From Pezizomycotina sp. ARF18 (lineage: Eukaryota > Ascomycota), in contig AZLU01000074.1 in assembly GCA_002224055.1 (NCBI GenBank), positions 36,233 to 100,232 on the forward strand: 64,000 nt of DNA. Reading direction: 5' to 3'. Position numbers and translations under genes: made by a program. Below are positions 1-64,000 of this stretch, one piece after another. Position 1 is the stretch's first letter; each line of letters begins with the position of its first letter. Under the pieces are notes generated by a model, which made no database searches, was not told the DNA's origin, and worked only from the letters and a program-made list of their open reading frames with translations.

Positions 1-1760
1 TAGCCGTCTGTTTTTTGTGCTGCAGAAGTTCCATTTTAATCCCAACAACCAACCGTAAACCTACTAACGGCAAATTAGCTCTGCAGAGCTTGCTACTCCT
101 GATAGTCTCGAGAGCGTTTCCAGTTGATTCTTAAAAATGCGAACAAGCGAAAAAAAAAAAAAAAAAAAAAAAATAGAACTTTGATATTAAGAACTAGAAA
201 AGCCTAAAGCCAGGACAGGTCGCGGGATGGATTAAGTTGATAAAGCATATAAAGCTCTGCGAATCTATTCGAAAGGGAAAAGAACGAAAACAGTAGCAAT
301 ACTTCATCCGGTATCTGAGGGGAAAGTCGCGACATTGCTGCGTAAGGCAAATCGAGTTCTTGATATTCCATCGCCTGGTCGAGTCCAAAAACGGGCATAC
401 TTCGCGTACATTGGTTTGGAGAAGCTTTGCTTCATTTGCCCGTCTTGTCTCAGCGATGGTAAAAAGACCTACTTGGTTACAGTTGTTTTAAAATAGACAC
501 CGATAAGGCAAGGTAATTTTCAGTCTTTCTAGACGCTTAAATATACCAAGGTCTTACTTCCTTTGTTATCTCTTTTAGAAAACAGACATTATTTCGAAGC
601 CAGTTCGATTGATTTTTGTGTTATATACTGCAAACAATATACTGTTTCGAGCTCAATAAATTAATTCAGGCACTTTTAAACCTCAATGATCACATTCGAG
701 GTAATCAATAATATTTGTTACCCAGCAATTATCTATAAACAGTGTATAATATTATATATTCCTATAAAATAAAAGATCCTCAGTGGATTAAAACTAATAA
801 AACCTATACTAACTATAAACGGAGGCAGGGAGGTGACTAAATAATTTAATAGTGAGGGTGGGTACAGTATAAGGGAATGATAAAATAATAAAAAAACCAA
901 ATCGGGTAACAGCCGCCTATTTTATAATAACGGGAAATAAAATAAATACTCTACAGGAGTGTAGTATTCAGAATTTACTTTAGATAAGATCTCTCTCTCT
1001 CTCTCTCTTTCTCAGAGAGAAAACAATAAACACTTATACGAATCACCACTATATACGTTCTGTGAAATAACTCCACAAAAAAAAAAAAAAAAAAAAAAAA
1101 AAGCTATATCACTCGGGCCATGGACGATACACTTTAAAATTACTGTGTTGTACTTTTAGTATTAGATACACACACCAGAATTTTCAAAAGATATGCAGAA
1201 GGCTATTTTTATTTATAATAATAATAATTGTAGTAATAATAATAATGTACATATAATATCTTACTCCATACTCGAGGGAAGAAAATTATCTCTCGCTCGT
1301 GGCCGCGCAGTAAAATAAAATATTCAGTAAACTACTTTGACACAAACTTATAATAAATAGGATAAGTGAAGAGAGGAGACTGAAAAGGAACGAAATCGCA
1401 CTCGAATAGAGTATTTTATAAACAACCTCGCCTAATCTTGCGAATATTATTATACATTTTTTTTTTTTTTTTTTTTTTTCTGATCAAAAAAACAATATAA
1501 AATACCATTTCCTCAAAGTGGTCTCAAAAAAAAATTTTTTTTTTTAGCTGTCATCCATAGACCATCATACAGTCTGAAGGCACCGCGGCGTCAGACGTAA
1601 CCGCCGAACCACCGAGACTTGAATGAAACCAGAAACTTTTAAAGCTCGAGCTCCGCTACTGGCCACTAGTTTAAAAGAGAAAAATATGAACTCTTCAATT
1701 ATTTACAACGTCATTTTACCGAACGAACCTTCAAAGCAGGCTAGTAGTGATACTGCTTGA
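1..1760. other. AT-rich non-coding region
   Basis: No supported gene. The stretch is AT-rich and carries long homopolymers: A24 at about 150-173, A26 at about 1077-1102 and T23 at about 1457-1479. There is a (TC)n microsatellite near 990-1010 and an AAT-type run near 1217-1245. Two short overlapping minus-strand open frames near 200-400 have no recognisable domain, and I do not call them. The last part should contain the promoter of the amidohydrolase that follows. Confidence 0.6.
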
Positions 1761-3275
1761 ATGGCCATGTATGCATGTAGAACCGTTCGAAAAAGGAGTC
1801 CTCTCCTCGCCAACAGCGTCGTTCCGAAGCATCGAGGGTAAATATTAAAAGTTGAAGCTTCGAAGGTTTCATATATCGACGGTAGAGGCGGCCTTCTCCT
1901 CCCGTCGCTTTGCCATTCGCACATACACTTGGACAAGTGTTACTTGCTCGACGCGGGCAAGCGCACGTAAAAGAAGGCGGTTTCAAAGAAGCCTTCGAAG
2001 GCACGAACGAGGCCAAGAAGCGTTTTGAGGAAGACGACTTGCTGGTACGAGGCAGGAGGCTATTAAAGGAGAGCGTGACTTGCGGCGTTACGGTAATGCG
2101 ATGCTATGCCGAAGTAGATCGGACCGTGGGGTTGAAGTGCTCAAGGCTGCCGAGCAGATTCAAGCGGAAGCGGGGAGGCGGTGTCTGCGACGTTCAATTA
2201 CTGGTGTGAAAGACCTAGCCGAATATAATCGAATTTATTGCATTGGGGATTATGTTAACGAGATAAAATCAACCTCCTCTACTCAATATATAAGGGAGTA
2301 GTTTTTGCGCAGGATCCGCTATTCTCTGGAGACGATTCTTCAAATCGCGAACTCATCCTCCAGGCCTCGAATCGAAGTCGGTTTCTGTGCTCGGTTCGAC
2401 GCCTTACGTGGAGGAAAACGACGAGCTGGTGAAAGAATATCGAGTGGGCCGTTAGTACGGGTGGGTGTCTCTTCCGAAGTTGAGATCGGTTGGTTGAAAT
2501 TCACAGCTGAGAGAGAAGGAAATTTTCGTTTAGCTATCAAACACGGCTTGCACCTCGACTTCCATCTTGACGACGTTCGCATATCCCTTGCCTCATGTCC
2601 AAAGCAAATAGGCTCTAAGACCATTCATAGTTTCATCTGCACAGAGCCCGCCGGCCGCTCGTCCACCGCGCTCTGGCGATTCTCAAGTCCAAAAGTGGAC
2701 CGAGATGAACCCGGGCCCGCACCGTGCAGCTGGGCCACTGCACCCGCCTCTCCCTCTTCGCGGGTGAAGAGCTCGAGGCGCTCCGCCGTGATGTCGGGGA
2801 CCTACCTGTACACTTTGCGGCGCTCCCGCGGTCGACGTGTACATGATGGCGCTCGCCGTTCCGGTGAGACTATGGAATTCGGAGGCCATCAAGATTCGGG
2901 CGCCAGGGGAACGATCGACATCGTATCGTGGGTGCGGGATTACGGCTTCGACTGCTCGCTTGCGGTAAACAATGTGGAAACGGCTTTACGCCTCACGGAT
3001 CTGCTGATCGTTAGGACTACTCACAAGAGACGGTGGGCCACCTGCAGAGAGGCGGCGAGGATGAATGTAGGCTGCTTATGGAGTCAGTTACGTGGAGAGC
3101 GAAAGCTGGGGTAGGAGTGTTGAACAGTGAAAGTGAAAATGCAAGCCTAAGGTCGCTTGATATTGGTATTGGGAATGAAGCGGACTTTGTCATCGTTGGT
3201 AGCGGTGAGAACAAAACGGTCCAGAGCGCTGTCTTCAGCGCCAGCTACGATAGGATACGATTAAAGATGGACTAA
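1761..3275 (+). CDS. Metal-dependent amidohydrolase (cytosine deaminase-like TIM barrel)
   Basis: A fungal metallo-dependent hydrolase of the amidohydrolase superfamily, probably deaminating or hydrolysing a cyclic amide; the substrate is unknown. The metal-binding HxH reads as HSHIHLDKCYLLD at 1914-1952. The next blocks are KEGGFKEAFE, LLKESVTCGVTVMR and AEVD (about 1970-2120), then CDVQLL, an intron of about 2204-2301, and FAQDPLFSGDD. GLHLDFHLD (about 2540-2570) is the second histidine cluster. GHCTRLSLFAGEE and GDLPVHFAALP (about 2740-2820), VYMMALAVPV and a VNNV-like motif follow. The end at 3275 is in the frame GIGNEADFVIVG. These blocks lie in different frames, so at least five one-base slips occur, for example T5 at the intron acceptor near 2302. 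The start is unresolved; ATG 1761 is the nearest candidate but is out of frame with the HxH block. Family call is firm, substrate open. Confidence 0.8.
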
Positions 3276-3596
3276 AAGTTGCGAGCCGGCGCGGTGAAGT
3301 TGATATAAGATGTAAGAGAAATTAGAGCTTCTCAAATAGTTGCATAAACTATTAATATCAAGCATTCGGAAAAGAGATTAACGCTTCTGGTGATATGCGA
3401 TTAATAGCACGAAGCTTGATTGATTGGGATATGAGTGCGCCATGCAAAAGGAACCTCTATTATTCTTGAGGGTATAAAACTAAGCCATTACATCTCCTAA
3501 ACGCCTTAACCGATCGAAAAAGGTTCACAGAAATAAATGCCCTTGTCGCCGAATGCCCGAGAAAGCTACTTGAAAGAAGTTTCCTTCGCTCATTAT
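3276..3596. other. Convergent intergenic spacer
   Basis: A spacer between the 3' ends of the amidohydrolase (+) and the OGFr-domain gene (-). Both transcripts should terminate here. I see no gene and no repeat. Confidence 0.5.
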
Positions 3597-4600
3597 TCAC
3601 CTAGTAGCAAGGGCAGCCCTGGCCTTCTCTGAGTTCTTAGCCCGCTTCAAGATCATCCTCTTCCGCCTGCTCGTCAGTTGCATCAGGGGGGATAAAGAGC
3701 GGCCTCTTTGCAGCCTGGTCCAGTAGACGAACGAGTCACCGCGGAAGCGCCTCTGAAGCCTCGTGTTTGCGTCAGACAGCAGCACTTCCTTTCTAAAGTC
3801 GTCGAGCGCTTTGTAGTAAGCCTCCGCCTCGATTCCCAGTCCAAGCAGGCGCAAGCTCCTGATGATGCGCGTGATCCTCATGTTGTTGTGCCCTCCCAGC
3901 CAGTCCAAGACTTTCTCTCCTCAAAATCGTATTGGGTGTGACGGTGACGGTGCGCTCGTTGTCCTTCATATGGATTCCTAGCGTCGTTGCTCTTGACGTT
4001 GACGTCGAATCCGTAGAACGACATCAATGCGCTGGAAGGCGCGGAACAGCTGGAGCGGTGCTCAGCGCTGGCTTGGAAGACGGCTATCGAACTCTCGTCG
4101 AGGACTGGACAGTCTGACCGGCGAAATAAGACTGCTCGGGAGCGGGAAGATGACTGTATGAGTTGTGCTGGCGCTCCAGGCGTTCGTCGTTCCACGAGAG
4201 AATTTGGTTGAGCGTGCGGCCGAGCGGGTCTTACCGCCGCCGAAGAAGCCGCGGAAATTAGGGAGGGAGTTGGGCTGGACGACAGTAGAGCCGTGCAGCC
4301 GGGTGGACATGTTCGCGCTCGCCATTTCCGCTTCCGCCTCCTCTTCGTCTTCTTCAATTATGTCCTCCAAGCTAGCTCCTCCTCGTCGTAGTCGTCGTCG
4401 TAGCCGTCAAAGTCAATGTCTAGATCGTCTTCTTCGAGTTTGCACCGTATTCCAGGTTATCTCCCTCGTCTTCTGCTTCCTCTCCTTCTTGTCTTCTTTC
4501 TCTTTCTCTTCTACCTTCTCTTCCTCCTTATTGCCCTTTTCTTTTTTGTCTTTCACGAAGTGTCTAAAAACGGATGGAAGCGAGTGAACTCGAGCTGTTA
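3597..4600 (-). CDS. Opioid growth factor receptor (OGFr)-domain protein
   Basis: A fungal protein with the OGFr conserved region, whose role in fungi is unknown. The order on the minus strand is an acidic and lysine-rich N-terminus (EEDDLDIDFDGYDDDYDEEE near 4375-4435), then NFRGFFGGGK, ILSWNDERLE and QHNSYSHL. The last two correspond to the family signature of a WxDe..LE motif followed by an HxYIQWLFP motif. PVLDESSIAVFQASAE and SFYGFDVN follow, then WLGGHNNMRITRIIRSL near 3870-3905, matching the domain's HNxLRITRILxSL motif. The C-terminus is basic. The blocks sit in three frames, so several one-base slips occur. I found no ATG upstream of the acidic region, so an upstream exon may be missing from this call. 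It lies tail-to-tail with the amidohydrolase. Confidence 0.75.
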
Positions 4601-5087
4601 GCCCGATTGGACGGTTCTGTGCCTGCCTGCAGATTTGTAGTACTGCAGGAGCGGTATCCTTCGAGGATGAAGGTTTTAAATCCTGAAAGCCGGCAATGAG
4701 AAAATATATCTCTTTTTTTCTCTCCTTCCTGGAACTAGCTAGACACTGGACTGGTACTGCCGGTTTTGAAAACCCGTAATGGAGTATCTCCTTTTTTTTT
4801 TTTTCTTCCTTGGTTAGAGACGGTGTTAAACAAAGAGATGGAAGGAGTAACTGTTGTTGACTGGATTAAAATGGTAACAAAGAGAAACAACACAACAACG
4901 CAAACAATCCAGAGAGAGTTCCAACAGAAAAGGAGTCAACTTGAGTCGTTCTTACCGATAGTGTTTATATTTTATTTCGCTATAAAGAACAAGAGGCAGA
5001 AAAAGCACCAAACGTGTAACCAATTTACTTTAAGTGCTCATACGGCATTACTTGGTAGCTACTCTCTGGGAAGCTTTCTTTCTTCTT

Positions 5088-5129
<42 letters not shown>

Positions 5130-6080
5130 TTGCTTTGGTTGTCAGCCTCGCGTGCTCTGCGTTGGCGTTGGTTTTCTTTTTTTTTTCGTTATTTATTCTT
5201 TGACTCTTAGAAAAACCTCGCAATTATAATTCGCCGCCTGGAAAGCCTAACCCCCTGTATCTGCCGACCATTTGAGACGTGAATCTACGGGAAAAAGGCT
5301 CAAATTGAGAATTATTGAGAGCTACTCATGCTTATCTTGCCCTGTAGTAGTATAAACAAACACAGATATTAGTATTTGATATATACTAGCATGCTACTAT
5401 CAGATATATCGATAGCTATTTCATAACCCGTGGAACTTTCCTTGCAGGTCCTCTGCCAGGCGGCTAGCTTACGTTCCGTTGGCGCACAGACCCCTTTTCG
5501 AACATGCTGCCCCCTGCCAAGGAAGAGAGTCCTTCGGTAAAGTCAAGTACCAGCTAACCCATGTAGGCAGGCAGCCTGGCAGCAGTAAGGTCGCGCGACG
5601 GACTGGTGCCCCGAACTTTCTATAACGTGCACGCGGAGTCGAGGCCTAGTCGCTTCCTGAAAACAAACAGCCAACAGCCAACACCTTTTGTTGCATTTTG
5701 GAACAGAAGCGTCATCGCCGTTTTATCTGCGGTTAATTACCCATCTTGTTTGCTAATATAAAGTGTATATATCCATTGCGTTCTATTGAATGAAAGGAAA
5801 CTGTAGTGTTTCCTGCCGCTGAGAATGAAGGTCCCTTTTCTGCCCTTTCCCCCTTCTTCAAGCGGAACATCGAAAGGCACGAAAGAGGATATAACATCAC
5901 TCCACCATAAAGAAATTTCTATTAAAGGAGCGGATTTGTCCTCGCGTGGGCTTTTGAGAATCCAAAGAAGCCCTTGAGCCCAGTATCTCAAGGAATCACA
6001 AGTCGGTGCTCCACAAATATAGAAACAAGGAGGAGGAAAGCTGTTAAAACAAAAAACTGGTACTCCAACACTTATCTAGC
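4601..6080. other. Long AT/T-rich spacer with a T39 tract and a GC-rich patch
   Basis: The upstream region between two divergent genes (OGFr-domain, minus; Myb-like, plus). A T39 run lies at about 5090-5128. A patch at about 5440-5660 is clearly more GC-rich than its flanks and repeats AGGCAGGCAGCCTGGCAGCA-like motifs; it may hold promoter elements. No coding frame is convincing. Confidence 0.5.
5090..5128. repeat. T39 homopolymer
   Basis: An uninterrupted run of about 39 T in intergenic DNA, among the longest homopolymers in the window. Confidence 0.9.
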
Positions 6081-6500
6081 ATGGCATCACCGTCCAAGTA
6101 TTGGTCCGTTGAAGAAAAGGTAAGCAAACAAACATGAAAACACATTATACCTCTTGATATTTGATACTTGTTCCAGCTAATATGAAACACTGAAAATTTA
6201 AAATAAAAATAACCCAACACGATTCGTTTAGTTGGCTCTCTGTATGGCGGTCATAAGGCAGCACAAGTACTCCGTGAACTGGCAGACGCTCGAACTGCCA
6301 GCAGGTCGCACCCGCGGAGCTTCACAGTTCTGCTTCCACACGATGAAGAAGGAAGCCGAGGGGATTCATATGGCCACGGGAGAATAAATCCCAGACTCCA
6401 CGCCAATGAGCACGCCTCGAAACCGCAAGAAGGAAGGACTCGAAGAAACGCAAAGCGCCTGAGGATGAGGATGAGGTCGAGGATGACGACAGCGACTATT
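6081..6500 (+). CDS. Small Myb/SANT-like nuclear protein
   Basis: Exon 1 (6081-6119) encodes MASPSKYWSVEEK. A clean GTAAGC..TTTAG intron (6120-6231) follows, and exon 2 continues in phase with LALCMAVIRQHKYSVNWQTL and ELPAGRTRGASQFCFHTMKK. The spacing W..EE...L......Q....NW......GRT..A...... is that of a single Myb/SANT-type repeat, about residues 8-55. The tail ends KKRKAPEDEDEVEDDDSDY at 6500, a basic patch then an acid stretch typical of fungal nuclear proteins. Two one-base slips (about 6385 and 6440) are needed to reach it. The full product would be about 100 residues. Its target is unknown. Confidence 0.72.
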
Positions 6501-7806
6501 GATAGTCTAGACATTTAGAAGCTAGCCGAATACGTTTGGAAAACGACGTCGGTCTATCAAGTATTTGAACAGGAGCAGCGTAGGTAGTATATACGTAGCA
6601 CGGGCAAACTGGGATTCTCTTTCTTTTCTCCTCTGTTTTCTCCTCTGTCTTTTCTCCTCTTTCTTCTCTCCTCTTTCTTTCTCTTCTCTATTTTTTTTTT
6701 TTTTTAGTCTTCATCATCTTCATCTCTAAAGCACATCCATACATTCATTTCTGACAGAAATAGGGGAAGAAAAGAACAACAATTGATGTCTGGTTCTTTC
6801 TCGTATGCACTACTATATGCCTGGCCAACTTATCCTTTTGCCACTTACCTAGTATCGAATAATAGAAAGAGACGAAACATTTTAGCCTGTCACCCTATTT
6901 CTTCTCATTTATCCGTTGACATTTAACCCTTTTAAAATATATTGAAACTACAGTCCCCATGTCTTCTTACTGTAATTTGGGAATGGGATGTTTTTTGTTT
7001 CTCGCTTAAAACGAAGCTTCGGAACCCACTCTTTTGACGTTGGAAAAGTTGAAATTCCCCGTCACTTTTCCAGACTGGGGAGTCAAATCTCTCCGTGGGC
7101 TGCAATTTTTGTTTGACAGGAGTCATTTGAGCAGGGAATACCGTGATATTCTTACCTTGTATGTATCACAGCTATATTTATATTCATCTTGTCCGGAGGA
7201 GTGTTTGAGGAAGGAAAGAAAGAAAGAAAGAAAGAAACAGAAAACGAGTTCCAGGATGTGTGCTGAACCTGGGAAGGATTGCAAGGACCACAATCCACTA
7301 TCACCAAGTAAGTAGTTGATAATCTTAAGAACCTCAGTAGGTATACGAATATGATATACTGGTATTTTTCAGCAATTCACCTGAATAGCTAGTAGCCATT
7401 TGCGCAACTGTGATACTGCTCTTGTACGCGCTGTCTCCGATTTTTTTGATTCCTTTTAATAACCTTTTTCATGCATATGAGGCGGTGTGAAAGTTGCCTC
7501 TCTGCAGTGTCGGACGAGCTTGCGCTGAGAGAAAATAGAATAAGGAAAGAAGCAGCGCGAATCGGCTAGAATGGGAAAAATAAGCAAGCAAAGCATGTAG
7601 CAGCGATATAAGGCAGTGTGAAGCATGCATTACATATTTTGTGGCGGGTACAGACCAGACCGTACATCACATATGTAGAAATTTGGGCAGCTTAGAACAG
7701 TGGAATATTCTTAGCAATATTATTTTTTATTTTTATTTTTATTTTATTTTTAACGCAAATCGACGCGGCAGCCGCATCCTTTAAAAAAAAAAAAGAAGTG
7801 AGAGAA

Positions 7807-7851
<45 letters not shown>

Positions 7852-8320
7852 AAGAAGAGATAAACCGGGTTTAAAAAATTCTTTCCCTTTCTTGATCTTC
7901 TTTCATTCAATAACCCTGGTTTCTCTCTCTGTCGCCCTCTCTCACTTGACCTTTTTTTTTTTTTCAAACTCCTAAACCTGCACGAACATTATTAACTGGT
8001 ACACGTATACCCATTTTAACCCTAGATCTATATTATTGCAATTAGCCCTAGTCTTTGTACCTTTCTTAGGGCCTGAAAAGAAAAAAAAAAAAAAAAAAAA
8101 AAAAAACCATCATTAGGGAGTGAACAGCGAGAGAGAACGGAATCTCGCTATTCAACCAGTATTCCTAAGGGCGGCCTGCAGCGTTTCTCCCACTTGCGTT
8201 GATTTTTCGAAGCAGCAAGTAGCGGTCTGAACGAAGCTTGACTTGAGCCGCCAAAAAAAAAAGCACGAAAAAAGAAGACCCAAAAAAAAAAGAGGCCAAA
8301 AAGCAGGACAAGGAGCAATC
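6501..8320. other. Non-coding spacer with A41 and GAAA repeats
   Basis: No supported gene. It contains a pyrimidine-rich stretch (6610-6705), a (GAAA)n microsatellite near 7215-7240, ATTTT repeats near 7720-7752, A41 at about 7809-7849 and A26 near 8080-8106. A short plus-strand open frame at 7034-7315 has no family features and is not called. The final part should contain the NMA111 promoter. Confidence 0.5.
7809..7849. repeat. A41 homopolymer
   Basis: An uninterrupted run of about 41 A in the spacer before NMA111. No target-site duplication or retroelement sequence is visible beside it, so it does not look like a retroposon tail. Confidence 0.9.
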
Positions 8321-9024
8321 ATGGACACGAACGGCGACACGAGATCAAAGAGGAGACACTCCGGTTCGACACATCTGGTCAGACCTAATAAGCACGTTTA
8401 AGGATGAGCACTTCGACTTTGAGGAAGCCGGCCCGAGCTGGAGCGCACGACTTTAAAAACCACACCAACCCAGACGAGGACATGGATGCTATACAGAGAG
8501 CGCTCCTGGCTGCGCTGGAACAGTCTCAGGCCGAGGCAAGGATGATACCGCCGGCCGTCGCCGGAGATTCGTGGAATGGCAGAGGACAATCGAGCACGTG
8601 GTTCGCAACGTCGTTTCCATCCGCTTCAGCCAAACCTGTTCGTTCGACGCGGACCCGGCTCTCTAACCAGCGAGGCCACGGGCTTCGTAGTCGACAAGAT
8701 TAACGGTACATTCTAACGAACCGACATGTCGTGTGCGCTGGTCCGTTTTGGGGTTACGCTGTGTTCGACACCACGAAGAGGTATGCATGAAGTTTCCCTG
8801 CGATGATCAGAAGACAAAAAATAGATGAGGCGTAATAACCCACGGCGGGTTCTAACATAGTAATCCTGGACCCACAATCTGTTTCTAGTGCGACGTATAC
8901 CCTGTCTACCGTGATCCAATCCACGACTTCGGTATCCTGCGATTCGACCGAAGCTATCAATACATGGAAATTGGTGCTTTGGAGCTTCGACCAGACCTGG
9001 CTCGTATGTTCAATCCCACTTATT

Positions 9025-9063
<39 letters not shown>

Positions 9064-12000
9064 GAAAGAAATCTCCCCCAATTTTGGCTGGCGTTTATAT
9101 TAAAATTTCACCATGACGATTAAGTTTTCAATTACTAACGCTCTAAACCTAGCGTGGGAGTGGAGATCCGCGTTGTCGGAATGACGCTGGAGAAAACTCA
9201 GTATATTATCTGGTGTCATCAGTCGCACTGACCGCAACGCCCGGACTACGGGATGGCTATAACGATTTTAGTACGACGAGTTAGGTCCCTTTGAGAGATG
9301 CTTCCACTGCTAACATGCGCATTTAGACACGAATTATATCCAAGCCGCAGCCTCGGCGAGTGGAGGTAGTTCTGGATCGCCTGTTGTAAATGTGGATGGT
9401 TATGCGGTAGCTTTGCAAGCTGGCGGCAGCTCTGAAGGTTGGTTTTCTTCAATAGATAAAAATAGTAGTAATAATCCTAAGCTAACACACAAAAGCCGCT
9501 ACCGATTATTTCCTTCCTCTCGATCGACCTCTAAGAGCCCTACAATGTATACAAAAAGGAGAGCCTGTTACTCGTGGAACTATTCAATGCCAATGGCTAA
9601 TCAAGCCATTCGACGAGTGCAGGAGGCTCGGTTTGACGCCGCCGTGGAGGCAGCCATACGTGCCGATTTTCCAAAAGAGATCGGAATGCTTGTAGCTGAG
9701 ACGTCTTACCTGGCGGCCCTGCTCACAACCATATCGAGGAAGGAGATATTTTGGTCAAAATAAACGGCGAGCTTGTCACGAAGTTTTTGATTGTGGATAC
9801 CATACTAGATACCCACGTCGGCCAGAAGATCAACGTTCTTGTGTCGCGCGGAGGACGGATATCGAGATCGAGTTGACCGTAGGGGATCTACACCAATAAC
9901 ACCGGATAGGTTTTTGACCGTCTGTGGCGCTTCTTTCCATAACCTCTCCTACCAACTTGCCAGAGTATATGCGATACAAGTGAAAGGAGTGTATGTTGTG
10001 AACCCGCCGGAACGTTCCGCTTTGATGGGTCAGACAAGGCTGGCTGATACAGGTAAGAAGAAGAAGCATGATGATATCCTCTACGCTAGAACTTCGTAGT
10101 TAACCTTATACATTGCGTTTTAGTCCGTGAATAACGACAAAACACCAGACTTGGACATTCATCGAAGTCATGAAGAGAATACCAGGTTAATTGAGCAAAA
10201 CTTTATTGAAAGATTATCAAGGCTTGAATTGTGGCTAACAGTATTTAGATCGCGCCCGTTTGTCGTACCTACCGTCATCTCCGAGATCTGCATACGCTCA
10301 ATACCTCCATTCTACAGATTGACAGACACTGGTCCTCAAAAATGAGACTTGCTATTAGAAACGGTAACTGATTGCTTTACAAAGACGACCCTATTGTCCA
10401 TGCTAATCTATTTTAGACCGTACTGGTTTGTGGGATTTTACGATTGGCAGACCCTCTACCTCCTACGCCCTCGTGCCTCGCTCGGCGCAGTTCATCAAAC
10501 TAGATAACCCAAGTTTTCCAAAGCTTCAGAACTAGTCAGAAGTTTCGTCCGAATCACTTGCGATATGCCTGTAAAGATCGATGGATTTCCCTTACCGAGG
10601 AAGGTATGTAAATCTTTATAAAAATTGACGATGAAGTAGACGTATATATTGAATTTTTGTTTGTGTATCGTGTAGGTTGGATTCGGCCTTGTGGTGGACG
10701 CGGAGCGAGGGCTTGTCATTATATCCCGAGCTTTCGTTGCCGTACGATTTATGCGACATCATCGCACCATTGCCGAGTCTATAGTAGTCCCAGGAAAGGT
10801 ATGTATGGCGTTCCGAAGCTCTGCCGTGATATTTCGAGTGACGTAACGGCTAATTATCCCAGGTTATCTTTTTTAACATCCTTTACAAAATTACGCTATT
10901 TTCAGTATGACCCAAGCATTGTCGATGCCCCTGTTCAGGCGGCCAGATTAAGCACGAGCAACGTTCAAACAGCTCCTCGACGGTGTTCTTCGGCTTTAAT
11001 CACAACCAACGCGTTGTCTGTGCGAAAACGACGTAACGGATATTACCACCGTTGCTGTCCCGGCAATTCCTTTGCACCAAGGTACCGCGCGATAAACTTG
11101 GATGCGATCACCGTAGATACGAGTCTGAGCGGACAATGCGAAGCGGCGTGCTAGCAGCCGAAGACGGAACCGTCCAAGCCCTATGCTCACTTACCTCGGC
11201 GATCGGTCGCACAACAACAAGGATGTGGAGTACCACCTAGGGTTAGCTACCCCTTCTATCCTGCCCGTGATCGCCAAATCCAAAAGGGAGAGATTCCAAA
11301 CCTGCGCATTCTCGACATAGAACTACACACGGTCCAGATGAGCCAAGCTCGAGTTATGGGTGTTTCGGAAGAGTGGATCAAGAAAGTAGAGGTCGACAAT
11401 CCGAACGGCATCAGCTCTTCATAGTACGCAAGGTTTCTTGCGGGCACGACCAGACACTCGAAGAAGGCGATCTGATTCTTAGTCTGAACAACAAGATCAT
11501 GACGAGAATTACGGACATGGATGTCATGTACGATAAGGAATACCTTGACGCGGTAGTCGTAAGAAATTGTCAAGAACTTTCACTGCAGGTCCCAACCGTG
11601 CCAACGGGAGACCTAGAACCGACCGCGTTGTCGTCTTCTGCGGTGCAGTCCTCCACCGGCCTCATCACCCGTCAGGCAGCAGATCAGTGCGCTGCATTCT
11701 GAGGTTTATGTTCTGCTAGGGTATGCGCATATTCCCGTAAAATTGTCTATCACGATCGACGACCACGCTTGCTGACCAGATTATTCTCTCGAAATAATAG
11801 GCCCGTGGATCTCCGGCATTCCAATACGCACTGTACCTACGAATTTCATCCTCTCAGTCAATGGTGTGAGGACGGTCGACCTTGATACTTTCCTGGAGGA
11901 GGTCTCTAAAATTCCAGACAATACATGTTAGTGATTATCTACCTTTCCTTCGTTAATTTTTGATCAAGAAGGTTCTCAATTTATACTGACTTAATTATCA

Positions 12001-12286
12001 ACAGATTTTCGACTAAGAGTAATCACGTTCGATAGTATCCCATTCGTTATTACAATGAAAAAGAATGAGCATTACGTAAGAAATACTCACCTTTTCTTTC
12101 TTCATTCTCTTGTAGATGATATATACCGGAGACCTATTGCTGACTGTTTACAATTTTTTACAGTTCCCGACCATGGAATTCATTAAAGATCCAATGAAAC
12201 TTGTGGCTGGAAGCGTCTCACGCACGAGCATGGAAAGTACATTCAGGTATAGAGGTGTTCTGACGGATGGTATGGATGTCTGGTGA
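8321..12286 (+). CDS. NMA111: Nma111/HtrA-type nuclear serine protease with PDZ domains
   Basis: The fungal Nma111 protease, linked to apoptosis-like death in yeast. The catalytic triad is visible: His in [15 protein letters not shown] (about 8715-8760), Asp in FGILRFD (about 8922-8942) and Ser in GGSSGSPVV (about 9362-9388). PDZ-like parts follow: [40 protein letters not shown] and [11 protein letters not shown] read as DTFIEV-type in another frame. The second half-repeat has [53 protein letters not shown] and [13 protein letters not shown]. It ends [14 protein letters not shown]...GMDVW at 12286. Introns traced include 8781-8888, 9004-9152, 9280-9326 (only 47 nt), 9438-9495, 10053-10123, 10186-10248, 10364-10416, 10604-10675, 10799-10862, 11721-11800, 11927-12004 and 12076-12163. 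About ten one-base slips break the frame. The N-terminus before the protease domain is weakly conserved, so the ATG at 8321 is tentative. Confidence 0.92.
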
Positions 12287-13750
12287 GCTCCGAGATTATT
12301 TGGCAAAGACCCGAAATCACTAACGTCAATCTCGTACCCAGTTATGGACGAAAGCGTAGTATAAATTACGGTTGAATTAGAGTACTTGGACGGTAGTTTC
12401 CTGTTTTTTTATATATATATTTTTTTTAAATAAAAATATCAAAACTTAAAGAATACCATTGTTATTTTGTCAGTACCGATTCTAGAAGGGGAACTTTTTT
12501 TTTTTTTTGGGGGGGGGGGGGGGGAACCGTCCTTATGAGATTACTATTCACCGCAATCCTCTCCCTGTATTTCAGATAATCCTGTCGTAATTCATCCTTA
12601 AACCCCTTCTTTACAGGTGCCTCATTATCCTCTACCTATTCTTTGACCATCTCATTCATTTTTATCTGTTTCTTCCTTTGCTTTGCACTTAATTGTTATG
12701 AGTGTATAATACTGGGACAACGCATTACGTGTATTTTTGGAAAATTAAAATATCAAAGGACAAAGAAAGAAAGAAAATTGCAATACAGACTTGTTTTCAT
12801 ATCACATACTTTATCCTTTGCTTTTCTTGTTTATTCTTACAGTTCATCCTCATTCTTAGGCCTCTTGGTTTTATATTTATATATATATATATATAGATCC
12901 CTTGTATCTCGTCCTTTTTATCGAACTACGACTTCTCTGTCGTACCTAAGTATATTAGGGTGTAATATGTCAGCAACAAAATATATATAATTTGACGTTC
13001 TTACAGAGTATATATTACGCATGTCCTCAAGCAAATTTCCACTAAGACTGTAAGTAAGTAGACTCAAGAATGCATAGGTTACACTCACTAATTGGATCAT
13101 TCCCTCCAAATATAAATCCTTTAATGTGAACTTACCCTACGACTCCATTAAGCTAGCTTCTGTATATATATATATTAAGTAGGGCCATAATTGAGAAGTT
13201 ACTACTTCTGATGCCAAATTCGAGGACTGTTCATATACTTATTATACGTTTTATCCCCAGGCATCTTTATATGTTATGAGCCATCCTAAATCTATGGAAG
13301 CAGCAGAATAACCGATATTCGCTACTGCTGCTTGGAAACCGCCTTTCGTTTTTCTTTCCTTCCTTTTTTCGATATAGACTTATTACCGAAATATTCATAG
13401 CTCCTTTTCACTGGACGTCCGAAGTTCGGAACCGATAAGAGGACCCTTGCGCCCATTTTAGACTCTAGGCACTCCTCTTCGTTATCGAACTATCACATTC
13501 CGGTATCTTTTTTCTTTTTTTTTTTTTTCTTTTTTTTTCTGGCTATTTAAAAGCTCTAAGGCAGGAGAGTGTGTTTCTAATTCTATTTTTTTTTTTTAAA
13601 CTCAGACTATATTTTTCACTTTCATGCGCATCGATATAGCTCGCCTCCATTTATCTTTTTATAAATACGACATCTCAGGTTTCTTATATTATTATTCATT
13701 AATTAATTGATTTAAAAACCATTTACACAAACGAATTGCAATTGGCAAAG
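12287..13750. other. Spacer with T14G16 run
   Basis: No gene seen. T14 runs directly into G16 at about 12495-12524. AT dinucleotide repeats lie near 12880-12896 and 13165-13175, and T-rich tracts near 13505-13600. The last 100 bases should be the HIS5 promoter. Confidence 0.5.
12495..12524. repeat. T14G16 junction
   Basis: Fourteen T directly followed by sixteen G, downstream of the NMA111 stop. A G16 run could form a G-quadruplex. Confidence 0.9.
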
Positions 13751-15242
13751 ATGGTCTTCAACCTGGAGACGTGTGCACGTCCGAACATCCTGTCGCTGAA
13801 GCCGTACCGTTGCGCTCGGGAGTGAGTTTTCAACTTCCGCAATACTTTTCTTTCTATGCTTAGCTCTTTTGGAGCTACGATAGGCTACCCCCGCAATATT
13901 TGGAGCTCCAATTGACACAACTTTTTTTGTTGCTTATAGCGACTACAAGGACGACGGCACAAACATCCTCCTAGACGCGAACGAGAACGCGTACGGTCCT
14001 AGTCTTCCACTGGACGAGTATGGACGGCTGAAGAATACAGGAGGAGCTGGTGCAGGCCCTGCTGTAATGCAGACCTAAATCTCAAGGGCTTGCACCGATA
14101 CCCAGATCCGTACGTCAAATTGCCACCTTCTAAGCTCTATCATCTCTTTCATAAACAACCTCTTAAATTCAAAATTTTTGACCTTCTAACTTATACCCAA
14201 AGCATTGCGTGAAAATCAATTTCCAACTAGCACCAACACGATTTAAAGTCCCTCCTCTGCGAGCTCCGGAGACCTCCTTCGGCAGCCGAGAATTTTACCA
14301 CACCTCTTACGCCGGCAAACCTGTTCGTCGGCGTGGGCTCCGATGAGGCCATCGATGCTCTACTCCGGTGCTTTTGCGTCCCGGGGAGGGACAAGATCCT
14401 GACGTGCCCGCCGACGTACGGCATGTACTCCGTCTCCGCGCAGATCAACGACGTCGCCGTCGTACCCGTACCGCTGGACGTATCCTCGCCGAGCTTGTTC
14501 GACGTAGACATCCCCGCCGTAACCTCCGCTTTAGAAAACGATCCGACGATAAAGCTGGTCTACCTGTGTTCCCCCGGTAACCCAACGGGAAAATTAATCC
14601 CCGCGTCGACGGTCGAAGCCGTGCTGAAATTCGACAGTGGAACGGCATCGTCGTTCTGGACGAAGCGTACGTCGACTTTGCGGGGAAGGCGCTAGCCTTG
14701 CGTACCTGGTCAACTCGTACCCGAACTTGGTCGTCATGCAGACGCTTTCGAAGGCGTTCGGCTTGGCGGGGATAAGGCTCGGCGCGGCGTTCTGCTCCCC
14801 GCCCGTGGCACGGTTGCTGAACAACCTCAAGGCGCCGTACAACGTTTCCTCCGTGACGTCGCAGCTGGCGTCCGCGGCTCTATCCGAGGGTGGGTTATCG
14901 GTGCAGAGGGCGAAAGTGGGGAGCATATTAGAGCAGCGCAAGCGGATGGTGGAAGAGCTTCCCAAGATTCCTGGCGTAGGGAGTTTTTAGGCGGGTTCGA
15001 AGCGAACTTCTTGCTCGTTAGGATACTGGATGCTCCCAAGGAGCAAGGCGGAAACCGGACAATGGCGTTGCGAAGAAATGTTACGAGCGACTTGCGGAGG
15101 TTAGGGGAGTCGTCGTCAGGTTCAGGGAAATGAGTGGGCTGCAACGGCGCGCTGAGGATGAACCGTCGGCACGACGGAAGAGAACATGAGACTTCTGTCA
15201 GAGCTGAGGACCGTGCTTGCCGAGATCCACAGCAGAAAGTAG
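13751..15242 (+). CDS. HIS5: Histidinol-phosphate aminotransferase
   Basis: A pyridoxal-phosphate enzyme of histidine biosynthesis converting imidazole acetol-phosphate plus glutamate to histidinol-phosphate (EC 2.6.1.9), cytosolic. Exon 1 encodes NLETCARPNILSLKPYRCAR; an intron at 13822-13939 follows, then LLDANENAYGPS. A second intron runs 14110-14230 after LHRYPDP. The cofactor-binding blocks are FVGVGSDEAIDALLRCF, CPPTYGMYSVSA, LCSPGNPTGK, VVLDEAYVDF and TLSKAFGLAGIRLG, whose lysine (near 14750) is the expected Schiff-base residue. The enzyme ends ENMRLLSELRTVLAEIHSRK. At least five one-base slips occur, e.g. T5 near 14987, where one more T restores SFLGGFEANF. Size and block order match fungal His5. 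Confidence 0.95.
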
Positions 15243-16805
15243 ATAGTTAACTTTTTCATTATCATGGTGGAGTACGTTCTTATTTAGATATATATTCGTT
15301 TTGATAGCGAGTTATACATAGATCGAGCTATATAGGACTAATTCGGTATATGTCTAAGTAAAGTGCATGCATTCTCAGACGTCCTATCGTAGTAGTAGTA
15401 TCTTCGTGCACTTCAACTTTGTTCGAGTTGGAAGCTGTGATATTTTGCCGGACCATCGTCACCAGTTCAGCAGCATTGGTAAAGGCACCTAGTCTCATAC
15501 TTAACGGGAAAACGCCAAGGATAAGCACAATGCGAAATACTATATAAACCGTGGGAAGCTATATACCTTGGTGATGTATTTACAGGGGGGTGTTCATTAA
15601 CTGATATGAGGTGAGAGATGGAGAAAGACAAAAAAAAGGGAAAAGGATAAAGAAAGGAGGAAAAGAAGGGAAGAGGTCCCAAAAATGAGAAAAAACGAAG
15701 GCCAGAAATCAAAAGAGAAGCAGAAAAGAAAAGATAGAACAAAGGTCTTTATTGAATCATCTAGAACCAAATCTTGAAGCAGTTACCTAAGTATAGGAAA
15801 TAATTCGAATTCCAAGCCAAACCGCTGATTATCGAGAGAAAAAAACGAAAATGGTGCATAGGTGCATACTTCAGAAGGACAAAAAACCAAAACGAGAGGA
15901 CAACGGAAATGCTACGGTAAGCTGGAGAGGTCTGTCTTCATGGAAAGAGGAAGAAAGAAAATCAACGGAATTATAAGAGTAAAAGTAGAAGATATGAAAA
16001 CCCGGTTTTATTATTATTACGTCGAAAATAAAAAACAGAAAATTTTTGAAATAATAAAAAACAGAAAAGGATCGAAAAAAGAAGAAAAAGAAGAAAAAGA
16101 AAAGAAAACCTCGATGACCTTCTCGATGTACTAGTAAAACAGGACTTTGTTTTAGTTTTAGGAAAAAGAACAACTGATATTTCGCCTTCCTTGCAAAAGA
16201 CACTCCAACTAGAAAAAATAGAATGAAGAGAAAAAAAGAATCAACTAAGAGTACAAATCAGGTATCATTTTAAGGTAACGTTTGAGAGCGAAAGAGAAGT
16301 GCGCTGTAAACCTCCTTCCTTTTGAGACGTGATAGACTGGAAGGTGAGAATAAAGAAGTGAAAATGAATGATAAATGTGCGAAGTTTATGTGTGAAACGA
16401 TAATATGAGTACACTTTTGAATTAGGAAAAAAAAAAAAAAAAGGTATACCAGGAAGCTTTTATAAAAAACAAGGAGGGATGGAAAGAATTTTGGAAAAAA
16501 AAGGAAGATGGGGGAAATGTAGATTATCAACTCTTTACAATTGCTAGGTCGGTGGATTATATGTCGTGTCCAGAAAATTAAATGCTAGTATAAAGTCGGA
16601 TTGCTTTTAAAGCGATGGAAGCCAGCAAATCTCGAAAATTTTGAGTAGACATGAAGAAAGAGAAAAAATAATAATAATATGAAGAATGGTATGACTTGTC
16701 CCCATCGTGAGCACAGGAGGCCTACCATAAGCCTGCAGTATGGACGTACTCCTGTTGAGATGCTGTACCCCACCAGCTTTCTCTTTGGGCGAGTTGCCGG
16801 CCATG
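15243..16805. other. Convergent spacer, purine-rich
   Basis: A spacer between the 3' ends of HIS5 (+) and the J-protein gene (-). Plus-strand purine-rich stretches (AAAGGAAGAAAAGAAG-like, about 15620-15740 and 16070-16110) give low-complexity open frames in several frames. I see no family signature and call no gene. Confidence 0.5.
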
Positions 16806-19800
16806 CTAGGACGCTTTGCTCTCCAAAGTTTGAAGGTAGACTTTCCATGCAGCAAGACACACGCCGTGACGCTGACATGCTGCAACCCACGCTTCCCTGA
16901 TCTGTCGGTCGTCTTCAAAGTCCTTCAATGCTTGATCGATGCTTTTCAGGTCCGATGCAACGCCGTCTAGGCCTCCCAGAAAGGCGCCGCGGTTAGGCCT
17001 TGGTTCTTAGCACATGCCATAACCTCCAATTCCAGTCGGCCTTAAAGTGGCCGTTGATATCTTCATTCCATTGGTTCCAATGTGTTTGGTAGTTCTGCAT
17101 CTGGTTCGAATACTTCGTATACGCTGCATCCGTGAACTCAGTAAATGCTCCTGGGAGCAGTGGTGCCGGGGAACTTCTCGGGTTTCCCGCTTAGGTGAAG
17201 CTGGAGGTGAAAGATTGAGATGCGATGCCGGTTGGGAAGCGAATGGGAGACTGTCAGCAAACTCCGTCCACTGGCCATTGATTCCACTTGCTGACGGTGC
17301 CGCCGCAAAGGGAGGAACAGCTCCCAAGTCATCCATCGACAGCCTAGTCCGAGCCTTCTTGGGAGAACTGGCTTTGGTGGGGCGTGGCATCGTATTTGTG
17401 TTTGAGGCCGTGGTCTCAGGCTTCTCCAGAGGCGGCGAAGCATCTCTTGGAAGAGCAGTGTTCGACTTGACCGAGGTAGAGATGTCGCCTTGTGTGCCTT
17501 TTTAGGGGATCTTGATCGTGTCCTACGCGATGACCGGTCCGGCTCGAAAGGATTCCCCGGCATTGGCGATGACGTGGGCTGTTGGCCGTTAGTTTGCGGC
17601 GCTGCTGATGTTTTCTCGGTAGCAGCCCCGTGGCCGATTCACTCCCGGGTGCCGTTTGCTCCTTTGGAGGTGGACTGGTGTTCGGAGTGTCCAGATCCAT
17701 CGCCATTGTGAAGGTACACCGCTAACGCCGGACATGCCGCCACCTGCGAGGCCGGTGTCTGAAGGCGTCGAGGAGCTAGTGCCATTTCCGACTTGGAATT
17801 TTGCATACTAGGGTTTTTGGAAAAGTAAACGCGGAGAAGAGGTTGCCGCTACTGCTTTTCTCACTCTCGCTCTTGGCGGAAGTTTCAGGTGTGGGCTTTG
17901 GCGGTACTGGAAACGCGGAAACCGGAATTTTCTTGTTGGCCCCTCCAGCCTTACGATTCCGGGAAGTAGGCCTGGAGCTGCTAGTCGAGCCTAGGCTGGG
18001 GGACTTTTTCGTGTGCATTTCGAAGGGATTAATATTTGAGAAAGTTTGCTGCCATTGAGACGCCTGGAATACGAAGCTAGTTGTTGTCGGGGGAACTGGT
18101 TGCTGTTGGTCCGAATGTTGGTGCGGATGTTGGTGTGGGTGGTGGTGCTGCGGATGAGTTTGAGGTTGTGCTGCTGCTGCTGGTGGAGGTGGTGGTGCTG
18201 GCGAGCGCGCCCCCATTTCCTGGGGCCTTGGGCGCTTGGACTCGCTTTCTAACTCAGGACTCGAGAATCTAGGGATTCAGAATCATCGGCGTCCGGTGCC
18301 ATTGATGTTGGTCGCGGTCGAGAGAAATTGACGTTAACTGGGCTCTGCGAATTGAAGCTCGAGTGCATCTTATTGTTGGCTGGCATTTTTCGAGGACTTT
18401 GAGCAGGTTCGAAGAAATTAGGATTTCCGCCGGCGGGCGTAAACATATCTTTCCAAGCTTGCGGATCAAAAGCCGCCTCGGATCTACTTCCTGAGCCGTT
18501 AGAATCGGGAGGGTGACTAGGATATGCGCTGATTTCGATACACAGAAGTTAGCACCAGATCATACTACACAAGTCACAGTAACTGGTTCAAAGAAATACT
18601 CACCTGAATCAAAGATCGGCGGGACCTGAGTCGCCGCGGGCTAGGAGGATCTGTCTCCGCCCCATTCGTCATGGTTTCTTGCGAGCTTGAGGTGTCGAAT
18701 TTGAAGTTGAATCCGAAAGCTTTGCTGTGCTTTCCCTAGAAGGCTTTGAGAAGTACTCCTTTTCCGATTCAGATGACACCTCATCGGCATCATCGACCCG
18801 GGCCTTCCGCATGCGGGCCTTCGGTCTTGACGCCCCAGGATCTACTTTTGGCTTAGGTGGGGTGGGAGAAACGGAGGATCCTTTCCGAATCGCTGGAGCT
18901 CAAAGTATCCGGCGAAACGGTATCCCTCCATGGAGTGGGCCGGGCCTGAGAGTCCTGATTGGCTCTGCCGTTCTTCCTCTCATATGATCATCTCCATGGG
19001 AGCTATGTCGCTTAGAGGAGAAGGGTGCTTCGGTTGCAGCCTTCGCCTTTCTGTTATTCTTCAACTTTGTAAAGAAGTCATCGTCATCGTCGTCCTCGTC
19101 CTCTTCCACTTCCGGTGGTCGATGCCTGGCCGATCTAGCAGGCCCCCTAGGCCCATCTTTATTAAAGAGGTAAGTGAACCTGGATCCCTCACTATTATTG
19201 AGTTCCGAACCAATCCCACTATTTGAACTCTTCCGTCGATTATGAATGTTCGATTGCGCTGCCGATTGAGTCGGAGATTCCCTGGTAGGGTGAGAGCGCA
19301 TCCTAGGACTTCCCCTACCCGAGGCGCTGAAATCGTCGTTGGATCGCTGCGGCCTTGGCGCTCCTCGTACAGGTTCATTCTCACACGCTCTCTGGGAGTG
19401 AATGCGTACGAGGTAGAGGCGGGCCTGGGTGCTGAATGAGGTTGTTCAGATGCCTTCGCTTCAGCAGCAAATCTCCTAGATCCGCCGCCGCCTCCGCCGC
19501 CACTGCTGTAAGCTCTATCTTCATGCATCCACTCTTTCTCCCGCGGGTTCCTGTTCGCAAAAAACCCTCCCGTTTCTTTTCTCGGCTCGTCCGTATTTGA
19601 TCCCTGGTAGCATATTCATCGGTAGCGTAAGGATTATCTCTCGTCTTTCTTGGAGTCCTTGGAACTTCTTCTCGTCGACTTCTCCCTTGTCCGTAACCCC
19701 AATTATCCGGCTCCTATGAGCCCATCCAGATGACGGCGGCTGACGCCGTGTGCTGTTTCTGCGTCGGCGCGTGCCTGGGCAGCCCTCGCGGCGTGCTCCT

Positions 19801-20339
19801 TGGCGGCCTGAGCAGCCTGTGCGGCCTGCGCTTTGGCGAAATAAGCAGAGTGCGGTCCATTAGACTGGTTTGCTCTGGTCGACTGCGTCGGCGGCGAGGA
19901 TCTGTAAGTTGAAGAATACCCGTTGGAGGAGACATTTGTTGCGCGGTAAACAGCTCGCGATCGGTCGTAGACTCGTCTTCTCGTGGGATCGGTCAGGAGT
20001 TCGTGAGCGGCCTGGATAGATTGGAACTTGGTATTGAACTCGGCTTCCTTTCCGACGTTGCGATCAGGGTGGTAAAGAAGAGCTGCGAGATAATCCAAGG
20101 GAACAATGAGTATATCCATGCCAAGTAAAGAAGAGAATGGGAAAAGAAAAAAAAAGGAAAAGTAAACAGCTTAAGAGTAAAAAGAGCATCTAGATCAAAG
20201 AAGAGGGCAACATGGGAAAGACTCCAGTTGGGAGTGACGTACCTAACTTCTTGAACTGTTTCCGTATCTCATCAGGAGTAGCCGAAGGAGAGACACCGAG
20301 AATAGCATAGTAGTCTATGCTGGCATCCTCTTTGGGCAT
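16806..20339 (-). CDS. Long fungal J-protein (DnaJ domain plus C-terminal helical domain)
   Basis: An Hsp70 co-chaperone. The J domain is split by an intron (complement 20083-20242): exon 1 gives MPKEDASIDYYAILGVSP and IRKQFKKL, and exon 2 gives ALLYHPDRN (the HPD loop that contacts Hsp70), EFNTKFQSIQAAHELLTDP and RVYDRSRA. An alanine/glutamine-rich linker (QAAQAAQAAKEHAARAAQA) and about 800 residues of Ser/Pro-rich low-complexity sequence follow. A second intron lies at complement(18529-18603). The C-terminus recovers a helical block: YTKYSNQMQNYQTHWNQWNE, then LDGVASDLKSIDQALKDFED, WVAACQRHGVCLAAWKVY and a stop at 16806. That arrangement matches a Pezizomycotina family with an N-terminal J domain and a conserved C-terminal domain. 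Several one-base slips interrupt the middle and end. ATG 20339 is preferred over an in-frame upstream extension because it sits directly before the J domain. Confidence 0.85.
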
Positions 20340-22578
20340 GTTTGCTAGACTTTTCTCCTCAATTCGTCCTGGATGTCGCCGGATGCGACGTTGAGACACC
20401 TATGATTCTGTTCTGGCAGCCGTGATCGAGGTCGGGATACGAAACAAACGCCCTGACTAGAGTAATCCTTATGGGACAGAGACTTTTTGTCGTCGTCGTC
20501 GTTTCTGTGGACGTCGTTGTCGGTTTTTTGGTGTTTTGAAAATCCTTCCCGCCTGTGGGTTTTTTCCCACCGCTTTTTTCTTTCTTCAAGAAATAAATAA
20601 ATAAACCTCCCCTTCTGATCTGACCGAAAATTAAAAATAAAATAAAATAAAATAAAAAATAAAGCGGAGCTCGGCCAACTCTAGTAAGAAGAAGGCTATG
20701 GAAAACCTTCCTCGATATCTCGTTCTAAAAGGGCACTTTTGAGAAAATATAATATGGAAAAAACATCAAAATCGAAATCGAAAAAAGAGAATGAACTACT
20801 TAGTAGTAGTAATAAAGCAGTTAGCAGTTAGAACTTGTTTTTCTGCTCGAGCGAAAGTGATAACGGCCGTCTATTGGTGAACGTGTAGTTCTGAGTTGTT
20901 TCTGGCTGTCTGGTTGGTTGTTTGGACGACCTTCTTTCCCTGCCTGTATTTTTATTTTTCTGGGAATACTTAGAGAGTAAGTAAATCAATAAATAAAATA
21001 AAATAAATAATAAGAAATACTTGACGCCTGAGTGAAGAAGAGTGAACGCTTTGACAACCCTTTTTTTTTTTTTTTTTTTTTTTTTTCTCCTTTTATTATT
21101 TATTATAATTGTTTTTAATTATTATAATTATGTATTTTTATTTTATTTTATCCCCCTACTGCAGCTTCGAAAAGTAGTAAAGGAGATCTCACTTGCTGCT
21201 ACTCTTCTTAAACCCTTCAAAAAGGAAGAAAGGACAGACTTGAAAAAGTGCTTTCTTTTGAAAGGGAGGATATCTACTTAGTATTAGACTGCTCTTTTAT
21301 CTGAGTACCCTTCCTTCTTACCTTTGAAGTCTCTAAGAAGATCGAAAGCAAAAGCGATGAAAGAGAAGAAAGTAACTATAGGCCTTTCATTTTTTTTTTC
21401 TTTTTTTTTTTTTCTCTTCTCTTTTCAAACTCCAAGCCGCAGAGTACGAAGATTTGGCACCTCTTAATCTTATCAAAGGGTCTGCTCCCGATGTGAAGTA
21501 TGAAAGGTCTCCCATGGAAACGGAGGAACACACTACTTTAAGGTCATTTTCCCCTTGAAAAAGTGGAGAGACTAACGCCGAAAGAGGTAATTTAAGTTTG
21601 AATTTGCCAATAAAAAAAAAATAAAAAAAATAAAAAAAAAATAAAAAAAATAAAAAAAGGGACGACCCCCACTAGATACCGTCTAACTACCGGAATACTT
21701 AGCCATGGAGTTTCTTTGCGAACTAACTAAGGCTCTCTCAAGTTTATACTTCTCTGCTTGATATATATCAATCAATACACTTTGCAGACGCGTCAGATTT
21801 ATAGATATATATATATATATATATTCTAAGGCATATATGGTGTCATATATACTTAATTGTAGATACAGCAGTATTCCATGTTTTACGATTTGAGCACCGT
21901 TTGTGGGTTATTGTGGAAGGTATTTAATAATCGTATCATTGTGCGTTGGAGCCGAAACCAGAATAATATACTTGATTATTTGATCAATCACATTTAATAA
22001 TAATGATCGAGTGATATTAAACGGGGCCTTTGTGTGAGAAGGAGCAACAAGGAGATCAAACGAATCAATGAAATACTATTTATACAATATAATTGTAGAA
22101 TGAATGGGGAATGACGGTAAGAGTTTGGTATCCCATCTACATGCTTGTCTGCTAATAATAAAAGTACTTCTACCGAGCGATGAGATAAAATACAGGATAC
22201 GCAGTGATACACGGTGAGAAAAGTAGTGAGAAAAGTGATGAGAAAAAGACAAGTGCTGAAACCAGTCAATGCAAGAAATTTCGAGAAGGGCAATATGGCA
22301 AAAAGAATAAAACAACGAAGAAGTCAAAGGTAATAGAAGAGGGAGGAATAAAACGAGCATAGACCATATACTAGTACAATCGTTCACTCACTGCCTATAT
22401 TTACAAAAAAAAAACCAAGAGCAATTGAAGGAATGCGTTTCTCGTGCAAAGATGATCCAGCGAACTCTTTGGGGTGAAGAATTAAATAAATAAAAGGAAA
22501 GAAAAGATAAATAAATAAGTGAATAAAATAAAAGCAAAGGAAGGGAGGACGGGAGACAAATACACGTATAATTACTCG
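20340..22578. other. AT-rich spacer with pentamer and A/T-tract repeats
   Basis: No gene supported. It contains AAAAT pentamer repeats (about 20634-20660), T26 near 21061-21086, a block of ATAAAAAAA-type repeats (about 21608-21657), an AT dinucleotide run near 21806-21824 and purine-rich stretches. It spans the J-protein promoter and the 3' flank of the SS18-like gene. Confidence 0.5.
21608..21657. repeat. Interrupted A-tract repeat
   Basis: Tandem units of seven to nine A separated by single T, alternating in length. Intergenic. Confidence 0.85.
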
Positions 22579-23176
22579 TCATCCGCCTCCTGGATTGCCC
22601 ATGGCCCAGTTGCCAGTAAGATTCATAGGCCACGCCATATCTCCCCCACCAGCTAACATGTTGTCGAGACCCGCATTTCCCATGCCCATCCCTGCCATAC
22701 CATTGCACCCAGCCCGCCGCCAGCACCGGGCATTGCTCTCTGTCCCATGGCGCCTTGGAGCTGCTGCGCCTGTTGCAGCGCAGCTTGTTGCTGCTGAATT
22801 TGCCTCGCTTGCGCCTGTGCCTGTGCGACTTGTTGTAGATAAAAATTCGGGGTAAACGCTTGTGGTGCTTGGGTGTGAGCGGTGATGTTCTGTGCGTGGG
22901 CTGCTTGAGCTTGCGTGAGAGCGCGCTGCTGTTGCTGCTGTTGTTGCTGCAAATCTGTTGCTGCTGTAGTTGCTGGAGCTGTTGAAATTGCTGGGGGGTG
23001 AGTTGTAGCTGCTGAGGATGAAGTTGTTGCTGAAGTAGCTGTTGTTGTAACTGCTGTTGCTGTTGCTGGAGCTGGTGCGCATTCTGGGGATGCTGTTGCT
23101 GTTGCTGCTGTTGCTGCTGTTGCCTTAATTGAGCCTGTTGCAGCGCCGCTGCTTGCTGCTGCTGCAGTTGGGCCGC

Positions 23177-23207
<31 letters not shown>

Positions 23208-24893
23208 AGATTTTGTGCCGCCTGTGCCTTTTGTTGCTGTTGGGGTGTCGGTTGACGTTGTGGTGGTTGCTGTGGGCCTGTGCCGGTTGCTCCTGAGGCT
23301 GGGTATGGCCTGCTGCTGTTGTTGCTGCTGTTGATTTTGAGGCTGTCCCTGCGTCTGCGGTTGCTGCTGGGGTTGATACTGAGATTGCTGTTGTGCTGCT
23401 TGCTGGGATTGCTGTTGCTGTTGTTGCTGTTGCTGTTGCTGCTGCTGCTGCTGTTTGGCGCCTGCATTTACATTTTGGCTCTGTGTCCTGGCATGTCCTT
23501 GATTACCAGCCGTAGGAGGACTCTGAGCGGCAGGATTGGGAACAGAAGTCGAGGGCTTTACGCCGGCAAAGAGAGCCTGTAGCCTTTTGTATGGTTCTGT
23601 AAGGACGGAACATCAGGAAGGAGCCACAAGAATGGCTGGACATGTTGAACCGTAGATGCACGACGAGCGTCTGCCATGGCGGCGAGGTATGCGAGATTCG
23701 TTGCAGCCTTTTCAGACATCTGGAGCAAATTAAATAGTGTTAAGTTAGTGAGGTTCCGTAGAATAGTGTCACGCGACTTATACTGAAGCGAGAGTTTGGA
23801 GACGCCGTACTCGACAAAAATTTTATCCGATGCAGGATCCTTCTTCGCCTCTCCGCCTTCGGCAGCGGTAGCCGCCGCCTTGTTCGCTGTCTGAATGTTG
23901 ACGGCTTCTTTTAACAGTTCAGTATTGATGTCCAGAAGCAATGCGATTCGTGATTTATCCAGCTGAATTTGGTTCGAATTATCGGCTGGAGGAGCCGCAC
24001 GTTGCGCCATGAGCATTTGCTGTTGCTGAGCGGTTAGCGAGTTGTTCGGAGGCGCTGTGGACGTTGGTGCCATGTTGGGATTGGGCATTGATGACGGTAC
24101 ACCTGGGATATACAAGACGGTAAGAAATATGAATATAACGATGAGGACGTTGCTTTTAGTAGTAAATAAATAATCGTGGTTCCCACGGTTATAGGTGTTC
24201 TGGAAATAAATGTTTTTCTTCGACCAAAAAAAAAAAAGGATATTCTCGCCCCTCTCTATACGAGAGCCAACCCCAAGAATAGCGTCAGGACTGTCTTTAA
24301 AAAAGGATCGGAGGACTGTAAAGAGAGCGCAGAGACGAGAACGAGTGCCTGGTGAAACAATATAACAAGAAAGCGAAAGGGGCGGTTTTTTTTTTTTTTC
24401 AGGCGGTCACACAAAAATGAAAGATTTGGAAGTGCATTGCGATGGCGAGGTAGGCATTGACCGTCTTATCTCGTCAAGAAGAGAGGGAAGAAAAAAGAAA
24501 GAAAGAAAGAGATAGAGAGAGGGGGAGAGAGAGAACAAATAAAGGAATAAAGGAATCCGATAGGATTGGGAAACTACATGCCTGGAAACGTTGTAAGGCC
24601 AGCAGTGGTGACTTGTCCCTGTTGCATGCCACCAAAACCAGCTGGCGCCGGAGTGACTCCGCAAATCCTCCAGGGTAAGGAACCCCACCTATCCCGGGTT
24701 GGTGATATTGCGGAGCAAACGTAGGCTGGCCCGGTTGACCCTGTAGCTGGGCTTGGAGTTGAAGTTGTGGATGGAACGCCACGGCGGCCTGCTGTTGTAA
24801 GAACTGCTGCGGATTCATCTGTGGAGGACTCGAGCTTCTTCCCGCCATGTGGCCCATCATGGCGACGGGGTTGGCCATGAAATTCGAATTCAT
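22579..24893 (-). CDS. SS18/SSXT-like, glutamine-rich SWI/SNF-type coactivator
   Basis: The core is SNQIQLDKSRIALLLDINTE LL(K) followed by YGVSKLSLQ, then MSEKAATNLAYLAAMADARR. This fits the SSXT/SS18 pattern (helical QNH domain ending in NLxYLAAIADA), so a role as a SWI/SNF-associated coactivator is inferred. The N-terminus is MNSNFMANPVAMMGHMAGR and Q/P-rich, followed by an intron of roughly complement(24110-24580). The C-terminal half is a very long glutamine-rich domain (about 22650-23470, CAG/CAA-type codons) and ends GNWAMGNPGGG at 22579. Between LSLQ and MSEK lies a 64-nt GTATAAG..CTAAC..CTCCAG segment that looks like an intron but is also open. Splicing it out would shift frame, so either it is coding or a base is wrong. 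Frame slips also occur near 24640 and 23580. Confidence 0.72.
22900..23465 (-). repeat. Polyglutamine-coding CAG/CAA repeat
   Basis: On the minus strand this is a dense CAG/CAA array encoding Q-runs broken by A, L, H and P (for example QQQQQQQQAAQLQQQQAAAL). It belongs to the SS18-like coding region. Read in other frames or on the other strand it gives leucine- or serine/asparagine-rich shadows that are not genes. Confidence 0.85.
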
Positions 24894-26735
24894 CTCAAAG
24901 AAAATGACGCTCTATATTCTCTAGTTCCTTCTGCTCTTTCTCCTTTCTCTCTTTTCTTTTTCCTTTTTTCCCGCCCTGTTTATCCTGCTTTATTTCCACT
25001 TCTTTTTTCTTTCGTACAAAGAGCGTATTTTTTTGCCTCACAATTTTTCTTTTCCCCCTTCTCAGTTGATCTCCCTTCCTATCACTATTTCCCACCTGTT
25101 GTCTCTATACTGTATTTTCTTTTCTTTTTTTCTTCCGTTTTTAAAAGGATGGACAAGACAAAAATACAAAGACACGCAAGCCCAAGAAAGAATTACTGCT
25201 CGTTCGAAGTAAAAACTGTCGTGCCACCCTAGTCACTGTTTATCCTCCTTCGGTATGTGTGGGTGATTCGTGAGATGGGGGGAAGCCGATCAGATAGATG
25301 TGCTCGTACAGTCACGTCCACATCAGGTAGGTAGGTGGCGACACGAGAAGGGGAAAAAAGAAAAAGAAAAGAAACGAGAAGAAAAAGAGGAGGATAAATT
25401 AGAAATATATCTTTAAAAGTTGATGATTTCGTCAGACGTTTTAAACAAACAGCGAGCGTTTGCCGATAATTAGCCGATGTGGTTGCTGATGAAAAAAGAT
25501 AGAAGTGAAAGGGAAGAAAGGATTCCCTTTCAGTCTTAGAAAGAAGGAAGAAAGGGAAAAAAAAGCTTTAGTCCAGGCGCTCAGCAGAACGCACGTGATT
25601 CGACCGCTTATACATGCCTCTTAAGGTGACTTCAAAATCGGTCAATTAAAGGTTACTTGCTACTCTGCAATTTTACGTTCTCAATAGAGCACGTACATCG
25701 GTCGGTACTCGAACTGTGAGAAAGAGGAAGCATAATTATTCTATTTAGAATCTTTGTGATAGTCAATCCTCTATAGATCTATAAGATCTCCTCGAGGACA
25801 GGGAGAGGACCAGCAAATATACAGATCAGCCAGATCAAAGTACCATTTTCGGCAGAGGCTGCCGGGTACCGAGATGTATACTTACCTACTGTGTATCATA
25901 GTTCACAACTGTTTGGGTATAAAAAAAAGAAAGGGCTAGGCTTGTTTCGGGTCGAGCCTTTCTGAGATCTGTAAGAAGTATACTCCGTATACGACAGAAA
26001 CGAGTGAAGTAAGCTCGGAAGCTGTTTTGAAACCCAATTGGGGGGGTTCACTTAATTGCCTGGTATGTCATTCGCGCTTCGCGCACGTATACTCAGTTGC
26101 CGCGATGTTCTCTTTGTGAAGAAAAAGTAGCCGATGATTGATACTTTATGCTTGGTAGATTAAGTAGCATTATCTTTTCCCGGGAAGAACTTTTTTCTTA
26201 GGTAGTTTCGCGGCGCTCCTCGATTCGCAATTATTCGACTTGCAGGTCGGGAAGAGGCGCCGGTATATGCAGTGGTGAATAAGATGCTACTACTGCTTAT
26301 ACTCTACTCAAGGAAAAGAAAAAAAAGAAATATGAGGAAAATGGTTAAAAAAAAAAAAGGGGGTGGGAGAGCTTTGCAGCTCCAAAAACCTCAAGCAATG
26401 AGGCGATGCTGGTTTCGAGCTTAGATTTCTCCTTGCAACCTTCTCTTTTCTCTCAATTGCGCTCAGTGCAGTACGCACAGGCAGAGGTATATAAGGTATA
26501 TAGATTCTAGATATCTTGCTTTCGTCAAGTTTTAAGCGTCTGTATAAATCAGCGATTGAATTCTTCAAATTCATTGTCACTTATTCCAGTTCTTCTACCT
26601 CGCATCTCAACGCAGTCTTTTTTGACAAACCTTTTATTTTTTATTTTTATTTTTATTTTTATTTTTTATTTTTTTATACTGGGGCTTAAATTTTTGTCAA
26701 ACCTTGCAAAACAAAGTTCCTCTCAGGCCAGAAAT
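24894..26735. other. Divergent promoter region
   Basis: 1.84 kb between the divergent starts of the SS18-like gene (-) and the UDP-galactopyranose mutase gene (+). It has pyrimidine-rich tracts near both ends (about 24930-25060; TTTTA repeats at 26630-26680), which are common upstream of fungal start codons. No coding frame is supported. Confidence 0.5.
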
Positions 26736-28803
<2,068 letters not shown>

Positions 28804-29607
28804 AGCACCGTAAAAAGTAATAGAATAGAATAATATGTAACGAAGTAATGTTTGTCGATATAGAAAGGATTCATGGAAAGGTGGTATGTCGTTATTGTGT
28901 CATTCAAGTACTCCCAACAATATCTTTAGAATTGGTCTTGTTTGTTGTAATCTGCTTCGAAATCTCCGGGTATATTAAGTATGGAGTGGGCTGAATATGG
29001 GGTTCTAGAATAAATCTGGGGGTAAAAATTGATGTACGATTTCCACGCTCGAAGTTCCTTGTTTGTCTGGTTTTTAGAAAGAGGTCGTTCATCTCAAAGG
29101 CCCTGTGAGCGTCCTCACTGGTAGTTACGTCCATGCCACCAGAAATGTTTGTCGGGCCTGTCCAGCTGGGTTTAAACAATGGCCGTCGTTGTCAACAGAG
29201 ATATAGACAAGAGTGGTAGATAGTGCCATAGGATCATTATTCAAGACCTTCTAAATCTTTTCCAATTGAAGATTAATAAAAAAAAAAAATTTAAAAAAGA
29301 CCGCGGAGCACCCAACCTAACAAACCATATTATTGATGGAAATCCCGGTAACGAAAAGGAAATAGTTCTGATAATTTAGAAAAAGAAAAAAGAGAGAAAT
29401 AGAGGAAAAACTATAGGTGGCACATTGGCTGCTCGTGAAAGAAAGAGAAGAAGAAAAACCAGTATTATAAGTAAAACTGAAGAGTCGAGGAGGAAAGGCG
29501 TTAAGAAAAAAGTGACGATGCAAGTTATATGAACAGGTGAGAATGGAAGAAAAGGAAAGAAAATCGCTCAGAACCGCAGGGCTAGAAGGAATTGTCAGTA
29601 TAATCCA
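28804..29607. other. Convergent spacer
   Basis: A spacer between the 3' ends of the mutase (+) and eL27 (-). A 91-codon minus-strand open frame (28904-29179) has no recognisable motif and is not called. There is an A-rich run near 29279-29296. Confidence 0.5.
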
Positions 29608-30279
29608 TTATAACTCTATAATTTCGGCCAATGCCATATGAAGAACCGGATTTAGGTAAAAAAGCAACGTACGCGTGAAAAACCATCTGTTCTTCCCACT
29701 CTGATACCTCTCTCGAACACTTCTTGATCGTCTTCTTGGCCTCCTCGCGCTGCGTGGGCTCCTTGAAGGTATCGTTCGATACGACACCTTTCATCGTCTC
29801 CAGCTCGAGAGTGTAGCGGGTGGGCATGAGGTGGTTGTAGTTGATGACTTTGATGAACGGCTTGACTTTCGAACGCTTGGCGGTCCTCTTCTTCGACATG
29901 GACTTAGTGACCTTGCTCGGGTAGCGCTCGATACCGGCGACGAGGCGTGTCCAAAGTTGTGGGATTTGGTGCCATCATCCTGAACCTTCACGATAACGAC
30001 CTATAAATCGCAAAATTGACCACAAAACGTCAGAATCTCGGCCAAAGAATAAACCTTTTCCGCTCCAGCAAACACATGGAGATTATGGGAAGAAAGTCGT
30101 CGTATAGCGATCGAGAAGCTATTCACTTCTTGCCGGCATAACGTCCCTCGTGATGATTGCGACCGGCCTACTTTGAGACTATTTTCCAGAAAAACTACCA
30201 GTCAGCCTTTGGGAACTTCCACGACAAAAAAACAGACGGGTTGGTAGAAAGTAGTCGAATACCCGAACGTACACTTCAT
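29608..30279 (-). CDS. RPL27: Ribosomal protein eL27 (60S subunit)
   Basis: Large-subunit ribosomal protein. The minus-strand parts are a possible 5-nt first exon (ATGAA, 30279-30275), an intron at 30168-30274, an exon reading KPVAIITR then GRYAGKK, an intron at 30001-30126, [27 protein letters not shown] and the fully open block [54 protein letters not shown]. The C-terminus [13 protein letters not shown] lies in a neighbouring frame. That is the canonical eL27 order. Four or five one-base slips occur in a ~136-residue essential protein. After WFFT the usual short tail is not clear; the open frame runs about 18 codons further to 29608, which may be another slip. The ATGAA exon is inferred from phase and splice sites. 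Confidence 0.9.
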
Positions 30280-31185
30280 TTTTTATTGTTGCGATTGAGG
30301 AGTCGGATATGTATGATTGAAGGGATCGTGTCTGTGTACCTTCGAGGTTGGATTGTCGGTTGTTGGATGAGGTGGAAAATAGGTTATGCAATCTTGAATC
30401 TTTCTTTTTCTCAAAAAAAAAAAAAAAAAAAATAATAATAATAATAATCTCAATTGGAGGGCGAAGGGTATACCATAGTAGAAGCAGTCTCATCACTAAA
30501 GTCAGGGTTAGAGCCCTGAGGATTTTGAATTATATAATTAATGACTAAGCGGACTTCTTGGCTTTCTCTTAAAAACAGAGCTATTTGGAATTGGACTGGT
30601 TTGCTGTCGCGCTTTTGCCATTTTCGGAAGACTTTGCGTAACTATAGAGCAGCTGTCCCAATAGGGAAATATGTTATTGCACTAACGCAGGATACAAGGG
30701 GAGCAACCGTTCTTACACTGTATGTTATCTTTTTGTTTACCTCTCTGCTCCGGCTCTCTTCTTACACCTTCCAAGGCGAAAAAAAAAGGCTATTAAATTA
30801 ACCATCCCCGAAACCTTCTTTTCTTCCAGGTTCTCCTTCACTGCTCTAACGAAATCACAACTACCAAACATCTCTACACTAGAGATATCTATATCTATAT
30901 ACACTCTCGTCTGGGGAGACTAAGAGCTCAACTTTATCTCATCCGCTTGAAAAGCTTGCGAAGGCACCACTTTCTTAGATACTTTCTTCTTTCTATTATT
31001 CTGTCACCCATTGTCTTTCTTTTCTTAGGACTAGGTATGTGCAAGTCGGTGATATTGTTATGAGCTTTGCGAGAAGGAAATTTTTATTTATTTTTTATTT
31101 TTATTTTATATTTTTATTTTGTTTTTGCTAATGATGATTACAGAAAAGAGAGAACTCCTTGATATAAGTAGCGAAACGCTGGGAC
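30280..31185. other. Divergent upstream spacer
   Basis: It lies between the divergent eL27 (-) and coiled-coil (+) genes. It contains an A-tract followed by an AAT run (about 30413-30448) and ATTTT repeats (about 31078-31125). An 86-codon plus-strand open frame at 30541 has no family signature. Confidence 0.45.
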
Positions 31186-34100
31186 ATGTCAGAGTTGCCC
31201 ACAAACGATTCAGGTTTCCCAGTTCTCAAAAAAAGCGACTCCCAGACCTTCGGGCACGTGCCAATGTAAGTAAAAATCGAAGGCCTTCTCCTTACGCGAC
31301 ATGAAGAGCTATGTCTTTCCATATCTTAAATCAATTTTTTTTTCAACTATGAAAATAGACATGACATTGTTTCGTTCTTACAGGTGGATTCATCGGACCC
31401 AGCGCGCAGTCCGGCGCCGCTTCCCCTGAACCCGACCCCGAATTCTCCTGTCAGAGCTGTTCCGGCCATCGCGTCGAGGTCGCAGTCTCCTACCAAGACT
31501 TTCAATCCCGTGAACAATCTACACCGCAGGATCAACTCTTTCCAAGCACCGCCGCCTTCCAGCAGCAACGTGCGCGATTTATCTGCCAAGCTCAATAGCT
31601 CTGTTAGCGGAACCCCTGGTTCTCCTACGAAAAGCCAACCACGCCGCTTGCCTCTGTGGCTAATCGGTGGGTAGCTTGAATGTCTATCAACCACCTTCAA
31701 AGATTCAGCTGGACAGCCATCGCCCCAGAAGCATCAATCAAAACCCGATCTGCGAAGAGAATATGAGACATTTCGATTCCTCCACCGCTTTTTCGTCTCC
31801 GATGCGCTCGGCAGCCGATGATATTGACAGGCTGACCCGCGAGCTTTCCGCCCCTCGTGAGCTATCAGCACCGCGTGAGCTATCGACTCCGCGGGAGCTC
31901 TCAGTACCACCACCTTCGGACACGGTTCAAGCGCTGTCCTTGCCACCAACCCACTTGAGCAAGCTTAATGCCTCCATTAAGTCTGGAGAGATCCAAATCC
32001 TGGCAGGCCAGCTGACAGATCTCCTGAACATTTCCAACAATCTTCAAAGGGAAATGCAAAACCTCACCCGCAGGTCTAAAGATAATGCCACCGATCTTCT
32101 ATCATGAAAGAAGCTACCAACTCTCGAGACGAGGATATCCGTAAGAGCCTTAAGGATCTAGTGAGTGGACTCAACATTGACGCCCAGTTCCACCAAGGCG
32201 GCTTGCCATTACCTCTGGCCCGGCGGAGAGCAGTGGCGAGACTTCTGGCGCACTCGCTCGGTATCAGTCTTTTGACCACGACCGCAATTTCGCAGACGCT
32301 GCTGAGAACGTCCTTCGGGCAAGCCAGGAGAAAGCCAACTCTATCTCCGTAACTTCCAGCAAAGCATTGAAGTCAAACGCTGGAAAAGATTACACGGGAG
32401 ATGGCCACGAAGGAAAACCAACGCCGTGTTCTGGATTTTCTGAAGAACTTCAGGGAGACCTTGACGCTCAAGAAAGAACATGAAGAGTGGCCTTGATGAT
32501 GTTCTTAGGACCATCAGGCTGTTTCGATTTCCGGTATCACTTCAGGGCCGTGGTCAAGTACGGTGGGGACTCATCGAGCGTGAAATCGATAAGTCTAGTG
32601 ATGTTCTTGACACATTGACATCACTGAAGGCTTCCCTCGAATCAAGACTTAAGGAAGTTTTAGGCGCCATCTCGGACGCTGCCGCTTCCAAGCGACCCAC
32701 AGCGACCGGGCCAGCGAACCTAGTGGTGATTGACCGACGTCCTGTCTCGTATCAAGGATATTGCCGATGGTCAGTCCGGAATGTCCGAAGATATTAGCGG
32801 TCTGTGCAGTCCTCCGTTAATAGCAGCGAAAAACAACAATGACAAAGCTGGACGTGATTTCGATCAGTCAATGAGCTTTTCGATGCTTTGGAGGAGATAC
32901 CCAGACAGTGGGAAGGAATGGTGGCGCCGGTAGCTCCAGCTGTTTGTCAGGAGATGATCTGCATAATCTCGCGTCTCAACTTGAGCAGAATTTCAACAGC
33001 AGACAACAGGCTACCGAGCCACGCTCAGTGTAATTCAACAGGAGATTCAAAAGCTCAATGTGCCAATGCTTCGCGGTAGCACCGCTGATAGAACGAGCTA
33101 CCAACAATTCTTAACGAAATCAGAAGGCTTCAACCTCCGCAACATCAGAACGGACTGAACCACGAAGATCAAAACGATTCTCTCTGAAATTCGTAACCTG
33201 GGTGCCCTACAAGCAACCGCGCAAGTGGACGGACCGCCACAATACGGCAGCACCGGACCAACCGCAGACGAGATTTCTCACATCGTACATACAAGCGCCG
33301 CAGAGTTGAAGAGTGCTCTAGCTAGGGTGCACGGAAGTTGCTGACAAGAGAAGGTAACTGAAAAAGCATTGGAAATAATCCTTCGAGAGGTGACCAAGAT
33401 TTCACCTGCGGTTCAGACTAAGGTTGCCGAGTTCGATAACCGCATGAGAGCACCCCGGCGGAAATCTCTACGAAAGTATGCGAAGAACTCAGGCAGGAAA
33501 TCGGGCTCTCAGAAACAGTGTCGGTGGCGTCGAAAAGGCTGTTCAGAGATCGCTCGAGATTATCATCCAAGAGCTCCAAGAATCAAGGATAGGGAAGTAG
33601 CCCAATCCAAAGCGTTGATCAAATCAGGTAACGACCATCACTGCGAAAGTTCCATTGCCGCAGTCAATGCCATCAGCGCTATGGGCAAGGACTTGAAGAG
33701 AACGGTCGAAAATCTCCAGAGTGACGTCAACGGGCGCGAAGAAGTCACCGAAAAGCATGGAGATCATTCTGCGCGAGATAGGATCAATTACCAAAGCTGT
33801 TACAGGTATATCTGAGAGGACCGTCGACAGGATCATGGCCAACGAGGTTTCAACGAGGACCTTAAAACCATCGTTCTCGATCTTCAAACTAGCGTCGTCG
33901 GCCGCGAAGCTCACACAGAAAAGGCTATGGAGAACATTCTACGAGAGGTTGCAGCTGTTAGAACAGCAGTCGAGAGCATTCCTCAGCCTGATCCAAACGC
34001 TCCTGTCTCGCTCGATAGGGAGACAAAATTTACTCTGGAAACGATCTTGAACCGAAGCACTCGAACAGCAGATGAGACCGCTTCTATCCAGGAGCTGCTT

Positions 34101-36079
34101 CATACTTTCCATACTAGTAGTACGGGAACTACACAAGCAACTTACCTTCTTCTACAAAACATGGAAAAGGCGCTCAAGATCCAGTACTTAACACCCACGA
34201 GCTACTTAAAGATCTGCAGGAGAAGCTCGGTCGACCACCAAGAATACTGCAGTCCATTGTCGAAGTTGCTAGGCTTTTATCCGGCCTACAGGATACAACT
34301 TCGAAGACAGTAGAAAAGTCCGACGCGTCAAAGAAGTCCGTAGAGGTCGTGGAAAGAACGTCACCAGTGTATCGGAGGAAGTCAAAACGCTCAGCGAGGC
34401 CTTATCCAAGAAGCTGGAAGAGCTCGAACAGGCCTATAAGGAGGCCAGCTCGCAAACATTATCCGCCATTGCCGCGAAAGATGACACCGAAGCGAAGGAA
34501 AAGATGACCAGCAACTCCAGCTCATTGAGGAGCTCACGACCTTAACCACGGCTTTGAAGGACGGCTTTAGCGAATCCGTGGTCACAGCCCACACCGAAGC
34601 TAAAGAAGTCATGAACATGTTGGAGACGAACAGCACACAGCAGAAAGAAAACCACGCTGTATTGCAAGGCGAAGTCCGCACGATAGCAGAAGCGCTGGAG
34701 GTCTTAAGAGTGAAGACGGGGAGCTCGCCAAGGTCCTTGCTGCCGTAACTGACATTGCTTTGTTGCTTGGGCAACCGAAAGAGGAGAAGAACCGGAGAAG
34801 TATGACGATACGGAAGTCAGAAACATGCTAGAAACGGTCCTCGAGGCATCAAGACAATTGGAATGCTCCCGAGCCTGAAAAGTACGATGATTCGGATGTC
34901 AAGGGCAAATTAGAAAGTCTTCTCAATCACTCAACCCACCAAGCCAAGTTTTCAACCCAGCTTGGTCTCATTGAAGAAATGCAGAAACAGTTGACGATAC
35001 GTCATCGAAAGTAGATCTTCCTCGAATCCCAGAAAACGTTGCTGGAAGCAAATCCCGCGGATGAGCGCCACGCCGCAGAGAGGCTAGGCTAGATTGGAAC
35101 GATCTAATCGGAGAAGGCCCGTGTTGACCACTCAGTGGCTGCGCTGAAGGCTGAGGAATCGGCGCTCAATTCCACCATTTCCAACCTTAGAGACGAAAAT
35201 GCGCCCTTGTAGCTCAGAAGCAACATCTCGCCGCCGAACTCTCCAGCTCAGACTGCTCTTGCTATCAGAAGGAAGAACTAATGCTCCTTGAAAACCGAGC
35301 AGAGACATTAGAACGTCGCTTCATCGATGGCGTTATCCACCAATCGCGAACCTTACTCATGGCGAATCCAAAGCGATTCCGCGAAACCCCTCAAGAGGAT
35401 TCACATCCTCCTGAAACAGGGTCGATCCGCTCAAGAAACCTACTGCGGCTAATAACGGACGTAGGATACTCAGTTTGAGCCAGATTGGACAGTCGCCTTC
35501 GAATGCCGCCAGCAGTTCAATGAGCAGAGCTCCTTCTATCGGAAGCAACATGCTCCTCTCTACATCTACCACGAGTGGTAGTACCCGAGTACTACTGCTT
35601 CTAGCGGAGGACCAGCACCCTCAAGAGAAGTCAGAGTGTAAAACTGTGGCAGCAGAGAAAAACCGCAGGGCAAGCTGGAAAGCTGGCGGTACCATAGTCG
35701 GGACGCTTCGCGAAGAAATCGACAAGGAGAATGCGACGCCGATTGAGGAGGAGGATGATTGCACGGCCTTGGAAGTTGCCGAAAGGCCTAAGTCTTCTTC
35801 ACCTCCGCCGTTGTGCGAATCAACTGACCTCGTTGCCATTGACCCTACACGGCAAGCCTCATCGCGGACCTGGACACCGGAATTAAGGCCTTAGAAGATG
35901 ATATCACAGACGATGAGGACAACTCCACCGGCGCCATGGTCGTGATTGGTACCGATGGGACGTCGCCAGAAGAAAACATACCCGCCAGCTTGAGCGCTAG
36001 CAGTGGTCCGAGGGACAGTATTGGCTTGTTAGGCGATGATGGAAGATCACTTAGTGGGGCTTCAGTGACCTTGTATTGA
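31186..36079 (+). CDS. Large coiled-coil protein with tandem internal repeats
   Basis: Not recognised as a named family. The inferred start MSELPTNDSGFPVLKK (31186) runs to an intron at 31266-31383; adding one A to an A7 run joins it to RLPDLRARAN and then VDSSDPARSPAPLPLN. The N-terminal third is disordered (PRDLSAKLNSS-type, SPTK motifs, a four-fold RELSAP repeat). From about 32000 onward it is heptad-like and rich in E, K, L and S. Repeated motifs are ALEIILREVTKI (33370), SMEIILREIGSITKAV (33757) and AMENILREVAAVRTAV (33927), with related TLETILNRS and NMLETVLEA further on. The C-terminus is serine-rich then acidic: IKALEDDITDDEDNSTGA, ending GRSLSGASVTLY at 36079. Fifteen or more frame slips break it into short open pieces. 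A structural or cytoskeletal scaffold is a guess. Confidence 0.65.
31838..31909 (+). repeat. Four 18-bp tandem repeats encoding RELSAP-type hexapeptides
   Basis: Four in-frame copies at 31838, 31856, 31874 and 31892 encode RELSAP, RELSAP, RELSTP and RELSVP. The copies differ at wobble bases, so they are not freshly duplicated. Confidence 0.85.
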
Positions 36080-36242
36080 CGAGGATTGATCCGGCCAACA
36101 CGGAATTTGCAAAAACGAATGCGATTTACTTACTAGTGACGAGGATATAAATTTTTCTCTTTTCTCTTACGTTGTTATTTTCTACTCTATGCGGTCGCTG
36201 CGAATAGAGCAATGATTGTCGTTCCTCAAATTGTTTTTACCG

Positions 36243-36269
36243 CCCCCCCCCCCAAAAAAAAAAAAAAAA
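36243..36269. repeat. C11A16 junction
   Basis: Eleven C followed directly by sixteen A, downstream of the coiled-coil gene. On the other strand it is T16G11, the same type as the run at 12495. Confidence 0.9.
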
Positions 36270-38493
36270 CTCAATCCCTCTCTCTGGTTTATAACCCCGC
36301 GACAATACCCAGGTTTGGAAAGGGCCATTTATGATTAAAATTACTGTTATTAAATTATGTTTACGGACTCTAAGGACTCTTGAGAGTATACCATGTCACA
36401 TGCTTCTATCGTATTTCTTTTTTTATTTCACCCTTAATGGTTTTTTTATTCTCTTCCTTTCCTCTGTGGTTCCTTTCAGGCAAGATTGTACATGTGCAAA
36501 TTGGCGTTACATGAGTTGTATAATACGGGTTATGGTCTTTTCTTGTTTTCTCCTTGCTTCCCATTCTTATTCTTTCTTTTCTCCTCCTTTTCTTTCCTTT
36601 TCAGATTATGTTCTTGAAAGCGGGCTTGAACTATCTATCATTCCTTCCTTTCGTTTGTTAAAATTGTTTAGTACGCTTTAAAGAGTCAACTTCAGCCGTT
36701 TTTTTCTCTACACCTCGTTTATCAATTAAAAAATCAAACCGGTACAACGAATTTAATACCAGGACAAATGCCGCTGCTATTCCTTTTATTCAATAGTGAA
36801 GATAGACTTCGTATCCCGGTTTATAACGTTAGACTTAGTACGCCTAGCGTTTATGATTATCAAAGTACACCCACGTCATGGCTGAAGGAGAGGGGTTTGA
36901 GGTCGGCGATGGGCAACGATAGGCAATGCATGGCTGACCACGTTATACGGTGCAGGAACCACCTAAATCTGCATTATGAGCAAACTCCGCTAGAATTTTG
37001 ATTTATTTATTTACTTTTTATTTATTTTTCTTTACTCAAATTGCAAATTAAAAAAAAAAAAAAAGCATTTATTCTGAACAGGTTTCTGAGACACATGGGG
37101 ACCATGGGGGGATCCACATGCCATGTGTGACCATGTGGCAATTGATCAAAGACATTGCTTTTTATAGATCAATAATCGAACGAGACCAGGTCTAGCTTCA
37201 GCGAATACATATAGCCCCCTCCGCTGCCGGAGTCCGGGCCCTCCAATCCGGATGTTCTCCGGCTTTTGCAGCAATTGATGCTCTTTCTCAAACCCTATTT
37301 TCTCTCGCTTCTTTCTCCTTTTTCTTTCCTCTTTTCTTCTTCCCTTCTTGCTTTTTTTTACTTTTTTCGTTTTCTTTCTTTTCTTTTTATACCAAGAAAC
37401 GAAAGCAAGCCCAAGCGCCCTGGTGTACGACATTTGCCTAGCCGTCTAACCGTACCCCAATCCAATACGCTCACACAAGAGTTCTAGGTCCTCTTAGTCT
37501 CTAGAGGGTATATCGAAGAAAAGGAAAGAAAATCAAGAGAACAATCTCGTCTTTTTATTCTTGCCCCTTAAACTTCCCCGCTGTTTCATATTATATATAG
37601 CTCCGCGATTCCTCAGAAAAGAGGTTAACTTATACGGGTATAATAATTAACGGGGAAAATATAAGACCGTATAAAAAAGAAGAAAAGAACAAAACGCCGA
37701 CACAATTACATTGTTGTAGTTCTACACATCGTTGCATGTCGAACTGTTAAGCTCGCTCCAGTTCTCTCGCTCACTTCACTTCCTTTCCTTTTTCTTCGCG
37801 TGTTATTGCAGGAAACATTTCATACGATCATATGCTTATTATGCGGATCTAGCACAAGAAATATCTTGTGTTAGTCCCTGATTCGTTCGAATAAACGTTC
37901 AGACAGAAGGAAAAGACGGAGCCTTTTTCTTATGGAGTAATATTTGCAGTCTGCTAAGTCCTGTTCATTTCTCCACGTCGCGAAGATTTTTTCAGCCTTG
38001 TTTTGCGGTTCTGTTAACCGTTTGGAGCTTCAAGCGGAATTCTCCTGGTGGTGAGTCTGGTGGGTGAGGAAAATTAGAAAGCGAAAGGGGAAAAGACAAA
38101 AAAGAAAAGAAGAAAAAGGAAAAACTGAAGAGAGAAGGAAACGAGAAGGAAAAGGAAAAGAATTCATCATTATTATATCTAGAAAAAACGCCAGGCAAAG
38201 GAGGGCAAAGAAGAGGATATATTAAACAGATATTGTCTTACTTTTACTTTCTGATATATAATTTAAAGGAGAAAAACAAAAAGAAAAAAAGAAAAAGAAA
38301 GGAAAGGAAGAAGGAAGAACCGTCTCTTACAGGGAGAGCTCGATGTCAGCCTCGTCGGGTGCGGTGCTGCGCAGTTGATCAGTATGCTAGTATCCCACTT
38401 GCTTGATTTCCTCGTTCTTCCTTTTCTTCTTTTTCCTTTCCCTTTTCCTTTTTCTTTCTTCTTCTTTTCCTTGCTATCGTAGAAGGGCTATGA

Positions 38494-38496
<3 letters not shown>

Positions 38497-38538
<42 letters not shown>

Positions 38539-38561
38539 TCTCTCTCCCTCTCCCTCTCTCC
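38497..38561. repeat. CT microsatellite
   Basis: An uninterrupted CT run of about 38 bases, then imperfect CTCTCC units to about 38561. It is flanked by further pyrimidine tracts. Confidence 0.9.
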
Positions 38562-39045
38562 GTCTTTCATTTCTTCTGTTCCATCTTTTTTTTTTCGAAT
38601 CTCTTCCTTTACCTCTTTTCTCCATCTTATGCCCTGGGACGGGAGGGAGTCGTGAGCAACTCAAGAAGTTTAAAGAAAATCCCCGCAGGTTAAAGAAACG
38701 AGAAAGAAGAGATCTACCGTAAGTTTCCTATCTGCCTCTGACTCTTTTGTTAGCTTACTTCTTATTTCTGTTTAGTTATTTTATCTGAGAATATTCATTC
38801 TTATCTTCGAATTCTCATCTTTGCATCTCTTGGATCTATATTTTTTGGGTTTTTTTTCTCTCTCTCGATTTCTTGATTACCTACAACTTTTACCTTTTTT
38901 TTTTTTTTTTTTCCGAGATGGCGCTATAAGAGGTAGTACCAGTAGTATATTTCAAGGTTCTTATAGCTTCCTTTCGTATTAGAAAAAGAGCACAATATAA
39001 ATAATATAAGAATAATATTTATTTATTATTTACCTACTTGAAAAG

Positions 39046-39070
39046 ATATATATATATATATATATATATA
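39046..39070. repeat. AT dinucleotide repeat
   Basis: About twelve AT units in an AT-rich leader region upstream of the gene starting at 39449. Confidence 0.9.
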
Positions 39071-39448
39071 AACCGCCACGGCCCACCAGAATTTTATAAA
39101 ATAAATAAAAGAGGACGGAAAGAGAAGAAAGAAGAATATTTTATTTTTTTTATTTATTTTTATTAGAGCTTCAAAACCTCCAACGTCTGCTAGACTCAGC
39201 CCCGACTACTGCACTTCGACAAACGATGACAATAATTTGACTACCCTCGTTCGCGTTCTGTCTTCTCTGCATCGGAGGCTATAAACTGAACGGCTTTTCT
39301 CTAATGCAGGTTCGCGAAGATAGCAACATTATTGTTTGAACAGATATACCTGCTACCAGTCGCTCCCGAAGAAGCACCACCATATTAACATTAATTTAAA
39401 AAAAAAAAAGATTTTTTTTTTTTGGACGAGGGTCGACAGACGGCCACT

Positions 39449-40345
39449 ATGAGCTACTCGCAGGAAGAAATCGAGAAATTCAAAACGGAAAGATTCTACC
39501 CAAAATCCAAAAGGCGAAAGATGTTAAGCACGAGCTTGGATACTTCGGACTAGGTGGCGATCAGAAATACAACCGTGTAAAGGTTCGTTCTTACCTATTA
39601 CTTTGTTCAGCCTTGCCCTTTTTTTTTCAATTCTTTTTTCTCCTTCTCTTTTCGTTTCATTGCAAGTTCTTTTCTTTCTTTATTCTTCTTTTTTTTTTTT
39701 TTTTTTTTTAAAAAAGAAAATGAAAGAAAAAAGTGATAAGCAGAGAAAAAAAAAAAAAAAAACGGAAAGGCTTTCTAGCTATCTAACAATACTCCGTTTA
39801 CAATTCTATCCTTTCTTGATTTGACTATATCGTTTGGACGCAAGCTAATAACTGACAATCTTCCCTCCCTTCATGATCACAAACAGAGAATAGTTGCAGA
39901 TGTTTGCCGTCGCGCTGAAGAGAGCTATACTCATTCGAAGGAGCCAGGAAGCACAGGTGGCTACTGGAACCCTACCGATGGTTCCTCCATCACCGACGAA
40001 ATGAAGCTGTACGAGGACGTCGAGCGAGCTACGAGTCTACCACGATACTATATACTTGGTTCATAAACAACCACCTGCGTGGGATCGGAAGGATCCACAA
40101 CCCTAGAGGGCAGCAGTCCTCAGGCAGCAGCAAAGCGCGGTGACTTCCCAGCAGAAAGCGAGGACGCGGTGTCGCCCGTGTCACCAACAAATGAGGCGCA
40201 CTTGGGTCGTTTAGCGCAGGAAGCTTCCGCGGCAGCTGCCGAAAGCTACAGCCGAAGACGAGAGAGCGAGGGCCAATCCTCTTCCAGCAGTCGCTCCGCG
40301 AACTTTTGGGACACCGTCATGCCGGACCCGCGGAAACAAGGGTGA
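39449..40345 (+). CDS. Unknown small protein with a conserved-looking core
   Basis: I do not recognise this gene. It starts MSYSQEEIEKFK at 39449; one more A in an AAAA run restores NGKILPKIQKAKDVKHELG then YFGLGGDQKYNRVK. A 304-nt intron (39583-39886, GTTCGT donor, ACAAACAG acceptor, T20A6 tract inside) follows in phase with RIVADVCRRAEESYTHSKEP, GGYWNPTDGSSITDEMKLYE and DVERATSLPRYY. A slip then leads to LVHKQPPAWDRKDPQP. The tail is Ala/Ser-rich with SYSRRRESEG and FWDTVMPDPRK. The stop used is at 40343-40345, but it overlaps a GTGAGC donor, so a further exon is possible. The compact W/Y/P-rich core looks conserved rather than random. No membrane segment or signal peptide is visible. Confidence 0.6.
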
Positions 40346-40871
40346 GCTGCTGTTTCATTCAAAGAGCGAAGAAAGAAAACAGATTTATTGCATGAGCGAT
40401 TTTGGGGGTTATAATTGTTTCGGTTTAATGATATTTACGACCGTGATACTTGAAGTTTTTTTTTTTTTTTTTTAAAAAAAATATCCTAATTGCTTGGATA
40501 ACATTACACCACCTCATTTTGCCGCATATAAGATTAGCATCTTCGGTAGTTTAGCCCTACATTTACTTATCTCCTTCATATATATTTTTTTCGTCACCGT
40601 TTGGTTTGGGAGTCTCGCGGACCCCTCAAGCATCGCGGAGGGGTCCAGACTGGCATTTCATTTCTTCTATACATTTATTTCCTTTCATGTCCTTACTTCG
40701 TCTTTTTATTTATATAAATAATTACAGATTTAATTGTTTTCTTTTTATATTTATATTATATTTATTTTAATTTTTAAATTGTTACTCTTTTCCATTCTTC
40801 TTGTAATTACTTCATGATGGGCAGTAGAATGCGCTCGACTCTGATACCGGCTACCAAGAACTATCAATTGG

Positions 40872-40906
<35 letters not shown>

Positions 40907-41291
40907 GGTATAGATTAGTATTATATCTGATGATATGGGCTATGCTATTAATTCGTATATACATGTTACGTGATTCAAAATGTTGGATTGTCTTATTGTG
41001 TAAATGCGTAAATAATATAAGCATCGTGATACGTGCCTACTGATTTTCATCTCGCTTTGGTATGCCAACGAAAAAAGTTTGGATGATACTGGGAGCAGCC
41101 GTGAAACCAAAAAGAAGGAAAAGGAGATAGGGATAGAGAGGGGATATGTTAACATGTTCGGTGAAAAGGGTGTTACGCAAAACTTAAAAAAAAAAGGAGA
41201 ATGAAAATTAAAATGAAATGGCAACTTTCCACATGGAAATGAAGATATCATGTCGCTTAGAGAGATGTTTAACTCGCATGTGGTCTCAGTC
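40346..41291. other. Convergent AT-rich spacer
   Basis: It contains T18A8 (about 40456-40481) and A31 (about 40872-40902). Between them a CAG-ended acceptor-like site at about 40825 precedes a short open stretch, but it runs into the A31 tract and I do not call it an exon. Confidence 0.45.
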
Positions 41292-43946
41292 TTAGCGATA
41301 ATTTGTCGAATCCAGCTTGTTTAGGAATTCTGCGGGCAGGGAAGGCTGATACTTCCTCTCGCGTTCTCTGTTCATCCCCCCTAACCTGCACCGTAGCTCA
41401 CCAACATATCTGTCGATGTTGGAAGCACGAATGGAAGCATGAGGGCTGGATCTAGAAGGAGATTCTCGGGTACATCATTGTCTTCCTCCTCTACAGGCGT
41501 CGTGCCGCCGTCCTTGGAAGAGCTCAGAGTATTCGGGATGATAGGTTTCCCTTCAAACTGCGATAGGTCTGGGGACATGGAGCCCTTCGGCGACGAAGGT
41601 GATTGCGCGTACAGCCGCGACCTCCGCTTCTGTTCTTGTCTATTGCTTCTGCATTCTGCTTCGTTAGGAGGCGCATTGACTCCTTGGGCAGCATCTTTTC
41701 CCCTACCTCGCACCGGTAGTGCTTAACCGAGTGCAATATCTGCTGCGGGGTGAGACGGGTAAGCTGCTGGACGGTGCTCGTAAGGGAGTCGAAGTCGTTC
41801 CCGAGAGAGGTGAAGCACTGGAGCCACTGCAGAAGCTGTATCACCGGCTCCAGGTGCCGCTTTGCCGCGTCCACTGTGTTCTCGCCGCTGGAATGCAAGG
41901 ATCCACCCTCGTAGTGTTCCGCCTGCCGATTATTGGAGCGCGCCCACTCTTCTAGGGTTGATACGTTGAGCCTTATCTGCATCGCTTTGGTCCTTGCCAG
42001 GTACTTGCGGTTGGACATCACCCGGTTAAAGAGCTCTGCGCTTAGCCAGTAATACAGCTGGGACAATATTTGTGCAACGATCACGGAGTGGATGTCGTAG
42101 AGGTCCAAGACGAACAGGGTTGAAGAGAGCAGGGAAGTTACGTTTCGGGGAGACGGTTGCATTTTTCTTTTCGGGGAAGGCGGACGGAACCGCTTTGACC
42201 CCATCGGAGGCTCTGGAAGTGGCTTCTTCTTTGTTCGGAATATCCTCCACTCGTTCTTGAAATGTATCTCTTCGAAGCCTGGAATGGTTTCGTGTTCTAA
42301 TATCGCTTGATCCAGAACTTTGTCCATACGCCGCTCGGCGTCACGTACTATCAGGATGTATATTTCATTGATCAGCTCACTTAGTTGCACCTGGTAGTCG
42401 ACTGTTTCATGTACCAGCCCTGTATCCTTTTTTAGGTAATAGAGGAGTAGCGTTGCGTTAGATATCCAGAATGCGAGAATCGTCATATCCCACTGATGTT
42501 CTTCCACAACGTTGTTGATCTTCTCCATCGACTCATACAGCAGCCTGTCCAGGAGATCCTTATGCCCCGACCAGTGTGCGTAGCGTGCGCATAGGAAAAG
42601 AACGTTTGCCGGCACCGGTTTCTGCGTATTCGACCGTTGAGGCAGCATGTTTACGATTACAATATCCAGGATACGATCCAGGTCGTCTTCAGCGAAAACG
42701 AACATTTGATCGGGTAAGCACTTGTCCCATACAAACTCCTGGCCGTCGTCCTCTTCTTCCAATCCCGGGGACTCCGTCTGCTCGTCTAAGCCCAAGCTCG
42801 AAAGATCAACCTCGAGATTTATTGAACTCTCCATCATCATGCGCCGTTTGAGTTCATTCTCCATCATCTGTTCCTCGAACCTCTCTTCCGCTAGTCCTGT
42901 GTCGTAGAAATCGTCCGCTACCCCAGCACTACCAATGTACCCTACCTCGTGCAGGTAATCCGACATCTCGCTGTGAGGGAAACGAAGTCGAAGGCCGTCC
43001 GCCCGTTGAGGACCTGAGGTCAGGAGAGGCACCATGGTCGAGGAGGATCTTGGCGATTTCTTTGTGTCTGTTCGTCGTAGCCCACATCAGCGCGCTCCAT
43101 TGATTCTTGTCCTGCACGTCAACGTTTGCTTTGGCATCCAGGAGATCTATGACAACTTCTAGGTGGCCCTATCCGCCGCGACAGTCAGTACTGGTTCTAT
43201 ACTTGGCAGTCGCTTATAAACGGCCGCTGGGGTCCGTCCCCCCAAAAAAAGGAGAGAAAAACAAAAGGTGTGATTTAAACCCACGAAGCAAGCTGCGTAT
43301 ATTAAGGGACTAGACCCTTCATCATCGGGCATGTTAATGTCGATGTATTTCCGGTAAGGCTCGGCCAGCAACCGTTCTACCTTGTCCGCCTCACCGTTGC
43401 TCGCGGCCATGCTCAGGGCTTTCTGCAGCAGCCGTTTCTTTTTCCCCTCATCCATCGCGTTATCAGCTACTATAGCCCCTTCGTCGAGAAGCTCATCTTG
43501 CCCGAAGCCGACCCCGCCGTGTGCTAGCATACTCTCGAGGGTCCGATCGCTCGCAGCCATGCGTTCGGCGGCGTCTCTGTCCGCTTCATGGTCAATGGAG
43601 AAGTTGAATTTCGCCGGAACTGGGCTGTAAGGAATTGCGATTGGCCTGTTTATTATTTTATGAAGAATATGTTTCCTCGCGTCAGCTACCTCGAGTCGTA
43701 AGCACGAGCTAGAAAAGGTTCACCGGAATGCGGCTCCCTTCATCTCTTATCAATCCTGTTCCGCCAGCCTTCCTTTTTTACCCCTTCAAAAGCACACAAA
43801 GGAAGCAACCGACCTTGCCATGCATCATACATTTCCTCTCCCGAGAACATGTAGTCTGAGTGTCTTCGCGTGTCATCTAGGGATGTAGGGAGGTCTGGAG
43901 GCAGCGCCCTGATGGGACTCCGAATCTCCTCCTCGTCGTGATCCAT
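41292..43946 (-). CDS. Ankyrin-repeat and dilute (DIL) domain protein
   Basis: A fungal DIL-and-ankyrin protein. The N-terminus is MDHDEEEIRSPIRALPPDLP, followed by short exons. One, HSGEPFLARAYDS, is flanked by an intron ending at about 43628 before PVPAKFNFSIDHEADRDAAE. Ankyrin repeats follow: LLQKALSMAASNGEADKVER, EGSSPLIYAACF, then after an intron GHLEVVIDLLDAKANVDVQD, NQWSALMWATTNRHKEIAKI and LLDHGASPDL. A long open block (41524-42960) carries the DIL-type helical domain: LFLCARYAHWSGHKDLLDRL, TILAFWISNATLLLYYLKKD, SLLSSTLFVLDLYDIHSVIV, AQILSQLYYWLSAELFNRVM and TPQQILHSVKHYRCEVGEKM. The tail ends LPAEFLNKLDSTNYR. DIL domains of myosin V bind cargo, so a trafficking role is inferred. Three or four frame slips occur, none within the DIL block. 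Confidence 0.88.
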
Positions 43947-45142
43947 CAGGATAAAAACGGGAAAAACGGAAGCCGGGGAAAGAGAACAGGCGAGGCAAAA
44001 ATGAGGTAACTTTCAGGCAAGACGACCCTTTAGCTAAGGTAATTTGCAAATTGTAAAAATATAAATGATATCCGCTACGGGCAAGGCGAGAGTATATAGA
44101 GGTCCACTGTGAGGAATAATATATAAGAGATTGCCGCCAACTAAGTAGCTTTGTAGATCTAGAGCTCTTTGAGAAATGGAGGATCAAAAAAACTGGGGGC
44201 GGGCAATCCCTGGTTGTAGTATTGTATGAAGAAGGGATTGAAAAAAAAAAAAAAAAAAAAAAAAGGGTTCGGCGGAGGAGCAAAAAAACACACAAAGTCA
44301 GTCCTTTTTGGAAAAAGGGGAAAAAATTATAAATACAATAAGAAAGTTTCTAATAAGTTCAAAAGTGGCAGCAACAAAATTAATGCCCTATTTTACATTT
44401 TTCTTTTATTAATGGCTTTAAACGAAACTTTTCGAGCCGGTGGCGTTTTGACACGCGCACAGGAAAGAGCTACTACTAGATTCTAATAGTGCAAGGAAGG
44501 TGAGCAGGAGTCTCTAAACGGAGAGAGATGCGGGTGTAATATCGACGGTTATCTACTTAAATTTGAGAATTGCTTCAGTATATTTATGATGTGTATATAT
44601 GTATACATTCGTCTTCAGCTGAAAATGAAACTATAAAGGAGTATTAATTCGGAGACTGGAGCTCAAGTCGGAGCCTTCGTATTATCATTACTAGGGTCAA
44701 CCGGAATACCAGTAGGTACTCGAACAAAGGACCGTTGTTCTACGTTAGTATGAATATAGAACTCGAAGCTCCGGAATTTTTCCTATCTCAGGCTCCTCGG
44801 ACGTGTTTCACAAGCAGTACAATTAGACAAATACATTTTTGGTCGCTCTTTTTTTCTATGTTACAAAAGAGTAGTGGTAGTGAAACTGACGAGCAATAAG
44901 AAAGACAATGTGCGGGTCAAACGATTGAAAGCATTTTTTCGAGAAACCTATAAAACAATAAACTGAAACTCCTTTGCTAATCTGAACTCCTGGAAAATGC
45001 TCTTACACCAACAACACTGACTGAAGAACTCGGGGGGAAGAAAAAGCTAAACTATAGAGAAGAAAAAGTACGAAAGAGGGCAGAGGCAGCGGACTTATAG
45101 AGATGTATATTCCGATCTGTAAAAGGCACGACTGCTTAGAAT
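43947..45142. other. Spacer upstream of the DIL/ankyrin gene
   Basis: An AT-rich stretch with A24 near 44239-44262. No gene supported. It contains the promoter of the minus-strand DIL gene and the 3' flank of GEN1. Confidence 0.5.
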
Positions 45143-47286
45143 TCAGTCTATCATATCCACCACCTCGACATTCTCCCAGATCTTGCCATTGGAATTACAG
45201 GCACCTACGTCGGGTTTCCATGAGCCCTCAAGACTCTCTCTCAAGATGACTCTGGCATATTTTTGAACCTTTCCGGGGTTCGCAGCAGCTTTTGAGGCTT
45301 TTAATGTGGTAAGAACCGAAGTAGTCGCTTCCTGGGCTTTTGTACGGGATTTCACGGGGCTCTTTAGTGGCGGTCTTGGAGTTTGTCTCGATGCAAGCTT
45401 GGGTGGTAGGTGTATGTTTTCTTGTAGATTTTGCGGAATCTTAGTAAGGCTATCATTTCTCCGCTTGCTTGGAGAAGTTGACCTTGTTAAGGCAGGTTTG
45501 GTCTGCCTCATGCTCTTGGATGGCGAGGGCAAGGAGGATGAGGCATTTGGCTTCGTCTGAATATCCCCTAAGACATCGACCTTGTTGTTGCTATAGTAGT
45601 TCGTAATCACGTTTGACTGAGCGGGCAGCTTCTTCGTGGTAGCTTTTTTCGTGCCGCCTTTTTTTGCTTGCTGTTTGTCGAGTTTCGCTTGCTCCTTTGC
45701 TACTTTCGAATCTTTCCACTTTAGGAATTTATATGTAGCCCCCACTTCTACCCATTCGCGTAGAATCCATACGCTGTGAATTTCTCGGGATCATATATGG
45801 TGTCTTTCTTAGTAGCTTCGGGATCTTCAGTCGGCCCCACAGGTTCCTCGTCCTCGTCGTCGGAGACTTCAACCTGTTGGGAAGAGATCAGCTCTGAGGT
45901 TTTGGCTGCGGGTTCTTGATCAGGATCAAATTCCAGCTTTACGACATCTACCGGCCGGAACTTGATGCGTAGTTCCTGCTGATTATCCGTAGATTTGTTC
46001 TCCCTGACGAGCGCCACTTCGTGAATGAGATCTTCGACACCATCGGCCTTCGATGCTAGCAGGTAAGAGAGGTACGCGGGCGAGAATGTAGCAATGAATT
46101 TCCCGGTCCCCGTCCAGCCAAAATGCTTGACGGTATATTCTCTCAGCAAACGTACGTTCGGAGGGCGTCCCCATTCCATTTCAGGGATCGTCGTCGAGAC
46201 CAGTGGATTGGTATAGTATCTCAGGATCTCCCTGTTGGGGAAAGATTCGGGATATTAATAACGCTAGACCTTGCTTTGAATATCTTTTCCTCGTTGTTTC
46301 TTATAGAGTTATTCAATCTCTCTCGCCAGGCGGCCAGCGAGGCCCCGTTATCGTTCCTTCGGCAGGCGCGCAGTAAATCTTCGCCGTAGCCGTGTCTTGC
46401 CGCTCCAGCTGCATACGCAATCCCGCATTTCGATACCCCCTCAGTGTCGTAATCTCCGCCCCGCAGTAACGCAATTAGAATCATTCCATCGGTCGTAATG
46501 CGTTGCTCCTTCTTGATAGACTGAAGATTGTGGACGGTGACATGCGTTGGAATCGATTTCTCCTTCTCCTTGGCGCATTTTTTCAGCGTCGTGCGGCTTC
46601 CAAAAAGTAATGTGTCTACATCTTCAGACCACACAGCATCCACGATCCCCTCTTTTGCAGATGTGCGCATTCTGCTTCAGCCTCACCGGGCGCCGTATAC
46701 TGAGGAAATTTGAACAGTGATACTAGCTGTCTAAACAATAACAAGTTCCTTCCTTCGCGCTTGGAGATCCGCTTGTCCCGCTTGAAATCTGGGCGATCGG
46801 GACCATCGAAGATGAAAACGGCCTGTATATTGAGCTTCAACAGATTCACCATCCGGTAGTATACTGTGTTTGGCAAGAGAAAATTAGAACATAAAGCGAT
46901 ATGAGCATTAAGGAGTCGCTGCTGAATGAAAGTACGTACGGGCGCGAAGATCCGAGTTTCGACCAACATTACTACTACCTTGGCGAGCTATTGTCGTGGA
47001 GAAAAAGATCAGTTTATAGGATCCCGTTTTTTTTTTTTTTTAAAAAAAAAAGGTTTGGTTGTGGGGAGGCGGGTCGTTACCTGTAAAGTTCTGCGACTGG
47101 AACGACCATATTGAAGCGTCTATTGCGACACGCAACGGCACATAGAACTTGTTGTAATGGGTCGCCGAGAGTTTGGCGAGGGCGACCTTTTCTCCCGGTC
47201 CGATTTCTTTGTAGAGGCTAGGGAAAGGAGGTTTAGCGGCATTCCACAAAGAAACGATCGAGAACCACTTACTCCTTGACGCCCAT
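45143..47286 (-). CDS. GEN1/Yen1-type Holliday junction resolvase (XPG/FEN family)
   Basis: A structure-specific nuclease of homologous recombination. Exon 1 is 14 nt (MGVKD, 47286-47273); a 55-nt intron (47218-47272) leads to LYKEIGPGEKVALAKLSATH and VPLRVAIDASIWSFQSQNFT (first catalytic Asp). After an intron containing T15A10, GRNSDLRA continues after another intron into YYRMVNLLKLNIQAVFIFDG PDRPDFKRDKR. GEAEAECAHLQKRG and VDAVWSEDVDTLLFG give the acidic active-site cluster. LLRGGDYDTEGVSKCGIAYA is the helix-hairpin region with the GEN1-style GVSKCG. The C-terminal part holds a chromodomain-like TVKHFGWTGTGKFIATF region and a basic tail (SPSKRRNDSL) ending VEVVDMID. One more G in GGGG near 46665 joins QKRG to IVDAVW. 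Length and the long C-terminal region favour GEN1 over FEN1. Confidence 0.9.
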
Positions 47287-47899
47287 TATTACCGCTGTCC
47301 GGGTTTCGACGGCTCTAGCTGTACTGCGTCCGATGGATTCCCTCTGGCTTGACTAGAAGTCGTAGATGGATATTTGTTTCCTGCTCTACTGCAAGAGAAG
47401 ATTTTAATTTTTGAAATTTCTCGCTTCTCGCAGTGTTGTTTTTCAAGTCGATGAACTTTACCCGTTGTTCAGGCGTTGCCTTGGAAACAAGGTTTTTTTT
47501 TTTTTTTCGTTTCAAATTGATCGTTGCCACACAAGATCTCTTATCGATAAGCTATAAAAAGGATTTGGAATTTAGAACTTTCTGAGTCGTATAAATACTG
47601 TGGTAAATAATTAATCATTGATCACTCATTCTTTATCCAGGTCACTGCTCTATTACGATGTAATTACAATTTTTATTTATAGATTATAGATTATAGGAAC
47701 ATATTTCATAGTTTGTGAGGTACAATTTGAAGCATGGAAGAGCCGAGGCCTTTAAACTGTTTCAATTATCCAACTCCGGAGTTTTTCTTTGATCGGATGG
47801 GATAAAGTAGCTTCGTTCTTATTAAAGCTCGAAAGACAAACTGAATGTTCTAGAAAGACGAATACCAACGACGCCGCAATGAATACCAAGGGAAAAAAG
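47287..47899. other. Spacer between GLTP 3' end and GEN1 start
   Basis: A low-complexity region with a T15 run (about 47492-47506). A 71-codon minus-strand open frame here has no family signature. It is likely the GEN1 promoter plus the 3' flank of the glycolipid transfer gene. Confidence 0.45.
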
Positions 47900-48516
47900 T
47901 TACTCATAACCCTTCTTGTAGCCACTGGTCTCGTAGAAAGTGTCCAGCTCCGTAACTATCTGATCCAACGACGCCAACCACGCATTGAGCTTGGTGTCCA
48001 GATGCTCCTGGGATGCTGGTTCGCCACCCTCAGGGTCTGCCTTTAGCTTTTCGTAGAGATCCTTGCGGTACGGGCACGCTTTCATCGCCAAAGCGAATAC
48101 CCCTTAACGACAAAGTTGTGGAAGGGCTTCAGCGTCTGCCCGTAGGACTCCGTAAACGCTGCGCTGAGCTCCTTGCTTTGGTCCGCCTGGCTTGCCTCGA
48201 GCGCCTTGCAAGTAAAACTGAGACCGCGCAGGAGCCACAGGAGGCCCTGCGTGGCTGTGTGCTTCTTCTCGGCCATTTCGTTCGTAACGAGGAGCTCGAG
48301 GGTTGATGATTTGTCCGGAGCAGCTGCGTATCTCTTCTCGACCTTGGCGATATTGCCGTTCATGTCGCTCGTGACGGGACCAAAAGCTGAGCTGTTTAAG
48401 AGCCCAAAGATGCCGACCAGACCCTTTGACGCCTCTAAAAATTTCACAGTGTCGACTCCAGCTTCCGACCGAGGGACGTCAGCGAACGACGTTACAGTAT
48501 CCAGATATGGTGCCAT
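47900..48516 (-). CDS. Glycolipid transfer protein (GLTP/HET-C2 family)
   Basis: A small cytosolic all-helical protein that moves glycosphingolipids between membranes; fungal relatives include the incompatibility protein HET-C2. ATG 48516 begins MAPYLDTVTSFADVP. The glycolipid-binding residues appear in FGPVTSDMNGNIAKVE (the D..N..K motif) and LLWLLRGLSF (stacking Trp). The His is in KPFHNFVVKG; ALAMKACPYRKDLYEKLK follows. It ends LDTFYETSGYKKGYE at 47900. One frame slip near 48107: adding a G to the GGGG run joins VVKG to VFALAMKACPY. Length about 205 residues, as in the family. No introns. It is head-to-head with SOF1. Confidence 0.93.
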
Positions 48517-48895
48517 CTTTTTTCTTGTGCGAGAGAGGACTGCGTCGCGAGATATCTGAGAGTCGATATAAGCTTGAGAATGGAATGTAAACAGATATTG
48601 TTTTCTCCTTTTTTGAAAGACCAATAGAGTATAAAGAGTGTGTCCTGTGAAACGAATATCACCCAGCCTTTTGTGTAACCGTGGGTCCTTCAAGGGTTGA
48701 GGCCAGAAATAAGCTTTTGGGCCATTTACGGTATAACTTGCGCCAAGATAAAAGCAAGGGAGGCGGGCAAAAAAAAAAAAAAAAAATTCTGCGATTATAA
48801 AAAAATTTTTTTAGCACGTTTAAGCCGCAAAGAGTTCATATTTTTCTTTTTCTTATCCTCAAAGAAAGGCCGTTGTCAAAAACATAACATTCGCA
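48517..48895. promoter_or_regulatory. Divergent GLTP / SOF1 intergenic promoter
   Basis: 379 bp separate the two start codons, with genes pointing outward. It must hold both core promoters unless their transcription starts overlap. It contains A16 near 48770-48785 and T-rich stretches, but no motif I can name with confidence. Confidence 0.6.
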
Positions 48896-50406
48896 ATGGT
48901 TCGTCACCCATTCCAAGTATCAAGGCAAATCAGGACGTTTTGCTTGTATCTCTGTGCTAATAAAGATCAATTGATTATGTGGTGTTCTTTGATTAGAAAG
49001 TTAAAGCTCTCTCCCGGTCCTCGTCGACATACGTCCCAGTCGGGACAACAGCGACACCGTTGCCGCGGAATCTCGATCCCGCCCTGCACCCTTTCGAAAA
49101 AGCTCGCGAATACACCCGAGCTCTTAACGCGACCAAGTTGGAGCGGGTATTTGCAAAACCGTTCCTCGCACAGCTAGGCAACGGCCATGTCGACGGTGTT
49201 TACTCGATGTGCACGGATCCTCGGAGCCTGAACCGGGTCGCCAGCGGTTCCGGGGATGGCATCGTAAAGATGTGGGATCTGACCGATCACAGTGAAATCT
49301 ACGAGACGAAGGCGCACGACGGGAACGTAAAGGATATATGCTACATCGCGGACGGAAGGCTACTAACGTGCGCCAGCGACCGGACGGTCAAGCTGTGGGA
49401 GCACCGCAGCTCCAAGGCCGACCATGCCGACACAGACGGACTGGTCTCGACGTATCTCGGAGCGGAGTCTTTCAACTCGCTTTCCCAGCACAGATCCGAG
49501 CCCAAGTTCGCTACGGCTTCGTCGCAGATCGACGTATGGGATATCACGAGGAGTAAGCCGGTAACGTCGCTTCGCTGGGCAATGACACAGTAAACACCGT
49601 GCGGTTCAATCAGGTCGAGACCCCTATTATTGCTTCGGCTGGGAACGACCGGACGTTGATCCTCTACGATTTACGGTCATCGTCGCCGTTGCAGAAGCTG
49701 ATAACCAACCTCAAGACGAACTGTATATGCTGGAATCCGATGGAGGCGTACAATTTTGCGGCTGGGAATGAAGACCACAACACTTATATATTTGACATGA
49801 GAAATTTAAAACGAGCGCTGAACGTCCTTAAAGACCACGTTGACGCCGTAATGGACGTAGCCTATAGTCCTACCGGTGAAGAAATCGTAACGGGTAGCTA
49901 CGATCGCACGGTGAGAATCTATAGGGCTAAGGAAGGAGGCCACTCGAGAGACGTTTATCACACCAAACGAATGCAAAGGTAAACTCGAAGATCCAGTCCC
50001 TTCATCACCCTGTAGTCATTCCCAGTGCCTTTTTGCTAACTTCCAATACAGAGTGTTCTGTACTCGTTTCACGTCCGATGCGAAGTATATTCTCTCGGGA
50101 TCGGATGACGGTAATATCAGGCTTTGGAGGGCGGTGGCGTGGGAAAGATCGCATATAAGGAGCAATGCGGAACAAGTTTCCCTGGAATACAACGAAGCCT
50201 TGAAGCAAAGGTACAAGCATATGCCGGAGATAAAACGTATACTCAGGCACCGACATCTCCCCGCGGTTGTCAAGAAGGCTGGTGAAATCAAAAAGATTGA
50301 GCTTGCGAGCAGGAAACGCAAGGATGAAAATAGACGGAAACACGAAAAGAAAAGATCGAAGAGAATACCCGAGAGAGAGAAAATGGTTTACGCCTTACAA
50401 GAGTAG
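48896..50406 (+). CDS. SOF1: Sof1-like WD40 protein of the SSU processome
   Basis: A nucleolar factor for 18S rRNA maturation (DCAF13 in animals). Exon 1 is just the ATG (48896-48898); a 98-nt intron (48899-48996, GTTCGT..ATTAG) joins it in phase to KVKALSRSSSTYVPVG. LDPALHPFEKAREYTRALNA, TKLERVFAKPF and GHVDGVYSM are typical Sof1. WD repeats follow: VASGSGDGIVKMWDL, DGRLLTCASDRTVKLWEH, ATASSQIDVWDI, IIASAGNDRTLILYDL, NFAAGNEDHNTYIFDM, EEIVTGSYDRTVRIYR and, after an intron at 49979-50051, YILSGSDDGNIRLWRA. The Sof1 tail is KRILRHRHLPAVVKKAGEIK KIELASRKRK, then a basic end. One slip near 49586 (GGG for GGGG) breaks GNDTVNTVRFN. Confidence 0.96.
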
Positions 50407-52497
50407 GATTAACGACTCTTTTTTTTCTCTTCCTCTCTTTCTTTCTTTTCTATATTTCTAAATTATTGGGGGTTCGATCATCTCCATTTCTTTAATGTCC
50501 TCTCCATTGATTTTGTACCCTACCTGTAATCATAGCTCTCTTGGATAACTTAGTCGCTAGAACGGTACTGGCATGGCGTTTTTCCATTCAATCCACTAAT
50601 ACTTGTGTTTTTGACCCTGTCCTATCTATTTCTTCGTTTTGCTCAGTTATCTACCGTCTCAGACATACTCTTAAGGCAAGGCAGTATAGGAGTTGAAATG
50701 ACGCTCCTGAACTTCTATACTAGCACTCTCTGCACCCATACAATATTACGCACAACCTTCATTCATCGGCTCACTTCAGTTAGATATACCCAGTTTCCTT
50801 TTTTTTTTCTTTTTTTTTTTTTTTCTTCAATAGAGAATCCGCTAGGTACCTTTTTTTATGACCTTGACCCTTGCTTCACTAGCGTTATGCACCAAACCAG
50901 GCTGATGGGACGATTATTGGACCCCTTCCTTTGGGGAACGATTGGATTTTTGAACATGGCAAAAAAAAAAAATTGCCACATCCGCACTTCAGCCACAAAA
51001 ATCACCAAAATAAAACAACTCACCCGCTGCAACCATTCCCACGCTATACCTGATCCAATGACATCATGTGATCTGTGGGGGAAACGAGCTTTCAAAAAGG
51101 ACTGGACGGCGAGAGTTGCCGATTGGAGGTTTTACTACTGCTGTTGGTTAAGACGTGCTTTCCCGGGTGAAAATGTGGGGGGGGGGGGCGCCTGCCAAAA
51201 TTGGACACTCGTAACGACGATCAGGTTACAGGTATGATTTCAATGGCTTTTTTTTTCTTTTCTTCTACATGCATACTTGTGAACTGCAAATACATGGTTT
51301 TCTCTATAAAAAAAAGATGGGATGCAATAAGTATAAGGAAAGTAATTTCCCCTCCCCTTTCATGCTATATGACAACATCATAAAAGTATCTCCCATTAAA
51401 GCTCGTAGACTACTACTAGCTCGTATAGAAAATAGGTAAGCTAGTAATGAAGCAGTATACCAGAGTATTCTCACCTATTAACAAGAGGCAATACGAGGTT
51501 AAAGAGGAGGAGTAACAAAGCACAACGAGGCCAAGGTTACTAGTATACTTGTTAGGCTACTGCCTTTTTCGCTTCTATACTAGTTCCAATACGCTACTGC
51601 ACTGCTCGCTCTCGCTTCTATACCCCGAAATACCATCTCACAACAATAATAATACACTAAGAAAAGGAGAAAAGGGAAAAAAAAGAGGAGACAAATACCA
51701 ACAAGAAGAAAAAAAAATCACCCTAAATTTCCTATTGTTCATTTTCGTTACAATACGTGGGCAGTTGAATTTCTTTTCCATTTATATAAAGAATTTTCAA
51801 ACTTTTCTTAAACACCAGTCTTCGAGTTGCTTCAGTATTGGAACTCAGGGGTCTCAAATTTTTTTTTTTTTTTCCCTTGGACCCTCTGTCCCAGACTCCC
51901 AGACTCCCAGACTCGGTTTTACCCCGGAGCTAATTATTTTGTCATCGGCGCCCTCTAAATTTTTGGTTGCAGACAATTTTACTACTTCCTTGCCAGTGGC
52001 AGCATCAAGCAGCTGGGTGTTTCGTTTCATTTCCCTTTTTTTTTTTCTTTTTTTTTTCCCTCGGGTACGCATTCATCTTCACGGCCATCGCCTTCCTCCT
52101 TGCACCCAAGGTGTCTTTCTTATTTATATCTATTTGCTGGCTCCCATCCTTTTTACCCTGCTTTCAGATTGACGAGACGTTTTTGAGATGTTGGCTACCG
52201 TTGCTGGTACGTTTTGAGAGAGAGGTTAAGGCGCAGGAAAAAATACTAAAGCTCCGCCGAAGAATTGCGGAAACTGCCCACTTGCTTTTTCATTTGGACC
52301 ACGGCGTCTCAACCCGCCACCGCCCTCCCACTTTTGCTAGCTGCTGACCGCTGAGATCGACAGTTTGACGCATACTCCCCACCATTCCTGTACATTGAAA
52401 GGACTTGCGGGTCTACCGCCAGTGCTCCTCCTGCCCGACCACATCGCCACCGTTCAGTGCACTGAGGGGAAGTTTCCTCACAAATCGGTACTCCAGC
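50407..52497. other. Long leader region of the histidine kinase gene
   Basis: 2.1 kb without a supported gene between SOF1 and the kinase gene. It contains T-rich tracts (50800-50824; 51857-51874; 52035-52058), a G12 run (about 51177-51188) and three tandem CCCAGACT units (51890-51913). The kinase promoter and 5' leader should be here. Confidence 0.5.
51890..51913. repeat. Three tandem CCCAGACT octamers
   Basis: Three perfect copies of CCCAGACT in a row, directly after a T17 tract. Short and of unknown role. Confidence 0.85.
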
Positions 52498-55400
52498 ATG
52501 AGCACGCGAGACAAGAACGTGGACATACCTCCTAGGTTGTTCGAGCAGCTCTCCCAATTGCCGGGATATACTTTTGATGTCACAAGACCGGTTTATCATT
52601 CGGTACGCTCTTTCGCGGCGTTTTTTTTTTTTTTCTTTTTTTTTCTGTTCATCGTCCTCCTTGACCTTCCACCTCGCGTCTTACTATTTGCCGTATTCTC
52701 AGTCTAATATCCATCTGGTCTTATTTGAATATCTAGAGCTATGATAACTGGCACGTATACGGTACACGCCACATACCCTAGCCGACGTCCCGTCATCATC
52801 GTCGGCACAGGGGATATCGCAAAATGGCCGACCGTCTTCCGTTACAAACCTTACTTATATGGCTGGGGTCAAATCGCCTGGGCTGTCGCAAAACCAGCAC
52901 AGGAACGTTTTTAGCCCCGTTGAGAATCCCTCTAGCCCAGTAGATGAAGAAGATCCTTCTGAGTGCAGTATCCCGGTTGTTGCTCGAATATCGTCTCACA
53001 CGCTACGGATAGAACGGGAGTTTCAACTGGCATCGAGGCTACAGAAGTTGGGAGACCCTGACTGCTTGCGAATCGTGCGTCCCATCGACCTTATTCACCT
53101 TTCAGCGTCGGGCTTGGTGGCATCTGTTTTTGCGTCTCCCGGAGTTAATTCTCTGCAAGAGTTCTTTGGGCAACTTGCCAGCAAAAAATATTTCTTTTTA
53201 AATGGAGAAATAGACCAGCGTCAGTCCGCGGCAACCTTGCCTGGAGAGGAGCAACTCATGCCCCTTCATCTATTCCTAACTTTCGCCATAGGTATATATC
53301 GATTCAATCTGCTTTGTACTTCTATTTTCTTAAAATTCTCTCGCTGTCGAGCATAACTTCTAATACTTATGATGAATACAATTTTTTGACGCAATTTAGG
53401 TGCCTGTGAATGCTTGGAGCTTCTTCACCATAGCTCTAACACGGTTCATGGTGAACTACGAGAAGACGCCTTCCATTTCTCTCGCAAAGACGGAGCAGTA
53501 AGGCTCCTGAACTTTGGATCTGGCCCCCGCGCGTTTGAAAACGGCCTGAACTCGCACGTTTGGAGCGAACTAAGCAAGCAATCTGGGATCGAGGACAGGC
53601 TCATGTATATTGCGCCGGAACAAACAGGGAGGATGGCACATAACCCCGATACCAGAACTGATATCTACAGCTTGGGAGTTCTATTTTACATCCTTCTATC
53701 GAGGAAGCGCCCGTTTGAGTCGACCGACCCAATGGAAATTGTTCAATGTGTTTTATCAAAGAAACTGCCGCCAATTCACACAGTTCGTATGGACGTTCCT
53801 GAAATATTGACCGATATCATCCACAAGATGACATCCAAACGGGTGGAGAAGCGGTATTCTTCTGCAACTGGGCTGAAGCACGACATGAAGTTTGTTCAAT
53901 CATGTCTCGGTACGGGCAAGATGGCGGAATTGAAGAACTACAAACTTGGAACGAAAGATATCGTTTCATTTTTCAGGTTACCATCGGTAATGCTCGGTAG
54001 AGAAGAGTACTTCACAAAGATCGTCAAGATTATAGCTTCCATGTCTAGGCGACATGCCCGCGCAGCTGCGTCACGTCACGGAGTTTTTGACATCAATCCC
54101 GAAGCGCAGTCCTCCAATAGCACCAGCGCTGGCATCTTTGGAGAGCCGGTGGACTCTGGGAGCATGAGCTCGGGCGAAGTAAGCAAAATGGGGCCACTAT
54201 CGAAGGATGATTCATCCACAAATGATTCGTATTCAGAGCTGTTATCATCTACAGGAGGCTCCTCTCGTAAGGAATCCGATGGATTCGGCCCCGGTTCTAT
54301 GGCAATACCTCACCTGTCGAAAGATCCAAGCTCGAGCACCTTTAACATGTCTGAGCGCTCCAAGAGCACGACTACATCAGGAAACTCTTCCCAGCTGGTG
54401 GAACAGGTTGCTTACAAGCGTCGCGGCCGGTGTGAGGTTATTGCAATCTCGGGACCAGCGGGAGTCGGAAAGTCTTCATTGGTTGCTTCAGTGCAGACCG
54501 AGGCACGGCGGCGAGGCTGTTTCGCGAGCGCCAAGTTTGATCGCGCTAGGCAGCGACCTTTCGACGCGATACTCAAGGTCATATCGTCCATTTTCAAGCA
54601 GATGCTTACTGAAAGCGAGGAAATCATTGGGGAACTCAGTTATAACGTCCGAGCATTCCTCAAACCGCAGTGGGTCAGCCTGCACAGGGCTTTAGATCTG
54701 CCCGACCTTTCGAACGTTTTCCATCACGATGCTGATATGCCATTTTCCGGACATGTTACTTATTCGTCGAGGGGTTCGACTGATACTGAAACAAACGATG
54801 ATTTTCCCTCGCCCACACCGGACTCTTCGGCATCTCCTGCAGATATCATGCGAATCGGCGGCAACAAAATGCGGTTTCGTTCCATGCTCGTGGAGCTTCT
54901 CCGTATGCTGTCGAAAGCGAAGCTTCTATGCCTCTGTCTTGATGACCTGCAGTTCGCAGATCAAGAAAGTTTGGATCTTCTTTCAGCAATAGTCACTTCC
55001 CGGAACACCCTAGTCTTGATTGTTACTTATAGGGAGGACGAGATGGATATTGCAAAAGTACGGTCCGTGCTTTCCTCAGACCGGTCAAATTTAACTCACA
55101 TTGCTCTCAAGGAGCTGGGAGAAGACGATGTGCGGGAATATTTAGCACAAACCTTGCATCAAACTAAGGACGCTGTCCGTCCACTGGCCGCTATCCTGAT
55201 GGAGAAAACCAAGGTAATCCGTTCTACATGCGAGAAATGTTGCATACCTGCTTCCTTCAAGGTGGTATAACATACGACTGGAAGAGCTCTGCATGGACAT
55301 ATGATTTTGATTTCATCTTCAAATTGTTTGAATCCGGAGAATACCAAAGTGATGCTAGCCGGAACGACCTCATTATCAAGCGCTTTCAGGATATTTCCAA

Positions 55401-58400
55401 TAAGGATGTCCGAATGTTGTTAGCTTGGGCATCGCTGCTTGGTTCAACCTTCTCATTCCGATTTGTTAAACGGCTTTTCTACGGCAAACACCTTAAACAA
55501 ATCATCCCAGAAGACCTTGACCTGCCTACAAGAACCCAGGAAAGCGTCAAGAACCCGGTGGATGATGTCGTGAATGCGTTGCAGTATATTTTGGAGATCG
55601 GACTTATTGTTCCCACTGAAAATGAGGACGTTTTCCGGTACGAACTGTTTAAGCCTTCGACTCCCCGCAGAAGAACTATGAAGGGGAAACTCCTTATCAT
55701 TTAGTAATGTATCCAATGTTAACTTGATATTGCTTGTAGATTCGCGCATGACAGATACTTGCACGCCGCAAGTGGGCTGCAAGCCATGGGAAATCGCTCG
55801 CACATGCATCTTGCGATTTCACTCTTGATGATAGAGGAACAGAGGCAGGGTCGAAGTACTGATTGGCAAACCGAATCATTTGGCAGCTATAACATCGCAT
55901 ACCATCTATGTGAATCTTCGGACATTTTAAGGCCAAGTTCCAAAGCGCTACCCCTATCGAAAAATCCTCATCAACGCTGCTCGCAAAGCAGCAGAGAATG
56001 GCGCCCACTTCGCTGCCATAGATTTCAACATGACAGCCATCAACCTCCTGCAGGAGAATCCATGGGGCGCTGACGAAAATCCTGACTCGTTCTACGAAGA
56101 GACTTTGGACCTTTACAATCGAACGGCGGAAAGTTTATGGTATCAGAATGGTCAACGTCTTACTGAAATTGTTAACCTTGCTAAGGTTGTCATGCAGAAC
56201 GCAAGGAATCCAACGGATAAAGTTACCTGTTGGATACTTTACAACCGCGTCCTCCTGCAAACGCGGAAGTTCAAAGAAGCTCTTAGTTCCACTCTGGAGC
56301 TCTTACGCATGCTCGATATTGACGTCTCTGGTGATTGGACGTGGGAAGATTGTGATTCCGAGTATGCGATTCTCAAAACAAGGATACTGGAGCTACAGCA
56401 AGATAAAATTGCGTCAATATCCATCAACGAAGACCCTACCTGTCTCGCGCTGGGGTCTGTCTTGTTTGAAGCGACCATCGTCGCATACATACTATCGATG
56501 GAACTTTTTTACCGTTTAGTCCTTCGTATGGTGCGCATGCATTTAGACCAAGGAGCTTACACGGAAACGGGAATCGCTTATGTATATCTCGGGAGTTTGG
56601 CTCTGCAACGTTATAACGACCAATTTTCGCCTCAGAGCTTGCCGAGGTAGGTACTCGGTGTTTAGATACCTATGGGGACATTCAGACAAATGGACGGGGC
56701 ACCGTGCTCTACATGGTTTTCCTGAGCCACCTGAAAGTCCACGTCTCGGTTGCTGCCGCTGGGTTGAACACTGCTTTGGAATACAATATTGCAGCCGGCG
56801 ATAGAATGTTTGCGTCTTTTACCCTTGCGAACACCGCAGCTTATAAATTCTATGCCTCTGAGGATCTCCGTGAAGTTGATGCGTACTGCAAGTATGCAAT
56901 GGACGAGCTATCCGCGTGGTCCGAAGAACCAGATCCAGGAATTATTTTGATCTCCGTTCAGCAAACAGTAAAGGCACTAATGGGAAAAACTAACATCGAG
57001 GATCCCAAAGAAGTCCTCAGCGATGAAGCTCACGACTCCACAAAATTCATCGCTTTGGTGAAGAGTCTGCTCGACGATCCGGACTTCGCTCTCAACACAT
57101 ACAACACGTTCCGGATCATGGTTCTATATCTATTTGGGCATTACAACGAAGCCGTGGAGATAGGAGTGCTTGTATTAAGAAGATCGATCTGACCCCTGCG
57201 CAAAGAGATACACGGCTTTTACTCTTCTACTACTCGCTATCTCTGATTTCCAAGATAAGAGAGAACCCGGACCTTGCGGACGCGACTTCAGCGAAACGCT
57301 ACAGAAGATCAGGTACTACAAGGGGTGCATCGAAGCATGGACTGGGACATCCGACGTAAACTATCGGGCATGGATCGACATTCTCAGGGCAGAAATTCAT
57401 GATGTTGAAGGTAACTATTTTGAGGCAGCGAGGGTTTATGAATAGCTCTCGACGCTTGTCAACAAGGCGGATTTGCTCTGGAAGAAGCACTCACGTACGA
57501 AGTCGCTGGCGAATTTTATATCAGAAGAGGAATCAAGCGAGCGTCTCAGAACTTCTCAAAGAAGCCGCAACGACTTACACGCAAGTGGAGCATCAGCGAA
57601 GGCCGATCAGCTACGAGCGAGGCATGGAAAGTCATTGAGAAATTCAAACACGCGCTCTCGAGATGTAGGGTGTCAGACTGACTTCCATGTCCTTCATCAA
57701 GACAATAATGTCGATCAATTCCGTATGGAGCAAGAACCTACCTTCAGGGCCTCGGTGAAGCCTGGATACCTCCTCAGAGAGACGATAGCGTGATGTTGGA
57801 GACCCCAAGGTCGTCGCAAACACGTTGCTCAGTCCGATAACCCTTGATACGCTTGATCTCAACGCTATTATCACTTCAATCGCTGATATCGTCAGAGGTC
57901 GAGCTAGACACCCTGTTGGCGAAGATGTGCCAGATTGTGCTGGATAACATGGAAGCCAGGCGGACTCGGTTAGTATCATTGTCAAAGAAGAAGAGCAGTT
58001 CTTGGTATCCGCCGTCGGTGACATCGATAATGGGGTTAAAAACACATCAACCTGGTCTGCCGCTTACCTCTAGCGACGTTAACGTATCGGCTGCCATAAT
58101 TTTGTACATCGTTCGTACTCACGAGACCTTGTTCATTCATAACGTCGCTGAAGATGAACGGTTTTCGAATACGTCCGAAGAATGGAACAATAATCACCCT
58201 CAAGGGAAGTCGGTGATCGCCATGCCTATAGTCAATAATAGGTCGGAGCTGGTCGGCGTCGTGTACTTAGAGGGCGCAGTCAATGCCTTCACTGATAGAA
58301 ACTTAGTTGTACTCTCCTATCTCACGTCTCAGATCGGTATCAGCATCACGAATGCGCTCCTATTCGCCAGTGTCAAGGCAGTTTCTCGAACAAACTACGC

Positions 58401-60152
58401 TATGATAGAATCCCTGAATAACGCCCTGGCTAAAGCCCAAGAGTCTAAGGAACGGGCGAAAGCAGCACGGGAAGAAGCCATACGTATGATGAAATTGAAG
58501 GAAGAGGCCTCGAGGGCGAAGTCGAATTTTTAGCGAATATTTCTCACGAAATTAGAACTCCGCTCAGTGGCGTCGTCGGCATCTGCGAGCTTTTGCGAAG
58601 CACCGAGCTGACGACCGAGCAAAGCGAAATGACCGAGAGTATGAGGAAATGCGCTGACACTCTCCTTACGGTAATAAACGACATTTTGGATTACAGCAAA
58701 ATCGAAGCTGGCAAAAATGAAGTTCTTCAATGTTCCTTTTTGCCTGTGGGACAATATTCACGAAGTAGTAAGGGCTCTGTCGTATGCGAACCTAGAAAGG
58801 AATGTAAAAGTTGTCGAGAAATTGGACATTCCCAAGCAACTGGTTCTAGGCGATCCTGCCCGTATTCACCAGGTATTGATGAACCTTCTCAGCAATGCCT
58901 TCAAGTTTTGCAACGAAGGATTTATTCGTGTGAATGCTAGAAAGGATGACGAAGATGAGGAGTCTATTACATATACAGTATCCGTTGCAGATACTGCATT
59001 GGAATAGACAAGGAGACGCTTGCGTTATTGTTCATGCCATTCTCACAGGCTGATTCGTCTACTGGAAAACGCTTTGTGGAACTGGACTCGGTCTCAGTAT
59101 ATGCAAGAGCTTGATAGAAAGCATGGGAGGCACGATAAGCATGACGAGCGAGTTGGCAAAGGAACAACCGTTTTTTCAAACATCAAATTCCAGAAGGCAC
59201 CAACGAATGCGGCTCCTCATGATAATACTCTAAACCATTGGATCCGGATCCGATGGAGCAGTACAATAGGACTGCAAACCAAGCGCCGGACGACGAGAAC
59301 GAAAATTCATTCTGGGCGAAGCACAAAGCAAATTCCTCGCTCACTGCCGCGCAAAGATCTGAAAATACTACTAGTGGAGGATAATTCCATTAACCAGAAG
59401 ATTGCTCTGTCCTTCATAAGGAAGTTAAAGTTCAACGTTGATGCTGTGGACAATGGGCAAACAGGCTGTGGATACTTTGAGGAAACATGCGAAGGAAAGG
59501 AAGCCATACCACCTGGTTCTAATGGACATTATGAATGCCGGTTATGGATGGCTATACGGCTTGCAAGACTTTAAGGAGCGATGATGTGCCGGAGGTAAAA
59601 AATGTTTTGGTCATAGCGATGACTGGTGAGGATCTCTCGTTCCCCTGATATTTACAGTGTATTTTTTTCAAATTCTATTGGAATGCTTCTAACTCGGGCT
59701 TACTAGCATCCGCCATCCGTGTGATCGAGAACGCTGCTTGGACGCAGGAATGAACGACTATTGTAAGTAATATGGATGTCCCTACTCATAGCTATCGAAA
59801 AACCCTCGCTTCTAACGAATCACGATAGTGGCGAAACCTGTCCGAGCTGCCGTTCTGAAAAACATGCTAGAAAAGTATTTGGAACGGCCGGAAACCCGAA
59901 CGCCACTGAGGCCGAGAAATTTGCGGAAGACTCTAAAGTACGACTGGCAGCTAAGGATAGCATCATGGCTGCCGAGAATTCATCCAAGTCCTCCCAAACG
60001 GCCTCCGACGACGAACAAGTACTGCCTATGTCTCCAGAGCCCGATTCTGATCACAAAATACTCAATGATCCGATGTCACGACATTGGAAGATAAAGCCTC
60101 GGCTAGTGATAAAGCAAAGCCTATAGAATCTCCCACGCGCCAGCCCAAATAA
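52498..60152 (+). CDS. Group X hybrid histidine kinase (Chk1/Mak2-type)
   Basis: A sensor of the two-component relay feeding stress MAP kinase signalling. It starts MSTRDKNVDIPPRLFEQL; an intron (52603-52736) leads to SYDNWHVYGTRHI. A Ser/Thr kinase-like domain follows (YIAPEQTGRMAHNPDTRTDI, YSLGVLFYILL); its HGELRED and LLNFGSG replace HRD and DFG, so it is probably inactive. An AAA-like ATPase has Walker A GPAGVGKSS (about 54452-54478) and CLCLDDLQFAD. A helical TPR-like region spans about 55200-57650. A GAF domain lies at about 57860-58380. HisKA has NISHEIRTPLSG with the phospho-His at 58544. HATPase has HQVLMNLLSNAFKF and a GTGLGLSICKSL box. The receiver has ILLVEDNSINQKIA and VLMDI (phospho-Asp). 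Introns include 53292-53399, 55638-55739, about 59624-59705 and about 59762-59828. About fifteen frame slips occur. The end is at 60126 or, in the neighbouring frame, 60152. Confidence 0.93.
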
Positions 60153-61513
60153 GGCCTACTCTCTTCTTCCCATTCTTCAATCTAATTTATATCTCCTTTT
60201 CCCCGCTTATTTCTTTTGTTTTCTCTTCGGAATTTCAATAAAGATATATCTTGTCTTGACATCTAGTTGCTCTGCTCACCAACGCACCACTTATCCTTAT
60301 CCGTACTATTTTTTTTTCCCACTTATCTATACACGTGTTTCTTCTATGCTAGTAAAATTATACTTGCCACCTTGCTATATTATATTTTCCTGCCGTTGCT
60401 GTTACACCCGCGTTTTCTTCTTTCCTTTCTTTCTTCGGTAAAAGCTTCAACATGGTGATAGATGGAGTAGCTGCGGATGCATTCTTGGTCTTGTTTACAC
60501 GTATTCATTTATACCTCAGGAATGTTTGGAGAATTTAAATGTTTATAGCTATCGACATGCTAGCTGGTTGTTTGACCCTCTTCTTTTTTATTCCTTTCTT
60601 ATACACCTATATTCCCTATATTGTATCTGCTTAGAAGTCTTGAACCTCTTAAGGAGTTTGGAGGTCCGAGAATACTACTATTTCTAGTTTACCAATCTTA
60701 TTCTCCTTGCTCATGGCTTGTATATATCCTCCCCCATATTTATAATACATTTTAACAAAGAACACATAGCTGTATATATAGACACTTACCTAAAGAATCC
60801 CTTACCCACTCCGTAAGTAGTTATTATATACGTAATGAATTATTAATAAGCACGATCGCTCGATACTTTGGAGATATATTGAGAGACATTGGTGGGAAAG
60901 AACACTTTTGCGTAATATCAAAAATTGCGTGTCTAAACTCCCCAAATCCGATCTCGGCACGAAGAAAATCGTCCCGGCGCTTATCGATAACGCAAATACT
61001 TAATCTATCACACGTTTTCCTGAACAGATAGTGAATTAACCCCCTTCAAACACTCAGAAACCAAACAGGCACGTATCCCACCACCCCTTTTAATACTTCC
61101 GTGTCGAATTGCCTTCAGAGAAAGACCACCTCAATCATTCCGTTTATTTAGAATATATATATCTGCTCTTAGAGTTAAACCCCCCCCCTTTTTTTTTTTT
61201 TTTTCTTTTCTTCTCTCTTATTTTTCCTATCAATTATTCACTTCGTGGTGCGCAGAGCGTCCAAATTCTTCAAAGCTCGTTAAATTCTGACGTCGGCGGT
61301 TTCCTTTTTCATTTTTTACTCGTCGCTCTTTGCTCTTGCTCTTGCTCTTTTTGCTGGACAGAAAGAAGAAATCTGCTTCGCCCTTTTGTTCTTAGTAGAT
61401 TACAATCGCCGCATACCTATCCCTCGACGACGCCAGTGTTATTTGATCGTTGCCCTTGAACTTGAAAATGGAAGCTCCGCAACACCCTCAGGCTTTTCTA
61501 GCGACAAGCCGTC
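60153..61513. other. Spacer upstream of the SDR gene
   Basis: An AT-rich region with no gene seen. A C9 run passes directly into T20 at about 61170-61204, and a pyrimidine-rich stretch continues to about 61370. A start at 61468 in another frame is possible for the next gene but is less likely. Confidence 0.5.
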
Positions 61514-62687
61514 ATGTCGCTGATAAACATCGACATCCTCGTCCTGGTCCTCCACAATACATTCCTGCACCCGTTCTTCGTCTGGCTCGTACCTCTGGCC
61601 CTGCGCGCGGTCACGTTCCAGTACCACCACCCCCCGCTGTGGGGTAGCATCCTGTACTCCGTTCTGGTTACCCTGTACTGGCTGGCTGGCATCATCAACA
61701 GGAGGCTCGCTTACGGTCGCGGTCGGAAGATGCACAAGACCGACGAGGTGATGGTCATTACGGGCGGGTCTAGCGTCTTGTCTCCTGATCGCGCAGGTAT
61801 ACGGTATGAGAGGGATGAGCGTCGCCGTCTTGGATGTTCGGGAACCGGAAGTTGAGGTTATGAACGTTAGCTACTATAACTGCGATGTCGGTGATAAGGA
61901 CCAGGTTAAGAAGGCTGCGAAGCAGATTGAAGAAGACGTAAGACCGCTATTTCACTATCAAGGGCTTGCGAATGGTTTATAGACTAACCTCTTTTTTTTT
62001 TTTTTTTTTATATAAGCTGGGCACGCCAACGATTCTTATCAACAATGCAGCTATCGTCAATGGAAAGTCTGTCCTTGACCTCTCCAACGACGAAGTGAGA
62101 ACACTTTCCAAGACAAACGTGTTGTCGCATTTCTACACGATCAAACAATTCGTCCCGGGAATGATCGAGGAAGGAAGGGGAACCATTGTCACCATATCCA
62201 GCACCCTCTCTCATATCGGTCCCAAAAACTGCTGTAGGTTCAGAGTTTTTACCAGTTTCTTTGATATGCACTAAGCTAAAGTTGACTTTCTCTACTTTCT
62301 AGCCGATTACGCTGCCTCCAAAGCTGCTGTCCGCCTCCTCCACGACTCCTTGACTGCCGAGCTCGCCGAACACCCCAATATTAAGACCCTCCTCGTTACT
62401 CCTGGTCAGCTCAACACGCCGCTGTTCTACGGCGTCGAAACTCCCTCGAATTTCTTCGCCCCTGTCCTCGAGCCTGTCGATGTCGCCAAAGAGCTGATCT
62501 CCGCCATTGACGCCGGCTCCGGAGGCGAGATCGCTCTGCCGCTGTACTCGAGGTGGATTCCAGTCATGAGGGCCCTTGCCGATTAGCATCCAGCGGTTCG
62601 TGCGATATATGAGCCGGTTGCGACACTGCTATGAAAACTTTCAAGGGACGTGCTGGATTGGCTGCCGAGGAAGCCGAGAAGGAGTAA
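61514..62687 (+). CDS. Membrane-anchored short-chain dehydrogenase/reductase
   Basis: An NAD(P)-dependent SDR of the retinol dehydrogenase/DHRS type. The N-terminus MSLINIDILVLVLHNTFLHP then FFVWLVPLALRA and a hydrophobic ILYSVLVTLYWLAGII segment suggest membrane anchoring. Cofactor-binding motif VITGGSS is followed by a slip and then LLIAQVYGMRGMSVAVLDV. An intron (61938-62016) leads to LGTPTILINNAAIVNGKS (NNA motif), then TIVTISSTLSHIG. A second intron (62234-62302) precedes SDYAASKAAVRLLHDS, with the catalytic Tyr and Lys. LLVTPGQLNTPLFYGV is the substrate-side loop. The ordinary stop after VMRALAD is at 62584; a one-base slip there would continue to RFVRYMSRLRHCYENF and end at 62687, which I prefer. 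Substrate unknown, possibly lipid or retinoid-like. Confidence 0.87.
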
Positions 62688-63355
62688 TATAAATGTGATC
62701 TTTCGGTATATTAAGTAAATAGTTATGGTTTAATGAGCGGTGACAGAAGAAACACTTTGTTATATTATATCAAGCTTAAACTCATTACGTATTATCTTTG
62801 CAAAGCAGGTGCCACTATTGGCACGAAAATATGAATAGCATATAATAATAAATACTATTATCTGATAAAATAGAGCTCTCTATCTTCGTGCACGAGGAAT
62901 GGCGAAGATTGATACCGATGACCCCACTTAGCACTGCTAGCAGGAGAAATGACTTTATATCTCTTTTTATTATCATATAGATACCAATATGCATCGTGTT
63001 CAAAGCCTTGGAGGTGTTTTTGCCTTGTACGGAGTACGTTCGTTGAGTTTTTATTATTTTATCTAGTGCGCGCTTATCGTACAAGCGCGCCAAGCGATCA
63101 AAAAGTAAAAAAAATAAAAAAAGAGATCTGCTTTTGGATGGGGCTAAGAATTTAAGATAAAGCTTCCAGTCAGAACCTTACAAATTCACACCACCAAACT
63201 CAACGAAAACGCGTGGCTCCCTCAATACCGCGCACATTCCTCCCTCCTTGCTGCAATATCAAGATACGAAGCCCGAGCAAGCCTGAGCTTAGAGTGCCTT
63301 TCATTTCCCGTTCTTTATATACACCCTACTAGAGTTGCACACAGAATCAGCAAGC
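62688..63355. other. Intergenic spacer before RPN6
   Basis: An AT-rich spacer containing the SDR 3' flank and the RPN6 promoter. I see no gene; a minus-strand open frame at 62815-63093 has no signature. Confidence 0.5.
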
Positions 63356-64000
63356 ATGCCGTCGCGATACGAAGAAGCGAAGGCTTTAACCAAAACGGAC
63401 CCCATCAAGGCCGAAGACATTTACAAGGAGATCCTGGCCGAGAAGCCTGGCACGAACGAAGCCGCCATGAGAGAATACGAGCTGGTACTGATGGACCTGG
63501 GGTCTCTCTATCGCGATTATCGTACGGATGTCTAGCGAGAGGCAAAGAAAAGAATTTTGTAGTCATACGATTGCTTGATCGAGAGGCTGACTATGAGAAA
63601 AGCAAAACCAACGAGCTAGCGGATCTGATCATGAAAAGTCGTTCGGTCATGTCGTCCTTTGCGAAGGCAAAGACTGCCAAAATTGGTGCGCAGATTCCCA
63701 CACTGACGAATATTTAAACAGCTTGTAGTTTCTTACTGACTAACCCCGCTACGACTGCTTTTGCTCTTGTTTCCGCACCTTGCCTCAGTCCGTCAACTTA
63801 TCGACTCTTCTCTGGAATACCCGACACCGTCGACATACAAATCACTGTCACAAAGACATGTATCGAATGGGCCGTCTCGGAACGTCGATCTTCCTCCGCC
63901 AGAACCTCGAAACCAGGCTCGTTGGTCTGTACCTTCAGAAGAGCTCTACCAGGAAGCTCTCGCCCTTATAAATTACCTTCTGAAGGAACTGAAGCGGCTT
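63356..64000 (+). CDS. RPN6: 26S proteasome lid subunit Rpn6 (partial, runs off the window)
   Basis: N-terminal part of the PSMD11/Rpn6 lid subunit, a PCI-domain scaffold that clamps the lid to the core particle. ATG 63356 gives MPSRYEEAKALTKTDPIKAE, DIYKEILAEKPG and YELVLMDLGSLYRDY. The sequence then breaks; an intron of about 63518-63609 is likely before KTNELADLIMKSRSVMSSFA KAKTAKI. A second intron ends in CTCAG at 63787, followed by VRQLIDSF, DTVDIQITVTKTCIEWAVSE, RRSFLRQNLETRLVGLYLQ and, in the next frame, EALALINYLLKELKRL at the window edge. At least two slips occur. The PCI domain lies beyond the window. Confidence 0.93.

Follow-up and report, generated by a model that had tools for sequence, protein, structure and literature searches.

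The window analysed here, a stretch of 64,000 nucleotides at G000:C74:36233-100232 in an assembly of 46,361,250 bases and 408 contigs, carries genes that are fungal in appearance. It contains no N over its whole length, ARAGORN found no tRNA in it, and none of it matched an Rfam family at the gathering score. A search of positions 20001-40000 against the whole genome did not find a second copy and returned only short matches, the longest of 167 bases. Introns exist in the window genes besides the frame breaks that are described here.

In the SOF1 gene (48997-50403, forward strand) the frame changes once, by −1, between 49557 and 49590. The piece at 48997-49590 corresponds to residues 2-194 of the solved Sof1 chain 5oql_d, and the overlapping piece at 49557-49979, which lies in another frame, corresponds to residues 198-328 of the same chain. 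A later frame change near 49980 looks, when read by eye, like an ordinary intron. On the reverse strand, the gene for a GLTP-domain protein (47903-48810) has one −1 frame change near 48100, and the GLTP profile is matched at positions 1-126 in one frame and at 127-146 in the next, the second match being weak (E 0.0017, under the family cut-off). The GEN1 resolvase gene (45146-46987, reverse strand) consists of four overlapping pieces with three −1 frame changes. There, XPG_I is split over overlapping pieces in different frames (profile positions 2-23, E 6.9e-5, just below the cut-off, and then 20-89, E 1.2e-14), GEN1_C is matched at 1-79 in the third piece, and no Pfam family matches the fourth.

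The gene for the ribosomal protein eL27 (29600-30000, reverse strand) falls into three overlapping pieces that tile chain 7olc_LZ at residues 22-42, 40-117 and 108-132; the middle piece matches strongly and the first and third weakly (E 0.42 and E 0.0042), the best match of the first piece being to 5it7_ZZ (E 0.0028). The histidinol-phosphate aminotransferase gene HIS5 (13884-15247, forward strand) is split over several frames, with Aminotran_1_2 matched at 45-174 and at 202-293 in different frames and with four successive piece pairs in which every shift is −1. A weak alignment of this gene to E. coli HisC (40% identity) required two −1 changes, two +2 changes (equal in frame to −1), two +1 changes and two stops. 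For these five genes, the frame changes proposed by a first-pass annotation, made from the letters and their open reading frames, are thus borne out by the protein and profile matches.

Further candidate breaks lie in three other genes. At 27156-27553 on the forward strand, overlapping open pieces shifted by −1, called UGM-like after the gene name given in that annotation, showed no Pfam match at E 0.1 for either piece. A hybrid histidine kinase (57841-58937, forward strand) has GAF in one piece and HisKA in the next, overlapping one, with a frame shift of −1 between the two; the join was read by eye. At the start of RPN6 (63148-63714, forward strand), RPN6_N was matched only at 47-76 of 117, and this early end of the match would suit a break without proving one.

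The annotation had gone further and held that almost every conserved gene of the window is broken, which is too broad a statement: SOF1, GLTP, GEN1, eL27 and HIS5 do continue across abutting pieces in different frames, but two domain-bearing stretches are open throughout, one of 626 amino acids with Pkinase and AAA_16 matches (53390-55267, forward strand) and one of 520 amino acids with a DIL domain (41527-43086, reverse strand). Two other regions are repetitive. The reverse strand at 22388-24406 holds three overlapping open frames rich in Gln, Ser, Asn or Thr repeats, where one CAG-like repeat stretch gives a different amino-acid repeat in each frame; because that stretch is repetitive in every frame, composition alone cannot tell the frame there. 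On the forward strand at 33345-34313, a coiled motif (EKVTEKALEIILREV, HTEKAMENILREV) recurs in the open pieces.

To describe the direction of the breaks, we used 13 piece pairs that were hand-picked, rather than randomly sampled, from the genes named in the first-pass annotation. In 12 of these 13 pairs the shift was −1, which equals one missing base, and in the remaining pair, the second eL27 join, it was +1. The annotation had also tied most breaks to short homopolymers. The run was present as described at five of nine listed sites (T5 at 2302-2306, T5 at 14984-14988, A7 at 31228-31234, AAA at 27440-27442 and T5 at 58527-58531), whereas details were off at the other four. The GGGG given at 48107 in the GLTP gene is a run of four at 48100-48103; close to the AAAA given at about 39491 lie an A4 (39482-39485) and an A3 (39489-39491); around the GGG given at about 49586 in SOF1 the runs are limited to GGG (49577-49579) and AAA (49592-49594); and for the GGGG given at about 46665 in GEN1 no run of at least three lies within 8 bases. 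Because runs of at least three are so common that 68% of window positions have one within 8 bases, a single nearby run proves little, and we dropped proximity to a run as proof of a loss in favour of comparisons between rDNA units and between 5S rRNA copies. The run-length spectrum of the window was likewise set aside as unsuited to a test for single-base loss; long runs are not truncated in it. Very long runs (A41, T39 and G16) are preserved, so that the contraction is a loss of single bases and not a truncation of long runs. As a separate observation, the window has an unusual wealth of long A/T runs (A41, A31, T39 and T26) and the G16 run, far above a first-order model.

Elsewhere in the genome, a family search for chaperonins returned 33 matches at eight loci on seven contigs, some of which abut in different frames, for example on contigs C24 and C53, and an HSP70 locus on contig C49 appeared as seven successive, mostly overlapping matches. 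Using a frame-aware protein-to-DNA aligner that allows introns, we found 7 and 13 frame changes in two HSP70 loci, a density of several per kilobase, and 6 in one F1-alpha locus. Of these 26 changes, 25 were in the −1 direction, comprising 11, 6 and 6 single missing bases and two changes scored as two extra bases, which is equal in frame; the sole exception was a loss of two bases. No stop occurred in the aligned codons of these three loci. As a control, the E. coli DnaK query aligned to the intact E. coli hscA gene gave no frame changes and no introns. The aligner penalizes a missing and an extra base equally, and because an extra base still gains codon score, its bias, if any, is towards extra bases. 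Three alignments were left out of the 26, namely an F1-beta reference on the F1-alpha locus (27% identity, four −1 changes), HIS5 against E. coli HisC, and the one chaperonin locus of the eight that was aligned (C139, against GroEL, 25% identity, two −1 changes and one +1 change). With HIS5 and C139 included, 31 of 35 changes were in the −1 direction.

The 79.7-kb contig C189 carries tandem rDNA units about 10.87 kb apart, six of which we compared over one common stretch of about 4.1 kb with an interior unit as the reference. The unit at the contig end was far worse than the others: in a pairwise comparison over 4,063 aligned bases it showed 52 deletions, 8 insertions and 2 substitutions, compared with 3, 4, 3 and 14 indels and at most one substitution each in the four other units. 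The unit u6 had 8 deletions and 6 insertions. An earlier multiple alignment had given 45 deletions, 6 insertions and 24 substitutions for the end unit; because 2 suffice in the pairwise alignment, we attribute those 24 substitutions to gaps that were placed wrongly. Single-base losses in the end unit rose with run length, from 3 of 1,889 runs of one to 15 of 622, 6 of 154, 10 of 66 and 3 of 22 runs of two, three, four and five, respectively (Fisher p 1.7e-15 for runs of one against runs of 2-7), and losses in the rDNA fell in runs of all four bases. The 18S match of the end unit had 35 deletions, 5 insertions and 2 substitutions, leaving it a net 36 bases shorter, while the 18S of another unit equalled the reference over 2,137 bases. 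Within an rDNA array the units as a rule hardly differ, and gradual decay would be expected to produce many substitutions; the simplest account of these differences is therefore error in the sequence. In two units, a group I intron match directly follows the 18S match (L067:8293-8572 and L071:894-1173); judging from the usual 18S end motif, which lies downstream of the intron, its likely position is within the 3′-terminal part of the 18S gene.

The 5S rRNA genes gave the same kind of comparison on a smaller scale. Of 15 matches in the genome, 10 were counted in two groups, one of six near-identical copies and one consisting of L013, L017, L019 and L018. Among the six near-identical copies, three were the same and the other three had lost 2, 1 and 3 single bases, and all six losses fell in runs of 2-4 with no substitution (last base excluded). 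A CCC run was one base short in both L017 and L019, the latter also having one additional A, and the more diverged copy L018 showed 4 losses and 3 substitutions. L016, which lies outside both counted groups, differed from L009 by 2 substitutions and 1 gap. Five of the 15 matches (L012, L014, L016, L018 and L019) lie within 12 kb in both orientations (G000:C36:173881-186019), and this cluster contains more than one sequence type.

Taken together, these results make it very probable that the window, like the assembly as a whole, still contains consensus errors from a long-read assembly with no polishing or too little of it. Indels far outnumber substitutions (60 against 2 in the rDNA end unit and 6 against 0 in the six 5S copies), deletions outnumber insertions (52 against 8 in the end unit), the loss rises with homopolymer length, and coding and non-coding sequences are struck alike. 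The losses in rRNA genes, which are never translated, are the decisive part of the case. The opposing observations are the preserved A41, T39 and G16 runs, the 8 of 60 end-unit indels that are insertions, and the open stretches of 520 and 626 codons. The first-pass reading of assembly contraction errors, as opposed to gene decay, is therefore supported across the genome, where we see mostly single-base deletions that rise with run length, few substitutions, and rRNA among the sequences hit. Its claim that a base is missing every time has to be softened, because some indels are insertions; with 12 of 13 window pairs and 25 of 26 changes elsewhere at −1, the direction is strongly but not wholly one-sided.

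In the proposed mechanism, reads would disagree on the count of equal bases in a row and the consensus would then drop one, a loss that is commoner the longer the run but begins with runs of two. The platform would have been single-molecule long-read sequencing, low depth may lie behind the worse places, and accurate reads would be expected to reveal the missing bases. PMC12007338 describes the errors of long-read drafts as false deletions in the main, associated with homopolymers of 2-8 bases. The present assembly resembles the drafts in that account in its excess of false deletions over insertions, its short homopolymers and its genes split into open pieces, but it differs from the small, mainly bacterial genomes treated there: it is fungal, measures 46 Mb, and has a density of several frame changes for each kilobase of the HSP70 loci.

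The first-pass annotation had left the choice between unpolished long reads and pyrosequencing, and the two do not fare equally. In favour of contraction errors of a pyrosequencing assembly, this technique too is known for homopolymer indels. However, pyrosequencing (454) reads are shorter than about 1 kb and are unable to resolve 10.9-kb tandem repeats, whereas the tandem units of about 10.87 kb are resolved within one contig of 79.7 kb. Since losses are also present in runs of only two (15 of 622), we regard pyrosequencing as a very unlikely source, and long reads as the one that fits.

A mixed case is also very unlikely, in which, alongside the errors of assembly, a few of the frame changes in protein-coding genes would be real and bridged by −1 ribosomal frameshifting in this fungus; the present data cannot separate one true frameshift site from many false ones. 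As a general cause, genome-wide programmed −1 frameshifting or insertion editing of mRNA has a negligible probability, in spite of a strikingly uniform direction (25 of 26 and 12 of 13) that recalls the Euplotes ciliates. In Euplotes, programmed frameshifting is genome-wide, +1 and limited to translation. As there, many essential genes are split over frames in one direction, but here the direction is −1 and the same losses are present in 5S, 18S and other rDNA, where translation has no role, so that this mechanism does not work as a general explanation; the affected runs include all four bases, and the HSP70 loci would need several such events per kilobase.

Real gene decay, with pseudogenes that lost bases by replication slippage, is just as improbable, although slippage too alters homopolymers and, in the sequence as it stands, the frames really are open-ended: it fits badly with breaks in essential genes, with eL27 and the middle SOF1 piece each matching only themselves in genome searches (the latter at E 1e-20), with aligned codons free of stops in the two HSP70 loci and F1-alpha (the 2 stops in HIS5 belonging to a weak alignment), and with near-identical rRNA copies that differ by indels almost without substitutions. 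Decay would be expected to bring substitutions and stops along with the indels and to strike a dispensable or duplicated gene.

Residual consensus errors of a long-read assembly thus amount to a warning about the assembly record rather than a discovery; as an artefact they are of low biological interest, but they are relevant to anyone who uses the assembly. Until the assembly is polished, it is no safe basis for reporting pseudogenes, lost genes, odd exon joins or split proteins, and any further result from the window that depends on broken frames is to be discounted. The comparison of 5S copies and rDNA units inside one assembly is a simple, read-free test that can be used for other suspect assemblies. 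For the fungus itself, the seemingly broken genes of the window are almost certainly whole in the living organism, and what we describe is a problem of sequence quality and not of biology.
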